In this document: positions 1 to 55,149 of the stretch, piece after piece
Layout: every line of letters starts with the position of its first letter
Numbering within the stretch: the stretch's first letter is position 1
Origin: Candidatus Zixiibacteriota bacterium
GTDB lineage: Bacteria > Zixibacteria > MSB-5A5 > JAABVY01 > JAHJOQ01
DNA: 55,149 nt
Direction of reading: 5' to 3'
Assembly: GCA_018820315.1 (NCBI GenBank)
Contig: JAHJOQ010000147.1
Coordinates: 1 to 55,149 of the forward strand
The notes under the pieces: generated by a model
What the model saw: only the letters and a program-made list of their open reading frames with translations
Told to the model about the DNA's origin: nothing
The model's database searches: none
Translations under genes and position numbers: made by a program

Positions 1-682
1 AAATAAAGGAAGCCGCATAACTGGAGAACTTGAGGATACTATCAAAACAATCATCCACAACTCTTGACAATATCTCATCGACATCTTCGCCTAGCCATTC
101 TGGAAACAGACATTTGTGTTCCCGGAACATGTCTTGTACTTGAACCGCTAGTACCCTGTTTCTCTGATCTGCATAGGATGTACCCTCGTTATGGAGCTGC
201 ATGCGAAGCACATTAAGCACCTTCGCTGAGTATTCGCGAGATTGACGCATAGAGGAGGCGTCATTCAATCTACACCCACGAAAATCGAGCTTTTCAGTTC
301 GATTGTCAGGATTTCCCCAGAAAACATCCCGAAATTCAATACCGACCGGTGACTCACCTTTGAATCGCTCAATTGCTTGTTTCAGTTGACATTGTTGAAT
401 ATATGCGTGATCCCGCAAAGCAATCTGCCCCAGATATCCTAGGTAACTCCTGATGCTCTTTGCGAGATGAGGCGCCAAGCTGGTCTCGTCTTCATGTGCA
501 TACGAGCGAGGGACAACCAGCTTCTCTTCAATGAAGCCTCTGTGGAGCAGCTCAAAGAGTCTGGAGAACTCCGGTTTGACGCGCTCGTTGACGTCTGCCT
601 TGGCCATGTCGCTTATGAAATTCTGGTCAAGATAGACTACCAGCTTCTTCGTTAACTTGCCCATAGCAATCGTATGTGCCAT
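1..682 (-). CDS. Unrecognised protein, possible PIN-like fold; 3' end cut off by window edge
   Basis: An open frame of at least 227 codons runs without a stop from an ATG at 682 to the left edge, so the C-terminus is missing. The N-terminus reads KKLVVYLDQNFISDMAKA: a short hydrophobic strand, then Asp, Asn and Ser, which recalls the first strand and first acidic residue of PIN-domain nucleases. The rest is mainly helical, charged and unfamiliar. The start is uncertain: an AAGGAG directly abuts the ATG at 682, while the next ATG (664) lies 18 nt beyond it. A weak promoter-like pair (TTGTGA, 16 nt, TATAGA) lies just upstream. It is transcribed away from rplU and is the only gene here without a clear housekeeping role. 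The coding call is fairly sure; the PIN idea is a guess. Confidence 0.6.
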   Translation of the reverse strand, partial: MAHTIAMGKLTKKLVVYLDQNFISDMAKADVNERVKPEFSRLFELLHRGFIEEKLVVPRSYAHEDETSLAPHLAKSIRSYLGYLGQIALRDHAYIQQCQLKQAIERFKGESPVGIEFRDVFWGNPDNRTEKLDFRGCRLNDASSMRQSREYSAKVLNVLRMQLHNEGTSYADQRNRVLAVQVQDMFREHKCLFPEWLGEDVDEILSRVVDDCFDSILKFSSYAASFI

Positions 683-868
683 CTCCTTCTCACTATAATG
701 CTCTATAATCACAAATATGGCAATCACAACCTTTCCCCTTGGGTAATCCGCTCTGAGGGCGGGCCGCCCAACCGAATAGTCAGGATCACGGGGATCCTGA
801 GCTACGTTTCTGGAACTAAAGCTTTTACAGATGTTACAAATAGGCGGAACTGGAGGGGTGTTTTTGGC

Positions 869-896
869 TTGACAGAAGCGCCTTTTTCGGTATTTT
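869..896 (+). promoter_or_regulatory. Predicted sigma-70-type promoter of rplU-bamA-skp-lpxD
   Basis: A perfect -35 TTGACA (869-874) is followed after 16 nt by a TATTTT -10 (891-896). Transcription would start near 903, about 40 nt before rplU, leaving room for its AGAAGGAG ribosome-binding site. No other good promoter was seen before lpxD. Confidence 0.7.
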
Positions 897-944
897 GAGC
901 GTTTAATCGCAAGGCGAAATTGAACTTAGAAGGAGTCATACTGA

Positions 945-1262
945 ATGTACGCGATTGTGGAATCAGGAAATGTCCAGTTCCGGGTTGAGAAAGGCGATAC
1001 CCTGCGGATACCAAAGGTAACCGCCGAGGCGGGAGATAAGCTTACGCTCGACAAGGTACTGATGCTTTGCGACGGCAAAGAGACGAAAGTCGGTACGCCG
1101 TATGTCGATGGCGCAAGTGTCGCCGCCGAGGTGCTCGGAGAAGTTCTCGATAAAAAAGTCGGGATTTTCAAAATGAAACGGCGCACCACCTACAGGCTTC
1201 ACAACGGGCATCGCCAGCCTTATACAGAAATCAGGATTGATGACATCGTAAAACCGGGATGA
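945..1262 (+). CDS. rplU: 50S ribosomal protein L21
   Basis: This 105-residue protein has the usual length of bacterial L21, which binds 23S rRNA in the large subunit. It begins MYAIVESGNVQFRV, keeps the central GTPYVDGA segment, and ends in the basic MKRRTTYRLHNGHRQPYT segment with the final I-x-I-x-x-I. An AGAAGGAG lies 9-10 nt before the ATG. L21 is normally followed by rpmA (L27), but here bamA starts 4 nt after the stop and rpmA lies 15 kb away on the other strand. rplU is thus the first gene of an outer-membrane biogenesis operon. Confidence 0.96.
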   Translation: MYAIVESGNVQFRVEKGDTLRIPKVTAEAGDKLTLDKVLMLCDGKETKVGTPYVDGASVAAEVLGEVLDKKVGIFKMKRRTTYRLHNGHRQPYTEIRIDDIVKPG

Positions 1263-1266
1263 TAGC

Positions 1267-3588
1267 TTGAATTCTCGCGGAACGGACTCCAAACCCTGCA
1301 TTGCTACTGCAGCTATTTTGCTGGCAGTAGCGATTGCGATTTTTGCGTTGCCTGCGGCTTTGTTTGCGCAGGACTATTCGATTTCATCGGTCGATGTCAG
1401 AGGGAACAGGACGGTCGATCAGACGCTCATTATGAGCGTGTCCGATCTTCCAGTCGGATCCATATTAACCTCGACTGCCACGCAGGATGCGATCAGAAGA
1501 GTCTATTCTCTTGGGTTGTTCAGCGATGTCAAGATCGAGGGGGATCGCTCCGGCGACAATATCGCCCTACATATCGTTGTGAAGGAGTTCCCGCGTCTCA
1601 AAGAGGTCCGATACGAGGGCAACGACAAGGTCAACGATGACGACCTCGACGAGGCTCTGCAGATTAAGATCGGTCAGGTGGCCACACCGAATCTTCTCCA
1701 GCTGACAGTCAATAGCATTCTCGACCTCTATCGCGAGAAGGGGTATTTCCTTGCCGAAGTCAAGCATGAGGAAGAGATTGACTTGGAGAAGGGGATTGCG
1801 GTCGTCAAATTCAAGATCAAGGAAAATGCCAAGATCAAGATTAAGGCGATCGAGTTCGAGGGCAATGTTGCGTTTTCCGATGGCGATTTACGCGGCAAGA
1901 TGTCGAACAAGCCGAAGAGTTTCTTTCGTGGCGGTAGTTTCAACAAGTCGAAATATCCCGAGGACAAAGAGAAAGTCGTCGAATTCTATAACGAGAAGGG
2001 TTATATCGACGCGCGAATTATGGGGGATACGTTGATACTGGTGGAGGATCAGAAGAAGCTGATTATCCGCATCGAAGTCGAAGAGGGGCTTCGATACAGA
2101 TTTGGCAATACGACATTTTCCGGTCATAAGCTGTTTAATGACGAGCATCTCGCCTCCAAACTGAAGTATGATGAGGGGGATGTCTACAACCGCGAAAAGT
2201 ATGAAGAGTCTGTTGGGGAGCTCTATTCGATCTATCAGGAAGAGGGCAATATCCACGCGCGGATATTTGACAATATTTCGACAACAGATTCGACGGTCGA
2301 TATCGCATTCGAGATATCCGAGGGGGTACCTGCCAAGATAAACCTGGTTCAGATTGAGGGGAATTCGAAGACCAAGGAGAAGGTGATCCGGCGTGAGTTG
2401 TTTTCGTCGCCGGGGCAAGTTTTCAGGCGTTCGCTCCTTATGAGATCAGTCAGAAACGTCATGGTTCTCAATTACTTCGAGAATGTCGAGCCGGACTTCA
2501 AGGTGCTTGAGAACGGCGACGTCGATCTGATCCTGAAAGTCACCGAGAAGCCGACAGGCCAGTTCAATGTCGGCGCCGGATATTCCGGCCAGGATAAATT
2601 TGTCGGTACGCTTGGACTTGGAATCCCGAACTTCAGAGGCAATGGTCAGAATGTAGATATCAAGTGGGAGTTCGGAGGACGGAGATCATCATTCTCGCTT
2701 GGCTTCACTGAGCCGTGGCTGCTCGACTCTCCGACATCGCTCGGTATAGACCTTTACAGCATCAACAGAAGATGGTATGAAGATTTCACGGAAGGGCGCA
2801 GAGGTTTGGGATTGCGGCTCGGACGGAGACTGCGGTGGCCGGATGACTATTTCGGTGTCTATTGGCGCTACCGTGCCGAGGACGTCCGGTATTACGAATT
2901 CTCAGATACTTACAAAGCACAGACGATCGATGATGCGACGAGCCTGACGAGATTCGATGAGGACTGGCAGAGGACTTCATCGATGACTGTTACGGTGACG
3001 CGAGATTCCCGAGATCTTTCGCAGTTTGCTACCGCTGGTTCGGTTGTCAGCCTTTCTGGCGAATATTCCGGTGGTCTGCTTGGCGGTGATTGGCGATACA
3101 ATAAGTTCATACTTCAGGTTTCGAAATTCCAGAAAGTGTTCTGGAAGTTCGTCATTGCAGCAAAAGCAAGATATGGTCTAATCTTCGCTCCGGAAGGTGA
3201 TTCGAAAGTGCCGTATTCGGAGCGATTCTCTCCGGGAGGGACCGACCTTGACGGATTCATAAGAGGTTATGACGACGGCAGGGTGACTCCACGCACGGCG
3301 TCTGGGGCATATCTTCGAGGCAGATCGATGGCGGTGTATAATGCAGAATTGCAGTTTCCACTTGTCGCGCAGCAGGTCTATCTGCTTCTATTGGCTGACG
3401 CAGGAAACTCATGGCTCGAACCGAAAGACTTGCGTCCATTTGATTCCAGGTCGCTATATGGATCGTATGGTTTTGGCTTCAGGCTCGTTGTGCCGGGGAT
3501 CGGGATCATCGGCTTCGATTTCGCGCGCGGGATAAGCGGCGCGCAGAATGAATGGAAACCGCATTTTCAGATAGGAACAACATTCTGA
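1267..3588 (+). CDS. bamA: Outer-membrane protein assembly factor BamA
   Basis: BamA folds and inserts beta-barrel proteins in the outer membrane. The 773 residues comprise a signal peptide (1-34, predicted cleavage LFA|Q35), five POTRA domains starting near residues 36, 109, 188, 275 and 356, each with a V/I-x-x-x-GN-like core, and a C-terminal barrel from about 430 ending in Phe. The conserved L6 loop motif IRGY is at 665-668. The start is TTG at 1267, 4 nt after rplU; no ATG precedes the signal peptide. skp and lpxD follow, the usual outer-membrane biogenesis neighbourhood. After cleavage the mature N-terminus would be Gln (see findings). Confidence 0.95.
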   Translation: MNSRGTDSKPCIATAAILLAVAIAIFALPAALFAQDYSISSVDVRGNRTVDQTLIMSVSDLPVGSILTSTATQDAIRRVYSLGLFSDVKIEGDRSGDNIALHIVVKEFPRLKEVRYEGNDKVNDDDLDEALQIKIGQVATPNLLQLTVNSILDLYREKGYFLAEVKHEEEIDLEKGIAVVKFKIKENAKIKIKAIEFEGNVAFSDGDLRGKMSNKPKSFFRGGSFNKSKYPEDKEKVVEFYNEKGYIDARIMGDTLILVEDQKKLIIRIEVEEGLRYRFGNTTFSGHKLFNDEHLASKLKYDEGDVYNREKYEESVGELYSIYQEEGNIHARIFDNISTTDSTVDIAFEISEGVPAKINLVQIEGNSKTKEKVIRRELFSSPGQVFRRSLLMRSVRNVMVLNYFENVEPDFKVLENGDVDLILKVTEKPTGQFNVGAGYSGQDKFVGTLGLGIPNFRGNGQNVDIKWEFGGRRSSFSLGFTEPWLLDSPTSLGIDLYSINRRWYEDFTEGRRGLGLRLGRRLRWPDDYFGVYWRYRAEDVRYYEFSDTYKAQTIDDATSLTRFDEDWQRTSSMTVTVTRDSRDLSQFATAGSVVSLSGEYSGGLLGGDWRYNKFILQVSKFQKVFWKFVIAAKARYGLIFAPEGDSKVPYSERFSPGGTDLDGFIRGYDDGRVTPRTASGAYLRGRSMAVYNAELQFPLVAQQVYLLLLADAGNSWLEPKDLRPFDSRSLYGSYGFGFRLVVPGIGIIGFDFARGISGAQNEWKPHFQIGTTF

Positions 3589-3629
3589 GTTCAGATTGAT
3601 AAAGATTTGATTTCTAAGGAGGAAGTGAC

Positions 3630-4175
3630 GTGAAGATAGTGAATGGTTACAAGTCTGTGCTGATGATCTTTCTGGCGATGGCATTCGTGTTGTCTATCGC
3701 TCCCGACGTGATGGCACAGGAGGGAAGGATTGTCTACATCGATTCGTACAGAATACGGCAGGAATACAAGGAATTTCAGGACGCTCAGACCGCATTCAAT
3801 ACTGAGATTGACGAGTGGAATCAGGAAGGTTTTGACCTGCAGCGTGAGCTCGATTCACTGAAAGTCGATCTTGAGAAAAAACGCCTGTTCTACAGTCCAG
3901 ACAAGCTTGCCGAAACTCAGGACGTGATCGCAACCAAGGAAGCGGCTCTACAGAAGTTCACCAATGACATTTTCGGGCCGAACGGCAGGGCGGAACGACG
4001 CAATCAGGAACTGACGCAGCCGCTGCTCGATAAGGTGACGGCTGTGCTCGAAAAGATCGCAATTGAGAACAACTACTTGTATATTCTCGACGCAGTTAAC
4101 GGCAACATCGCTTACGCAAAGAAGACGCTCGATATCACGGACAAGGTGCTGGAAGAATTAGCCGACTTGCAGTAG
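3630..4175 (+). CDS. skp: Periplasmic chaperone of the Skp/OmpH family
   Basis: This 181-residue protein has a signal peptide cleaved at VMA|Q30, then the Skp/OmpH pattern: an opening strand RIVYIDSYRI, a long charged helical hairpin (about residues 45-125) and a closing segment with NYLYILDA. Skp trimers hold unfolded outer-membrane proteins on the way to BamA. The start is GTG at 3630, with TAAGGAGG 7 nt upstream. bamA ends 41 nt before it and lpxD begins 1 nt after its stop, so the three genes are co-transcribed. Sequence identity in this family is low; context makes the call firm. The mature N-terminus is Gln. Confidence 0.9.
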   Translation: MKIVNGYKSVLMIFLAMAFVLSIAPDVMAQEGRIVYIDSYRIRQEYKEFQDAQTAFNTEIDEWNQEGFDLQRELDSLKVDLEKKRLFYSPDKLAETQDVIATKEAALQKFTNDIFGPNGRAERRNQELTQPLLDKVTAVLEKIAIENNYLYILDAVNGNIAYAKKTLDITDKVLEELADLQ

Positions 4176-4176
4176 A

Positions 4177-5205
4177 ATGGCATACTCGGCACGCGAAATT
4201 GCAGAGAAGATCGGCGCTGAAGTCGTCGGGGATGGCTCAGTTGAACTGATTGGCCTGGCTGGCATTGAGAATGCCCATCCCGGTGAGTTGGCATTTGTGG
4301 CGAACAGAAAGTACCTTCGGTATCTGGCGACCACACGTGCGTCGGCAGTAATCACGGAAGCTGACGTTCACTCTGAGCAATTGACACTGCTCGTGCATCC
4401 TGATCCCTATTTCGCTTTTATGAAGGCGATCAGGATTTTTCATCCTCCAAAGGAATATTCTCCCGGAATCCATGCTACAGCCGTAATAGCCGAATCAGCC
4501 CAGGTTGACCCATCTGCCCATATCGGACCGAACGTCGTGATAGAGGAATCGGTCACAGTCGGCAAGAGAAGCGCTGTATTGGCGAATGCCTTTGTCGGGG
4601 AAAAAGTCCAGATTGGCGACGAGTGCCTGATCTATCCAAATGTCACTATCAGGGAGCAGAGTATCATAGGCGACCGGGTCAACGTCCACAGCGGCACGGT
4701 CATCGGATCTGACGGTTTTGGTTATGCAAAGGCCGATGGGAAACACCACAAGATTCTCCAGGTGGGGCACGTTGCAATTGAAGATGACGTCGAGATCGGT
4801 GCGAACGTGACTATAGACAGGGCAACTCTCGGCGTGACGCGAATCGGGCGCGGAACGAAGATCGACAACCTTGTACAGATAGGTCACAACGTTGATATAG
4901 AAGAAGGTTGTATCATAATCTCGCAGACGGGTGTTTCAGGATCGACAAAGCTTGGCAAATATGTCATACTGGCGGGGCAGGTAGGGCTTGTAGGCCACAT
5001 CGAGATTGGTGACGGCGCGATCGTCGGTGCGCAGTCGGGGGTGTCTAAGAATGTCCCGGCCGGCAAGACAGTCTCAGGCAGTCCTGCACGCGGGATTATG
5101 CATGCCAGGAAAATCGATGCGTGTCTGAGCAAGCTTCCGGAATCGATCAAGTTGCTCAAGGAGCTTGACAAGAAGATCGCAAAGCTGACGAAGACTGAAG
5201 ATTAG
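4177..5205 (+). CDS. lpxD: UDP-3-O-acylglucosamine N-acyltransferase (lipid A synthesis)
   Basis: LpxD transfers a 3-hydroxyacyl chain from acyl carrier protein to the amine of UDP-3-O-acyl-glucosamine, the third step of lipid A synthesis. Residues 1-100 form the uridine-binding domain, about 105-310 a left-handed beta helix of hexapeptide repeats, and the rest a helical tail. The signature DGFGYA is present, and His237 in VQIGHNV matches the catalytic His of the family. The 342-residue length is typical. The start is 1 nt after the skp stop, with no obvious ribosome-binding site, which suggests coupling. The stop overlaps that of the convergent lipoprotein gene. lpxA, lpxC and fabZ are not in the window. 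Confidence 0.95.
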   Translation: MAYSAREIAEKIGAEVVGDGSVELIGLAGIENAHPGELAFVANRKYLRYLATTRASAVITEADVHSEQLTLLVHPDPYFAFMKAIRIFHPPKEYSPGIHATAVIAESAQVDPSAHIGPNVVIEESVTVGKRSAVLANAFVGEKVQIGDECLIYPNVTIREQSIIGDRVNVHSGTVIGSDGFGYAKADGKHHKILQVGHVAIEDDVEIGANVTIDRATLGVTRIGRGTKIDNLVQIGHNVDIEEGCIIISQTGVSGSTKLGKYVILAGQVGLVGHIEIGDGAIVGAQSGVSKNVPAGKTVSGSPARGIMHARKIDACLSKLPESIKLLKELDKKIAKLTKTED

Positions 5206-7007
5206 TCGATGTACTCGACTGCGTAGCGCCTGATTGTTCCGCCATCTCCCACAACATAGAAGCTGTTTCTGTCTTCACCCCAGATGCCGTACAGATCGCT
5301 GCTGGTTCCCGAAAAATATCTAGTCCAGTAGCTTCCGTTGAAGAACAGGATCGTCCCACCCCGTCCGACAGCGAGTACTTCGTCTGATCGCACTCCCCAG
5401 ATATCTATGAGGTCAATGCCTGTATCCTTGAGCCTTGTCACCCAACTCACTCCGTCATAATGAATCGCAACACCGTTCTGGCCTATGGCGATTATTCTGT
5501 TTGGCTCTTTTACAAGGAGACCGAGGAAGTAGTATCGGGAATCTGAGAATATCTGAGCCCAGTTCGTTCCGTCATACCGCAGAATTGTGCCTTCTTCGCC
5601 GGCTGTGAAGATCAGGCCGTCACGAGTTCCTCGGATCGCCGCGATGTGTTTATTTGAACCTGTGTCGAGTTCTCTCCAGGCGGCACCATCAAAGTGGATC
5701 ACTTTGCCGTTATCTCCGGCGGCGTAGACATCCCACGGACTCTGACCCCAGATGGAGACGTAATTGGCGAGTGTGTCATCGGTGTGATAGCTCACGCTCC
5801 ACGCGCTGCCGTTGAATTGTAGAATCTTGCTGCCCGCAGCCGCAAAGATCGCGTTGCCGCTGGTACCCCAGAGTTCGAGGATTACATTGTCATTCTTTTG
5901 ATGCATTTGACGCCATCCTGTGCCGCTTTTCGCCAGCACGACGCCATCGTCGCCCGCTGCATAGACATCGAAATCGCTTTCTCCCCACACAGTCCTCAGT
6001 CGTCCACTGGCTACGCGTGGCAGGAGTTGCGTGTGTACCCCTTCTGCGGTGCTCCGATAGACGATTCCGCCATCGCCGCAGAAATAGAACTCGTCAGGCA
6101 CGATTCCACTGATTCCGTAGACTCCCTTTGTGCCGAGGCGGTGAGAGCGAAGAATGTCTGCCGCAAAGTCAATCTGGAATATATCTCCCTGAACAGTTGA
6201 TGCGTATATGCCGTCTGAGGATAGACCCCACACTGCCACAAAATCAACAACGGATTCGTCGCTCACACCTGCGTCAAATGTTTGCCACGTAACGCCGTCA
6301 TAGAATACCATCTTCGCGTTCTCTCCTACTGCGATCAGAGTGTCATCACCGAACCCCCACGTGGAAATTAGCGTACCGGATGTGACTGTCGAGACGGAAT
6401 CCCACTTTGAGCCGTCATAATGCAATATCAGCCCGGTGACTCCGACGGCAAAGATGTTATCAGCTGAACTTCCCCATACAGAGAAGATCGCTCGACTCAC
6501 CGGAGTTGTCATCACAGACCAGCTAGTGCCATCGTAATTCAGGATTGTGCCGCTGTTACCGACGGCGAAGACATTGTCGTCCGTCAATCCCCAGATCCCG
6601 TGCAACTGTCCCGAATAATTGGATGTCATTTTTGACCATTCTTCGCCATCAAAGTGCAGAATTTCTCCGACTTCACTGCACGCAAATACACTCGAATCGG
6701 ATGAAGCCCAGACTCCCGTCAGATCGTAATTGGTGATTGGATCGTGAAGAGTAGAGGTTTGGCCTTTGATAGACAGAATTGTCCCCAGGTCACCGACAGT
6801 ATGGACAGTTGACGAGGAACTGTCGACCCAGATTGCGTTCAGCTTATTAGCTTGGGGCAAAGGCGATTGCCATTCACCCGTGAGAGTGATTGCATTATCT
6901 GAGTCGTCTTCGGACTCAAACGGTTTTTCCTCGTAACACCCCGCAGAGATAACGAGCAGCAGCATTGCGAAGCTCAGCGACACGATCAATCGTCCTGATA
7001 TATTCAT
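5202..7007 (-). CDS. Secreted lipoprotein made of about 14 propeller-type repeats
   Basis: This 601-residue protein has a lipoprotein signal peptide (residues 1-23, lipobox SAGC with Cys24). The rest is almost entirely about 14 repeats of some 40 residues. Each carries a WG turn, a D-x-x-F/Y-A-V-G strand, a G-T-I-L strand and a Y/F-DG-x-x-W end. This resembles YCF48/BNR-like beta-propeller blades seen in surface proteins of FCB-type bacteria. The start was moved from 7067 to ATG 7007 because the signal peptide begins there and a GGAG lies 9 nt upstream. A strong promoter lies at 7090-7118. Its TAA shares bases with the lpxD TAG. The function is unknown; adhesion or ligand binding is only a guess. 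Confidence 0.85.
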   Translation of the reverse strand: MNISGRLIVSLSFAMLLLVISAGCYEEKPFESEDDSDNAITLTGEWQSPLPQANKLNAIWVDSSSSTVHTVGDLGTILSIKGQTSTLHDPITNYDLTGVWASSDSSVFACSEVGEILHFDGEEWSKMTSNYSGQLHGIWGLTDDNVFAVGNSGTILNYDGTSWSVMTTPVSRAIFSVWGSSADNIFAVGVTGLILHYDGSKWDSVSTVTSGTLISTWGFGDDTLIAVGENAKMVFYDGVTWQTFDAGVSDESVVDFVAVWGLSSDGIYASTVQGDIFQIDFAADILRSHRLGTKGVYGISGIVPDEFYFCGDGGIVYRSTAEGVHTQLLPRVASGRLRTVWGESDFDVYAAGDDGVVLAKSGTGWRQMHQKNDNVILELWGTSGNAIFAAAGSKILQFNGSAWSVSYHTDDTLANYVSIWGQSPWDVYAAGDNGKVIHFDGAAWRELDTGSNKHIAAIRGTRDGLIFTAGEEGTILRYDGTNWAQIFSDSRYYFLGLLVKEPNRIIAIGQNGVAIHYDGVSWVTRLKDTGIDLIDIWGVRSDEVLAVGRGGTILFFNGSYWTRYFSGTSSDLYGIWGEDRNSFYVVGDGGTIRRYAVEYID

Positions 7008-7089
7008 GAATCTACTCCGACCTGTTTTATGCGTTGCCAAATGATATACTGTCAAAGGCTTATACAATGATCTCTATAATCAGTTCACG

Positions 7090-7118
7090 AATATACCAGC
7101 GCTGACTTCCCATGTCAA
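7090..7118 (-). promoter_or_regulatory. Predicted sigma-70-type promoter of the propeller lipoprotein gene
   Basis: On the minus strand, TTGACA (7118-7113), a 17-nt spacer and TATATT (7095-7090) give a near-consensus promoter. Transcription would start near 7083, about 76 nt before the ATG at 7007. The gene therefore need not depend on read-through from the secreted protein gene upstream. Confidence 0.7.
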
Positions 7119-7183
7119 TTTCAATTTGTCTGCTGATATCTTTGATCTGGAGATGATTTTGCAAGTCGGGGGAATATAATGCA

Positions 7184-7231
7184 TCGGCGGTGCGCTGAGA
7201 CTCCTCGATCAAAGAATCTGCACACCGCCGA
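7184..7231 (-). terminator. Long inverted repeat after the secreted protein gene
   Basis: Twelve-base arms (7184-7195 and 7220-7231, one G-T pair) enclose a 24-nt loop, 37 nt after the stop at 7268. No U-run follows on the minus strand, so it is not a classic intrinsic terminator. It may protect the 3' end of the mRNA or act as a factor-assisted stop. Confidence 0.4.
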
Positions 7232-7267
7232 AAATAATAGGGCAATTATGCCAATCTATGTTTCTCG

Positions 7268-10066
7268 CTATTTAGCCAAGAGCATTTTCTTCGTCTGGGT
7301 GAAGTCAGTCGTCTCCAACCGATAGAAATAAACTCCCGACGCAACAGGGTTGCCGCCATCATCGGTGGCATCCCAGATTTCCCGATGGGTTCCTGCTGTC
7401 GACTCGCCGTCTACGAGTGTGCGAACATTCTGGCCCAGCAGGTTGTAGACCGACAGTCTGACATGACTCGCCGATGGCAAGTTATATGATATGACTGTAG
7501 TCGGGTTGAATGGATTCGGATAATTCTGCGCAAGGCTGTAGTCAATTGGCTGCAATCCTGCAGCGGTCGCCTTTGTCGAAAGCTGAGTCAATCCGAATAC
7601 ATTGCCATTGCCGGTCCATGTGATGTCAGGATACACCCTAACCTTGTTGACGCAGATGGAGAATGGTTCTTCACCTGTCGGATAACCGGCTGTGGCATCA
7701 TCAAGATTGTCCTGCCCGTACACTGGCGTGAACCTCAACATTCCGTCCATATAGACGCCGCGTCCGCAGAGAACTTGGTCGGCACTGTACGCCTCAATTA
7801 CGCTGTTGTTATCGATGATCGAGCCATCGACTTTGATGTCAGAGCCATATAGCGACATCCATGTGCGGGATGGCGTTACATCGCGATCCGAATTCGCCAA
7901 TGGTTTGGCAAGGCCATCCGGAGCGGGAGGAGGAGTATCCCATCCGGGATAGATGAGAGCACCATCGCATGACGACTTAATCCAGTAGCCGAACAATTCG
8001 CTCAAATCAGTCAGTGTGTTGAAGGGCTCTTTGCCGGGCACCCATACCTGCCCGCCGTTGTCGAAGCCGATGGCAATCTCAATACAATCGAGAATCGTGG
8101 CAAAACCGACTTCAAGAGGCAGCGTTTGAACCGGCCAGTAACTTACGAGATTCCATCCCGTGTAAATGTCGATGTACTCCGACGGATCAATTGTCTCTCC
8201 GCATATTTCAAGATCCCAGGCGCAATGCATCTTCAGCCAGTAACCGTGGAAATAGTCGACATACGGCAGCGTCGAGTACTGAGGCAGGAATGGATCGTAG
8301 GTCATCGCTCCCCGATCGAATCCGAGAATGACGTCCACGCATTCGCATTTGTCGAGATGGCTGAGCACAAAGTCACTTGTCAGTTCAGTGTAATTGAGAT
8401 TCCATGAAATCAAGTTCCATCCCTCGTGAAGGTGGATGATTTTGCAGGTATGGAATCTACAGAGCTCGAAGCTGTCACCGTTCGATGTCCAGTATATGAC
8501 AGGATCGGTGAACACTTCGACGTCATTGATCGTGAACGAAATCTGATCGCCCGGCTCAGCTCCTTCATCCAGATTCAGCGTCACGAAATCATCTCTATAA
8601 ATCGGCATGAAGCCGAATGACCCGTCGGCCCGAACGACGTCCTGACCGCACAGAACACCATCTGGGTCGTATGCTTTGATAACGTCTCCCTCGCTAAGCA
8701 AGACTCCGTTCAGCTTCGGGCACCTGCAGTAGACGTTGATCCATTCGTTCGTTGGGTGAATTCCTTCGTCTGTCCACTCTTTATATGAGAAATTCTCCGC
8801 CATCTGCATCTCATCGGCAGAATTCATGAACCATGCCTGTATAGTGTCGATCCCGACACTGTTTCCGGTGTAGACGAAATCCGCCTTGCCATTGCCATCG
8901 GTCATCACGGCATCAACAAGTCCGGAGTGTGGGCCACCGATGATTTCGAAGTTGACCTCTCTATCCGCGACCGGATTGGCGTCCTCGTCATTGACAGTAG
9001 CCGTCACGGTGTGCTGCGTCCCGACTGGATTGGTGGCGAATGTCGGCGACAGCAGGCAGCCTTCCCCGATGATTGCGGGAACTGTGAGGTAGAACGCTCC
9101 GAAGAAAATATTGTCGTCATTGGACGGATTCGAAGTATTCACCGTGATTTGAACATCGCCTTGCTGGACAAAGGGGATCAGATCGTAGAGCTCATCGTCG
9201 TAATCAAAATCGAGAGGTGGGCTGAATGGGTCAGGCGGATTTGCGGGATCATCATCGAGACCACCGACCGTGATGAGGGCACCGTTGCCGTAGTCATTCC
9301 AATCCGGAGATATACCATCATCCTGACCGCCCGCTGAAGATGAAAGCCGCGATCCGTTGACATCTACGAGACTAAACTGAACATCGTGATCGGGCATCTG
9401 GTAACCATATGAGATTCCAAGTGACATTGTCACAACGGAACTTGGATCTGCTAAATCGAGAGGCTCAGCGAGCCCAATCAGAAACTGATCACCAGCGACA
9501 TCCTGTGCACCGAAGAGCAATATTGCGGTGGCATCGTCCGTCTGATTAGGATCGTCGAAGATCACTGCAAGAATGTTGCCATCAACGATATCCGGGTCAG
9601 CCTCCCCAATCGCAAAAGGCACGCGTCCCGCCATAGCAGCGTCGAGAATTGGTTTGACCAGATCAGTGACGTCTGCAATATGATTGAATGAGCTGACATG
9701 ATTCGGAATGATATTATCCCACACGACGGGGACACCATTGATGGTCACATCGCCCGGTAGCAGACTGTAGTTGGACCATCCCGTAGTCGCAGTAGCGAAG
9801 ATAGCCTTACGTACGGTTGCGCCGACTGGCTTTTCAGCCTGCAATACTGCTGTCGGATTTCCCGAACTAACACCATCAATCGAGAGACTGATGCGCCCCA
9901 CTTCGGTAACAACCGGGTCAATTGAAGTTGCCCCATCCGGACTGAAAGCATCCCAGTCGAAGTCAGACGGAACAGTGCCAGGGATGTCCACGGCAGAGGC
10001 TGTAGACACACCGAACAACAGGGTGGTGATCAGCAGAGTTGTCCGGAGAAGTGAGCAGATATTCAT
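7268..10066 (-). CDS. Large secreted protein with Ig-like domain and type IX-like C-terminal sorting tail
   Basis: This 932-residue exported protein has a signal peptide at 1-25 (ASA|V26). An unfamiliar beta-rich N-terminal region reaches about residue 340. A bacterial Ig-like (Big_1-type) domain follows, then two regions with a repeated GWNLISW/GWNLVSY motif. The last 85 or so residues form a FlgD-like/T9SS type A-like tail: YPNPFNP, a VYNLLGQ strand, WDATDDGG, SGVYFYRL and a terminal KKMLLAK. In Bacteroidota such tails direct export through the type IX system. The start was set at ATG 10066, with AAAGGAG upstream, rather than at 10117. A promoter-like site about 455 nt upstream implies a long leader. 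Binding targets are unknown. Confidence 0.85.
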   Translation of the reverse strand: MNICSLLRTTLLITTLLFGVSTASAVDIPGTVPSDFDWDAFSPDGATSIDPVVTEVGRISLSIDGVSSGNPTAVLQAEKPVGATVRKAIFATATTGWSNYSLLPGDVTINGVPVVWDNIIPNHVSSFNHIADVTDLVKPILDAAMAGRVPFAIGEADPDIVDGNILAVIFDDPNQTDDATAILLFGAQDVAGDQFLIGLAEPLDLADPSSVVTMSLGISYGYQMPDHDVQFSLVDVNGSRLSSSAGGQDDGISPDWNDYGNGALITVGGLDDDPANPPDPFSPPLDFDYDDELYDLIPFVQQGDVQITVNTSNPSNDDNIFFGAFYLTVPAIIGEGCLLSPTFATNPVGTQHTVTATVNDEDANPVADREVNFEIIGGPHSGLVDAVMTDGNGKADFVYTGNSVGIDTIQAWFMNSADEMQMAENFSYKEWTDEGIHPTNEWINVYCRCPKLNGVLLSEGDVIKAYDPDGVLCGQDVVRADGSFGFMPIYRDDFVTLNLDEGAEPGDQISFTINDVEVFTDPVIYWTSNGDSFELCRFHTCKIIHLHEGWNLISWNLNYTELTSDFVLSHLDKCECVDVILGFDRGAMTYDPFLPQYSTLPYVDYFHGYWLKMHCAWDLEICGETIDPSEYIDIYTGWNLVSYWPVQTLPLEVGFATILDCIEIAIGFDNGGQVWVPGKEPFNTLTDLSELFGYWIKSSCDGALIYPGWDTPPPAPDGLAKPLANSDRDVTPSRTWMSLYGSDIKVDGSIIDNNSVIEAYSADQVLCGRGVYMDGMLRFTPVYGQDNLDDATAGYPTGEEPFSICVNKVRVYPDITWTGNGNVFGLTQLSTKATAAGLQPIDYSLAQNYPNPFNPTTVISYNLPSASHVRLSVYNLLGQNVRTLVDGESTAGTHREIWDATDDGGNPVASGVYFYRLETTDFTQTKKMLLAK

Positions 10067-10092
10067 TTCCTTACTCCTTTTCGCGTTCTTCA

Positions 10093-10117
10093 ATGAGCCG
10101 GCCTGAAGCCGACTCAT
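10093..10117 (-). promoter_or_regulatory. Leader hairpin just upstream of the secreted protein gene
   Basis: Ten-base arms (10093-10102 and 10108-10117, with one mismatch or wobble) close a 5-nt loop, about 17 nt upstream of the AAAGGAG ribosome-binding site. It could stabilise the mRNA or affect ribosome access. No recognised riboswitch class matches. Confidence 0.4.
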
Positions 10118-10520
10118 CTGAGAATAGCATTAGTTACTTCTTTTCTTCCTTTTCAGATCGGACACCCAATCCCCCATCAGGCGATCCTCTTCTGGCCTCC
10201 TTCCGATTTACGGCAACAGGGGCGCCACTACAGCGCTGCACCTGTCCGCTCCCTTCCTCTCACTTTCTTCCGGCGCGGCATCCGCTGCTTGCCGAACATA
10301 TAAAGCACTCTTACATACGATTGAATTCATTACACAGCTTCCAGATCTCACGCCCTAACTTGCCTTACCGATAGAAGGCACCGCTATTGAGATACTCTTA
10401 TTCTCTATTCGGTCAGTAAACCATTCACTCAGCCATCAGATAACAACACAGATTGCAGAAGTAGTTGCCGTGGCATGTATTACGCCTGTCGGCATATTTG
10501 TCAAATCTGAGAACCACCTA

Positions 10521-10549
10521 ATTCTATTAAGTTCCAAGGCTCCTGTCAA
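10521..10549 (-). promoter_or_regulatory. Predicted sigma-70-type promoter toward the secreted protein gene
   Basis: On the minus strand TTGACA (10549-10544), a 17-nt spacer and TAGAAT (10526-10521) are near consensus. Transcription would begin near 10514, leaving a leader of about 450 nt before the ATG at 10066. Confidence 0.6.
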
Positions 10550-10612
10550 CAACTATTGTTATACTAATTAACCACTCCGGCTTTCCAGCGCGCTATACGC
10601 GAGGGATTTAAG

Positions 10613-10642
10613 TTGACAGTTGCCGTCCTGATTGTTTATTAC
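10613..10642 (+). promoter_or_regulatory. Candidate promoter of the sdh operon
   Basis: A perfect TTGACA at 10613-10618 is followed after 18 nt by TATTAC (10637-10642), or after 17 nt by TTATTA. The predicted leader to the first sdh gene is about 70 nt. The -10 is only a moderate match. Confidence 0.5.
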
Positions 10643-10719
10643 CTGAGTTAACCTATGGCACGATTGAAATCCTTGATGATAGATATTTCTACAGGTAGTC
10701 AATTATAGGAGAGGGGTTT

Positions 10720-11079
10720 ATGGATGTAAGCACCTCAAGCAAGAGTACGCTGACATGGTTCCTGCAGAGGATAACGGGCCTTCTGCTGGTGGTATTTCTG
10801 TTCACTCACATGAACATAAACCACTTGTCACTCGGCGAGCGGATTATTGATTTTTCGCTCGTGAACTCGCGACTTGCCGGATCATTCGGCTGGAAAGTCT
10901 TCTACATCATGTTCGTCCCAGCGTGTGCGTTTCATGCCATGAACGGATTGTGGGGGATCCTTATCGATTACCGTCCGTCCGCCATGATCCGAAAGGCTTC
11001 GCTGGCGGTACTGTGGCTCATCGGATTGGCACTGACCTATATCGGAGCCGACACCCTAATCAATCTTTTTGAAGCATAG
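10720..11079 (+). CDS. sdhD: Succinate dehydrogenase membrane anchor subunit (SdhD-like)
   Basis: This 119-residue membrane protein has three hydrophobic segments (about 15-35, 62-83 and 92-113). It carries an L-Q-R-I-T-G entry to the first helix with His near its end (THMNINH), and a second His in CAFHAMNG, the pattern of haem- and quinone-binding anchors of succinate dehydrogenase. GGAGAGG precedes the ATG. It is the first gene of a four-gene operon (anchor, cytochrome b, flavoprotein, iron-sulfur). Small anchors diverge strongly, so the choice between SdhC and SdhD rests on the clearer cytochrome b motif in the next gene. Confidence 0.85.
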   Translation: MDVSTSSKSTLTWFLQRITGLLLVVFLFTHMNINHLSLGERIIDFSLVNSRLAGSFGWKVFYIMFVPACAFHAMNGLWGILIDYRPSAMIRKASLAVLWLIGLALTYIGADTLINLFEA

Positions 11080-11088
11080 GAGGGACAG

Positions 11089-11481
11089 ATGAGTTTCAAA
11101 GGATTTGCAGGGAAGTTCGTCGATGAGGCTAAGCTGAATCCGAACGTAGGCACATTTTCATACATCCTCCACAGGATAACGGGAATCGGGCTAGCTATTT
11201 ACTTGATCATGCACACGTGGGTCCTCAGCTCCGCTCAGGATGGGCCTGCTAAGTTTACCGAACGCCTCGGCAGTGTCCAGACTCCGTTGTTTCATCTCCT
11301 GGAGCTGTTTCTGGCCGTGGCCGTGTTTTTCCATCTGCTCAATGGTGTCAGGATAGTGGCTGCTGATTTTCTTCCCCTCACGCGCAGGCATAAGGAGTTG
11401 TTCTGGGTCGTGATGGCTCTGTTCATTACTGTGATGGCCTGGACCATTGTAGCTGCTTTGCCGAAACTGCTGGGCCATTGA
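11089..11481 (+). CDS. sdhC: Succinate dehydrogenase cytochrome b subunit (SdhC-like)
   Basis: This 130-residue protein has three membrane helices. SYILHRITG opens the first and HLLNGVRIVAAD lies in the second; these are the two conserved cytochrome b556 motifs and hold candidate haem ligands. With the preceding gene it would anchor SdhAB to the inner membrane and pass electrons to quinone. It starts 9 nt after the previous stop with AGGAGG in front. Its stop lies 14 nt before the sdhA GTG, and the sdhA ribosome-binding site overlaps its stop codon. Confidence 0.9.
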   Translation: MSFKGFAGKFVDEAKLNPNVGTFSYILHRITGIGLAIYLIMHTWVLSSAQDGPAKFTERLGSVQTPLFHLLELFLAVAVFFHLLNGVRIVAADFLPLTRRHKELFWVVMALFITVMAWTIVAALPKLLGH

Positions 11482-11495
11482 GGAGGACTCTGGAC

Positions 11496-13196
11496 GTGAT
11501 TGCTCATAAATTTCTGGTTGTCGGTGGTGGTTTGGCAGGATTGTCTGCGGCTATCGAAGCACGCAAACGAGGGATCGATGTCGCGCTGGTTTCGAAGATT
11601 CATCCGACGAGGTCCCATTCCGGAGCTGCGCAGGGGGGTATAAATGCAGCTCTTGCAAACGCCGAGACTGGTCACGACGATACGCCCGATCGCCACGCTT
11701 ACGATACCATCAAAGGTTCCGATTTCCTGGCTGATCAGGATGCTGTAAAGTTGATGACTGATGCCGCTCCCGGCATCATTATAGATATGGAACATGCAGG
11801 CTGTCCATTCTCGCGCACGCCCGAGGGGAAAATCGCACAACGGCCGTTCGGCGGTGCGGGTTTTCCGCGCACCTGTTATGGCGCAGATAAGACCGGGCAT
11901 TACTTACTGCAGACTCTGTACGAGCAGGCCGTGAAGCACAAAGTGCAGATGTACACGGAGTGGATGGTGACGAAGGTTGTCGTCCGCGATGGGCGCAGCC
12001 ACGGCGTCATCTGCCTCGATCTTGAGTCAGGCGAGTTCATCCCGATTGCTTCGAACGCGACGATGTTGGCGACCGGTGGATCGGGAAGGGTCTATTCGAC
12101 GAATACGACCAATGCACACACATCGACCGGTTTCGGTGTGTCGCTGGCATATTGGGCTGGCGTGCCGGTCAAGGATTTCGAGTTCATTCAATTTCACCCT
12201 ACAGGTCTCTATCCCTCGTCGATTCTCATGACCGAAGGCTGCAGGGGAGAGGGAGGCTACCTTCTCAACAACAAAGGCGAGCGGTTCATGAAGAATTATG
12301 TCTCAGAGAAGGTCATGGAGCTTGCCCCGCGCGACATCACCGCTCGTGCAATCCAAATGGAGATCAACGAAGGACGTGGCTTCGAAGGAGCATTCGTGCA
12401 TCTTGATCTCAGGCATCTCGGTGAGGCGAAGATTAACGAACGTCTTCCCGGCATTCGTGATTTGGCTATGTCATTTGTCAATGTCGATCCCATTAAGGAC
12501 CCGATACCCGTGAGACCGTCACAGCACTATACGATGGGGGGCATAGACACTAACGAGAAGACCGAGACGGAAGTGACGGGTTTCTATGCTGCCGGTGAGT
12601 GCGCATGTGCCTCTGTGCATGGCGCGAATCGTCTTGGCGGCAACTCACTCCTCGACACAATTGTCTTTGGGCGAATTGGCGGAGGTGTAGTCGCTGGATA
12701 TCTTCCGAACAGTGCCGATCCGACTGAGAGCGTCATGAAGGATGCACTCAAGGAAGAACAGAGCCGTTTCGATGGTCTGATCAAAGGCTCCGGTGATGAG
12801 AACCCGTATCAGCTTAAGAATGAGCTTTCCGCAGTGATGCTCGAGAAGGTTGGGATCTTCAGGAATGGTGCCGATATGCGAGTTGCATGCGACAAGATCA
12901 AGGAGCTCAAGAAGCGCTATCAGAAGATTCGTCCTATACAGACCAGCAAAACATTCAACTATGATTTTCTGTGGGTGACCGAGATTGCCGGCAATCTCGA
13001 TGCTGCCCAGATGATCGCCGAGGGCGCGTTGCGCAGAGAAGAGAGCCGTGGCGCGCATTTCCGCATCGATTTCCCGAAACGTCTCGACGATCCCTGGATG
13101 AAGCACACCATCTTCAAGTACAAACCGGGCGGACCTGAGATCAGCTACAAACCGGTGAAACTTGGGCTGTACGAGCCGGAAGAAAGGAAGTATTGA
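11496..13196 (+). CDS. sdhA: Succinate dehydrogenase/fumarate reductase flavoprotein subunit
   Basis: SdhA oxidises succinate to fumarate with covalently bound FAD. The 566 residues open with an FAD-binding strand (VVGGGLAG). His41 in RSHSGAAQGG is the expected covalent FAD attachment site. HPTGL and RLGGNSLLD mark the substrate and capping regions. GTG 11496 was chosen because AGGAGG lies 9 nt upstream; a start at TTG 11478 would place that site inside the gene. It lies between sdhC and sdhB. It could run in reverse as fumarate reductase, but the set with two anchors and the nearby fumarase fit the TCA cycle. Confidence 0.95.
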   Translation: MIAHKFLVVGGGLAGLSAAIEARKRGIDVALVSKIHPTRSHSGAAQGGINAALANAETGHDDTPDRHAYDTIKGSDFLADQDAVKLMTDAAPGIIIDMEHAGCPFSRTPEGKIAQRPFGGAGFPRTCYGADKTGHYLLQTLYEQAVKHKVQMYTEWMVTKVVVRDGRSHGVICLDLESGEFIPIASNATMLATGGSGRVYSTNTTNAHTSTGFGVSLAYWAGVPVKDFEFIQFHPTGLYPSSILMTEGCRGEGGYLLNNKGERFMKNYVSEKVMELAPRDITARAIQMEINEGRGFEGAFVHLDLRHLGEAKINERLPGIRDLAMSFVNVDPIKDPIPVRPSQHYTMGGIDTNEKTETEVTGFYAAGECACASVHGANRLGGNSLLDTIVFGRIGGGVVAGYLPNSADPTESVMKDALKEEQSRFDGLIKGSGDENPYQLKNELSAVMLEKVGIFRNGADMRVACDKIKELKKRYQKIRPIQTSKTFNYDFLWVTEIAGNLDAAQMIAEGALRREESRGAHFRIDFPKRLDDPWMKHTIFKYKPGGPEISYKPVKLGLYEPEERKY

Positions 13197-13197
13197 T

Positions 13198-13932
13198 ATG
13201 CCTAAGTTCAAAGTCTTCAGGTTTGATCGAGATAAAGACGAGATGCCATACTTCCAGACTTATGATATGCCCGTTGTGCGGGGGATGACTGTACTGGAAG
13301 GACTCTATCATATAATCGAAAACATCGATCCGTCGCTGGCATTTAGATCATCGTGCCGTGCTGCAGTTTGTGGTAGCTGCGCGATGCATATCAATGGTCA
13401 GTACCGCCTCGCCTGCGAAACAAATATCGATCACTTGAAGTCTGATCTAATTACGATCAGGCCGATGGCGCATTCGCCGGTGATGCGCGATCTCGTGGTC
13501 GACATGAAGCCATTCTTCAGGAACTACGAGAAGATCATGCCGTATCTCATCCCGAAGGAAGAGCCTCCTGAGAAGGAGTATATCCAGACAGTCGAAGAGC
13601 GCCACAGGCTCGATGTCAAAGTCGACTGCATCCTGTGCGGAGCTTGCTTTGCATCGTGCCCGGTTGTGTCGACCGACGAGAACTACCTCGGCCCGGCCGC
13701 ACTGCTGAAGGCTTTGCGGTTCGTCGATGATACCCGCGACGGCGCGACGTATGAGAGATTGGCGTTTCTCGCCACAGATTTCGGCGTGTTTCGATGTCAT
13801 ACTATCTTCAACTGCCAGCAGGTCTGCCCGAAAGACCTCGCCCCGACAGGCGCTATCCAGAGACTGAAATGGAAAGCAATCTGGGCAAAGCTGAAAGGCA
13901 AGCTACCAAAACCGCAGTCACCGGCAGCGTAG
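13198..13932 (+). CDS. sdhB: Succinate dehydrogenase/fumarate reductase iron-sulfur subunit
   Basis: SdhB carries electrons from FAD to quinone through three clusters. The 244 residues show a plant-ferredoxin-type [2Fe-2S] site (SCRAAVCGSC, then a distal Cys in YRLAC), a CILCGACFASCPV site and a CHTIFNCQQVCPKD site for the [4Fe-4S] and [3Fe-4S] clusters. The ATG at 13198 lies 1 nt after the sdhA stop with AAAGGAAG before it; an upstream start at 13162 would only add an out-of-family extension. It is the last gene of the operon and is followed by a strong terminator. Confidence 0.95.
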   Translation: MPKFKVFRFDRDKDEMPYFQTYDMPVVRGMTVLEGLYHIIENIDPSLAFRSSCRAAVCGSCAMHINGQYRLACETNIDHLKSDLITIRPMAHSPVMRDLVVDMKPFFRNYEKIMPYLIPKEEPPEKEYIQTVEERHRLDVKVDCILCGACFASCPVVSTDENYLGPAALLKALRFVDDTRDGATYERLAFLATDFGVFRCHTIFNCQQVCPKDLAPTGAIQRLKWKAIWAKLKGKLPKPQSPAA

Positions 13933-13957
13933 ATAATCATATCATTGCATGATCATG

Positions 13958-13994
13958 CAGGCAGGAGCAAATGATCCTGCCTGTTTTCTTCTTT
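13958..13994 (+). terminator. Intrinsic terminator of the sdh operon
   Basis: Nine-base perfect arms (13958-13966 and 13975-13983) enclose an 8-nt loop and are followed by TTTTCTTCTTT. It lies 26 nt after the sdhB stop. Confidence 0.9.
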
Positions 13995-14167
13995 GGGAGA
14001 TCGCCACATATTCGTGCATCAGTGCGTGTCCTGGCACAATTATTAGGCCATGAAATCAGCATTGAGTTTGATTTTCCGGCGAAACATCTTATGTAAGTCG
14101 GTATTTCTCAAGGAGTTGTACGCTGTCGCGAAATTTCGGATGAATTGGAATAGACCTTGCTATTTGA

Positions 14168-14176
14168 TGGTATACT
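14168..14176 (+). promoter_or_regulatory. Candidate extended -10 promoter
   Basis: TGGTATACT fits an extended -10 (TGn plus TATACT, 14171-14176). No good -35 lies at 16-18 nt. The leader to the barrel protein gene would be about 43 nt. Confidence 0.4.
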
Positions 14177-14225
14177 GTTATAGATTATATAACGACAAGA
14201 TCCGGCGCAACAAATGGGAGGAAGA

Positions 14226-14993
14226 ATGGTAACGCGAAGTTCAACACGGGGACTGGTGGCTCTGTCCATCTCAGTGATGGTGATGCTACTCAGTGCTGTC
14301 TGTCTGGCCGAAGACGACACAACTGCAGACAGTTCATCACACAATTCACTGACAGCGGGATCGAAGGCAATGCAGTTTCAGATCGATGACAATTTCCAGC
14401 TTAGTTCATTCGATGGCGCGACGATCTCTTTTAAGAAGTACTCATCAGCTAGATCGGCGAAGCGGTTAGGCCTCACTATTTCTGGCTCTTTGCTCGGAAG
14501 AGACACATATGATGACAATCTGTCTGGTATTCCTGGTCGCGTAGACACAGATCGATCGATAAGTACTCTCGGTTTGGATGCTCAATTGCTGTTTCTGTCA
14601 TATTCACAGGTGCGTAAATCGGCTTATTTCTACTATGGTTATGGTCCCATGATTGGGTATTCTCTGTCAGACAATCAAACAGAATCTGTCTTCATTCGGG
14701 AGAATCTAATCAGCAGAGTGACGGCTCTTGATCGCCAGTACGTTCTATCGGGTGGAGGAATCGCGATTATAGGTGTTGACTGGTTCGTAACTGATGGGCT
14801 AAGTCTGTCTGCGGAATACGGGCTATCGTTGATCTACAGGTACCTTGATAACATATATCGCTACGATTATATCAGGAGAGACTCGGAAACCGGGGATATT
14901 GTAGCTCAGGATTCAAGTCAGCGAGATGATTTTGAGAGAGGTGTGCTGGTGCAATCTCTTCCTGTCAAGTTCGGACTATCGGTTTACTTCTGA
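14226..14993 (+). CDS. Predicted outer-membrane beta-barrel protein, family unknown
   Basis: This 255-residue protein has a signal peptide (about 1-28, CLA|E29). An acidic Ser/Thr-rich linker follows, then alternating amphipathic strands rich in Tyr and Gly (FYYGYGPMIGYS, LSAEYGLSLIYRY) and a last strand ending LSVYF. A terminal Phe is the usual BamA recognition signal. This supports a small barrel of perhaps 8-10 strands. ATG 14226 was preferred to 14214 because GGGAGG precedes it closely. It stands alone between the sdh terminator and the convergent fumarase genes. No named family was recognised; the outer-membrane location is inferred from the strand pattern. Confidence 0.75.
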   Translation: MVTRSSTRGLVALSISVMVMLLSAVCLAEDDTTADSSSHNSLTAGSKAMQFQIDDNFQLSSFDGATISFKKYSSARSAKRLGLTISGSLLGRDTYDDNLSGIPGRVDTDRSISTLGLDAQLLFLSYSQVRKSAYFYYGYGPMIGYSLSDNQTESVFIRENLISRVTALDRQYVLSGGGIAIIGVDWFVTDGLSLSAEYGLSLIYRYLDNIYRYDYIRRDSETGDIVAQDSSQRDDFERGVLVQSLPVKFGLSVYF

Positions 14994-15011
14994 TCTGCAT
15001 GAAGATATAAT

Positions 15012-15084
15012 GCACCGGGAAGCCGGTGCTGCTATAACCAAGTCTCGTATGAGACACGAACAGCCCATCCTTTCGGATGGGCTG
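15012..15084. terminator. Two tandem hairpins between convergent genes
   Basis: A 7-bp hairpin (15012-15018/15023-15029, loop GAAG) is followed by a 10-bp hairpin with a TTTC loop (15061-15070/15075-15084). They lie between the barrel protein gene (+) and fumB (-). Neither has a strong U-run; the second is the better candidate for ending both transcripts. Confidence 0.5.
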
Positions 15085-15118
15085 CTCATCTATGTAAAAT
15101 GGTATATTGCGAGAGTAC

Positions 15119-15679
15119 TTATTCGCGACCGTACTTCTTGATGCCTTCTTCGAACAGATTCCCGCCGTAGCAATCGAATGTCACAATCGCCGGGAAATCC
15201 TCAACGGTCAGCTTGCGCACGGCCTCCGGGCCGAGATCGTCGTACGCGATGACTTCCGCCTGTTTGATCGACTTGGATATCAGCGCGCCTGCGCCGCCGA
15301 TTGCCAGAAAATAGCAGCCGAAATGTTCTTTGAGCTTCTCGCGCACTTCATCCGACATCTGCCCCTTACCGATCATGCCTTTCAGACCGGCATCGAGCAT
15401 CGCAGGTGAGTAAGCGTTCATTCTGTACGATGTCGTCGGTCCCGCAGAGCCGATGGCATTGCCCGGCTTGGCCGGAGTCGGTCCGACGAAATAAATTATC
15501 TGACCTTTTGGATCAAAGGGGAGAGGTTCCCCTTTCGCGAGCGCCTCGGTCATCTTCTTGTGAGCGGCGTCGCGACCCGTATATATCGTTCCGCTGATCA
15601 GAACCTGTGTACCGATTTTCAAGCTCTTCACAACCTCATCGGTCAGCGGCGTTGTGATTCTCACTTTTCCATCAGCCAT
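15119..15679 (-). CDS. fumB: Fumarate hydratase class I, beta subunit
   Basis: This 186-residue protein matches the C-terminal domain of class I (iron-sulfur) fumarases and tartrate dehydratases. It shows LTDEVVKSLKIG at the start, ISGTIYTGRDAAHKK, the GPTTSYRM stretch and FAL-like GGAGALIS near the end. With the alpha subunit it converts fumarate and malate. The start has GGAG 9 nt upstream and lies 13 nt after fumA. Many bacteria have one fused chain; here the enzyme is split. It follows sdh in function but is transcribed with rpmA. The symbol is used for the domain and does not imply the E. coli paralogue. Confidence 0.9.
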   Translation of the reverse strand: MADGKVRITTPLTDEVVKSLKIGTQVLISGTIYTGRDAAHKKMTEALAKGEPLPFDPKGQIIYFVGPTPAKPGNAIGSAGPTTSYRMNAYSPAMLDAGLKGMIGKGQMSDEVREKLKEHFGCYFLAIGGAGALISKSIKQAEVIAYDDLGPEAVRKLTVEDFPAIVTFDCYGGNLFEEGIKKYGRE

Positions 15680-15692
15680 GATCTATCTCCAA

Positions 15693-16535
15693 TCAGATGA
15701 TGACTTCTTTATGCCTTGCGGCATGACACTGTATATTGACTGCGGCCGGGAAGCTCGCGATATGACACGGATGCGCTTCAATAAAAACCGCGAGCGCAGT
15801 TGTCCGGCCACCGAGTCCCTGTGGGCCGATTCCGATTTTGTTGATTTTTTCGAGAAGCTCCTCTTCGAGAGCAGCATAGTATGGATCAGCATGCTTTGAA
15901 CCGACCTCGCGCAGAAGCGACTTCTTGGAAAGCTGTGCACACTTGTCGAACGTTCCTCCAACGCCGATACCGACAATGATCGGAGGGCAGGGATTGCCGC
16001 CAGAGCGCTTCACTCTGTCGATGACGAATTCCTTCAGGCCTTCGACGCCGTCTGATGGTTTCATCATCTTGACTTCGCTCATGTTTTCCGAGCCGCCACC
16101 CTTGGCAGCAAAGATGATCTTCAGTTGGTTGCCGGGGACTATTTCATAGTTGATGACAGCCGGTGTGTTGTCACCGGTATTGACTCTCTGGATCGGATCG
16201 CCGAGTATCGATTTGCGAAGGTAGCCATCTTTGTAACCCTGGCGGACACCCTCGTTGATAGCATCAGAAATCAAACCGCCGGTGAAATGGACATCCTGTC
16301 CCACCTCAACGAAAAAGACTGCGAAGCCGGTATCCTGACACATGGGGACAAGCTGGTCATGTGCGATCTCTGCATTCTTGACAATATCACCCAGGATACC
16401 TTTGCCGACCGGAGATTCTTCGCTCTGAGCGGCAGACTTGAGCGCATTCAGGACATCCTTCCCGAGGAAGTAGTTCGCCTCCATGCACATCTGCCTGACC
16501 TTGGGAATTATTTCACTAACGTTTATCTCACGCAT
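15693..16535 (-). CDS. fumA: Fumarate hydratase class I, alpha subunit
   Basis: This 280-residue protein is the N-terminal domain of class I fumarase, which holds the [4Fe-4S] cluster. Candidate Cys ligands are in PMCQDTG, GGNPCPP and FDKCAQLSKKSLL. The start was set at ATG 16535 (AAGGAG 6 nt upstream) rather than at 16616, which would overlap rpmA and add a low-complexity head. It lies 40 nt after rpmA, so it is probably co-transcribed with a ribosomal protein gene. An oxygen-sensitive class I fumarase suggests a low-oxygen life style, but that is inference. Confidence 0.92.
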   Translation of the reverse strand: MREINVSEIIPKVRQMCMEANYFLGKDVLNALKSAAQSEESPVGKGILGDIVKNAEIAHDQLVPMCQDTGFAVFFVEVGQDVHFTGGLISDAINEGVRQGYKDGYLRKSILGDPIQRVNTGDNTPAVINYEIVPGNQLKIIFAAKGGGSENMSEVKMMKPSDGVEGLKEFVIDRVKRSGGNPCPPIIVGIGVGGTFDKCAQLSKKSLLREVGSKHADPYYAALEEELLEKINKIGIGPQGLGGRTTALAVFIEAHPCHIASFPAAVNIQCHAARHKEVII

Positions 16536-16575
16536 AGCTGCTCCTTGCTGGTAAGACTGAAGAGAGGGAGAAGGA

Positions 16576-16836
16576 CTAGCTGGAGATTGCTTCAACCGAA
16601 ATGACTTTTTTGTCACGGCCCTTGCGGGAGAACTTCACATGCCCATCGACGAGCGAGAAAACCGTGAAGTCCTTTGCCAGACCGACATTCTCCCCGGGAT
16701 GGAATTTGGTGCCGCACTGACGTACAATAATGCTGCCGGCGGTTACGAATTCTCCGCCGTAAGCTTTCACGCCTCGCCGCTGTCCGTTGGAGTCGCGCCC
16801 GTTGCGGGACGATCCAACACCTTTCTTATGAGCCAT
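16576..16836 (-). CDS. rpmA: 50S ribosomal protein L27
   Basis: This 86-residue protein has the typical start [16 protein letters not shown], then [10 protein letters not shown], the [10 protein letters not shown] segment and VKFSRKG. The L27 N-terminus reaches the peptidyl-transferase centre. No cleavable N-terminal extension of the Firmicutes type is present. GGGAGG lies 5 nt before the ATG. It is not next to rplU (15 kb away, opposite strand) but sits between clpC and the fumarase genes. A promoter and a hairpin lie upstream. Confidence 0.97.
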
Positions 16837-16858
16837 TCTTTCCTCCCGTCCACATTAG

Positions 16859-16886
16859 AAAGCCCAAATCTTGTAATTTGGGCTTT
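16859..16886 (-). terminator. Hairpin between clpC and rpmA: clpC terminator or rpmA attenuator
   Basis: Perfect 11-base arms (16859-16869 and 16876-16886) enclose a 6-nt loop. On the minus strand a short U-rich TTTCT follows. It is downstream of clpC but also downstream of the predicted rpmA promoter, so it would be the first structure in the rpmA leader. Confidence 0.6.
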
Positions 16887-16902
16887 TCAAAATCAGACGG
16901 CA

Positions 16903-16930
16903 AATATAACAGCATTTGCCGAAATGGCAA
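16903..16930 (-). promoter_or_regulatory. Predicted promoter of rpmA-fumA-fumB
   Basis: On the minus strand TTGCCA (16930-16925), a 16-nt spacer and TATATT (16908-16903) each match consensus at five of six bases. Transcription would start near 16896. Confidence 0.6.
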
Positions 16931-16939
16931 GCGAAAAAT

Positions 16940-19396
16940 CTATCGAGCCACTGGCTTTTCCGACGGATTCGGGTTGAACGTGAATTTCAACCCGTCAGAC
17001 CCTTCCGGGAAGTCGATAAGGATATCACAGTCGCCTGCATATTGGCCGCGCAGAATCTCCTCGGCCAGCGGATCTTCAAGGAATTTCTGGATAGCGCGGT
17101 TCAGGGGCCTGGCTCCAAAATGCGGATCATAACCCTTGTCGGCAATGTACTCTTTGGCCGCTGGCGAGAGAGTGAAAGATATGCCCTTGTCAGCCAAGCG
17201 CTTACCGACATCCGAAAGCTGGATTTCGATGATCTTCTTTATGTGATCCTTCGTGAGCTGGTGGAACGTAACTGTCTCGTCAATACGGTTTAGGAGTTCC
17301 GGATTGAATATCCTTTTCAACTCCTCGGTGACACGCTTCCGCATTGCCTCGTGATCCGGCCGATCCGCATCACCCGACTTGAAGCCGAGCGTTTTGGAAT
17401 CAAATATCTGCCTAGTGCCGATATTCGATGTCATGATTATAACAGTATTTCTGAAGTCGACCTTCCTGCCGAACGAATCGGTCAGGCTGCCGTCATCCAG
17501 AAGCTGTAGAAGGATATTGAACACATCCTGATGAGCCTTTTCGATTTCGTCGAGCAGCACCACCGAGTAGGGATGGCGGCGGACTTTCTCGGTGAGCTGT
17601 CCACCTTCCTCATATCCGACGTAGCCGGGAGGCGCTCCGACAAGTCTCGACACCGCAAACTTCTCCATGTACTCCGACATATCGATCCGCACGAGAGCGT
17701 TTTCATCCTCAAAGAGGAAACCTGCCAGCACTCTTGCGAGCTCGGTCTTGCCAACTCCTGTCGGCCCGAGGAATATGAATGACCCAATTGGCCGGTTCGG
17801 ATTGCCGAGCCCTGCACGTGCGCGTCTGATAGCTTTCGTGATGGCCGTAATAGCTTCATCCTGGCCGACAATGCTCTTCTGCAGTTCTTCTTCCATTCGG
17901 AGAAGCCGGCGTGATTCCTTCTCTTCAAGACGGAACAATGGGATGCCCGTCATTTGGGAGACGATTGCCGCGACATCCTCGCTGGTGAGTTCGATCTGTT
18001 CTTCTTCGCGGGCGGCGTGCCAGTCCTGCTTCATCTGCTCGAGTTTCTCGCGTTTTGCCTTCAATTCGTCTCGCAGATGAGCGGCGCGTTCGAACTCCTG
18101 ATTCTTGACGGCATCTTCCTTCCGCTTGGAAAGTTCTTCGATTTCATTCTCAAAATCGGTGAACTCCTGCGGTTTGGTGTAAGTCGACAAATGCGCGCGC
18201 GAACCGGCTTCATCGATAATATCGAGGGCCTTATCCGGCTGGAATTTCCCGGTAATATACCTATCCGAGAGCTTCACCGCCGCTTCGATCGCGCTGTCGC
18301 TAATTTCGAGCCTATGATGCTCTTCATATTTCTGTTTGAGACCTTGAAGAATCTTGATCGTATCATCGGTTGATGGTGGCTCGACCATAACAGTCTGGAA
18401 CCTGCGGTCGAGAGCGCCATCTTTCTCGATATATTTTCTGTATTCGTTGAGGGTCGTGGCGCCGATACACTGCAATTCGCCTCTCGACAGAGTAGGCTTG
18501 AAGATGTTCGAAGCATCCAATGATCCCTCGGCACCACCGGCACCGACTATGGTATGCAACTCATCTATGAAGATGATTACATCTTTCGAGCTGATTATCT
18601 CGTTCATGACAGCTTTCAACCGCTCTTCGAACTGGCCTCTGTACTTGGTGCCAGCCACCAGCGAAGCCATATCGAGAGTCACCAGCCTCTTGTTCTCCAA
18701 TGTCTGCGGGACTTTGCCCTGGACGATTCTCTGCGCCAATCCTTCTGCAATAGCTGTCTTGCCCACGCCAGGTTCGCCGATCAGCACCGGGTTATTTTTC
18801 TTGCGACGCGACAATATCTGGCTGACACGCTCGATTTCGTCTTCACGCCCGATAATCGGATCGAGTTTTCCGCGCCGTGCGAGTTCTGTCAGATCGCGGC
18901 CGAAATGATCAAGAGCTGGAGTCTTGCTTTTCTTGCGCTTGCGAGCAAACGACGACGGATTACCGCTGATGATATTCTTCAGCTCGTCATACACCTCCTG
19001 ATAGGAGATGTCGTACATTGTCAACACCTGAGCTGCTACGCCCTCTTCATCCTTGAGCAGGGCGAGGAGGATGTGCTCGGTGTCAATGTCTTTTGATTTC
19101 AACGCGCGCGCTTCCTGTCCAGCGACCTCCAGAGTCTTCTTGGCGCGGGCTGTCAGGGGAAGCTGGCCCATTGTCATCGTGCCGCCAGACGGCTGCACCA
19201 CGTCCTCAATCGACTGCTTTAGGTCAGCCAGATCGAGTCCGATATTGCTGATTATTTCGACGGATCGGCCTTCGCCAAGCCGTATGAGACCGAGAAGAAG
19301 ATGTTCCGTGCCGATGTAGTCGTGGCGAAGTCGAGCAGCTTCATCGCGAGCATACTCGATTGCCTTCCTCGCTAGTTCAGTGAACATCTCATTCAT
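16940..19396 (-). CDS. clpC: AAA+ unfoldase ClpC
   Basis: ClpC unfolds proteins for the ClpP protease. The 818 residues comprise an N-terminal double Clp_N repeat (1-145) and two AAA+ modules (Walker A GEPGVGKTA and GPTGVGKTE). A UVR motif in the middle domain (EEDAVKNQEFERAAHLRDEL-like, near 420-450) marks ClpC rather than ClpB or ClpA. Glu31 and Glu107, both in TEH-L/I-LL contexts, match the phosphoarginine-binding positions known in Bacillus subtilis ClpC. GGGAGG lies 7 nt before the ATG. mcsB ends 25 nt upstream and mcsA precedes it, so the pArg tagging and degradation genes are together. clpP is not in the window. Confidence 0.96.
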   Translation of the reverse strand: MNEMFTELARKAIEYARDEAARLRHDYIGTEHLLLGLIRLGEGRSVEIISNIGLDLADLKQSIEDVVQPSGGTMTMGQLPLTARAKKTLEVAGQEARALKSKDIDTEHILLALLKDEEGVAAQVLTMYDISYQEVYDELKNIISGNPSSFARKRKKSKTPALDHFGRDLTELARRGKLDPIIGREDEIERVSQILSRRKKNNPVLIGEPGVGKTAIAEGLAQRIVQGKVPQTLENKRLVTLDMASLVAGTKYRGQFEERLKAVMNEIISSKDVIIFIDELHTIVGAGGAEGSLDASNIFKPTLSRGELQCIGATTLNEYRKYIEKDGALDRRFQTVMVEPPSTDDTIKILQGLKQKYEEHHRLEISDSAIEAAVKLSDRYITGKFQPDKALDIIDEAGSRAHLSTYTKPQEFTDFENEIEELSKRKEDAVKNQEFERAAHLRDELKAKREKLEQMKQDWHAAREEEQIELTSEDVAAIVSQMTGIPLFRLEEKESRRLLRMEEELQKSIVGQDEAITAITKAIRRARAGLGNPNRPIGSFIFLGPTGVGKTELARVLAGFLFEDENALVRIDMSEYMEKFAVSRLVGAPPGYVGYEEGGQLTEKVRRHPYSVVLLDEIEKAHQDVFNILLQLLDDGSLTDSFGRKVDFRNTVIIMTSNIGTRQIFDSKTLGFKSGDADRPDHEAMRKRVTEELKRIFNPELLNRIDETVTFHQLTKDHIKKIIEIQLSDVGKRLADKGISFTLSPAAKEYIADKGYDPHFGARPLNRAIQKFLEDPLAEEILRGQYAGDCDILIDFPEGSDGLKFTFNPNPSEKPVAR

Positions 19397-19421
19397 GTCA
19401 GACCTCCCTGGTTATCGTCGA

Positions 19422-20471
19422 TCACCGGTCAGCCAGCCGTTCACGGACGAGCTGCGCCCGTCTGCTGTCACGCTCAGATGGTGAAAGTTCTTCATTTAGC
19501 AATTTCTGCAAATGCGCTGGCTGAACCAGAAGCATTATCTCGTTGATCAGCCGGAGCGGGAGCATGTCGAGAATTCCCATTGCAACTCCCATCCTCATCG
19601 CAGAAAGCAGATTCATAGCTTCTCCGGACGACAGCACGCGGGCATGTTTCAGAATACCGTATGCGCGCCATATCTTGTCCTTTATCTCTTCTCCCGCATC
19701 CCTGATCAGAGTCGTGCGGGCATTTTCCTCGTGAGCCATCAATTGTCGAGTCACTTCTTCAAGCGACCCAATTATGTCTTCCTCTTTGCGGCCCAAAGTC
19801 GTCTGGTTCGAGACCTGGAAGATATTCCCCAGGACATCCGACCCTTCGCCATAAAATCCTCTCACTGCCAGACCGACCTTTGTAATCTGAGATAACACGC
19901 CGTCAATCTCATTCGTCAACACAAGCCCTGGCAAGTGTATTAACACTGACGCACGAAGGCCGGTTCCAACATTAGTGGGACAGGATGTCAGGAAACCGTA
20001 GTCGCTGCTGAAATCGTATTCGAGTTTGTTGCCCAGCTCGTGGTCAGTCCTTTCGGCATTATTCATCGCGGTCTGTATTTCGAGACCGGACTGGAAGGAT
20101 TGAATTCGTAGGTGGTCTTCTTCATTAATCATGATGGAGACCGATTCGTCATCTCTGACATACAGCGCGCGGTTCGTACTTGTCCTGAGAAACTCTGGCG
20201 AGATAAGGTGTCTCTCAATAAGGAAATTGCGATCGAGATCGTCAATTGTTTCCGACTCGTACAACTTGCCGATGTCAAGCATGCCTTTCTCTTCGAGGGC
20301 CGAGCGGACATATTCTTTGGCCTTGGCCTGCATTTCATCGGAAGCGCGGTCGGGGTAATGGATATCGGCGACGTTACGCGCCAGCCTGATGCGACTGGAA
20401 AGTACTATTGCGGCGTCTGTACCATCGGCTTGCAGCCATTTCGCAGGTTTATCTACCAGTTCTTCAAACAT
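19422..20471 (-). CDS. mcsB: Protein-arginine kinase McsB
   Basis: McsB phosphorylates arginines on proteins, marking them for ClpCP. The 349 residues show the phosphagen-kinase fold motifs SSRIRLARN, INEEDHLRIQ and the Cys-containing active loop SCPTNVGTGLRASV. The C-terminal RDSRRA (334-339) matches the RDxxRA motif that forms the allosteric pArg site of Bacillus McsB. Creatine/arginine kinases lack that motif, so this is a true McsB. ATG 20471 has AAGAGGA 4 nt upstream and was preferred to 20486. It lies 47 nt after mcsA and 25 nt before clpC. Confidence 0.95.
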   Translation of the reverse strand: MFEELVDKPAKWLQADGTDAAIVLSSRIRLARNVADIHYPDRASDEMQAKAKEYVRSALEEKGMLDIGKLYESETIDDLDRNFLIERHLISPEFLRTSTNRALYVRDDESVSIMINEEDHLRIQSFQSGLEIQTAMNNAERTDHELGNKLEYDFSSDYGFLTSCPTNVGTGLRASVLIHLPGLVLTNEIDGVLSQITKVGLAVRGFYGEGSDVLGNIFQVSNQTTLGRKEEDIIGSLEEVTRQLMAHEENARTTLIRDAGEEIKDKIWRAYGILKHARVLSSGEAMNLLSAMRMGVAMGILDMLPLRLINEIMLLVQPAHLQKLLNEELSPSERDSRRAQLVRERLADR

Positions 20472-20518
20472 AGTTCCTCTTACCAAAATATACCTTGCGT
20501 CAATATAGAGTGCAAGGA

Positions 20519-21022
20519 CTATTGCCCGCTTGAGACAATGCCCTTAATACGATCTCGCAATTCGGCAGCGAGTTCGAAGTTCTCAGACTGCACTGCGTCG
20601 CGCAACTCTTCCTGTAGCTTCCGTCCTTCCTTCAACGGCTTCATCTTGTCCGGTGAACCCCACGGTAGCTTCCCCGAGTGCCGATTGGATCCGTGGATCT
20701 TCCTTAGCAAGTCGTCCAGCGGTGCATGGAATGCACTGTAGCACCCACCACATCCGAAACGACCAGTCTTCGAAAATTCTGAGAATGTCAACCCACATTT
20801 CTGACACTCAAGTTGCTCCTGTCTATCAATACCCGTCGCAAGCGTTTTCTCCACCATGCTCGCCAGAAAGTCACCGAGAGGGAAGGGAGCGTTCTTGAGA
20901 GGATTCTCGAATCCTCTGCGAGACGCACAATTGGCACACAGGTCCAGAACGGACGTGTCGTTTCCCACGATCTGGGTCAGGTGTATTATGGCTTCGTTCT
21001 TCTGACAATCCTGGCACAACAT
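20519..21022 (-). CDS. mcsA: McsA-type zinc protein, activator of McsB
   Basis: This 167-residue protein has four Cys pairs (CQDC at 3-6, CANC, CQKC, CGGC) for two zinc sites. A basic linker and a C-terminal UVR motif (LRDAVQSENFELAAELRDRI) follow. That layout is McsA, which binds and activates McsB and contacts ClpC. It starts with GAGGAG upstream, 11 nt after lolD. In Firmicutes ctsR precedes mcsA; here the preceding genes are lysS and the Lol exporter genes, and no CtsR-like gene is in the window, so heat-shock control must work otherwise. Confidence 0.92.
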   Translation of the reverse strand: MLCQDCQKNEAIIHLTQIVGNDTSVLDLCANCASRRGFENPLKNAPFPLGDFLASMVEKTLATGIDRQEQLECQKCGLTFSEFSKTGRFGCGGCYSAFHAPLDDLLRKIHGSNRHSGKLPWGSPDKMKPLKEGRKLQEELRDAVQSENFELAAELRDRIKGIVSSGQ

Positions 21023-21033
21023 ATCCTATCTCC

Positions 21034-21780
21034 TCACCTTGCGGGAATTGTCACACCGGCTGAGAGTTCATATGTCTCGTCGGCACTCTCAGCAAGTTCT
21101 CGATTATGAGTTGCGACCACGAAAGTGATTCCCATACTCCTGTTCAAATCGCAAAGCATCTCGTGTAGTGCGGATGCAGTCTTCGTGTCGAGGTTGCCAC
21201 TCGGTTCATCCGCGAGGACAACCTTCGGATCTGTCACAAGAGCTCTTGCCACCGCAACCCGCTGCTGTTCACCACCCGAGAGCTTGCCCGGCTTGTGGCT
21301 CGTCCTCTCCGACAAACCAAGCCTTCCCAATAAGTAAGACGCCTTCTCTTCGGCTGTCGTTTGATCAGTCCCTCGTATTAGCAGAGGCATCATTACGTTT
21401 TCCAGGGCAGTGAAATCAGACATCAAGTGGTGAAACTGAAATACAAAACCGACATTCTCGTTTCTGAATTGCGCCATCGAGTCGTCATTCATACTTGCGT
21501 AATCCGTACCGCAGACTTCCAGCATGCCGTCCGTAGCGCGATCAAGTCCTCCGAGAATGTGCAGGAGAGTACTCTTGCCCGCTCCTGATTCACCTACTAC
21601 TGCAGCCATCTGTCCACGCTCTATGCTCAAGTCGACTCCATTGAGTACATTCAATGAGCCGTCCACTGACAGAAAGCTCTTCCGGAGACCCGTTGCTTTG
21701 ATCACAATTGAGCTGCTGTCCTTCCGCTCCGAATCCACGTCCGATGCGGCATCATGACGACTATTCATATTTTCGCCCAT
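21034..21780 (-). CDS. lolD: Lipoprotein-releasing ABC transporter ATP-binding protein LolD
   Basis: This 248-residue ATPase has Walker [11 protein letters not shown]-loop FQFHHLM, signature [15 protein letters not shown], Walker [12 protein letters not shown] and the H-loop ATH. These are typical of the LolD/MacB/FtsE group. LolD powers extraction of lipoproteins from the inner membrane. The preceding gene encodes a LolC/E permease, which settles the assignment. The first 25 residues are charged and variable. The start could be ATG 21780 or 21768; neither has a clear ribosome-binding site. Confidence 0.9.
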
Positions 21781-21803
21781 ATGTGACTTTTGTTTAGTAT
21801 AAT

Positions 21804-23042
21804 TTACTCATATCTAAGAATTTCAACAGGATAGAGACGCCCCGCCCGGTGTGCCGGATAGAGAGCAGCCAGGAAGCTAAGAAGAATCGACGTTGCCGAA
21901 ATCACCACGAAATCGAGCGGCTCCATTCTCACAGGCAGCTTGCTTATGAAGTATATGTCCGCAGGCAACGATATTATTCCAAACTCCTGCTGCAACAGAC
22001 ACACAATTACTGCCAAAGTGATACCGAGCACCGTGCCGATCGTTCCAGTCGCCAGACCTTGATACACGAAGATTCGTGAGATAGATTTCCGCAAGGCGCC
22101 CATAGACTTAAGTATTGCTATCTCACGTTTCTTCTCAAGGACGAGCATCACCAGCGTGGAGATGATATTGAACGCAGCTACAGCGATTATCAACGCAAAT
22201 CCGAGAAACATGCCGTACTTCTCGAGCTTCATCCATGAATAGAGATTCTTGTGCATTTCTGTCCAGTCAGTCGCGAAATATGGAAAGCCGAGGTCCCTGT
22301 TCAGGGCTGCTGCGACCTGAGCAGACTTGTACATGTCGTCGATCTTGATTTGAATACCGGTCACTTTCTGTTCCAGTTTGAACAGCTTCTGCGCCGATGT
22401 GATGCTTATATAGGAGAGCGATGCGTCGTACTCATGAAGTCCGTTGGAGAAGATACCTGACACGGTAAACTGTGCGACTTTCGGCATTTTCATACCTGTG
22501 ACGCCACCTACCAGCGACATATCTTTAAGGCTCATCAGAACGACTCTTGATCCGACGGTCACTCCAAGCCGCTCTGCAAGCGTTTCTCCGAGCACTATTC
22601 CCGGCAGTCCTGATTCAAGTGTGTCGAGATTGAGATCACCGCGAGTGATTGTCTCCTGCAGATTCGATACGCCGCGCTCGAGATTAGGATCAATCCCGCG
22701 CACCATCGTTCCATCATTCTCCTTTGCAGATGATATCGAAGCTTTATAATAGACGAAAGGCGCAGCGGCCACGACGCGATCGACCTTTCTGACTTCCTCC
22801 AGCAGTTTATCCGTCTCCTGAATCCCGACATCATCGAAAGTGAAAATCGAAATATGCGCAAGGGTACCGACGATTCGTTCACGCACCTCCGACTCGAAAC
22901 CATTCATCATAGAGAGAACGGTCACCAGAGCCGCGACGCCGATTGTAATGCCGGTGATCGTGATGAAGGAGATCACTGAGATGAAACCTTCCCGTTGCCT
23001 CGACTTCATATACCGGGTGGCGATGAAAAGCTCGTACCTCAT
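21804..23042 (-). CDS. lolC: Lipoprotein-releasing ABC transporter permease (LolC/LolE family)
   Basis: This 412-residue protein has the LolC/E layout: one helix near residues 20-45 (ISVISFITITGITIGVAALV), a large periplasmic domain (about 50-265), then three helices (near 275-305, 320-350 and 370-400). The start YELFIATRYMKSR is typical. Only one permease gene is present, so it may work as a homodimer, as proposed for single-permease (LolF-type) systems. It begins 3 nt after lysS. With LolD it would release lipoproteins such as the propeller protein and the glutaminyl cyclase. Whether it is LolC, LolE or LolF cannot be told from sequence alone. Confidence 0.9.
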   Translation of the reverse strand: MRYELFIATRYMKSRQREGFISVISFITITGITIGVAALVTVLSMMNGFESEVRERIVGTLAHISIFTFDDVGIQETDKLLEEVRKVDRVVAAAPFVYYKASISSAKENDGTMVRGIDPNLERGVSNLQETITRGDLNLDTLESGLPGIVLGETLAERLGVTVGSRVVLMSLKDMSLVGGVTGMKMPKVAQFTVSGIFSNGLHEYDASLSYISITSAQKLFKLEQKVTGIQIKIDDMYKSAQVAAALNRDLGFPYFATDWTEMHKNLYSWMKLEKYGMFLGFALIIAVAAFNIISTLVMLVLEKKREIAILKSMGALRKSISRIFVYQGLATGTIGTVLGITLAVIVCLLQQEFGIISLPADIYFISKLPVRMEPLDFVVISATSILLSFLAALYPAHRAGRLYPVEILRYE

Positions 23043-23045
23043 ATC

Positions 23046-24521
23046 CTACTCCGGTTTCAATTGCGGGAAAAGAAGCACCTCACGGATGTTCGTCTGATTG
23101 GTCAGGAGCATTACGACGCGATCAACTCCGAAGCCGAGTCCGCCGGTTGGGGGCATCCCGTGTTCGAGGGCGCGAAGGAAGTCCTCATCCATAACCTGCG
23201 CTTCCTTGTCGCCGAGCTTCGAGAGCTGCTTCTGCATCGCGAAACGCTCTCTCTGATCGAGAGGATCATTTAGTTCAGAGAAAGCATTTGCAACTTCGAT
23301 CTCGCAGATGAACAGCTCAAATCGCTCCGTCAGCCTGGGATCGTCGCGGTGCACTTTCGCAAGTGGCGACATCTCGATCGGGTGATCGGTAATGAACGTG
23401 GGCCGTATCAGATTCGGCTGCACCTTCTCAGTGAAAATGTCATCTATGATCTTGCCGCGTCCTCTCGACTCCTCAACTTCGATGCCTTTTTCTTTGCATG
23501 CTGCTTTCAATTCGGCCTCATCCAGGTTCTCAGCATCGATGCCGGAGTACCTCTTGATTGCTTCGAGCATCGGAAGGCGTTCCCATTCGCAGTCCAGTTC
23601 GATCTCTTCATCCTTGTACGTGATCGTAGTTCTGCCCAGGACTTCGCGTGCGGCGTGAACAAGTAGCTTCTGCATCAATTCCATAATGTCATTATAATCT
23701 ACGTACGCCTGATAGAGCTCGATCATCGTGAATTCGGGATTGTGTGTCCTGTCGAGACCTTCATTTCTGAAATCCTTGCAGACTTCGTACACTTTTTCGA
23801 AGCCACCTATAATCAGTCTCTTGAGATAAAGCTCGTCGGCGATGCGAAGGTAGAGCTCCATGCCGAGACGGTTATGATGGGTTGTGAACGGTTCGGCAGA
23901 TCCACCGCCGTATAGCGGCTGAAGTATCGGGGTTTCGACTTCGACAAACCCATCGTTATCGAGATAATCCCTGATCGACCGTATGATCTTGGCTCGATTC
24001 AGGAATATTTCCTTAACTTCTCTATTAGAGATGAGATCGAGATAGCGCTGCCGGTAGCGCATCTCTACATCCTTGAGCCCGTGCCACTTTTCCGGCAGAG
24101 GCCGGAGGGATTTCGCGAGCATTTCGAAGCTCTCGACCCATATGGACATTTCACCCTTTTTGGTGCGAAAGACTTTTCCCCTGCACCCGATTAGATCGCC
24201 GATATCAATCTGCTTGTAGAGCGCGTAAAGTTCATCGCCGACCACGTCCTTCTTGAAATAGAGCTGTATCTGCCCAAGATCATCCTGGATGTGGCAGAAT
24301 CCCGCTTTGCCCATCACGCGAATTGTCATTACACGACCTGCAAGAGTGATTCGCTCCTCGCTTTGTTCGAGCGATTCGAAATTCTCTTTGACTTGTTCAG
24401 ATCGATGAGACACTTCAAACCTGTACGGAAACGGATTGATTCCCGCTTTGCGCAGTTCTTCCAACTTCTTTATTCGCACGGATCGCTGATCGACCGTCAT
24501 CTCATTCTCATTGCTGGTCAA
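23046..24521 (-). CDS. lysS: Lysyl-tRNA synthetase, class II
   Basis: This 491-residue enzyme charges tRNA-Lys. An OB-fold anticodon-binding domain (about 60-165) precedes the class II catalytic core: motif 1 (FVEVETPILQP), motif 2 (FRNEGLDRTHNPEFTM) and motif 3 (GLGFGVDRVVMLLT near the end). The start is probably TTG 24521 with GGAG 8 nt upstream; ATG 24500 is the alternative. It lies between coaD and the Lol genes in a long minus-strand run. Confidence 0.97.
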   Translation of the reverse strand: MTSNENEMTVDQRSVRIKKLEELRKAGINPFPYRFEVSHRSEQVKENFESLEQSEERITLAGRVMTIRVMGKAGFCHIQDDLGQIQLYFKKDVVGDELYALYKQIDIGDLIGCRGKVFRTKKGEMSIWVESFEMLAKSLRPLPEKWHGLKDVEMRYRQRYLDLISNREVKEIFLNRAKIIRSIRDYLDNDGFVEVETPILQPLYGGGSAEPFTTHHNRLGMELYLRIADELYLKRLIIGGFEKVYEVCKDFRNEGLDRTHNPEFTMIELYQAYVDYNDIMELMQKLLVHAAREVLGRTTITYKDEEIELDCEWERLPMLEAIKRYSGIDAENLDEAELKAACKEKGIEVEESRGRGKIIDDIFTEKVQPNLIRPTFITDHPIEMSPLAKVHRDDPRLTERFELFICEIEVANAFSELNDPLDQRERFAMQKQLSKLGDKEAQVMDEDFLRALEHGMPPTGGLGFGVDRVVMLLTNQTNIREVLLFPQLKPE

Positions 24522-24548
24522 TTCTCACTCCAGATTGATAGGTTCATC

Positions 24549-25037
24549 CTATGTGACATTGGGAAACTTCTTCCTGAGCGCGTCTTCAACGGCCGCAGGT
24601 ACAAACGCCGATATGTCGCCACCGTTCTTCGCAACTTCCTTGATGAGGGAAGAGGATATATAGACATAACTCAAGGATGGCATCAAGAAGACTGTTTCCG
24701 CTCTGTTGGCAAGTTCTCGGTTCATTAGTGCGAGCTGGAATTCGTACTCAAAATCCGATACCGCTCTCAGGCCTCGAATAATCGCGACAGCTTCGGATTC
24801 TTCGACGAATTTCGCAAGCAGTCCCGAGAAAGGGACTACATTGACATTTTGCATTGATGAGATCGCGCCTCTAACCAGCTCGACACGCTCCTCCAGATCG
24901 AACAGATACGGTTTCATGCCATTGGCTACAACCGCCACTATGATTTTGTCGAACATGCCTGAGGCGCGGCTCACTAAATCGAGGTGGCCATTTGTCACTG
25001 GATCAAAACTGCCGGGATATATTGCGGTTCTCATCAC
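24549..25037 (-). CDS. coaD: Phosphopantetheine adenylyltransferase
   Basis: CoaD makes dephospho-CoA from 4'-phosphopantetheine and ATP, the next-to-last step of CoA synthesis. The 162 residues contain the nucleotidyltransferase signature GSFDPVTNGH, the RGLRAVSDFEYEF helix and the ISSSLIKEVA motif, at typical length. The start overlaps the rsmD stop: either GTG 25037 or ATG 25034. rsmD-coaD is a common bacterial gene pair. Confidence 0.96.
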   Translation of the reverse strand: MMRTAIYPGSFDPVTNGHLDLVSRASGMFDKIIVAVVANGMKPYLFDLEERVELVRGAISSMQNVNVVPFSGLLAKFVEESEAVAIIRGLRAVSDFEYEFQLALMNRELANRAETVFLMPSLSYVYISSSLIKEVAKNGGDISAFVPAAVEDALRKKFPNVT

Positions 25038-25582
25038 TTCTTCCTCAGTATTAATACTTCACTTTGTCCGAATTTCTTCTCTCTCAGAAGTGTATAGGTC
25101 TTCTGGTTGAAGCTGATTTTGGTCTTACCTGAATGCTCGACGACCAGCAGGCATCCGCTCCTGACGAGGTTCTGCTTCGCAATCATGTCGAGCAGTTTCG
25201 AAGAGAGAGGAGTCCCGTAGGGTGGATCGGCAAGCAGTATAGTTACAGTATCCAGACCTTTTAGATTGGCCAATTCATCCGGCAGCTTCAGCCGCACAAT
25301 ATCGGCACGGTCGAGCAGGTCGAGTGTCTGCAGGTTCTCCTTCACGACCTTCAGTGCGTCACGAGAGAGGTCGACGAAAAAGCACTTTTTCGCGCCGCGA
25401 GAAAGCGCTTCCAGTCCGAGATTGCCAGACCCACAGAACACGTCAGCTACGATAGCATTGTCGATTTCCGGTGCTATCATGTTGAATATGCTCTCTTTGA
25501 CTTGCTCAAGTGTCGGCCTCACTTCGAGTCCCTTAAGAGTCTTAAGCTTGAACCCCTTCTTCTCACCGGCGACTATTCTCAT
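25034..25582 (-). CDS. rsmD: 16S rRNA (guanine966-N2)-methyltransferase RsmD
   Basis: This 182-residue SAM-dependent methyltransferase has the N-terminal MRIVAGEKKG, the R-P-T-x-x-x-V-K-E-S-I-F-N signature, the SAM loop DVFCGSGNLG and the catalytic DPPYG. It methylates G966 of 16S rRNA. It starts 1 nt after the upstream PilM-like gene with GGAG 11 nt before, and its stop overlaps coaD. Confidence 0.95.
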   Translation of the reverse strand: MRIVAGEKKGFKLKTLKGLEVRPTLEQVKESIFNMIAPEIDNAIVADVFCGSGNLGLEALSRGAKKCFFVDLSRDALKVVKENLQTLDLLDRADIVRLKLPDELANLKGLDTVTILLADPPYGTPLSSKLLDMIAKQNLVRSGCLLVVEHSGKTKISFNQKTYTLLREKKFGQSEVLILRKK

Positions 25583-25583
25583 G

Positions 25584-26465
25584 TTAAATTACTCCAAGCG
25601 CCGCCAAAGGCAGAAGAAATCGTTCGGGCTTGTCTATCGTTCCATGAAGGATCTTCGAGATGTGATCAGGATTAAATCCTCTGAAATTGAGTCTCGACGA
25701 GAGTTCCGAAGCCAGCTCATCTTCATCAGCTCCGTTGATCACAACTCTGTCTATTCTCGCGCGTGATCCGGAAGTATGCCACGACAGAAGAGTCTCGATC
25801 GTTTCGGCGAATCTCTCCATTTTGCCGTCGGTCGGCAAATGTGCCGGCAGCAGGTCGGTCACATGGCGCTGGGACGTTCTGACAAGATACGCGCATTTGC
25901 TGCCGATGAACACACATTCGGCAGCTTCAGCATCCTCTCTGGCGCAATAGCTGGAAACGACATCTCCCCACACAGACTGTGGGAAAAACATCTGATCAAT
26001 AAGCAGGCCAATCGATTTGGCCTGATCAGTCAGGTGGTTCACATTTCGCTTTCGAGCCGCCCTTACCCTGCGAATCTGGTACTTGCCACAAATGGAGTCC
26101 ATTAAGTGTATGCTTTCATAGAGATAATCTTCGTGTCGACCAATAAGATGTGTCGCGATCTCCCAGCGCTCCCACTCATCCCGGCGGATTGTCAGCCCCT
26201 TCGGAATCTGAATCGTGAATTCGATTACATACTCCGCCGGAAGAACTACTGACGCCGGAATCAAGCCGTCACTCGAAGGAACGACTTGCGATATGGATTG
26301 CAGCGCGCTGCCGAAGTCTCCTGACCTGACTGTTTCAGGAACACTGATATCGAACTCATCAGCGCGAAGAAGCATGCAACTGCTATGTGATACTTCGAGC
26401 AGCACAGTCCTGATGGCATCCTGTGCCAGTTCGATGCCGAGTCGATATTTGAACGGCGTAATCAT
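25584..26465 (-). CDS. PilM-like actin-fold protein
   Basis: This 293-residue protein begins YRLGIELAQDAIRTVLLE, like the phosphate-1 loop of actin-fold type IV pilus proteins (PilM). A SVVLPAEYVIEFTIQIPKG strand pair and a WEIATHLI segment resemble the PilM helix that begins WEAEQYIP. It ends with an LPLAALGVI helix as PilM does. PilM usually heads pilMNOPQ, the inner-membrane platform of type IV pili and type II secretion. Here no pilN, pilO or pilQ follows; the next gene is rsmD. It overlaps the ComEA-like gene by 4 nt (ATGA). It could be a diverged or stand-alone paralogue. Moderately sure of the fold, not of the role. Confidence 0.6.
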   Translation of the reverse strand: MITPFKYRLGIELAQDAIRTVLLEVSHSSCMLLRADEFDISVPETVRSGDFGSALQSISQVVPSSDGLIPASVVLPAEYVIEFTIQIPKGLTIRRDEWERWEIATHLIGRHEDYLYESIHLMDSICGKYQIRRVRAARKRNVNHLTDQAKSIGLLIDQMFFPQSVWGDVVSSYCAREDAEAAECVFIGSKCAYLVRTSQRHVTDLLPAHLPTDGKMERFAETIETLLSWHTSGSRARIDRVVINGADEDELASELSSRLNFRGFNPDHISKILHGTIDKPERFLLPLAALGVI

Positions 26466-26881
26466 TTTTCACCGATTTCTATCATGCCCCGGACTGCTGT
26501 CAGTTTCGAGGGGCCTATGCCCTTGACTCGCACGAGATCATCGACACTCTCGAAACGACCTTGTACCTTTCTTGATTCGATTATTTTCGTAGCGAGATAA
26601 TTCCCGATGCCGGGGAGCAGCACCAGAGAATCGATTGGTGCCGTGTTGATGTTGATCCGGTACTTGTGAAGCATTCCCTTAGTGAGTAGTCCTGCTCTTA
26701 CTTCGCTTCCGTCAGTTGTCGCGCGATCCTGCTCCAGTTGACTTATAATAACCTCGGGGTAGATCACTTCTCCTGACTTCTGATAGATTACGATGGCTCC
26801 GCCCACAAGGAAAACAGTCGTCAGAAACAACACTACCCTGATGTCCGATTTAGAGAACAGTTCAGGGCGCCTGTCGTTCAT
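26462..26881 (-). CDS. ComEA-like helix-hairpin-helix DNA-binding protein
   Basis: This 139-residue protein has one N-terminal membrane helix (about 15-33). A short linker and a C-terminal double helix-hairpin-helix domain follow (ININTAPIDSLVLLPGIG, then VDDLVRVKGIGPSKL). That is the ComEA layout: a membrane-anchored receptor that binds incoming DNA in natural transformation. GAGG lies 6 nt upstream. It is coupled to the PilM-like gene, which fits a DNA uptake or pilus link, but comEC is absent here. A general role cannot be excluded, because short HhH proteins are common. Confidence 0.8.
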   Translation of the reverse strand: MNDRRPELFSKSDIRVVLFLTTVFLVGGAIVIYQKSGEVIYPEVIISQLEQDRATTDGSEVRAGLLTKGMLHKYRININTAPIDSLVLLPGIGNYLATKIIESRKVQGRFESVDDLVRVKGIGPSKLTAVRGMIEIGEK

Positions 26882-26916
26882 TATTTACCTCACAATCCCG
26901 CTGGCGTAAGATATTG

Positions 26917-27837
26917 TCAGCGGCTGAGTAGGGCAAGTAAAACTTTGCCAACAGCGGCAAGGCTCGATGGACTGCATTTGTCGGGAGTATCGGCTTGAGT
27001 GTGCCAGGAAGGATAGTCGAAATCGATTATGTCGATTACAGGGATACCTTTTTCCAGAAAGGGGAGGTGATCGTCATAGACGGTGTGTTTGATGGAATCG
27101 ACAAAATGCGAAGCGCCCTGTTCTGCAGCTTCGCTCCAGACCTGGTCGACGATGCGCTTGGCGTACATATGAGAATATCGTTCACGGTAGATCCTCATAT
27201 CGGTTGCGCCGACCATATCCAGCAGAATTCCGAACGCGTAATGTCCCTGATCGATATTTTCAACGTAGTATTTAGAGCCGATGCAGTAGTAGTCCAGATT
27301 GCCCGACTCACCGTAATCTTCAGCATCGAAAAGCACGATGTCGACTCCATAGGGGCAGTCGATATGAGGCAGTAGATTTGCGAGCTCCATAAGTACGGCG
27401 CAGCCTGAAGCGCCATCATTGGCACCGAGAATCGGCTGATTCTGCAGTGCTACGTTCGGGTCCATGTCGGCATATGGCCTCGTATCCCAGTGGGCGCACA
27501 GGAGCACTCGCGGCAGACGACCCGGATTGAATCTGGCAATGATGTTGGTCAGATCGGAAAAAGTCGTATCGCTGATGGTGTCGGTGAACTCAAAATTCTG
27601 CAGTTCGACCGTATCGAGCCTTGTCTCGAAGAATGCCTTGAAGTACTCGAGTGCCTTTGATGCACCATCCGAGCCCGGATTCCTCGGTCCGAAGTCACAT
27701 TGCTCAGTGAGATAGACATAGGCGCGGTCACCGTCAAAAGTCACTTTGCCAGATCCGCAACCCGGTAAAGACATGACTGTGAAGAGAATCAACAGAACAG
27801 CAGCGACGAGCAGATTTGACCTTGAAGCATAGTTCAT
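26917..27837 (-). CDS. M28-fold glutaminyl cyclase (glutaminyl-peptide cyclotransferase) lipoprotein
   Basis: This 306-residue protein has a lipoprotein signal peptide (lipobox SLPGC, Cys27). The body matches bacterial M28-fold glutaminyl cyclases: AHWDTRPYAD (His116), GANDGASG (Asp141, zinc), FDAEDYG (Glu173 as general base, Asp174 as zinc ligand), ILLDMVG (Asp207), DDHLPF (Asp256 region) and WHT (Trp278-His279, zinc). The Trp-His pair and the Asp in DDH are features of cyclases rather than of two-zinc aminopeptidases. Such enzymes turn N-terminal Gln of exported proteins into pyroglutamate. The ATG overlaps the sprA stop by one base. An aminopeptidase remains possible. Confidence 0.82.
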   Translation of the reverse strand: MNYASRSNLLVAAVLLILFTVMSLPGCGSGKVTFDGDRAYVYLTEQCDFGPRNPGSDGASKALEYFKAFFETRLDTVELQNFEFTDTISDTTFSDLTNIIARFNPGRLPRVLLCAHWDTRPYADMDPNVALQNQPILGANDGASGCAVLMELANLLPHIDCPYGVDIVLFDAEDYGESGNLDYYCIGSKYYVENIDQGHYAFGILLDMVGATDMRIYRERYSHMYAKRIVDQVWSEAAEQGASHFVDSIKHTVYDDHLPFLEKGIPVIDIIDFDYPSWHTQADTPDKCSPSSLAAVGKVLLALLSR

Positions 27838-30800
27838 CAGAATCTGATTTCAACCCATATTCCGAGTTGGCGTACATGCGATTTGCGGCGAGACCTCTTA
27901 TCCTCGGTGTCGGACCAGCGCATCTGGAGTCCGCCTTGAATATTGCTCGAGAAGCTGTAAGTTGCTCTCGGCGCGACTGTGAAATCGGTGCGTTCGTTCC
28001 CGGGGCTCACATTACCCTTGGTGTCTTCCTGCTCAGATTTAGTAGTCCGCTGGGAGATGTCAATGGTAAGAGACATCGTGCTCTGAATCTTCAGTCGACC
28101 TAAAAGTGGAATCTTAAACCCCGTCGGCGCTCTGAAACTGTACCTGTTGGAAAGCGTAATGCTCTTGGACCAGTTGCGCTGCTCGCGCGATACACCCTGC
28201 GTGATCGTCTTGTTGATCGATTGGGAAACCTCATATCGGCCTTGAGTTTGAACCGACTTCAGCCACGTCACATTGAATCCGAGCAGAGGACCGAAATTGT
28301 GCGTTATGTTCTCTTTTTCTTTATCACCGCTGTTCTTATTGATGCTCTCATCGAGCTTCTTGGAGTAGCTGCTGTTGACCGCGAAAGACTTGAATAGCCA
28401 ACCGATGATGCGAAAACGCTCCAGTCGCCCTATGTTGACGCTGAGGTCCGGAAATGAAGTCGAGATTGTCTCAAGATCATTCGCGCGTGACGTCTGAGTT
28501 CTCTTGGAATAACCGGAACTGATCTTGGAACCAAGTATGAAATCGATACCGCTCTTGGCGGAATATGTTTCGGATTTCGAGTCAGTGAAGCGACTAACGC
28601 TGCTTCCAGATGATTGGATGATCTCAACTCCAGGATCCTTGGTGAAGCCGAACTGGAACTTCAATGACGGACGATCTACCAGTCCTGAGCTCGAGAAGCG
28701 ATTGTCCTGACTGTAACTGAGAGTGACGGGGTCGATTCTGTTGGAGATAGGTCGAATGATTAAGAGGAACGGCTTGAACAGAACGAAGTCCCCGCCTTTT
28801 CCGGAGCCTCCTTTACCTTTCGAACCCGCGCCGAAGAACCTCTGAGAGTCGAACTTGCTTGACAAGGTCCAGTTCGAACTGGTCGATGCGAGTCTTGAAC
28901 CATCTTTGTAACGCTTAGGATCGGAGTTCTCATCATAAGAAGACTTGTAACTCAGCTTGGTCGACAAGAAATTGAATATCTTTGGTTCGTAACTTCCAGT
29001 GAAGGACTGGCGGCGCACCAACTCGACGCCGAGTTTGAATTCCTTCGGATTGAAAGAGAACTTAAGGGTCTCGGGATCCCTCAGGTCTCTGTCTGTCGAG
29101 AAATTGAAGCTCAGCGGCAGAGATCCGAAGAGATTATATTGCGCTGAACCCGATCCCGTGAATCGTCGATCATATGTCGAGAATATCCGGCCTTCATTGT
29201 TAACGCTCAGAGTCTGCTTCCGCGAGACATCACCTTTGAAGCTGAGCCTGCTCGGGGAATATCCCAGCGCCGTATTTGTGATGGCAGATGGGAAGAACGG
29301 AATGAATGAAGTCCAGCCGAATATCCGTATCGTCTTGTTGCCCGGGTTCAGAGAATAGTCGGCGTGAGCGGCATAATTCTCGCTTTCACTTTTCGGCTGT
29401 GTGGGAGATTGTGCATTAGAAGAGGAATATGAAAAGCTCGTGTTGATCTTGTTGAGAGTGAGGTTCCAGAGCCAATTGTTCGTCTTCTTTGCAAATTTCG
29501 ATGATATCCGGAAGTTGTTTGAATAGTTGCGAGAAGTCTCTGCTTCACGATCTTTCTCGGTTATGACGATGTCGGAGCCTGACTTCAATCTCGGGACTCT
29601 TACGCTCTTGCTCCACGAGTAGGATATGGGTATCCTTGCACCCCACTGCGGGGGAAGGAACTTGTCGAAGTTGAAGCTCGTGGAAATTGACAGGGATGTT
29701 TCTTCACTCCCCGCTCCCAGATTGTTCCTGTCCGCTGCCGTAAGCTGCCTGAAGAAAGCGTCTTTCTTCCTGTAGTTCATGGAGAATGATCCAATATCAG
29801 CGATACTTGTTGTGACGCTGATTCGTTTCGCGACTCCCTTGTCGCGCCTGACGTCAGTGACGCGCAATTCATCCAGCCAAATTTCACCCGATTCCGGATC
29901 GGGCGGAGCGTCGGCGGACCTCTGCACGCCCGCCGCAAGATAGATAATGTTCGTGAGCCGAGGGTTGCCTTTCACCCCGTAGCGGCCGACTGACAGGTAA
30001 TTCGTATCTGCAATTTCCTGTCTTAACTTGAGCAGGCTGTCTTTGACCTGTGTTATTGCATCGAAGTCGATGTCGACCCAGTTGCGCTGATCCCAGTAAT
30101 TCTTGCCGAGCGATGTGCTGTCCGTGCCGTAGATTCGCGTGTGGAATTCATAGAAATTCTGAGAATCGGTACCCATGCGGAAGATGAATTCAATCGATGA
30201 ATCGGCAGTAGTCGCGCTATGGACATACATCTGAAGTCGCCTGTAGCCGGCGTAGTTCTCTCCCCGGAACAATATGCGTTCGGCGATTCCTCTGGTACCG
30301 GGGTCAAAATTGAAGAACCTCAACCACAGCGACTGCTCTTTCTCGCGTGTCTCGTTGACTTTGTCGTAGTATCCCTCCACATCAGGAGGAGGAGTGTAAA
30401 CTGTGTCCGCAAATTCTTCTGTGTTGATGACAGAGACGTCGAACCTTGTCTCCTCATCTTCAGATGCACCCGCAGACATCGATGCCTGAGGAAGGGGAGT
30501 CTCGAGAGGCTGAACGAGCCATCTTGTGGACACAAGATCCATTGAAGCAAACTCGAGCGAATCTCTGTGAGAGAATCCGGTGAGTATGATACGCGCGAAG
30601 GACACTTGGTCCAGTGTGGCCTCGCCGGCTGAATCGTCAGGCTCATCGAGTGGGATCCTGTATGTTACCCAGCCTCGTTCATTCTGCGAATTCTCAACGA
30701 GATACTTGGTGTCGTTGGCGAAGTCCAGGACGTATTCATAGTAGTTGTTGCGAGTGTTGAGTGACTTATCTCGATTGATGTCCTCAGAGTCAGGATAATA

Positions 30801-33728
30801 GCCACGAGCCGGATCGCTGGCATTATTCTGAGTTCCGTTTATTCCCTCGTAGTTGTCCTTATCGTCATCCGAATAGAACCAGTTGTCCAGGGACGGATCG
30901 GCTGCCGTGCTTCCCAGGCTGTCCCTCTCCTGGGCATCCGTCCAGCCGTCAAGTCCAACATCCTCTTCATCTTCGAGTATGTCATTGAAGTTCTTGTCCT
31001 CCGTGTCCCACTTCCTGTTCCCGTTGATGTCTTCCGTGATCTCACCGAGATAGATTCGCAGTTGTCCATGCGTAGGATCGACGAACGGGCGGCGCATGCG
31101 GATTTCCAGAAACTGCGTTCTGCTCTGATCCCATGATCCCCGCCCCAAAGGTCTCATGATACCTGCCCACGACTCCTCAAGCGCTGTAGAGTCGGGATCA
31201 ATGCGGACTATCATAGTATTCGTGCGGTTGTCTCGATCCTGTACGTCACGATTCCAAATATCGGTAACGGGTGTCTCGGACCAGGGATTATACCAAATCA
31301 ATCTGGAACGAGGATTGATAGAATCATTTGTGAAGAAGCTGGGGTTCACAGTCGAAGTGTAGCCGCTGCCATCAAGCGGGGGAGAGGCCGTAGTCCACGC
31401 ATGCCGCAGGACACTGAGGCCATAAGCCTCCCGGGCACCCTCGAAGTCATCAATAAATGCTTCACCGAGCGTGTTGGGGTTCGGCACACTCTGCGCGATC
31501 TCTCCGGAGATAGTCATGCGGGAATCTGTCGTCGCTTCAAGCAGCGGTAACATGTCAAACATGTCGGTCAGAATCGGCAGCTCAAAACTCGTTTGGAAAT
31601 CGCTGTCCCATACAAGGTACTTCGACTCCTCCTGCCCGACTCTCGGTTTCCTGTCTGTCGATTTCTCGCTCTTGTAAAGGATCGTTGTTCCGAACTTGAA
31701 ATCCTTAGAGAGCACGTACTCGAGTCTTGCTCCGAACAATGATTTCTTTTCCGCAGCGATGAATGGCTGATACTCAAAGTCGACAGTGACATTGGCATTC
31801 GGATCCAGTACCTCTTCGCTTCGGAATATTATGCGCCCAAGATCGTAGTATATTGTGTAGTCGGTATCCTTCGTGAGTCGCCGTCCGTTGAGAGTGACGA
31901 CCTCCGAACCCTCGATGATATTGATCTTGCCGAGCGAAAACTCGGTCTGTCGCTCCGCGAGGCTCACTGCAATGTAATACTTCGAAGCTTCGCGAATGTC
32001 CTGGGAATTGACAGAATTGTATATTTCAGGGACTACCTCGTTGAGAGAATCGGGGTTGTTAAACGGTTCTCGATTCGGGAAGAAGAGAAATCCTCTTTCC
32101 AAAAACACCGTTTGATCCGTGATGTCAAGCTTTCCGTCGGGGTTCGGATTGCCATTGAGGTCCTGCTGATCAAGGCCCATGAGCTGGAGGTATGGCGTTC
32201 CGTCCTGGTGATCCAGGTTTGCGTCTTCACGCGTTTCCTCTCCCTGTTTGCCCTTGTATATCTTGATCTCTAATCCGTCGGGGTCGATGTTGCGAGCACC
32301 GAGAGAATAGACTCGTTTCCATTCATAGTGGAACGTTGGTACGTCGGGCGGAGCGCTGGCTCTTTTGATGAGCTTGAGATGAAGCGTGTCTGGATTCGAC
32401 AGGCTGCCGACCTCATACCTTGAGCCACCACGCTCGACAGTCATCCAGCAAGCGAGATCCTGCTGAACGCCCACGTAGGTAAGCATCTCCAGATACAGTT
32501 CGTTTTCATAGAAGAAGTATTTGTTTCGGTCAATCTCCAGCCAGTCGGTCTCATAGATTTCTGAGGAATATTGGGTCGTGTCGCGGGGATCGATATATGC
32601 AAACCCATGAATCTTCTGTACCTCGAGATCCGTTCTTGTCTCGTTTATGTAAAGCCTGAAATCTACGATCTTGTCGACACCGCGAAAGAGATCGTAGTCT
32701 GTATCGCCGACATCGGCCGGTCCGCCGATTCTTCCGAGATCAAAGAAAGTATTCGTCAGGTAGTCATAGTCTCGAATATATTTGACACTCCTCTGCGCAC
32801 CTGCGGTGAAACTTGATTTTTCGGTGTTCCCCTTCTCCTGTGACGTGATTACCGTCATGCCGAGGTTGCCAAGCTGCGCGGTTGCTTTGATACCAAATAG
32901 TCCCTGCACTCTCGAAGAGTACCCAACGAACTGCGTATTCGGCAATGCGAGGTTTGTGTTTCCCGCCTCGATAGTCTGCAGAATCTCATCCTCGGTCCCC
33001 TGGTATCTGATCTGAATGCGATTATCGAGATCCGTCTGCCTTTTCGAGTCCTGGTCAACTTTGACCTCGATCTTTGAACCGATATTGCCCGTGATCTTGA
33101 ACTGCGAGACCTGCTCCATGTTCAGGGAGGGGAATTTGCTCTGCTTGAATGCTGCGACCTGTGTTTTGTCATCCCATTGGCTTCGGCCATCAAAGCTGAC
33201 CCTATAATATCCGTTGACTCGAAGACCGACACCACCTTCGCCGATCAGTGCCTCGACTGCTCTGGGTACGTGAATGGGGATGCTGAAAGTGAGCAGGCCC
33301 TGAGCTTTGTCCGCCTGATCTTTCGCTATCGATCTCATCAGGCCTATTTTCCAGTAGTCGCTCGCATTAGTCTCGTTTCTCTGGCGGTTGAACTCGCGTG
33401 GCTCCACAGAGGTCGGATAGTGGATAGCGATAGGCGCGAATGTTGGGTGAAAGGAATATGTCCTGGTGAAAGTGAACATCAGAGTGCCCGGCTCAATTCT
33501 GGTCTTGTCGACTGGTCTGACTTTGCCGGCGTCAAGCCAGGAGTATTTCTTGATAGCGATCGACATACCCGACCAATGCGCGGGAGCCGGGATAGGAACA
33601 TTTCGAAGTGATTTGGTATCCAGGGGAATAGACAGCCATTGCCCAACAGCGGAACTGCCCGCCGAGATCATCGACAGGAGCAAGACAAGACATAAAAGCC
33701 TGATGTTCAAAGCGGGTCTTAATCGCAA
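27837..33728 (-). CDS. sprA: Giant outer-membrane protein of the SprA family (type IX-type translocon)
   Basis: SprA is the giant barrel through which Bacteroidota type IX secretion moves proteins across the outer membrane. This 1963-residue homologue has a signal peptide (AVG|Q30) and many paired-strand blocks. It shows the family landmark NTLGEAFIDDFEGARE, an acidic Asp/Asn-rich insert near 900-985 (DINGNRKWDTEDKN), long Ser/Lys/Asn-rich barrel strands in the C-terminal half, and a terminal Phe. It is somewhat shorter than typical Bacteroidota SprA (over 2200 residues). The start is TTG 33728: an in-frame stop lies directly before it and a GAGG is 10 nt upstream. murB precedes it and the glutaminyl cyclase follows by overlap. 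Confidence 0.88.
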   Translation of the reverse strand: MRLRPALNIRLLCLVLLLSMISAGSSAVGQWLSIPLDTKSLRNVPIPAPAHWSGMSIAIKKYSWLDAGKVRPVDKTRIEPGTLMFTFTRTYSFHPTFAPIAIHYPTSVEPREFNRQRNETNASDYWKIGLMRSIAKDQADKAQGLLTFSIPIHVPRAVEALIGEGGVGLRVNGYYRVSFDGRSQWDDKTQVAAFKQSKFPSLNMEQVSQFKITGNIGSKIEVKVDQDSKRQTDLDNRIQIRYQGTEDEILQTIEAGNTNLALPNTQFVGYSSRVQGLFGIKATAQLGNLGMTVITSQEKGNTEKSSFTAGAQRSVKYIRDYDYLTNTFFDLGRIGGPADVGDTDYDLFRGVDKIVDFRLYINETRTDLEVQKIHGFAYIDPRDTTQYSSEIYETDWLEIDRNKYFFYENELYLEMLTYVGVQQDLACWMTVERGGSRYEVGSLSNPDTLHLKLIKRASAPPDVPTFHYEWKRVYSLGARNIDPDGLEIKIYKGKQGEETREDANLDHQDGTPYLQLMGLDQQDLNGNPNPDGKLDITDQTVFLERGFLFFPNREPFNNPDSLNEVVPEIYNSVNSQDIREASKYYIAVSLAERQTEFSLGKINIIEGSEVVTLNGRRLTKDTDYTIYYDLGRIIFRSEEVLDPNANVTVDFEYQPFIAAEKKSLFGARLEYVLSKDFKFGTTILYKSEKSTDRKPRVGQEESKYLVWDSDFQTSFELPILTDMFDMLPLLEATTDSRMTISGEIAQSVPNPNTLGEAFIDDFEGAREAYGLSVLRHAWTTASPPLDGSGYTSTVNPSFFTNDSINPRSRLIWYNPWSETPVTDIWNRDVQDRDNRTNTMIVRIDPDSTALEESWAGIMRPLGRGSWDQSRTQFLEIRMRRPFVDPTHGQLRIYLGEITEDINGNRKWDTEDKNFNDILEDEEDVGLDGWTDAQERDSLGSTAADPSLDNWFYSDDDKDNYEGINGTQNNASDPARGYYPDSEDINRDKSLNTRNNYYEYVLDFANDTKYLVENSQNERGWVTYRIPLDEPDDSAGEATLDQVSFARIILTGFSHRDSLEFASMDLVSTRWLVQPLETPLPQASMSAGASEDEETRFDVSVINTEEFADTVYTPPPDVEGYYDKVNETREKEQSLWLRFFNFDPGTRGIAERILFRGENYAGYRRLQMYVHSATTADSSIEFIFRMGTDSQNFYEFHTRIYGTDSTSLGKNYWDQRNWVDIDFDAITQVKDSLLKLRQEIADTNYLSVGRYGVKGNPRLTNIIYLAAGVQRSADAPPDPESGEIWLDELRVTDVRRDKGVAKRISVTTSIADIGSFSMNYRKKDAFFRQLTAADRNNLGAGSEETSLSISTSFNFDKFLPPQWGARIPISYSWSKSVRVPRLKSGSDIVITEKDREAETSRNYSNNFRISSKFAKKTNNWLWNLTLNKINTSFSYSSSNAQSPTQPKSESENYAAHADYSLNPGNKTIRIFGWTSFIPFFPSAITNTALGYSPSRLSFKGDVSRKQTLSVNNEGRIFSTYDRRFTGSGSAQYNLFGSLPLSFNFSTDRDLRDPETLKFSFNPKEFKLGVELVRRQSFTGSYEPKIFNFLSTKLSYKSSYDENSDPKRYKDGSRLASTSSNWTLSSKFDSQRFFGAGSKGKGGSGKGGDFVLFKPFLLIIRPISNRIDPVTLSYSQDNRFSSSGLVDRPSLKFQFGFTKDPGVEIIQSSGSSVSRFTDSKSETYSAKSGIDFILGSKISSGYSKRTQTSRANDLETISTSFPDLSVNIGRLERFRIIGWLFKSFAVNSSYSKKLDESINKNSGDKEKENITHNFGPLLGFNVTWLKSVQTQGRYEVSQSINKTITQGVSREQRNWSKSITLSNRYSFRAPTGFKIPLLGRLKIQSTMSLTIDISQRTTKSEQEDTKGNVSPGNERTDFTVAPRATYSFSSNIQGGLQMRWSDTEDKRSRRKSHVRQLGIWVEIRF

Positions 33729-33783
33729 CTACGACCAACCTCAGTAAAACATTCTAACTGTATAAACTGCTCGATAGACCTCC

Positions 33784-34722
33784 TTAGCTGAAGTTGCCAA
33801 GATATGTAATTTCTTCTTCAAGAGTATAACCAAATTTGTCTTTGACTCTCTTTTTCAACACAGCAGCAAGCTCTCTAACATCTTCGGCTCTGGCGCCTCC
33901 GAGATTCACCAGAATATTGGCATGATGTTGGTAAACTCCGGCCTTGCCCACGCATGCACTCTTTGCGCCAACTTTTTCCAGGAGCATGCCTGCGGAGAGT
34001 TTGCCGTGCATCTCATCCGGCTTTTCGATATTTTTGAAGAAACACCCCGCCGAACAATCAGTCTCAGGGTGCCTTTCCGCCCGCAGATTCAGGATCTCTC
34101 GTTTCCTTTCGGTCAGACGTTCGGTCGAGTCTGCCGGTAGCTCGAAGTTTGCTTCCAGTACGATCTCATGAGATCGTTTCAATATACTGTTCCTGTATGA
34201 GAATTCAAAATACTTTTTCGGCTCTGTGCGCGGCTTCTGACCCGGTGTCACTATAGTCGCCGATACCAAATGGTCAGAAATTGAGCCGCCGTATGCACCC
34301 GCATTGCCATAGATCGCTCCACCAACAGAGCCTTTGATCCCGGCCAATGACTCCATGCCGCCCAGACCAAGTGCGCAGACCTTGTCAATCATACTCTCCA
34401 GTCCGTGTCCGCTTCCGACAGTCAGGCTTCCTCCTGAATTTTCGAAATGCTCGATCTGAGTTTTGAGTACGATGCCGCGATAGCCGCTGTCTGACACGAG
34501 CAGATTCGATCCACCGCCCAGGATGAAATATTCGGCTCCATGCTGCTCGCAGAGCCTGAGCGCATCGACCATATCTTCAACAAGTGTTATTGTGACGAGC
34601 ATATCCGCGGGGCCGCCTATGCCGAATGTGGTGTGTTTCGACAACGGCTCGTCTTCAGAAGCGGCTGCTCCGAAACGTGCCTTCAGGCTGCTGTGGAGCG
34701 TCTCTGCAAGCCTATCAAGCAT
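33784..34722 (-). CDS. murB: UDP-N-acetylenolpyruvoylglucosamine reductase
   Basis: MurB reduces enolpyruvyl-UDP-GlcNAc to UDP-MurNAc for peptidoglycan. The 312 residues show the FAD-binding region (TTFGIGGPAD, LGGGSNLLV, GIKGSVGGAIYGNAGAYG), the catalytic Arg in SYRNS, and SAGCFFKN, where Cys takes the place of the classic catalytic Ser, as in some other bacterial MurB enzymes. This is the shorter type II form. No mur cluster surrounds it; it sits between the DUF1844 gene and sprA. Only a weak AGAGA precedes the start. Confidence 0.95.
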   Translation of the reverse strand: MLDRLAETLHSSLKARFGAAASEDEPLSKHTTFGIGGPADMLVTITLVEDMVDALRLCEQHGAEYFILGGGSNLLVSDSGYRGIVLKTQIEHFENSGGSLTVGSGHGLESMIDKVCALGLGGMESLAGIKGSVGGAIYGNAGAYGGSISDHLVSATIVTPGQKPRTEPKKYFEFSYRNSILKRSHEIVLEANFELPADSTERLTERKREILNLRAERHPETDCSAGCFFKNIEKPDEMHGKLSAGMLLEKVGAKSACVGKAGVYQHHANILVNLGGARAEDVRELAAVLKKRVKDKFGYTLEEEITYLGNFS

Positions 34723-34817
34723 CTGAATCTCTGCTTACGTTTTGTGGGCCGGTCGTAGCGGTCGATTCAATACTCCTCCGACGAATTATACGCGTCATTA
34801 CCGGTCCGGAGTTCCCG

Positions 34818-35192
34818 TTATTTGTTCTCTTCGCTCGCATTCGTGCTCTCGCCCGTCTCCTGCTCGGCCGCGTCTGACTCAGCATGTCCGTCACCTTTTC
34901 GTTCCGAAGCAGCCTTCTTCTCGGAATTCAACTCGTCGACGTAGTTCATGCGAAGCTGAAATAGCGTTCTCTTCATGAGCGTTGCCTCATCATCGGTGAG
35001 ATTGCCATCAGTCTTGGTCTGTATCATAGTCAGCATATCAATGCTGTTTTTGGCCAGGCCGAGGTCTCTTTCGACTTTCCCTGTAATAGAGTTCTGCAGC
35101 TTTCCCATCTGCTGCATTGCTGCAGCTTCCAGCGAGACTATTAGCTGGATCAGGTGAGGGTCCACCTGCATGGGTTTTATATCCTCGGTCAC
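34818..35192 (-). CDS. DUF1844 domain protein
   Basis: This 124-residue protein contains the DUF1844 helical core (about residues 8-85: HLIQLIVSLEAAAMQQMGK, AKNSIDMLTMIQTKT, LMKRTLFQLRMNYV). An acidic, low-complexity tail of about 35 residues follows. No signal peptide or membrane segment is seen. The family is widespread in deltaproteobacteria and FCB-type bacteria and has no assigned function. It overlaps the 65-residue gene upstream by 4 nt and is followed by a 95-nt gap before murB. Confidence 0.85.
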   Translation of the reverse strand: MTEDIKPMQVDPHLIQLIVSLEAAAMQQMGKLQNSITGKVERDLGLAKNSIDMLTMIQTKTDGNLTDDEATLMKRTLFQLRMNYVDELNSEKKAASERKGDGHAESDAAEQETGESTNASEENK

Positions 35193-35386
35193 TTCTCTTC
35201 TCCCTTGCCATCCTCCGAGATTCTCAATGCCAGCTTCAAATTGTGCTGGACGTCCATAATTTCTGCTTCAATCTTCTTAAGCAGGCGCTCGAGATCGTAA
35301 TCCGAAGAACTGCTCACGAGATGATTAACCTCGTCCGCCAGTTCCTTTGACAGTGCTTTAGCCTTGATCAGTCTCTTTTTATCCAT
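35189..35386 (-). CDS. Small helical protein, family not recognised
   Basis: This 65-residue protein is almost wholly charged helix (KALSKELADEV, LERLLKKIEAEIMDV), suggesting a short coiled coil. It has a good GGAG 7 nt before the ATG and overlaps the DUF1844 gene by ATGA, so it is probably real and translated with it. The two may be partners. It starts 12 nt after the recG stop. No motif gives a function. Confidence 0.7.
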   Translation of the reverse strand: MDKKRLIKAKALSKELADEVNHLVSSSSDYDLERLLKKIEAEIMDVQHNLKLALRISEDGKGEEK

Positions 35387-35398
35387 CTGGGCACTCCA

Positions 35399-37489
35399 TC
35401 AGCCTGAAGTCAGCAACTCCAGAGCCTGTTTGTATAGGCTCGAAGCCTCTCTCTTTAGTTTCGACATTTCTTCGCTCGATAATTTATGTTTTTTCAAGAC
35501 AATGTCAAAGGCGCATTTCCTTGCGCTTTCGAGAATGGCCGCATCTCGGACGAGGTTGGCGATCTTAAAGTCGGGCAATCCGTGCTGCTTCGATCCAAGA
35601 AACTCGCCGGGGCCGCGCAACTCGAGGTCCGCCTCAGCTATCCTGAATCCGTCGCTCGTCGATTCTATCGCAGCAAGTCTCTCCCTCGCAACATCACCGG
35701 GATCGTCAGAAGACATGAGTATGCAAACCGCTCTGTTCTTACCCCGGCCAATTCTGCCTCGCAACTGATGAAGCTGGGATAGGCCAAATCTCTCTGCGTT
35801 CTCGATCAGCATCACAGTCGCGTTCGGAATGTCAATTCCGACCTCTATGACTGTAGTCGACACAAGAATGTCAATCTTACCATCGCGAAATCTGTGTGAA
35901 ATCTCCTCGCGCTCATCAAAACTCATTCTGCCATGTATAAGTCCGACGTTAAGTTCTGCGAAGACGTTATCTTTGAGATTCTCATACGACGACACGGCTG
36001 ATTTCAGATCGAGCTTCTCCGAGTCCTCGACGAGCGGGTAGACAACAAATGCCTGACGGCCCTTGCTGCATTCCAATTCTATGAAGTCGTAGACCTTGGA
36101 GCGGCTTTCGTCGGTCCTCCACGCTGTCCTGACCGGAAGGCGCCCCGGCGGAAGGTCTGCGATAACCGTCAAATCGAGGTCGCCATATGCAGTCAGCGCA
36201 AGCGATCTCGGAATCGGCGTTGCTGTCATAACCAGCAGATCACAGCCGACCCCTTTCTGCCTGAAATGGAGGCGTTGATTCACTCCGAATTTATGCTGCT
36301 CATCGACTACAGCGAGCGCGAGCTGCTTAAACTGAACCGGCTTCGAAAACAGTGCATGCGTGCCGACCACTATATTGAAAGTTCCGGATGCAATTTCTTC
36401 GTGCAGATCACGACGCTGGCTTGCCGACAATGAACCGGTCAGCATAGCGACTCTCAGATTCAGCCTCTCTGCAATCTCTGAGATCGATGCGTAATGCTGT
36501 TCGGCCAGAAGTTCCGTGGGAACCATAATTGCCGCTTGGTGGCCATTCTCGACTGCAAACAGCATCGCCGCGAGTGCGACGACGGTCTTGCCGGAACCAA
36601 CCTCTCCCATCAGAAGACGGTGCATAGCTGAATTACGCTGCATATCTTCTAATATTTGACCAATTGCCTTGTTTTGTTCACGCGTAAACTCGAACGGCAG
36701 CAGATCGTAGAAGTCCCTCAGAAGGGAGGAGGGAGCCGCATACCCGTATGGTTTCCGTTTGCTGGAGGAGAATGTTTTTCCGATAGCGAGCCTCAACTCC
36801 AGCAAGAACAGTTCGTCGAAAACCAACCGCTCTTTTGCAGCCGCAAGCTCTCCATCGCTGTCGGGATAATGGATTCTCTCCAGTGCCTCGCGCAGAGGCA
36901 TCAGGTGGTTGGCAGCGATAATGCTCTGCGGCAGATAGTCATCGACAGACGGCAGGAACTTCTCGATCGCATTTCTGATAACTCGCCTGAATCCCCGGCT
37001 GTCGAGGCCTCGGCCTTTGAGTTCAGCGGTTGAGGGATAGAGCGGAATGATTCGTCCGGAGTGGATTAGCTTGTCGGTACTGTCAGGATCATCAAGATAC
37101 TCGAATTCGGGATGGATTATCTGCGGGCCGTTGAACGATGTCACCGTGCCGGAAACTGCAAGCAGGTCGTCACGCTTGAATTTCTTCTGCAAATACTGAT
37201 ACCCCTTGAACCAGGTTAGAGTGAGGTAACCTTCGCCATCTGAAAGAAGCACCTCGAAGATTGTCCGGCGACCCTTCAGCACGCCGTGCGATACGACCCT
37301 GCCTATGGTCGATATCTTCTCGCCCTCCTGCAAGGCCTTAAACGGCTTGATGTCTGATCTGTCCAGCCAGCGTCTGGGGAAGTAGCGCAACAGATCGAAG
37401 ACTGTCTCCACACCGACGCCTTTCAGCCATTCCGCCCGCTTGGGTCCGACCCCTTTGACGAACTGAACAGGATCCTTACATGAGATCAT
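35399..37489 (-). CDS. recG: ATP-dependent DNA helicase RecG
   Basis: RecG remodels stalled forks and branch-migrates Holliday junctions. The 696 residues (700 if ATG 37501 is used) hold the N-terminal wedge OB domain (about 10-160). Helicase motifs follow: I (MGEVGSGKT), II (DEQHKFG, where most have DEQHRFG), III ([12 protein letters not shown]), V ([13 protein letters not shown]) and VI (QLRGRIGRG). ATG 37489 has AGGAAAGG right upstream; 37501 is the alternative. It heads the 22-kb minus-strand run and diverges from the DUF4139 gene. Confidence 0.95.
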
Positions 37490-37693
37490 CCTTTCCTGCA
37501 TGTTCCAAAGTTAATTTCGCTGAAGGATATCGCAAGTCAATATTTCAGAATTTTTGTTGAAATGCTTGTCTCCGTTGATGTAAGTGATGTTTGTCGGCGC
37601 ATGTAATATCGCCGGCTGCCTTGAAATCCGGGAATGAATACCTGCGTGCATTGTATAAGAAATAAGCGTGTTAGGCGAGGGAGGTGCAACGCC

Positions 37694-39058
37694 ATGAAGA
37701 AATTTGGTTTAATACTGTTTGCGCTGCTGCTGATACCGGTAATATCAGCCCAGGCGCAGATTGCTCTCACAGTTTATAATCAGGATCTGGGACTAGTCAG
37801 AGAGCACCGCGATCTTCAGTTCCAGAAAGGGCAGTTTGATCTTGAATTTACGGATATTCCCAGCTCGATAGACCCCACATCCGTTCATTTCAAGCTGCTC
37901 GATAAGCCGGACGCGGCTGTCCTCCTTGAACAAAACTATCAATATGATTTGGTGAGCGCGTCGAAAATTCTCACGAAATTCATCGGCAGCGAGATCGAGA
38001 TTACGGCTGTGGCCGGTGACCAGGGAAAGTTCTATTCAGGAGAGCTTCTTGCATTCGATGGCAACAACGTGACCCTCAAGACAACGGACGGTGGGGTCAA
38101 AGTCATAGAAATGAAGTGGATTTCTGACGTTTCATTTGAGAAGCTGCCTGAGGGCCTCATCACCAAGCCGACACTTGTCTGGAGATTACTCTCCGATGTG
38201 GCCGGTAAGCAGAAGGCGGAAGTCTCATATCTCACCCAAAACATCAACTGGCATACGGAATATGTGGCAGTTGTCTCCGACGATGACAGCAAACTCGATC
38301 TCTCAGGTTGGGTTTCTGTCGATAATCGCACGGGGGCTACCTATAAGGATGCCAAATTGAAGTTGATCGCGGGCGATGTGAATGTCGTCCAGCCGCCGCC
38401 ACCATCGTTCAGACGTGACAAAGGCTATGCTCTTGCCGCAATGTCGGCGGAGGATGCCTCATTCGAAGAGAAGTCATTCTTTGAGTATCATCTCTACACT
38501 TTGCCGAGAACAACGACAATTGCGAACAATGAGATCAAGCAGATTTCTCTGTTTGAACCGGCGACAACTCCGGTTGTGAAGGTGTTTGAATATGAGGGTT
38601 GGCGCTATCCGAAGGATATCAGGATCGTACTTGAATTCACGAATTCGAAAGAGGCTGGACTCGGGATGCCTCTGCCAGCCGGCAAATTGCGAGTGATGAA
38701 GAGAGATACCGACGGTCTGATGGAGTTTGTGGGTGAAGACATGATAGATCATACGCCCAAAGACGAAGACCTGAAGGTGTTTCTCGGGAATGCATTCGAC
38801 TTAGTAGGTGAGAGAAATGTGATGGATAGAAAGAAGATCACGGACAGAATGACCGAGGAGACCATTGAAATAAAGCTGAGAAATCATAAGGACAAAGATG
38901 TTACGATAAAGGTTGTCGAGAAATTCGGCCGGTACTGGGAGGTTCGCGAGTCGAACTACGAGTTCACCAAGAAGGATGCATCTACTGCCGAGTTTCTGGT
39001 GCCGGTCAACGCCGATGGTGATTCAACACTCTCAATCATCGTGCGTAAATGGTATTAG
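37694..39058 (+). CDS. Exported DUF4139 domain protein
   Basis: This 454-residue protein has a signal peptide (1-21, AQA|Q22). An N-terminal beta domain about loss or gain of LTVYNQDLGLV-type strands leads into the DUF4139 region (from about 190, VSYLTQNINWHTEYVAVV, then a long beta-rich stretch to WEVRESNYEF). The family is common among FCB-type and planctomycete bacteria; its role is unknown and probably periplasmic or surface. ATG 37694 was chosen because GGGAGG lies 9 nt upstream and the signal peptide begins there. The mature N-terminus is Gln. Confidence 0.88.
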   Translation: MKKFGLILFALLLIPVISAQAQIALTVYNQDLGLVREHRDLQFQKGQFDLEFTDIPSSIDPTSVHFKLLDKPDAAVLLEQNYQYDLVSASKILTKFIGSEIEITAVAGDQGKFYSGELLAFDGNNVTLKTTDGGVKVIEMKWISDVSFEKLPEGLITKPTLVWRLLSDVAGKQKAEVSYLTQNINWHTEYVAVVSDDDSKLDLSGWVSVDNRTGATYKDAKLKLIAGDVNVVQPPPPSFRRDKGYALAAMSAEDASFEEKSFFEYHLYTLPRTTTIANNEIKQISLFEPATTPVVKVFEYEGWRYPKDIRIVLEFTNSKEAGLGMPLPAGKLRVMKRDTDGLMEFVGEDMIDHTPKDEDLKVFLGNAFDLVGERNVMDRKKITDRMTEETIEIKLRNHKDKDVTIKVVEKFGRYWEVRESNYEFTKKDASTAEFLVPVNADGDSTLSIIVRKWY

Positions 39059-39110
39059 ATCGGGTAATATCATGATTGGTATTTGTTTCACAATCTTTCT
39101 GAGATTTGCT

Positions 39111-39139
39111 TTGACAAATTCCGGGTCTTTTGTTAGTAT
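39111..39139 (+). promoter_or_regulatory. Predicted promoter of the TPR protein gene
   Basis: TTGACA (39111-39116), 17 nt, then TAGTAT (39134-39139). The leader is about 30 nt and includes the GGGAGG ribosome-binding site. Confidence 0.65.
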
Positions 39140-39174
39140 GACGCCCGATAATTAATGCAAACCGGGAGGTTGGA

Positions 39175-40491
39175 ATGAGAACTGTTATAACGATATTCCT
39201 GGCGTTGACTATAGTCGCATCAGCATCAGCTCAACGGCTAACCTATGATGCCCTTGTTCGTTCCGCCAAGATTTACCTTCAGGAAGCTCCGAAGGACTAT
39301 GTGAAGGCGGAAGAGAAGCTCAGACAGGCTATAGACGAGTTTCAAGACAAACAGCCAGTCGAAGCTTACTTCGGACTCGGTGCGTTGCAGGCTGAGAAGA
39401 AGCGTTATGCGGAGATGAACGAGAATTTCGAAGCAGCCCTGAAGATTTGCGCCGAAGCTACTGACAAGAAATTGAAGAAGCGGTGCGACAAAGAGAACAT
39501 TTCGGAGACCATTATCTCAATTCGTCTCAGCTCCTGGATTGACGAGTTTAATAGTGGTGCTTCGGTGCTGGCGGGTGCGGTCGACCTTTGGCCTGATCTC
39601 GAAGACGCTGAGTCAGAAGATGACACTCTCGACATATTGGATGAGATCGACGCTACATATCGGTCTGCGCTCCAGAATTTTGTAAATGCCAGTATCATAA
39701 TTCCTGACTCGGCTCAAGCTTGGATCAACGCAGGAATCACGTACTACAATCTCGGCAAAGTCAAGAAGACCCTTGGCGAACCAGATGCAGAGACGGCACT
39801 GAAAGATTCCGCTATCATTGCCTACGAGACCGCCATAGAGGTACATCCGGAAAACTTCGATCTGCTGTCAAACATGTCAACGATATACTTCGAGCTCAAG
39901 AATTGGGATGCATGTGCTGCGACTTTTGGCAAAATGGCCGCCCTGCAGCCGGATAATGTCTCGGTCCTTAGCAATCTCTCGATGCTCCTCATGGAGCTCG
40001 ATTCAAAGGATACTCTCAACACTCTGAATCTGGGTGACTCCATTACTTTCGTGTTCGATAGAATAATAGAACTTGATCCCACAAACGTTGACGCTTTGAG
40101 TCAGCGGGCCTTCGCGACCATTACCGAGAGCATCGGCATCAATGACTCAATCAGTGTACTCAGAGGTCTCGACGAGAACGTGCATAAGTCAGAAATTCAG
40201 GCGCTGACTGAGGTAAGGAATGCGGCATACCGTAGCGTCATTGATGATTTTACTGTGGTAGCAGAAACAGATCCCGGCAACTATGACGCATGGTATTGGA
40301 TGGGTAACTGTTATTATTTCCTCGAGGAATATCAGAAATCGCTGGAGTGTTACGAGAAGGCATTAGCAATCAAGCCGGATGCCAAGGAGGTTTTGGAAAT
40401 CCTCGCGCCGCTCTATTTGAAGCAGGGGGATCGGAAGAAATCTGATGAAGCTCAGAAGAAGTATGAGGAGTTGGTAGGGGAATCCGGTTAG
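39175..40491 (+). CDS. Periplasmic tetratricopeptide-repeat protein
   Basis: This 438-residue protein has a signal peptide (1-19, ASA|Q20) and about seven TPR or TPR-like units. The clearest are at AWINAGITYYNLGKV, LLSNMSTIYFELKNWDAC, VLSNLSMLLMEL and AWYWMGNCYYFLEEYQKSLECYEKAL. TPR arrays are protein-protein scaffolds; the partner is unknown. It has its own promoter and a strong terminator, so it is a single-gene unit. The mature N-terminus is Gln, as for the neighbouring DUF4139 protein. Confidence 0.88.
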   Translation: MRTVITIFLALTIVASASAQRLTYDALVRSAKIYLQEAPKDYVKAEEKLRQAIDEFQDKQPVEAYFGLGALQAEKKRYAEMNENFEAALKICAEATDKKLKKRCDKENISETIISIRLSSWIDEFNSGASVLAGAVDLWPDLEDAESEDDTLDILDEIDATYRSALQNFVNASIIIPDSAQAWINAGITYYNLGKVKKTLGEPDAETALKDSAIIAYETAIEVHPENFDLLSNMSTIYFELKNWDACAATFGKMAALQPDNVSVLSNLSMLLMELDSKDTLNTLNLGDSITFVFDRIIELDPTNVDALSQRAFATITESIGINDSISVLRGLDENVHKSEIQALTEVRNAAYRSVIDDFTVVAETDPGNYDAWYWMGNCYYFLEEYQKSLECYEKALAIKPDAKEVLEILAPLYLKQGDRKKSDEAQKKYEELVGESG

Positions 40492-40512
40492 GCATGTGAC
40501 TATCCGACTTCT

Positions 40513-40539
40513 GGGCGGTGGATTTCCACCGCCCTTTTT
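40513..40539 (+). terminator. Intrinsic terminator after the TPR gene
   Basis: Nine-base perfect GC-rich arms (40513-40521 and 40526-40534) with an ATTT loop are followed by TTTTT. It ends only 15 nt before the priA ATG. Confidence 0.9.
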
Positions 40540-40541
40540 GT

Positions 40542-40547
40542 TATATT
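40542..40547 (+). promoter_or_regulatory. Candidate -10 element for leaderless priA
   Basis: TATATT ends 6 nt before the priA ATG, so transcription would start at or within a base of the A of the ATG. The matching -35 would lie in the terminator stem and is a poor match (TGGATT). Confidence 0.4.
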
Positions 40548-40553
40548 CAATCC

Positions 40554-42944
40554 ATGATTGTAGACGTAATTTTCGTTCAGGGACCTCCTCTGCCGCTTTC
40601 GTATCAAGTACCTGCGGGTCTCGCGGATGACATATCGGAAGGTTGCAGAGTAGTCGCTGATGTTCGCAATAAGAAGACTGTCGGAGTAGTATGGTCTCTT
40701 CAGACCGGCAATGACGACAGCCTCAAAAAGATTCACGAGGTCATCGATTCCGATCCGCTGATTTCGCTTGAGCAGCGGGGGCTGATCGAGTGGATGTCAC
40801 GGTATTACTATTCCTCACTCGGTTCGGTGTTAAAACTCTTCTTACCGAAACTGCTGATGCAGCCGGATGGATTATTGATTTGCAGGACTGCAAGTAGGCT
40901 CGATAGCGAAGGCGCATCGCCGGATGAGATTCTGTCTCATCTCGCACCCAATAGACCTATCAAAGTCAGCACTCTGAAGGCGAAGCTCGGTTCGCAGATC
41001 GGATTCCACCGACGACTTACTGATTTGGAGAAGAGTGGGCTTGTAACTGTCTCGTATCGGCAGCCGCGTCGAATCAGTACAATTGATGAGTTAGTACAAC
41101 TAAGCGCTGCCGATGCTGGTGAGCAGAAGCTTGGCTCAAAGCAGAAGCTGGTTATCGAACATCTTCAGAAGTCGGGGAAACCGATGAGATTGTCCGCACT
41201 TATCAAGAATGCGAAGTTCTCGCGACAGACCATACGCTCGCTTTCGAAAAAGGGGATTGTGACTATCAAAGCGCCTCCGGATACATCATCACAGTTTTCT
41301 TCAGTACAGGAACTGATGCTGAATCGCGAGCAGATGGATGTTGTTGAATCTGTATCGAAGGCGATTATTGACCGGACGTTCGAGACGTTTCTCTTATACG
41401 GTGTGACTGGAAGCGGGAAAACTGAAGTCTATGTGAAGTTGATCTGGGATGCTCTCGAGCTCGGTAAAACAGCATTGCTTCTTCAACCGGAAATTGCGCT
41501 GTCCGAACAAGTCTTCTCTAAGTTATCTGCTCGGTTTGGAGACAGGATCTGCAGGCTTCATTCCAATGTCACAGATTCCGAACGATATGCAATATTCAAG
41601 GGCATCGAGTCAGGTGCGATCCGTGTTGTGATAGGACCGCGATCTGCGATATTTTCACCGCTTCGCAATCTGGGATTGATCATCGTCGATGAGGAACATG
41701 ACCATTCATACAAGCAGGGTGGTTCTGCGCCCTATTATCAAGGTAGAGACGCAGCCGTCATGCTTGGCAAGCTGAGTTGCTGCCCGGTCCTTCTCGGCAG
41801 CGCAACGCCATCGGTCGAGAGCTGGGGCAATGCTCAAAACGGCAAGTACACTCTGTTGCGACTTACCACGAGATGGGATGAGCGGCAGATGCCGTCGATC
41901 AAACATATTGTGCACAGACCGGCCGCCGAGCACGAGGAGCCGCTCTCCGATTATCTTCGTGAAAGAATCGAAGAGTGCCTGTCATCAGGAGCCCAGACTG
42001 TCCTCTTTCTCAACAGGCGGGGGTTTGCGCCGACGGTGAAATGTCTGGATTGTCGCGCTACGCTGAGGTGTCCGAATTGTGACGTGGGGTTGGTGTTTCA
42101 CATTGCCTCTCGTGAAAAGGTCCTCTGTCATCTTTGCGGATTCAAGTCAGCCCTGGATCACACGTGCCAGGCATGCGGAGCGGCGAACTGGGGATTCTTC
42201 GGCGCAGGCACGCAGAGGATCGAGGACTATCTGAATCTCAAATTCCCGTCTGCCGTGGTCGGTCGCCTGGATGCCGATGCGGCCGAAAAGGCCGGAGCGG
42301 CAAAGAAGACACTTGCTGGATTCTCTGCTCGAAAAGTTAATATTCTCGTTGGGACTCAGATGGTGGCAAAAGGGCTCGACTTTCCAGATGTTCGCCTTGT
42401 GGGAATTCTCGGTGCGGATGCATCGATGAACTTTCCCGATTTCCGCTCGGTTGAAAGGACCTTTGCCCTTCTTTTCCAGGCTTCCGGGAGAGCTGGCAGG
42501 GGAAAATATAGGGGAGAGGTGGTGGTGCAGGTCGACAGCGACGAATCTCCTCTCCTGCAGGTCACTGAAAAGAGCGATTTTGCCGAATTCCTCGATAAGG
42601 AACTCGCCAGGCGAACCCAGCTCGGCTATCCACCCTTGCGCCATCTGGTCTTGATGAAATTGAAGTCAGGCTCGGCTGAACGGGTTGAGAGCGCTGCATT
42701 TGAATTGCAGAAGAAACTAGCATCTGCCCGCCGCAAGTACGACCGATTCATGTCCGTACTCGGTCCCGCGCCAGCGCCCCTCTTCAAGGTTCTGAACAAC
42801 TACCGCTGGCGAATCATGATAAAAACGTCATCTGTGGCATCAACTCTGACATTCCTCGATTCATTCATAGGTGACCCGAGCGTCAGAGAGACAGTGCGGA
42901 AAGTCCGCTTGATCATCGACGTCGATCCATATGATATGATGTAG
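40554..42944 (+). CDS. priA: Primosomal protein N' (replication restart helicase PriA)
   Basis: PriA rebuilds replisomes at broken forks. The 796 residues have an N-terminal DNA-binding domain and a winged helix. The helicase core shows GVTGSGKTEVY (motif I), VDEEHDHSYKQ (motif II) and a zinc domain with paired Cys (CLDC, CPNC, CHLC, CQAC); GRAGRG lies near the end. The start was set at ATG 40554 because the earlier start at 40518 lies inside the terminator stem. No ribosome-binding site precedes the ATG, and a -10-like TATATT ends 6 nt upstream, which hints at a leaderless mRNA. Confidence 0.95.
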   Translation: MIVDVIFVQGPPLPLSYQVPAGLADDISEGCRVVADVRNKKTVGVVWSLQTGNDDSLKKIHEVIDSDPLISLEQRGLIEWMSRYYYSSLGSVLKLFLPKLLMQPDGLLICRTASRLDSEGASPDEILSHLAPNRPIKVSTLKAKLGSQIGFHRRLTDLEKSGLVTVSYRQPRRISTIDELVQLSAADAGEQKLGSKQKLVIEHLQKSGKPMRLSALIKNAKFSRQTIRSLSKKGIVTIKAPPDTSSQFSSVQELMLNREQMDVVESVSKAIIDRTFETFLLYGVTGSGKTEVYVKLIWDALELGKTALLLQPEIALSEQVFSKLSARFGDRICRLHSNVTDSERYAIFKGIESGAIRVVIGPRSAIFSPLRNLGLIIVDEEHDHSYKQGGSAPYYQGRDAAVMLGKLSCCPVLLGSATPSVESWGNAQNGKYTLLRLTTRWDERQMPSIKHIVHRPAAEHEEPLSDYLRERIEECLSSGAQTVLFLNRRGFAPTVKCLDCRATLRCPNCDVGLVFHIASREKVLCHLCGFKSALDHTCQACGAANWGFFGAGTQRIEDYLNLKFPSAVVGRLDADAAEKAGAAKKTLAGFSARKVNILVGTQMVAKGLDFPDVRLVGILGADASMNFPDFRSVERTFALLFQASGRAGRGKYRGEVVVQVDSDESPLLQVTEKSDFAEFLDKELARRTQLGYPPLRHLVLMKLKSGSAERVESAAFELQKKLASARRKYDRFMSVLGPAPAPLFKVLNNYRWRIMIKTSSVASTLTFLDSFIGDPSVRETVRKVRLIIDVDPYDMM

Positions 42945-43093
42945 TCTCCCGCTAGCCGCCAGCTTGAGTTCAACCGCAAAACTGTACAGAGTTGGAGCTG
43001 CCTCGGCGCTCAATGTGCAGAGTCGGTACAGGCAGTTCGCCGATAATATTAATGACAGGCAAAATAACAACTGGCTTACTCAGGAGTGAAGCT

Positions 43094-43633
43094 ATGAATA
43101 AATCAGTCCTTACCGCAGTGGCGGCATTCTTCGCTCTGCTCATTGTCCATGCATTTGCCTCGGTTCCCGAAGAAGGATCCGCAAACTCCGGCTTTAAACG
43201 CGTACTTTACACCGTCGAGCTCGACAAGAGCGTTCTCAACAAGCCTGCTCTTGCAATTGTCTGGCGGCAGTACGGCGAACTGAAGGTCAAGTGGAGAACC
43301 GAAATATTTCGTGAGAGATTCCCTGAAGCAGAATCGTATCACAGCACTTTCGAGGAAGAGTATGAATGCAGGAAGTTTCTGGCCGAGAAATGGGAAGAGC
43401 TGCAGAATACGCGCGCAAGTCACAAAGATGCTTATCTAGAGAATCTAGTCAAGGTGAAGAATTCGCGGTATTTCCGGGAGTATATCTACAGTTACTTCAA
43501 AAAGGGAAGCTGGAATATTGATAAGGATAAGCTGTACCTTGATGAGTTCAAGAAATGGCGGGAAATGAACATGAGCGGCCCCAAGAAAGAGACTCATGTG
43601 GAACTCAAGAAGATCGAATTGGCAGAGTGGTAA
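43094..43633 (+). CDS. Exported protein of unknown function
   Basis: This 179-residue protein has a signal peptide (1-22, AFA|S23). A charged, largely helical body rich in Lys, Glu, Tyr and Trp follows (RQYGELKVKWRTEIFRERF, EEYECRKFLAEKWEEL, YFREYIYSYFKKGSW). One Cys is present. CAGGAG lies 8 nt before ATG 43094; the longer frame from 42992 lacks a signal peptide at its start. No family was recognised. It stands alone between priA and the acyl-CoA dehydrogenase gene with about 150-200 nt on each side. Confidence 0.7.
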   Translation: MNKSVLTAVAAFFALLIVHAFASVPEEGSANSGFKRVLYTVELDKSVLNKPALAIVWRQYGELKVKWRTEIFRERFPEAESYHSTFEEEYECRKFLAEKWEELQNTRASHKDAYLENLVKVKNSRYFREYIYSYFKKGSWNIDKDKLYLDEFKKWREMNMSGPKKETHVELKKIELAEW

Positions 43634-43761
43634 CAGTCACTTCTCCTGATCTGTCACTGCAGGAATGAAGCTTCTCAATTGCGCTCAGGTGGCTGCTTTG
43701 TAGTCACTTGCCTGACAATTTGCTCATTGTATATCCACCACAGAATTTCCCAATATATCGC

Positions 43762-43789
43762 TTGCAAATTCGGAGCCTCCTTATATATT
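43762..43789 (+). promoter_or_regulatory. Candidate promoter of the hydroxyacyl-CoA dehydrogenase-ackA operon
   Basis: TTGCAA (43762-43767), 16 nt, TATATT (43784-43789). The predicted leader is about 45 nt. Confidence 0.5.
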
Positions 43790-43840
43790 CCCCGACGTAC
43801 GAAAAGTAGCTATAGGAACGCTAGCAAATGGTAATGGTAT

Positions 43841-44737
43841 ATGGCAGCTTTCAATAAAATCGCAGTGATAGGAGCCGGCTCTATGGGGCAGGGGATCTCG
43901 AGAGTGATCGCCGCCACCGGAACCGAAGTCATCCTTATCGATCGTGATCTCGATCTTGCCAAAAAGGGCATAGAGATGATCGCAGAGAGTCTTAATCGTG
44001 AGATCGAGCGCTGGGGCATAACTGAATCTGAGAAGAAGGCGATTCTTGCCAGGATTCAGCCGGTTGGAGACTTCAAACCCGTCAAGACTGTCAGGATGGT
44101 GATCGAGGCCATTCCTGAAAACCTGGAGGCGAAGCGATTGCTGTTCGCTCATCTTGATAACATCTGTCAACCGCAGACGATCATAGTGTCGAATACGTCC
44201 ACACTTTCAATCACCGAGTTGGCCGCAGCGACCAACCGTCCCGACAAAGTCATCGGTCTTCATTTCCTCAAGCCCGTGCATAGGGTGCCGTTGGTGGAGA
44301 TTGTGCGCGGACTGAAAACTTCTGACGAAACAGTCGAGGCTATCAAATCATTCGCAGGCCAGCTCAATAAAACGCCTGTGATGGTTTATGAGTATCCTGG
44401 TTTCATCACAACGCGAATCATCGTCCCGTTCCTCAACGAGGCGATGCATGTCCTGATGGAGGGCATAGCCTCTGCGAAAGACATCGACACTGCCATGAAA
44501 CTCGCGTTTGGCGTAGAGATGGGTCCGCTGCGGCTTGCGGATATGATCGGGCTCGATGAACTGATGCACTGGATGGAAAATCTGCTTCACGAATTGTCCG
44601 AGCATAAGTACAATCCCTGTCCGTTGCTTCGCAAGATGGTCCGAGCTGGACATCTCGGAGTTAAGTCGGGTCAGGGTTTTTATGCTTATGATTCAGAAGG
44701 CAACGTCGTAGAGCCTGCAGAGGGAATACGGGAATGA
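43841..44737 (+). CDS. hbd: 3-hydroxyacyl-CoA dehydrogenase (3-hydroxybutyryl-CoA dehydrogenase family)
   Basis: This NAD-dependent enzyme interconverts 3-hydroxyacyl-CoA and 3-ketoacyl-CoA. The 298 residues start with a Rossmann motif (VIGAGSMGQGIS). The catalytic region is IGLHFLKPVHRVPLVEIVRG, where most relatives have HFFNPVP; then YPGFITTRI and the end RKMVRAGHLGVKSGQGFYAY. It is a stand-alone dehydrogenase without the hydratase domain. No strong ribosome-binding site is seen. Its stop overlaps the acetate kinase ATG (ATGA), so the two are translationally coupled. It could serve fatty-acid breakdown or a butyrate-type fermentation. Confidence 0.88.
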   Translation: MAAFNKIAVIGAGSMGQGISRVIAATGTEVILIDRDLDLAKKGIEMIAESLNREIERWGITESEKKAILARIQPVGDFKPVKTVRMVIEAIPENLEAKRLLFAHLDNICQPQTIIVSNTSTLSITELAAATNRPDKVIGLHFLKPVHRVPLVEIVRGLKTSDETVEAIKSFAGQLNKTPVMVYEYPGFITTRIIVPFLNEAMHVLMEGIASAKDIDTAMKLAFGVEMGPLRLADMIGLDELMHWMENLLHELSEHKYNPCPLLRKMVRAGHLGVKSGQGFYAYDSEGNVVEPAEGIRE

Positions 44738-45954
44738 AAGTACTTGTCATAAACGCCGGATCGTCATCGGTCAAGTACCAGATGATTGACACCGAAACGG
44801 AGATATGTCTTGCGAAGGGTGATGTTTCCAGAATCGGCATGGCAGGCGCCGTCCTCACGCACAAGCCCCATGACCGTGATGCTGTGAAAATCTCGGGCGA
44901 GATACTCGATCATATCATGGCCATAGAGCATGTCATCAGCATGCTTCTTTCTCCGAATCACGGTGTTATCAAGGACAAATCTGAGATCGATGCGGTCGGC
45001 CATCGAGTAGTCCATGGCGGGGAGAGATTCACAGAGTCGACACTCATTGGCACTGAAGTCCTCGCCGAACTGCGAGATATGATAGACCTTGCTCCTCTTC
45101 ACAATCCGCACAACATCCGGGGCATCACGGCCTGTATGAAGATTCTCGAGCATGCTCCGCAAGTTGCCGTATTCGACACTGCATTGCATCACCAGATGCC
45201 CGACTACGCGTACATGTACGGGATACCGTACGTTCTATATACGAAGTATCAAATCCGACGCTATGGTTTCCACGGCATGTCTCATCGGTACGTCTCAGTG
45301 CGCGCAGCTAAGCTGATGGACCGGAAATACGAAGACCTGAAGATTATCACGATTCATCTCGGAAATGGCGCATCGATTGCAGCAATTGACGGAGGTATTT
45401 CCATTGATACGTCGATGGGATTGACTCCACTCGAAGGTCTTATGATGGGAACCCGATCAGGTGATATGGATCCGGCCATCATTCTGCGAATCATGAGCAC
45501 AGAAGAGCTCTCGCTCCACGAAGCAAACACGCTTCTGAACAAGCACTCTGGTCTCATGGGCGTCTCTGGACGCTCCTCCGATATGCGGGAGATCATAAGT
45601 GCCATGGATGAAGACAGAAAGCGCGCCAGGCTTGCTTTCGAGATGTACTGCTATCGAATCAAGAAATATATCGGCGCGTATATCGCCGCTATGAATGGCG
45701 CAGATGCAATCGTTTTTACTGCCGGCGTAGGAGAGAATTCGCCGCGCGTCAGAAGCGCAGTGCTGGCCGACATGGATTGGTTCGGAATCAAGATAGATGA
45801 AGAGAAAAACGCTGACGCTCTTGCGACGGAAAGCGATATATCGGCTGAGGACAGCGCGGTTAATATCTATGTGATCCCGACCAACGAGGAATTGGTTATT
45901 GCCAAGGACACTGACAGAGTAGTCCGGGAGCAGGCCGACAAAAATCCGACATGA
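44734..45954 (+). CDS. ackA: Acetate kinase
   Basis: AckA makes ATP and acetate from acetyl phosphate and ADP, or the reverse. The 406 residues show NAGSSSVKY, GHRVVHGGE, FDTALHHQMP, GFHGMSHRYV, HLGNGAS, MGTRSGDMDP and FTAGVGENSP, all family landmarks. No phosphotransacetylase gene lies in the window. It is coupled by a 4-nt overlap to the dehydrogenase gene, a pairing that suggests joint control of acyl-CoA oxidation and acetate output. A weak hairpin follows. Confidence 0.96.
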   Translation: MKVLVINAGSSSVKYQMIDTETEICLAKGDVSRIGMAGAVLTHKPHDRDAVKISGEILDHIMAIEHVISMLLSPNHGVIKDKSEIDAVGHRVVHGGERFTESTLIGTEVLAELRDMIDLAPLHNPHNIRGITACMKILEHAPQVAVFDTALHHQMPDYAYMYGIPYVLYTKYQIRRYGFHGMSHRYVSVRAAKLMDRKYEDLKIITIHLGNGASIAAIDGGISIDTSMGLTPLEGLMMGTRSGDMDPAIILRIMSTEELSLHEANTLLNKHSGLMGVSGRSSDMREIISAMDEDRKRARLAFEMYCYRIKKYIGAYIAAMNGADAIVFTAGVGENSPRVRSAVLADMDWFGIKIDEEKNADALATESDISAEDSAVNIYVIPTNEELVIAKDTDRVVREQADKNPT

Positions 45955-45966
45955 TCGTCGATTGGG

Positions 45967-45986
45967 AATCCCGATTTGCCGGGATT
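45967..45986 (+). terminator. Weak hairpin after ackA
   Basis: Seven-base arms (45967-45973 and 45980-45986) enclose a 6-nt loop and are followed by TGAC rather than a U-run, 13 nt after the ackA stop. It may slow or partly end transcription before nfnA. Confidence 0.35.
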
Positions 45987-46088
45987 TGACTGACGCTGGA
46001 TCATAGCTTGGATTCATGACTAAAATGACCGAGATTGTATTGAATTGGAAGCAAAGATCGAACAGAAATTATCCATCGGAGGCACGCA

Positions 46089-46940
46089 TTGAATGAGATA
46101 GTCTACAAGGAAGACCTCTATCCCAATATCACATTGTTCAGAATCAGCACGCCTGAACTCGTGAACAAGGCAGAAGCAGGGCAGTTCATTATCCTCCGTG
46201 CGTATGAAGACTCTGAGAGGATACCGATGTCGATCGGCGGGTTGGATCGGGAGAAAGGTCTTCTGACTATAGTCGTTATGGAGGTTGGCAAATCGTCGGC
46301 CGAGATAGTCCGAATGGAAGTCGGCGAGAAATTCCTCGATGTAGTCGGTCCTCTTGGGATTCCCACCCACATGGAAGATTTTGGTGGAACATGCATAGTG
46401 ATAGGCGGAGGGGTCGGCATTCCGCCGATTCTCCCTATCGCAAAGGCACTGAAAGACCACGGCAACAAAGTGATAGGGATAATCGGTGCCCGGACCGAGG
46501 ATCTGCTCATTTATGAGGCAGAACTTGGCGCGGTCTGCGATCAACTGGTCATCACTACCGATGACGGTTCGAAGGGTATACAGGGCTTTGTCACTCATGC
46601 GCTACAGAAGCTTATCGACGATGGCGAGCCGATCAAGTTCGTCATGTCTGTCGGTCCTGTTATTATGATGAAGAATATTGCACGGACGACTGAGCCGCAT
46701 GGTATCCCGACCTGGGTGTCACTTAACCCGATAATGGTCGATGGTACCGGAATGTGTGGCGGTTGTCGCGTTTCCATAGATGGCAAATCGAAGTTCGCAT
46801 GCGTTGACGGTCCTGATTTCGATGGTCACAAAGTAGATTTCGATGAGCTGATACAGAGACAAGCGATGTACAAGCCGCAGGAGAAAGTCGCGTATGACGA
46901 TTTTCTTCACAAGTGTAGGATTGGGTTAGGCAAGAAGTAA
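46089..46940 (+). CDS. nfnA: NfnA-type ferredoxin-NADP+ oxidoreductase subunit alpha (FNR-like)
   Basis: This 283-residue protein has an FAD-binding beta domain (GQFIILRAYEDSERIPMSI), an NAD-binding region (VIGGGVGIPPILPIAKAL) and a [2Fe-2S] site (GTGMCGGCRV, then FACVDGPDF). This is the small subunit of electron-bifurcating NfnAB (also named SudB or DHOD electron-transfer-like). The partner follows directly. NfnAB links NADH, NADPH and ferredoxin. The start is TTG 46089, with GGAGG 6 nt before it. If not bifurcating, it may act as a ferredoxin-NADP reductase or sulfide dehydrogenase. Confidence 0.85.
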   Translation: MNEIVYKEDLYPNITLFRISTPELVNKAEAGQFIILRAYEDSERIPMSIGGLDREKGLLTIVVMEVGKSSAEIVRMEVGEKFLDVVGPLGIPTHMEDFGGTCIVIGGGVGIPPILPIAKALKDHGNKVIGIIGARTEDLLIYEAELGAVCDQLVITTDDGSKGIQGFVTHALQKLIDDGEPIKFVMSVGPVIMMKNIARTTEPHGIPTWVSLNPIMVDGTGMCGGCRVSIDGKSKFACVDGPDFDGHKVDFDELIQRQAMYKPQEKVAYDDFLHKCRIGLGKK

Positions 46941-46980
46941 ACCGTCGATTCGAGATCGATATGGCTCCCTGGAGGTAACA

Positions 46981-48423
46981 ATGGCATCCAACGAACTCGA
47001 AGGGTTGATGCTTGGACAGATAGAGAAGAAGCTCAGGATGAAGATACCCCGGCAGCAGATGCCGGCGCAGGACCCAAAAGAGAGAATTCACAATTTCAAG
47101 GAAGTACCTAACGGATTTACCCCGGCGCTCGCTGTCAAAGAGGCACAGCGCTGTCTGCAGTGCAAGAAGGCCACATGCATGGATGGTTGTCCAGTCGACG
47201 TCGATATTCCCGGGTTTCTCCAGTTGATCACGGAAGGCAGATTCTCTGACGCGGCCAAGCAGATCAAGTTGACAAACTCACTTCCGGCTGTCTGCGGGCG
47301 TGTCTGTCCGCAGGAGGAGCAGTGTGAGATCACCTGTGTTCTTGCGAAGAAATTCACACCGGTGGCGATTGGTCACCTTGAGAGATTCGTCGCTGACTGG
47401 GAACGTGAGCACAACGAGACCGAAATCCCAGAAATTGCGCCACCGACCGGCAAGAGGATCGCGGTTGTCGGTTCCGGACCGGCTGGCTTGACAGTCGCCG
47501 GCGACCTGATCAAGCTCGGTCACGCTGTGACCGTATTTGAAGCGCTGCACAAAGAGGGGGGAGTGTTGGTGTACGGGATTCCTGAGTTCCGACTCCCCAA
47601 GGCGATTGTCAAGGCAGAGGTCGATTTTCTGGCCAGCATGGGTGTAGAATTCAAGTCTTCCTATGTTATAGGAAGAATCAAGGGCATTGATGAGCTGTTT
47701 GAAGAGGGGTATGATGCCGTCTTCATCGGCACCGGTGCCGGGTTGCCGAATTTCATGGGAGTCCCGGGGGAAAACCTGAACGGGATATACTCTGCGAACG
47801 AATATTTGACACGCAGTAACCTTATGAGAGCATTCGACTTCGAGTCCCACGGAACCCCGGTGATGGCGGGGAACAGTGTAGCTGTCCTCGGAGGCGGTAA
47901 CACGGCGATGGATTCTGTGCGCACAGGGCTCCGGTTCGGCGCTGAGCATGCTCGGATCATATACAGGCGCTCTCGCAAGGAGATGCCGGCCAGAGAAGAG
48001 GAAATTCACCACGCCGAGGAGGAGGGGATTGAGTTTCAGTTTCTGACAGCCCCGATTAGATTCCTCGGTGACGAGAATGGGTGGGTTAAGCAGATGGAGT
48101 GCATAAAGATGGAACTCGGCGAACCGGACTCCTCAGGCAGGCGCCGCCCCGTCCCTATCAAAGACTCCAATTATATGATAGATGTCGACACTGTGGTCAT
48201 TGCAATCGGAAATTCATCAAATCCCCTGATTCCACGCACTACTCCGGGACTTGAGACGAATAAGTGGGGCAACATAGTCGCTGATGATGAGACAGGCCTG
48301 ACCTCCCGCAAGGGCGTCTATGCCGGAGGAGACATTGTCACGGGCGGTGCGACGGTAATCCTTGCCGCTGGTGCAGGAAAGAAAGCGGCTCGTGCGATCG
48401 ATGATTATCTGAAGAACCTATGA
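46981..48423 (+). CDS. nfnB: NfnB/GltD-like NADPH oxidoreductase subunit
   Basis: This 480-residue flavoprotein has an N-terminal Cys-rich domain for two [4Fe-4S] clusters (RCLQCKKATCMDGCPV and CGRVCPQEEQCEITC). It then has two Rossmann folds (VVGSGPAGLTVAGDL for FAD, VLGGGNTAMDSVRTG for NADPH) and the closing GDIVTGGATVILAAGAGK. That is the layout of glutamate synthase small subunit-like proteins and of NfnB. The adjacent nfnA and the lack of a glutamate synthase large subunit favour NfnB. GGAGG lies 5 nt before the ATG. Confidence 0.88.
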   Translation: MASNELEGLMLGQIEKKLRMKIPRQQMPAQDPKERIHNFKEVPNGFTPALAVKEAQRCLQCKKATCMDGCPVDVDIPGFLQLITEGRFSDAAKQIKLTNSLPAVCGRVCPQEEQCEITCVLAKKFTPVAIGHLERFVADWEREHNETEIPEIAPPTGKRIAVVGSGPAGLTVAGDLIKLGHAVTVFEALHKEGGVLVYGIPEFRLPKAIVKAEVDFLASMGVEFKSSYVIGRIKGIDELFEEGYDAVFIGTGAGLPNFMGVPGENLNGIYSANEYLTRSNLMRAFDFESHGTPVMAGNSVAVLGGGNTAMDSVRTGLRFGAEHARIIYRRSRKEMPAREEEIHHAEEEGIEFQFLTAPIRFLGDENGWVKQMECIKMELGEPDSSGRRRPVPIKDSNYMIDVDTVVIAIGNSSNPLIPRTTPGLETNKWGNIVADDETGLTSRKGVYAGGDIVTGGATVILAAGAGKKAARAIDDYLKNL

Positions 48424-48576
48424 ACCTGAGAATTTGAATTTCATAGAGTATCACACCTGGGAGGTCTCGACAGATTAACCTCTGCCTGACACGAGCGGTC
48501 GGATCGTGTTCAGCGATCGAGTAGACGGCTGTGCCTCAGAATGCTCGACATGCTTGAGCCGCAGACCAATATTTGC

Positions 48577-48605
48577 TTGACATAACTTCACAGTCAGGTT
48601 AATAT
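48577..48605 (+). promoter_or_regulatory. Predicted promoter of the yceD-rpmF-fab cluster
   Basis: A perfect TTGACA (48577-48582), a 17-nt spacer and TAATAT (48600-48605). The -10 ends only 9 nt before the yceD ATG, so the leader would be about 0-3 nt. Confidence 0.7.
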
Positions 48606-48614
48606 CTAAACCTT

Positions 48615-49151
48615 ATGAGTGCTATTATATACCTTCGGCGGATGAAACCGGGAATTTCCCGCCACACATATGAATTGGATGAGTCCGAACTGAAGATCGA
48701 CTGGACCGATGTCGCTGGGGTCGACAGTTGCATAGTCGATGTCGAGATCGATGCTAACGCCGGGGAAGTCATTGTCCGGGGTCAGGTATCGACAGATCTG
48801 AAACTTGAATGCGCGAGGTGCCTGGAACCTTTTGATATGTCAACGGTTTTTCAACTGGCGCTCATAATTAAGTTAGCGCATGACGGCAAGTTGACCGGAC
48901 CTGAAAGTGAGTCCAGTGATGACTATTTCATAGTTCCGGACACTACGGAGGAATTCGACCTCGCACCTATAATCGCTGAGAGAGTCATTTTATCTCTCCC
49001 ACTGAAACCTTTGTGTAGCGATAGCTGCGAGGGACTCTGCCCCAACTGCGGGGTAAACAGGAACTTAGAGACTTGTGAATGTACAAACGAGACAGTTGAT
49101 GAGCGTCTTAGTGTGCTCGCCAAATTGAAGGAAACAGACGGAGGAAATTGA
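48615..49151 (+). CDS. yceD: DUF177/YceD family protein (23S rRNA accumulation)
   Basis: This 178-residue protein has the DUF177 core (VIVRGQVSTDLKLECARCLEPF) and the C-terminal Cys-rich stretch CSDSCEGLCPNCGVNRNLETC. YceD proteins lie before rpmF in most bacteria and are linked to 23S rRNA levels. No ribosome-binding site precedes ATG 48615, and a near-consensus promoter ends 9 nt upstream, so the mRNA may be leaderless. rpmF starts 1 nt after its stop. Confidence 0.92.
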   Translation: MSAIIYLRRMKPGISRHTYELDESELKIDWTDVAGVDSCIVDVEIDANAGEVIVRGQVSTDLKLECARCLEPFDMSTVFQLALIIKLAHDGKLTGPESESSDDYFIVPDTTEEFDLAPIIAERVILSLPLKPLCSDSCEGLCPNCGVNRNLETCECTNETVDERLSVLAKLKETDGGN

Positions 49152-49152
49152 T

Positions 49153-49338
49153 ATGGCGCTACCCAAAAGAAGGCACTCGCACAGTCGCGGCGCCAAGCGC
49201 AGAACGCATTGGAAACTCTCTGCACCGGCACTTTCGACCTGTTCCGAATGCGGAGAAACAAAAATGGCTCACCATATATGCTCCAACTGTGGGTATTATG
49301 GTGGCCGCGAAGCAATTTCACCCAAAAAGTCAGATTAA
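49153..49338 (+). CDS. rpmF: 50S ribosomal protein L32
   Basis: This 61-residue protein starts MALPKRRHSHSRGAKRRTHW and carries a zinc ribbon with CSEC and CSNC pairs, so it is the zinc-binding (C+) form. It lies 1 nt after yceD and before plsX, the standard order. GGAGG lies about 8 nt before the ATG. Confidence 0.96.
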   Translation: MALPKRRHSHSRGAKRRTHWKLSAPALSTCSECGETKMAHHICSNCGYYGGREAISPKKSD

Positions 49339-49359
49339 CTTCGTATCCTTTTAAGCAAT

Positions 49360-50400
49360 ATGTCCGTTAGAATCGCTGTCGACACAATGGGAGGTGACCT
49401 CGGGCCCCGCGAGATCATCAGTGGAGTGATGCAGTATCTGTCGAATCACGCCTCTGACGACACAGAAATTGTCTTGGTAGGCCGCCAGCATGAACTCGCC
49501 TCTCTGCTAGCTGATCTGAAACCTCAGAGCAGTAGGATTATGATCAAAAACGCGACTGATGTCATTACTATGGATTCACCCCCAACGGATGGGATCAGGA
49601 AGAAGGAGTCTTCGCTGGTGATATCTCACGGATTGCTGAAGCGGGGTGAAGTCGCTGCAGTGATATCAACAGGCAACACCGGCGCCGTAATGGCATCGGC
49701 GATCTTCAATCTAGGGCGACTTGATGGCGTGTCGCGACCTGCGATTGCCACGCTATTTCCTACGGCATCAGACAAGCCATGTCTGGTTCTCGATGTCGGC
49801 GCTAATTCTGATTGCAAGGTACACAACCTAATAGAATTCGCGCATATGGGCTCTATCTACTACAGCTATATGTACGACAACAAGAGCCCCAGACTTGCGC
49901 TTCTCTCCATTGGAGAGGAGAGGACTAAGGGCAATGACGTGACGATTGAGACACACCGCCAACTGACGGACAATTCTCTGAATTTCGTGGGCAATATCGA
50001 GGGGAGAGATGTTCTGAAGGGTCAGGCTGATGTTGTTGTGTGTGATGGTTTCGTCGGCAATATAATTCTGAAATTCGCGGAATCTATCAAGTCGTTCATA
50101 TTCGACAAGTTTAAGGCACAGGTTTCCGCGAATGTCTTTTCGAGAGCGGGTGCCGCGCTGATGGCGCCATTTCTCCGCAGGTTGAAGAAGACATTCGATT
50201 ACGCCGAATATGGTGGCGCACCGTTGCTCGGAATCAACGGGGTGACCATTATCTGTCATGGGGCTTCAAATGCACGCGCAGTTTCCAATGCTATCAAGAT
50301 GGCGAGGGAGATGGTCATTAGAAGGGTGAACGAACACATAGGTAAGGAACTGGCTGGTATGAAGAAGGCTGTGAGATTGAAGGGAAACGGTAGTGAATAG
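49360..50400 (+). CDS. plsX: Phosphate acyltransferase PlsX
   Basis: PlsX converts acyl-ACP to acyl phosphate for phospholipid synthesis. The 346 residues start VRIAVDTMGGDLGP and include ISTGNTGAVMASA, VLDVGANSDC, SIGEERTKGND and FVGNIEGRDV, all typical. The start has no clear ribosome-binding site, only 21 nt after rpmF. The fabH GTG lies within its last codons, giving an 8-nt overlap. Confidence 0.95.
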   Translation: MSVRIAVDTMGGDLGPREIISGVMQYLSNHASDDTEIVLVGRQHELASLLADLKPQSSRIMIKNATDVITMDSPPTDGIRKKESSLVISHGLLKRGEVAAVISTGNTGAVMASAIFNLGRLDGVSRPAIATLFPTASDKPCLVLDVGANSDCKVHNLIEFAHMGSIYYSYMYDNKSPRLALLSIGEERTKGNDVTIETHRQLTDNSLNFVGNIEGRDVLKGQADVVVCDGFVGNIILKFAESIKSFIFDKFKAQVSANVFSRAGAALMAPFLRRLKKTFDYAEYGGAPLLGINGVTIICHGASNARAVSNAIKMAREMVIRRVNEHIGKELAGMKKAVRLKGNGSE

Positions 50401-51385
50401 ACTAAAAGCTGTCATCACGGGGATTGGCTCCTATGCTCCTTCAAGGGTGATGACAAATGCCGACTTTGAGAAAATAGTCGATACATCTGATGAGTGGATT
50501 GTCAGCAGAACAGGCATCACCGAGCGACGCATCAAGGATGACGGTGTCGGTGTGTCGGATTTGGCGCTTGAGGCGAGCAAAGTCGCTCTGGATCGAGCGG
50601 GATTAACTGCACAGGACTTGGATCTGATCCTTTTTGGTACAGTTACTCCCGACTATCCGGTCCCGTCGGCAGCTTGCATTCTGCAGGAGAAGATGGGTGC
50701 CTTCCAGGCTCCGGCGATGGATATCGGTGCGGCCTGTGCGAGCTTCATATACGGACTAACAACTGCAGAGGCATATATCAAATCGGGCGCTTACAAGCGA
50801 ATCCTCGTGATCGGAGCGGAAGCTCTGTCGAGTATCACCAATTACAATGATCGCTCCACGTGTGTGCTTTTCGGAGATGGCGCCGGAGCGGTGATCGTGG
50901 AAGCTCGCAACGGAGGAAAGCCCGAAGGTATTCTCGGCAACTACCTGCAGACCGATGGCAGGTATGCGAAGGATTTGTGGATTCCAATGGGCGGCAGCGT
51001 GAATCCGATCAGAGAAAACAACGCCTCTGAAGATCGGATGTATATCGAGATGAACGGTAATGAGGTGTTTAAGATAGCAGTTCGCGCAATGTGCGCGGCA
51101 GCGAAAGAAGCGTGCGCACGATCGAATGTCGCTGTTGAAGATGTCGACCTGTTCATTCCTCATCAGGCCAACATCAGAATTATCAACGCGATGATCAAAC
51201 GACTCGGTGTCCCTGAAGAGAGGATTTTTGTAAACATCGAAAAATACGGCAATACATCCTCCGCCTCGGTTCCTCTCGCTCTCGATGAAGCATATTCGAC
51301 AGGCAGAATCAAGCCGGGGGACAAAGTCCTGATGGTTGCATTTGGCGGCGGCCTCACCTGGGGGGCGTCGCTGGTCGGTTTCTAA
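50393..51385 (+). CDS. fabH: 3-oxoacyl-ACP synthase III (FabH)
   Basis: FabH starts fatty-acid synthesis by condensing acetyl-CoA with malonyl-ACP. The 330 residues have the Cys-His-Asn triad at Cys115 (AACASF), His257 (PHQAN) and Asn287 (YGNTSS), with SRTGITERR near the N-terminus. The start is GTG 50393, which overlaps plsX by 8 nt and has AAGGGA upstream. Confidence 0.96.
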   Translation: MNRLKAVITGIGSYAPSRVMTNADFEKIVDTSDEWIVSRTGITERRIKDDGVGVSDLALEASKVALDRAGLTAQDLDLILFGTVTPDYPVPSAACILQEKMGAFQAPAMDIGAACASFIYGLTTAEAYIKSGAYKRILVIGAEALSSITNYNDRSTCVLFGDGAGAVIVEARNGGKPEGILGNYLQTDGRYAKDLWIPMGGSVNPIRENNASEDRMYIEMNGNEVFKIAVRAMCAAAKEACARSNVAVEDVDLFIPHQANIRIINAMIKRLGVPEERIFVNIEKYGNTSSASVPLALDEAYSTGRIKPGDKVLMVAFGGGLTWGASLVGF

Positions 51386-51449
51386 CTGACGAGGCGGACA
51401 CTTGCTCGATGGATCGCGCTAATTTTGGTATTGACAAAGGATTGATCAC

Positions 51450-52415
51450 ATGCTAGATAAGCCGCGAAAACTGCGTATGGACAAGACGGCATTTGTTTTT
51501 CCAGGGCAGGCGTCGCAATATGTCGGCATGGCCAGAGACCTTCACGATGCCTCTTTAGATGTAAGAAGTCTTTTTGAATCGGCATCCAGGATCCTGGATT
51601 TTGATCTGGCAGAAGCATGCTTCGATGGGCCGCTCGAAAAACTGACTCGAACAGAACATACTCAACCTGCGGTGTTGGTTCATTCGCTGGCTATTCTGAC
51701 TATGATCGGTGATTCGTTGCCGGTTCCGGCATTCTGCGCAGGGCATTCTCTTGGCGAATATTCCGCACATGCGTGTGCTGGTACTCTTTCATTCGAGGAT
51801 GCTATCGCTGCGGTCAGAGACAGGAGTCGACTCATGAAGAGCGCCTGCGATTCGACTGACGGAACAATGGCTGCTGCCATCGGCGGCGATGATAATTCTG
51901 TCTCCAGAATGGTTAAGGACGCATCGAAACACGGGATACTGCAACCTGCGAATTACAATTCGCCGGGACAAATTGCCATGTCGGGCGATGCTGCGGGCAT
52001 CCAGTTTGCACACGAGCATCATAAAGAATATGGTTTCAAGCGAATGTTACCGTTGAAGGTCGGCGGTGCCTTTCATTCGCCCCTTATGCAGTTTGCGGCG
52101 GACAGGATGGACGGTGCTCTCGCGGGGCTGGAATTCTCGACTCCCGAGTGTCCCGTAGTCGCAAATGTCACTGCCGAGCCGGTTGACTCACCTGAGAGCG
52201 GACGCGAGTTGCTTGTGAAGCAGATCACTGCACCAGTGAAGTGGATGCAGTCGGTGCAAAAAATGTGTGACCTCGGGGTGACAAGATTCGTCGAGATCGG
52301 TCCGGGAAAGGTGCTTACCGGATTGATAAAGAAGATTGCGCCAGATGTTGAAACAGCTAATATAGATACGCTCGAAGATGTGGAACTTCTTCTGCAGGAG
52401 TCGGAAGTAGCATGA
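51450..52415 (+). CDS. fabD: Malonyl-CoA:ACP transacylase (FabD)
   Basis: FabD loads malonyl units onto acyl carrier protein. The 321 residues contain FVFPGQASQYVGM, the nucleophile motif GHSLGEYSAHACAG (Ser near residue 100), the NYNSPGQIAMSG segment, the GGAFHSPLM motif with catalytic His, and a closing EIGPGKVLTGL. ATG 51450 has AAGGA 9 nt upstream; ATG 51477 is the alternative. Its stop overlaps the fabG start (ATGA). Confidence 0.96.
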   Translation: MLDKPRKLRMDKTAFVFPGQASQYVGMARDLHDASLDVRSLFESASRILDFDLAEACFDGPLEKLTRTEHTQPAVLVHSLAILTMIGDSLPVPAFCAGHSLGEYSAHACAGTLSFEDAIAAVRDRSRLMKSACDSTDGTMAAAIGGDDNSVSRMVKDASKHGILQPANYNSPGQIAMSGDAAGIQFAHEHHKEYGFKRMLPLKVGGAFHSPLMQFAADRMDGALAGLEFSTPECPVVANVTAEPVDSPESGRELLVKQITAPVKWMQSVQKMCDLGVTRFVEIGPGKVLTGLIKKIAPDVETANIDTLEDVELLLQESEVA

Positions 52416-53152
52416 TGCTAAAAGACAAAGTCTGTCTGGTGACAGGATCGGCGAGGGGAATCGGCTACTCGATTGCAGAAGAGTTCGTCAGAAATGGTGC
52501 CAAGGTAGTGTTGTCCGATGTACTCGAAGATGCGCTTTCGGAATCGGTCAAGACTCTTTCTGCATCCGGCGGCGAGGTCATCGGTATTGCCGGTGATGTT
52601 ACCGATTCTGTGCAGGTTACGAACCTGGTTGCTCAGACTGTCGAGAAGCTCGGAGGAATCGATGTGCTGGTGAACAACGCCGGTGTGACTCGTGACACGC
52701 TTCTTGTGCGGATGACCGAATCGGACTGGGATCTGGTGTTGAGAGTGAATCTCAAAGGTGCATTTCTGATGACACAAGCGGCTGCCAAGATCATGATGAA
52801 GAAGAGAAGCGGAAAGATTGTTAACATATCATCGGTTGTCGGACTGATGGGTAATGCCGGACAGGCGAATTATGCCGCTTCAAAGGCGGGCCTCATCGGC
52901 CTGACCAAGTCCGCAGCCAAAGAACTTGCCGGACGCGGCATTTGCGTCAATGCCATCGCTCCGGGGTATATAGAAACAGATATGACTGCCGGACTCTCGG
53001 ATGCCGCTAAGGCGGCGTTCCTGGAGAATGTTCCACTTAAGAGAGCTGGGAGTCCTTCAGATATTGCACAATCTGTGCTGTTCTTGGCATCGTCTGCAAG
53101 TGATTATATCACCGGGCAGGTGCTTGGCATTAACGGCGGACTATACATGTAG
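52412..53152 (+). CDS. fabG: 3-oxoacyl-ACP reductase (FabG)
   Basis: This 246-residue short-chain dehydrogenase reduces 3-oxoacyl-ACP with NADPH. It has TGSARGIG, the NNAG motif, a Ser in NISSVVG, and Tyr154-x-x-x-Lys158 (YAASK). The end ITGQVLGINGGLYM is typical of FabG. It is coupled to fabD by a 4-nt overlap. Confidence 0.96.
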   Translation: MMLKDKVCLVTGSARGIGYSIAEEFVRNGAKVVLSDVLEDALSESVKTLSASGGEVIGIAGDVTDSVQVTNLVAQTVEKLGGIDVLVNNAGVTRDTLLVRMTESDWDLVLRVNLKGAFLMTQAAAKIMMKKRSGKIVNISSVVGLMGNAGQANYAASKAGLIGLTKSAAKELAGRGICVNAIAPGYIETDMTAGLSDAAKAAFLENVPLKRAGSPSDIAQSVLFLASSASDYITGQVLGINGGLYM

Positions 53153-53194
53153 CTGGAAGAGAGAAGCAACAAGAACCATACAGGAGGTAACGGG

Positions 53195-53431
53195 ATGTCG
53201 GTTGAGGCAAAAGTAAAAGAGATCATTGTTGAACAGCTTGGAGTTGACCCCGAGCAGGTAACGCTGGAAGCTTCTTTTGTCGATGATCTCGGTGCAGATT
53301 CCCTTGATACAGTCGAGCTGGTCATGGCTCTCGAGGAAGAGTTCGGGATTGAGATCCCGGATGATGAGGCCGAGAAGATCGGAACGGTCGGATCTGCGAT
53401 TGACTACATCGACCAGCATTCAGGAGAGTAG
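53195..53431 (+). CDS. acpP: Acyl carrier protein
   Basis: This 78-residue acidic protein has DLGADSLD with Ser36 as the phosphopantetheine attachment site. AGGAGG precedes the ATG by 7 nt, the strongest site in this operon, fitting the high demand for ACP. It lies between fabG and fabF as in most bacteria. Confidence 0.97.
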
Positions 53432-53437
53432 GCCGGG

Positions 53438-54691
53438 ATGGCTGGTCGTCGCTGTGTTGTAACCGGGCTTGGCGTAATTGCCCCGAATGGTCTCGACGCC
53501 GAGACTTTCTGGAGCAATTGTCTTTCCGCCAAGAGCGGAATTTCGAGAATCAGTTATTTCGACGTCGATGATTATGCGTCTCAGATTGCTGGTGAGGTGT
53601 CTGATTTCAAGCCTGAGGATCATTTTGACAAGAAGGAGATCCGCCGCTCAGATCCGGTGCAACTACTCGCTCTTTACGCTGCCGAGATGGCACTGAAAGA
53701 CTCCGCCATTGATCTCGATTCGGTCGATCATGATAGATGTGGTTGCATAATCGGTTCCGGAATTGGGGGCATTCGTACGTTCGAGGCGCAGTACTCTCTG
53801 CTTGAGCAAAAAGGGCATTCTAAAGTGTCGCCGTTCTTCATTCCTATGATGATATCGGACATGTGCGCGGGGGCGGTGGCGCTGAAGTATAATCTCAGGG
53901 GACCGAACTATGCGACGGTCTCTGCCTGCTCATCATCTGCGCATGCGATCGCCAATTCGTTCAGAAGCATTGTGTATGGCGAAGCGGATGTCTTCGTTGC
54001 CGGTGGAGCTGAGAGTGCAATAACCCCGCTCGCGCTCGCAGGATTCTGTTCTGCGCGCGCTCTTTCGACCCGGAATGATGAACCGGAGAGAGCATCAAGG
54101 CCATTCGATTCAGGTCGCGATGGTTTCGTGATCGGAGAAGGGGCTGCGGCGCTGATTCTTGAAGAGTACGAGCATGCCAGGAAACGCGGCGCGCGGATAT
54201 ATGCCGAAATCGCTGGAGCAGGTCAGTCGTGTGATGCGTATCATATCACTGCGCCGTCTCCCAACGGTGAGGGAGCCGCGAGGGCGATGATTGCGGCGAT
54301 AAAAGACGGCAACATCGAGGCGGACCAGGTAAGCTACATTAACACCCACGGTACATCCACCGGTCTTGGGGATGTCGCTGAGGTGACCGCTATCAAGAGC
54401 GTGTTCGGGGATCATGCGAAAAAGATTCCGATCAATTCCACGAAATCGATGATCGGACATCTCCTCGGTGCGGCAGGTGCAGTCGAGACCAGCGTTTGCG
54501 TGCTCTCTATAAGGGATGGTGTAGTACACCAGACTATCAATTTGGATGATCCCGATCCCGAATGCGACCTTGATTTCGTTTCGGAAGGGAAGAGATCGGT
54601 GAATGTTGAGTATGCTCTCACAAACTCGTTCGGTTTCGGAGGGCATAACGTCTCGTTGCTGCTCAAGTCATTAGAGGACGGGAAAGCGTGA
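53438..54691 (+). CDS. fabF: 3-oxoacyl-ACP synthase II (FabF)
   Basis: FabF elongates acyl-ACP with malonyl-ACP. The 417 residues carry the Cys-His-His triad: Cys164 (SACSSSAHA), His304 (NTHGTSTGLGD) and His341 (IGHLLGAAGA). The C-terminal NSFGFGGHN is conserved. It starts 6 nt after the acpP stop and is followed closely by rnc. Confidence 0.96.
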   Translation: MAGRRCVVTGLGVIAPNGLDAETFWSNCLSAKSGISRISYFDVDDYASQIAGEVSDFKPEDHFDKKEIRRSDPVQLLALYAAEMALKDSAIDLDSVDHDRCGCIIGSGIGGIRTFEAQYSLLEQKGHSKVSPFFIPMMISDMCAGAVALKYNLRGPNYATVSACSSSAHAIANSFRSIVYGEADVFVAGGAESAITPLALAGFCSARALSTRNDEPERASRPFDSGRDGFVIGEGAAALILEEYEHARKRGARIYAEIAGAGQSCDAYHITAPSPNGEGAARAMIAAIKDGNIEADQVSYINTHGTSTGLGDVAEVTAIKSVFGDHAKKIPINSTKSMIGHLLGAAGAVETSVCVLSIRDGVVHQTINLDDPDPECDLDFVSEGKRSVNVEYALTNSFGFGGHNVSLLLKSLEDGKA

Positions 54692-54698
54692 TGTAGCT

Positions 54699-55149
54699 AT
54701 GTCGCCGTCATGGCTAAGAAGATGGAAATCCGCAGTAACGAGGCTGTTTAGTGGACAGGCAAACTTCGGTGAGTTGCAGGGAACGATTGGATATACGTTT
54801 TCCGATGCTGAGGTGTTGTCGGAGGCTCTTTCCCACAGATCATATGTAAGAACTGCCGCGAATCCCCAATGTCCATCCTTCGAGCGGATGGAGTTTCTCG
54901 GAGACTCTGTGCTCGGCATGCTTGTCGCCGAGCAGTTGTTCAGGCTCTATCCCGAATGTTCTGAGGGAGAGCTGACAAAGCTGAAGTCCTCGCTGGTCAA
55001 CGAGCAGACACTGGCTTTGATTGCCAGAGATATGAGACTTGGCGACCACATCAGACTATCCGAAGAAGAGGCGAATGCTGGCGGCAGAGAACGCCCATCT
55101 ATCACTTCAGATTGCTTCGAGGCACTTCTTGGCGCCATCTATCTTGATG
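54699..55149 (+). CDS. rnc: Ribonuclease III, 3' end cut off by window edge
   Basis: The first 150 codons of RNase III are present. The signature ERMEFLGDSVLGMLVAEQL holds catalytic acidic residues, and SDCFEALLGAIYLD the second acidic site. The double-strand RNA-binding domain lies beyond the window. It starts 7 nt after fabF; fabF-rnc is a common pair. A 30-residue head precedes the catalytic domain. It is missing from simple ORF scans because it has no stop here. Confidence 0.93.
   Translation, partial: MSPSWLRRWKSAVTRLFSGQANFGELQGTIGYTFSDAEVLSEALSHRSYVRTAANPQCPSFERMEFLGDSVLGMLVAEQLFRLYPECSEGELTKLKSSLVNEQTLALIARDMRLGDHIRLSEEEANAGGRERPSITSDCFEALLGAIYLD

What the first reader, a model, noticed from the sequence alone, without database searches (positions are those of the whole stretch)
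1267..40491. Q-rule pattern: Gln follows the predicted cleavage site in five of eight signal-peptidase-I substrates
Reading the signal peptides by eye, BamA (LFA|Q35), Skp (VMA|Q30), SprA (AVG|Q30), the DUF4139 protein (AQA|Q22) and the TPR protein (ASA|Q20) would all have Gln as first mature residue. The exceptions are the sorting-tail protein (V26), the small barrel (E29) and the unknown exported protein (S23). By chance Gln would be expected at a few percent of such sites. In Bacteroidota this is the known Q-rule, in which a periplasmic-side glutaminyl cyclase makes pyroglutamate. A matching cyclase is encoded in the window. If the organism is outside Bacteroidota, this extends the rule.
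Basis: partly seen in the sequence, partly recalled or inferred. Interest (0 to 1): 0.75.

Follow-up and report, generated by a model that had tools for sequence, protein, structure and literature searches.

The report
Partial Q-rule outside the phylum Bacteroidota
In a bacterium from a small phylum other than Bacteroidota, about a fifth to a third of exported proteins start with glutamine after their export tag is cut, and it carries the matching glutamine-capping enzyme beside a secretion gene; this is a weaker, looser form of a rule described as exclusive to Bacteroidota.

Summary
Without the window and paralogues it is 9/55 (0.19, CI 0.10-0.33), against Prevotella 0.57 and E. coli 0.07. 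So enrichment is real but partial, and the window exaggerates it. The organism lies outside Bacteroidota. The M28 lipoprotein is an orthologue of Bacteroidota glutaminyl cyclase with QC-specific residues in 32/32 phylum copies sampled, present in 72 of 84 near-complete phylum genomes. Not foreseen: it sits directly behind sprA, the T9SS translocon gene, across the phylum and in three others. Coupling is loose: a lineage with cleanly deleted QC keeps high Gln (0.46), one with QC has almost none (0.04). Best reading: an inherited QC/pyroglutamate system with variable Gln usage, not the strict rule. Pyroglutamate itself is untested.

The parts
1267..1371 (+). BamA signal peptide (1267-1368) and +1 Gln codon (1369-1371)
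   Evidence: translation; blind predictor picks LFA|Q; Omp85/POTRA
3630..3719 (+). Skp/OmpH signal peptide and +1 Gln codon (3717-3719)
33639..33728 (-). SprA signal peptide and Gln30 codon (33641-33639); cleavage SSA|V or AVG|Q ambiguous
37694..37759 (+). DUF4139 protein signal peptide (from ATG 37694) and +1 Gln codon (37757-37759)
39175..39234 (+). TPR protein signal peptide and +1 Gln codon (39232-39234)
7268..10066 (-). T9SS type A sorting-tail protein, signal peptide from ATG 10066, +1 Val (exception)
   Evidence: TIGR04183 42.9 bits against cut-off 23
14226..14993 (+). small barrel-like exported protein, +1 Glu (exception)
42992..43633 (+). unknown exported protein, +1 Ser (exception); signal peptide starts at an internal ATG
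26917..27837 (-). glutaminyl cyclase orthologue (M28/type II), N-terminal membrane segment with LPGC (Cys27)
   Evidence: (1e-49 to Bacteroidota QC chains)
27837..33728 (-). SprA/Sov T9SS translocon, directly upstream of and overlapping the QC gene by one base
   Evidence: TIGR04189 712.6 bits against cut-off 200; synteny

Best explanation
Exported proteins of this non-Bacteroidota diderm are cut by signal peptidase I, which in about a fifth to a third of them exposes Gln. A type II glutaminyl cyclase, translated right behind sprA and probably anchored as a lipoprotein on the periplasmic face, then closes the new N-terminal Gln to pyroglutamate, shielding it from aminopeptidases. Shown here: the Gln enrichment, the QC orthology with QC-type active-site residues, the sprA-QC linkage and inheritance within the phylum. 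Inferred: cleavage sites, enzyme activity, location and the protective purpose. How much of the proteome uses Gln varies by lineage.
For: Gln at +1 in 17/77 against 4.4% Gln at +2 to +41 of the same proteins (p=4e-8), and 9/55 without the window and paralogues (p=6e-4). Lipoproteins show 0/40 Gln after the Cys, internal [AVST]xA motifs 2.8%. The null test of the estimator gives 0.04 (max 0.10). QC full-length to Bacteroidota QCs; Asp141-Gly142, Glu173-Asp174 and Trp278-His279 in 32/32 phylum copies, where own M28 paralogues have Asp-Asn, Glu-Glu, Tyr-His, the differences PMC7948796 gives between QC and aminopeptidase. QC tree: phylum clade 0.88, Bacteroidota clade 1.0. A relative with QC, G014, has 10/19 Gln.
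Against: Own rate is half or less of a Bacteroidota control. Relatives without this QC keep Gln (G102 0.46, G027 0.30), and two with QC show almost none (G016 1/27, G034 0/9). Samples for relatives are 9-27 proteins. My predictor is home-made, not SignalP. The lipobox has an unusual Pro, and the residue matching PgTrp193 is Tyr. No biochemistry.
Confidence: 0.62

Rival explanations
1. Gln at +1 is favoured for reasons independent of this QC (signal peptidase preference, spontaneous cyclisation, or another unknown cyclase); the QC acts on few substrates.
For: Clean QC deletions between sprA and comEA (G048, G102, G021) or sprA and a selA-like gene (G027, G085, G055, G091), yet Gln 0.46 in G102 and 0.30 in G027; QC-bearing G016 has 1/27.
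Against: QC kept in 72 of 84 near-complete genomes with an intact active site; three of twelve QC-less genomes carry the unrelated plant-type QC against 3/72 (p=0.04); relics after recent loss would also keep Gln.
Confidence: 0.22
2. A full Q-rule as in Bacteroidota operates, and my sample underestimates it.
For: 5/8 in the window; misassigned sites such as SVA|Q and AIA|Q raise the estimate from 0.22 to 0.29; PMC5837995 says predictions underestimate.
Against: The same pipeline gives 0.57 for Prevotella and 0.51 for relative G014; the upper confidence limit for this genome is 0.40; Asp 0.19 is nearly as common.
Confidence: 0.1
3. The M28 protein is an ordinary aminopeptidase and the Gln pattern is unrelated.
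For: M28 family includes aminopeptidases.
Against: QC-specific residues, single-zinc signature and best matches all QCs; own M28 paralogues differ at each of them.
Confidence: 0.04
4. Chance in eight proteins read by eye.
For: Window rate exceeds the genome rate.
Against: Enrichment persists outside the window, p=6e-4.
Confidence: 0.02

Closest known systems
Bacteroidetes Q-rule with PgQC (PMC5837995, PMC10653852)
   Same: Gln enriched at +1 of SPI substrates; orthologous type II QC with the Glu-Asp variant and an N-terminal lipoprotein-like anchor; T9SS present.
   Different: Outside Bacteroidota; 0.19-0.29 instead of about 0.7; QC beside sprA; QC and Gln not strictly coupled among relatives.
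Plant-type (type I) QC systems of Flavobacteriia
   Same: Three relatives without type II QC have a plant-type QC, resembling the two QC lineages of Bacteroidota.
   Different: The window's genome has no PF05096 match.
Scattered high Q-values outside Bacteroidetes (Ignavibacterium 77%, some cyanobacteria; PMC5837995)
   Same: Precedent for high Gln at +1 outside the classic group.
   Different: There reported as 'no obvious pattern' with no enzyme or gene context; this phylum is not discussed in the sections read.

Membership tests
Bacteroidetes Q-rule | Most SPI substrates (above 48%) have Gln at +1 | tested here: not met
   0.29 (0.19-0.40), or 0.19 without window and paralogues
Bacteroidetes Q-rule | Gln at +1 enriched over background | tested here: met
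   17/77 vs 4.4%, p=4e-8; 9/55 outside the window, p=6e-4
Bacteroidetes Q-rule | Organism belongs to Bacteroidota | tested here: not met
   Own phylum holds only 84 near-complete genomes, all one class; QC tree separates the two groups
Bacteroidetes Q-rule | Exposed Gln is cyclised to pyroglutamate | not testable with these tools
   needs N-terminal mass spectrometry
Type II (animal/bacteroidal) glutaminyl cyclase | Zn ligands Asp, Asp/Glu, His and catalytic Glu and Asp | tested here: met
   D141, D174, H279, E173, D207 in 32/32
Type II glutaminyl cyclase | Single-zinc signature (no Asn/Asp after first ligand) and Trp before the His ligand | tested here: met
   Gly142 and Trp278; paralogues Asn and Tyr
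Type II glutaminyl cyclase | PgTrp193 counterpart | tested here: not met
   Tyr184 by alignment; Y, F or W in the phylum. Described as conserved in bacteroidal QCs, not as catalytic for the whole family
Type II glutaminyl cyclase | Lipoprotein anchor in the inner membrane | tested here: inconclusive
   LPGC with unusual Pro; most relatives have a standard lipobox
Type II glutaminyl cyclase | Enzymatic QC activity | not testable with these tools
   needs purified protein

The most novel reading that the evidence does not exclude
Pyroglutamate capping of exported proteins is ancestral to several phyla around Bacteroidota (this phylum, Latescibacterota, Gemmatimonadota, Neomarinimicrobiota), inherited in an operon with the T9SS translocon gene sprA; some lineages then lost the QC but kept Gln, implying an undescribed second cyclase or a QC-independent benefit of Gln.
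Probability: 0.35. Interest if true: 0.66.

Novelty: new variant of a known kind. Interest (0 to 1): 0.5.

Why it matters
A 2023 paper still calls the rule exclusive to Bacteroidetes (PMC10653852). A phylum in which Gln usage runs from near zero to Bacteroidota levels, with natural QC losses and a plant-type replacement, would let the cause and benefit of N-terminal pyroglutamate be tested by comparison. The sprA-QC neighbourhood reopens the question, set aside in PMC5837995, of a link between QC and type IX secretion.

Tried and rejected
A first crude signal-peptide scan missed BamA and Skp and gave false hits; replaced by a region model checked on E. coli K-12, where it gives sites I recognise as the known ones for OmpC, LamB, MalE, TolB and CpoB. 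Link between Gln and T9SS cargo: only 3 sorting-tail proteins in the own sample, none with Gln; too few to judge. Spread to other phyla by Q-value: the loci of Latescibacterota, Gemmatimonadales and Neomarinimicrobiota hold too few exported proteins. Naming the phylum failed: near relatives are left out of the named collection; one class, 2-5 Mb and 42-65% GC would suit Zixibacteria, but that is from memory and untested. A first QC alignment by regular expression found nothing and was redone.

Full report
Observation. The window is contig C147 of a 3.78 Mb, 173-contig genome. Translation reproduces all eight signal peptides and the five Gln residues at the positions given. To avoid reading Gln into the sites, I wrote a signal-peptide model (n-, h-, c-region and positions -3 to -1) that never looks at +1, and checked it on E. 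coli K-12, where its sites agree with those I know for OmpC, LamB, MalE, TolB and CpoB. It finds the eight window proteins and puts Gln at +1 in four; SprA is ambiguous between SSA|V and AVG|Q. Five of eight has a chance probability of 1.3e-6 at 3% Gln.

Genome-wide test. In 950 kb of the genome (25%) 77 SPI substrates were predicted; 17 have Gln as first-choice +1 residue. An expectation-maximisation estimate that shares out ambiguous sites gives 0.29 (bootstrap 0.19-0.40); the same procedure on randomised +1 letters gives 0.04, at most 0.10. Prevotella sp. (Bacteroidota) gives 0.57 and E. coli 0.07. Within the same proteins Gln at +2 to +41 is 4.4% (p=4e-8). Dropping paralogues and the window leaves 9/55, 0.19 (0.10-0.33), p=6e-4. 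Lipoproteins have Gln after the Cys in 0/40, and internal [AVST]xA motifs are followed by Gln in 2.8%. Against E. coli directly (2/28) the difference is only suggestive (p=0.09), because that control is small. So the enrichment over the organism's own background is real and position-specific, but the level is well below the Bacteroidota rule (PMC5837995: above 48% in 332 of 334 species, mean 71%), and the window is a Gln-rich sample of its genome. Asp (0.19) is the second residue.

Which organism. The own phylum, as held, has 84 genomes of at least 90% completeness, all in one class; a draw without that limit gave 119 genomes, again one class. That excludes Bacteroidota, which has thousands of species in several classes (general knowledge). 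I could not name the phylum.

The cyclase. The protein at 26917-27837(-) is M28 and aligns over its full mature length with the solved Bacteroidota QCs (E 1e-49). Residues that PMC7948796 uses to tell QC from aminopeptidase were checked in 32 phylum copies: Zn ligands Asp141, Asp174 and His279, catalytic Glu173 and Asp207, Gly142 after the first ligand and Trp278 before the His are invariant, whereas four M28 paralogues of the same genome have Asn, Glu and Tyr at the discriminating places. PgTrp193 is Tyr here. NCBIfam has no QC-level hit. The tree puts the phylum's QCs in one clade (0.88) apart from the Bacteroidota clade (1.0), so inheritance rather than recent transfer from Bacteroidota is the simplest reading. 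QC is found in 71 of 84 near-complete genomes, and in one more cut by a contig end.

Gene context, not noted in the finding. The QC start codon overlaps the end of sprA (TIGR04189, 712.6 bits against a cut-off of 200). sprA lies directly upstream of QC in 25 of the 29 best phylum loci, and also upstream in named Latescibacterota, Gemmatimonadales and Neomarinimicrobiota loci. In Prevotella the 50 kb around QC hold no sprA match. I found no paper that reports the linkage, which is not proof that none exists.

Is Gln tied to this QC? In several relatives the gene is cleanly absent: sprA is followed at once by comEA (G048, G102, G021) or by a gene with a SelA-like motif (G027, G085, G055, G091; motif read by eye), while G016 shows sprA-QC-selA-like. 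In the QC-less genomes searched for M28 domains, the strong matches lie in open frames of 640 residues or more, not QC-sized ones. Yet G102 has an estimated Gln rate of 0.46 and G027 0.30, while QC-bearing G016 has 1/27 and G034 0/9; QC-bearing G014 has 10/19 (site lists). Three QC-less genomes (G022, G058, G098) carry the unrelated plant-type QC, and G022 has 0.39. Plant-type QC is commoner among QC-less genomes (3/12 against 3/72, p=0.04). The samples are small, 9 to 27 proteins a genome, but the two-way exceptions argue against a strict rule.

Conclusion. In this genome it is a partial preference, not a rule. The best mechanism is post-SPI cyclisation by the sprA-linked QC; activity, location and pyroglutamate are inferred.

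Noticed in passing
window 26917-33728 (-); L008-L036, L077, L080, L084, L089: sprA (T9SS translocon) and glutaminyl cyclase are neighbours across this phylum and in Latescibacterota, Gemmatimonadales and Neomarinimicrobiota loci; possible functional link between pyroglutamate formation and type IX secretion.
   Followed up: partly
L189 (G102), L188 (G048), L198 (G021), L190 (G027): Clean QC deletion behind sprA in lineages of which two sampled ones (G102, G027) still show Gln at +1.
   Followed up: partly
L104-L107 (G022, G020, G058, G098): Plant-type QC (PF05096) in six genomes of the phylum, three of which lack the M28-type QC: an apparent non-homologous replacement.
   Followed up: partly
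window 16940-21022 (-): ClpC-like ATPase, McsB-like protein arginine kinase (NF002194 427 bits, over its cut-off) and an McsA-like protein in one operon of a diderm bacterium; the arginine-phosphorylation degradation pathway is best known from Firmicutes.
   Followed up: partly
L036 (G024 QC locus): This QC orthologue has no lipobox but an apparent SPI signal ending GFA|Q, so it may itself be a Gln-starting exported protein.
   Followed up: no
own genome sample, loci L042, L054, L068, L073: Asp is the second commonest +1 residue (about 0.19), often as Asp-Asp or Asp-x-Asp; no explanation.
   Followed up: no

Follow-up and report, generated by a model that had tools for sequence, protein, structure and literature searches.

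In a stretch of DNA from a Candidatus Zixiibacteriota bacterium (contig JAHJOQ010000147.1 of assembly GCA_018820315.1; 55,149 nt, here called the window, with all positions given on the forward strand), the gene for a giant outer-membrane translocon of the SprA family runs directly into the gene for an M28-fold lipoprotein. The question raised by this locus is whether the two genes are functionally coupled, i.e., whether a pore of the type IX secretion system (T9SS) and an enzyme that caps N-terminal glutamine belong together, or whether they are neighbors through inherited gene order. Both T9SS and the Q-rule (exposure of an N-terminal Gln by the majority of signal peptidase I substrates) have hitherto been described as features of Bacteroidota, in which the average Q-value is 71% (PMC5837995). 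Their phylogenetic coincidence was noted in the same study, with no mechanistic link found (PMC5837995), and their co-occurrence has stayed unexplained.

The sprA-QC junction

On the minus strand, sprA (27837..33728; Sov/SprA, 1963 aa, with a TTG start that has GAGGT ahead of it) ends in a TGA stop codon at 27839-27837, and the gene for the M28-fold protein (26917..27837; 306 aa), assigned below to the type II glutaminyl cyclases (QC), starts with an ATG at 27837-27835. Base 27837 is shared by the two codons, in a TGATG sequence at 27835..27839, and the one-base overlap described in the original prediction is thus exact. The overlap had also been read as a sign of translational coupling. By itself, a one-base overlap is ordinary, as 15 of 203 co-directional neighbor pairs (~7%) in approx. 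690 kb of the window's genome could have one (a 4-base overlap was feasible in 25). On the other hand, no Shine-Dalgarno-like sequence precedes the QC ATG (best match 3 of 5). Such sequences are in use in this genome (5/5 matches upstream of 30% of starts vs. 8% of shuffles), and their absence here would be compatible with, rather than proof of, re-initiation coupling after the sprA stop.

SprA and other T9SS components

The assignment of the giant gene to the SprA family proved genuine: its product gave a full-length match to the equivalog model TIGR04189 at 712.6 bits (cut-off 200), along with a match to SprA_N (PF14349) at 145.9 bits. Profile searches of the same genome yielded 45 T9SS sorting-tail matches, 15 PorV-family matches and a PorU match at 643.7 bits, so that CTD sorting tails, PorV and the PorU sortase, the combination by which a T9SS is recognized, occur together in one genome. 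The window's SprA is in these respects (full-length TIGR04189 match, PorV, PorU and sorting-tail proteins) like the T9SS translocon SprA/Sov. Searches for the GldL/GldM motor gave zero matches in the window's genome and likewise zero in every control genome.

Two further observations concern these components. At G000:C59:58799-65251, the 3 kb after a PorU sortase gene contain a PorV-type domain, which is part of an open frame of 1058 residues; as this pair recurs throughout the phylum, the PorV may be a fused or extended form. SprA proteins of approx. 2040-2075 aa are also encoded beside QC in Gemmatimonadales (L065, L067, L070, L076), a group for which a T9SS-type translocon is seldom mentioned in the literature examined.

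Identity of the M28-fold protein

Pfam gave Peptidase_M28 as the sole name for the 306 aa protein, and its best matches in the PDB were all bacterial glutaminyl cyclases (PgQC, 6qql, and TfQC, 6qro; E about 1e-49), as compared to 7e-7 for aminopeptidases. The protein and its relatives (32 proteins of the phylum) were aligned to PgQC and TfQC and read against diagnostic criteria from PMC7948796. The zinc ligands D141, D174 and H279 correspond to PgQC Asp149, Asp183 and His299, and the catalytic E173 corresponds to Glu182; these residues are present in 32/32 proteins of the phylum. Also kept are the equivalents of HsD248 and HsD305, a Gly that follows the bridging Asp and a Trp that precedes the zinc His, and each QC-diagnostic position is retained in 31-32 of the 32 proteins. 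An Asp occupies the position where human QC has Glu as the third zinc ligand, which is the form found in bacterial QCs. The marks of two-zinc M28 aminopeptidases (Asn/Asp following the bridging Asp, and a Tyr in front of the last His) were absent in this alignment.

The AlphaFold model of the protein (pLDDT 94.6; 41 sequences) pointed in the same direction. The top Foldseek matches were the QCs of B. thetaiotaomicron, T. forsythia and P. gingivalis (TM up to 0.86/0.91), with the S. griseus aminopeptidase far behind (TM 0.67/0.75). As AlphaFold places no zinc, assignment to the single-zinc type rests on residues and fold. A lipobox, LPG↓C27 (27757..27768, minus strand), predicts a lipoprotein. 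Overall, the protein is almost certainly a bacterial type II glutaminyl cyclase by family, fold and residues, with the corresponding activity presumed. The original prediction of a QC-type lipoprotein with a single-zinc signature, as opposed to a two-zinc aminopeptidase, thus agrees with both the residues and the structure model.

The window's QC resembles the Bacteroidota type II QCs (PgQC, TfQC, BtQC) in fold, zinc ligands, catalytic residues, predicted lipoprotein nature, presence of a T9SS in the genome and Gln enrichment (see below). It differs from them in that W193, W200 and H205 of the bacteroidal subgroup are replaced by Tyr, Tyr and Asp, which places it as a sister of this subgroup rather than a member. 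Like the QCs of Fimbriiglobus ruber (7d1b) and Acidobacteriales (7d18), it represents the type II family outside Bacteroidota. Some relatives, in genomes G010 (L027) and G025 (L110) and in Neomarinimicrobiota (L071:9902-10855), apparently have, in place of a lipobox, a type I signal peptide with A↓Q or G↓Q at its end; these QCs could therefore be soluble and cap themselves.

Conservation of the sprA-QC pair

What exceeds chance at this locus is the conserved adjacency of sprA and QC, not their overlap. In a survey of the phylum (two genome samples, all from one class), QC was the immediate 3' neighbor of sprA, with both genes on one strand, in 60 of the 68 QC-bearing genomes; the genes were truly apart in G009, G036 and G081, and the remaining exceptions were contig breaks or incomplete. 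The one-base overlap recurs in distant members of the phylum, with gaps of up to ~110 bases in others. Named genomes were searched with a DNA pattern of QC alone, so that sprA was not part of the query, and all six QC loci in Latescibacterota, Gemmatimonadales and Neomarinimicrobiota had sprA immediately upstream. The pair is thus kept both in relatives, where its absence would have counted against the original prediction, and in three other non-Bacteroidota phyla. In contrast to the window, the QC loci of Chloroflexi, Planctomycetes and Verrucomicrobia found by the QC pattern had no sprA alongside, and two of these genomes (Chloroflexi) had no sprA anywhere in the genome.

The two genes also appear to be inherited together. 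In a mirror-tree comparison, SprA and QC distances were correlated with r = 0.746, above all 2000 permutations (maximum 0.29), and 19 of 29 splits were shared. QC was cleanly absent with sprA retained in G006, G007 and G020, where a comEA-like gene directly follows sprA; no QC remnants were found downstream of sprA in QC-lacking genomes.

The Bacteroidota examples considered are arranged differently. PgQC (PG_2157) heads the genes PG_2157-2159 (PMC10653852) and, unlike the window's QC, is not beside sov. A single annotated sprA locus of Bacteroidota was considered, that of Parabacteroides; there, sprA is flanked by ruvA and by a gene for a TonB-dependent receptor, neighbors that the window's sprA does not share, and QC is not adjacent. 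The window's SprA groups apart from Bacteroidota, and its QC is nearer to those of Latescibacterota and Neomarinimicrobiota than to the QCs known from Bacteroidota; from these two results we infer that the pair-bearing phylum of the window lies outside Bacteroidota. In a literature search that covered sources other than subscription journals, no publication joining SprA and glutaminyl cyclase in the context of T9SS was found, in agreement with the earlier statement that the pair is not known as a described operon. Enzyme and pore are thus of known kinds, and their conserved pairing outside Bacteroidota is, as far as we could see, undescribed.

Glutamine after signal peptides

As a measure of Gln exposure, [AGS]Q was counted right after N-terminal hydrophobic cores, with Prevotella as positive and E. 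coli as negative control; two purpose-made signal-peptide predictors, which had low recall or precision and gave few calls in the Prevotella control, served as a guide only. [AGS]Q was enriched 2.7x in the window's genome (27 observed vs. 10.2 expected; P about 1e-5), as compared to 3.4x and 3.0x in two other QC-positive samples, 4x in a small set from other phyla, 4.8x in Prevotella and 1.3x in E. coli. By a crude predictor with false positives, the share of open reading frames (ORFs) with an N-terminal hydrophobic core that carry an [AGS]Q site was 28% in G000, as against 48% for Prevotella and 20% for E. coli, so that the majority that defines the Q-rule is not reached in G000. Gln enrichment therefore extends beyond Bacteroidota in a form milder than the Bacteroidota Q-rule.

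The expectation that this enrichment would vanish along with QC was rejected. The QC-lacking genomes G006 and G020 showed enrichments of 4.2x and 2.7x, respectively, and Gln did not drop in these two sampled genomes (40% vs. 31% of ORFs; p = 0.10); a simple model in which QC presence sets Gln use thus fails in this small sample. Genome G006 (L137-L156, L097) has its high enrichment with neither QC type encoded, perhaps as a result of recent QC loss, a cyclase of another kind or spontaneous cyclization.

The other QC type, plant-type QC (PF05096), has the same presumed reaction and an unrelated fold, and almost no genome of the phylum encodes it. A strong match (E 9e-92, at G019:C14:608-1333, L217) was found in only 1 of 58 genomes, and plant-type QC was thus rejected as a general stand-in. 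The genome concerned, G019, lacks the sprA-linked (animal-type) QC, and here plant-type QC looks like a non-orthologous replacement. Together, the natural QC losses (G006, G020) and this replacement make it possible to test which exported proteins depend on capping.

Explanations for the linkage

We favor, with a probability of roughly 0.6, the reading that the locus is an ancestral sprA-QC pair of the T9SS-bearing FCB phyla other than Bacteroidota, in which capping capacity tracks the amount of translocon. Cleavage by signal peptidase I would expose an N-terminal Gln on part of the exportome, probably including the window's SprA, and the lipoprotein QC, presumably anchored on the periplasmic side of the membrane, would convert this Gln to pyroglutamate. 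Pyroglutamate would in turn block aminopeptidases and thereby protect exported proteins, a protection that has been shown in P. gingivalis (PMC10653852). If QC is co-transcribed with sprA, and in the window probably translated by re-initiation on the sprA message, co-production would keep capping capacity in step with the quantity of T9SS translocon, which may be the advantage of the arrangement. The capping step, which is likely, draws on known biology and the measured Gln enrichment; the tie of QC synthesis to the pore through a shared operon and translational coupling is what we infer from the arrangement, and functional coupling of SprA and QC is plausible.

This reading is supported by the residues and fold of QC, the conserved pairing, the co-inheritance, the T9SS components, the Gln enrichment, the plant-type QC of G019 and the lack of a Shine-Dalgarno-like sequence before the QC ATG. 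It is weakened by the three genomes that lost QC, the three in which the pair is apart, the undiminished Gln enrichment in the two QC-lacking genomes sampled, the frequency of one-base overlaps and the absence of a +1 Gln from about half of the SprA proteins. The pair occurs in four or more phyla that appear to lie outside Bacteroidota, and this provides a physical basis for the coincidence of T9SS and the Q-rule. This distribution suggests that the association of T9SS and capping predates Bacteroidota, and a tie between the export of proteins and the capping of their N-termini may go back to the early history of this bacterial branch.

The surroundings of the pair offer another explanation. 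All on the minus strand, murB (33784..34722) lies 55 bases upstream of sprA, which it adjoins in most loci of the phylum, and a gene for a ComEA-like helix-hairpin-helix protein (26462..26881) lies 35 bases downstream of QC, a place that a comEA-like gene takes in Latescibacterota and Gemmatimonadales too. The co-directional block continues (23046..26465) with genes for an uncharacterized 293 aa protein, an rsmD-like methyltransferase, a coaD-like protein and lysS. Among 45 loci examined, murB was near sprA in 35, mostly directly upstream, and the comEA-like gene in 22; linkage of murB to sprA within the phylum is about equal to that of sprA to QC. The sprA-QC-comEA order is older than the window's phylum, Latescibacterota and Gemmatimonadales. 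The ComEA-like protein has an N-terminal membrane segment, and we know of no functional link between it and sprA or QC.

As murB-sprA is about equally conserved within the phylum and QC has a comEA-like gene behind it even in other phyla, the linkage could be a matter of inherited gene order, i.e., an old block (murB-sprA-QC-comEA-...-rsmD-coaD-lysS) may have been held together by shared promoters while QC acts on all exported proteins, with nothing special about SprA. We regard this as a serious possibility, though short of an even chance. Neither murB nor the comEA-like gene, which recur near sprA across phyla, has an obvious T9SS role, QC has been lost elsewhere with the rest of the block intact, and Gln enrichment does not track QC; moreover, Bochtler et al. 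found no role for pyroglutamate in T9SS sorting and, from P. gingivalis, argued against N-terminal Gln or pyroglutamate as a signal for it (PMC5837995). However, all six Latescibacterota, Gemmatimonadales and Neomarinimicrobiota loci have kept sprA-QC with no murB near sprA, which leaves sprA-QC as the sole pair common to all pair-bearing phyla. The QC loci that lack sprA, furthermore, sit in other phyla, two of them in genomes without any sprA.

The original prediction went further than the ancestral pair that we favor and proposed an export-maturation unit. A stronger version of this would be a real ancestral unit of the non-Bacteroidota FCB phyla, unlinked later in Bacteroidota, with QC synthesis set by sprA translation and with pyroglutamate formation needed specifically for building the T9SS or for the passage of its cargo in these phyla. 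Adjacency across phyla bears out the physical side of the proposal; since the pair sits inside the wider conserved block, however, its retention need not mean a dedicated unit, and we consider the stronger version unlikely.

The same prediction named SprA itself as a QC substrate. In the window, this is plausible: the SprA signal peptide (33639..33728, minus strand) ends, with cleavage placed by eye, at ...SSAVG↓Q30WLS (Gln codon 33641-33639; alternative SSA↓V), and Gln is also at the inferred +1 position in G002, G005, G009, G014, G022 and G039, in Latescibacterota and in Gemmatimonadales. About half of the SprA proteins encoded beside QC, however, have another residue at this position, and those of the QC-lacking G006, G007 and G032 retain Gln. 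SprA is thus a possible substrate, and its N-terminal Gln, as it is not conserved, was rejected as the reason for the linkage; that QC chiefly serves the SprA/PorV translocon and that this Gln keeps the genes together is accordingly very unlikely. The idea that the M28 protein trims exported proteins as a two-zinc aminopeptidase is hardly credible, as the bare Pfam name and the close PDB relatives originally labeled aminopeptidases (4fuu, 3tc8) stand against E173-D174, D141-G142 and W278-H279, where aminopeptidases have the second-zinc site, Asn/Asp after the bridging Asp and Tyr, and against a sequence and fold much nearer to QCs.

Elsewhere in the window (16940-21022), genes for a UVR-motif protein, a McsB-like ATP:guanido phosphotransferase and a ClpC-like AAA protein occur in a row; this is a McsA-McsB-ClpC-like arginine phosphorylation/proteolysis cluster in a Gram-negative-type genome.
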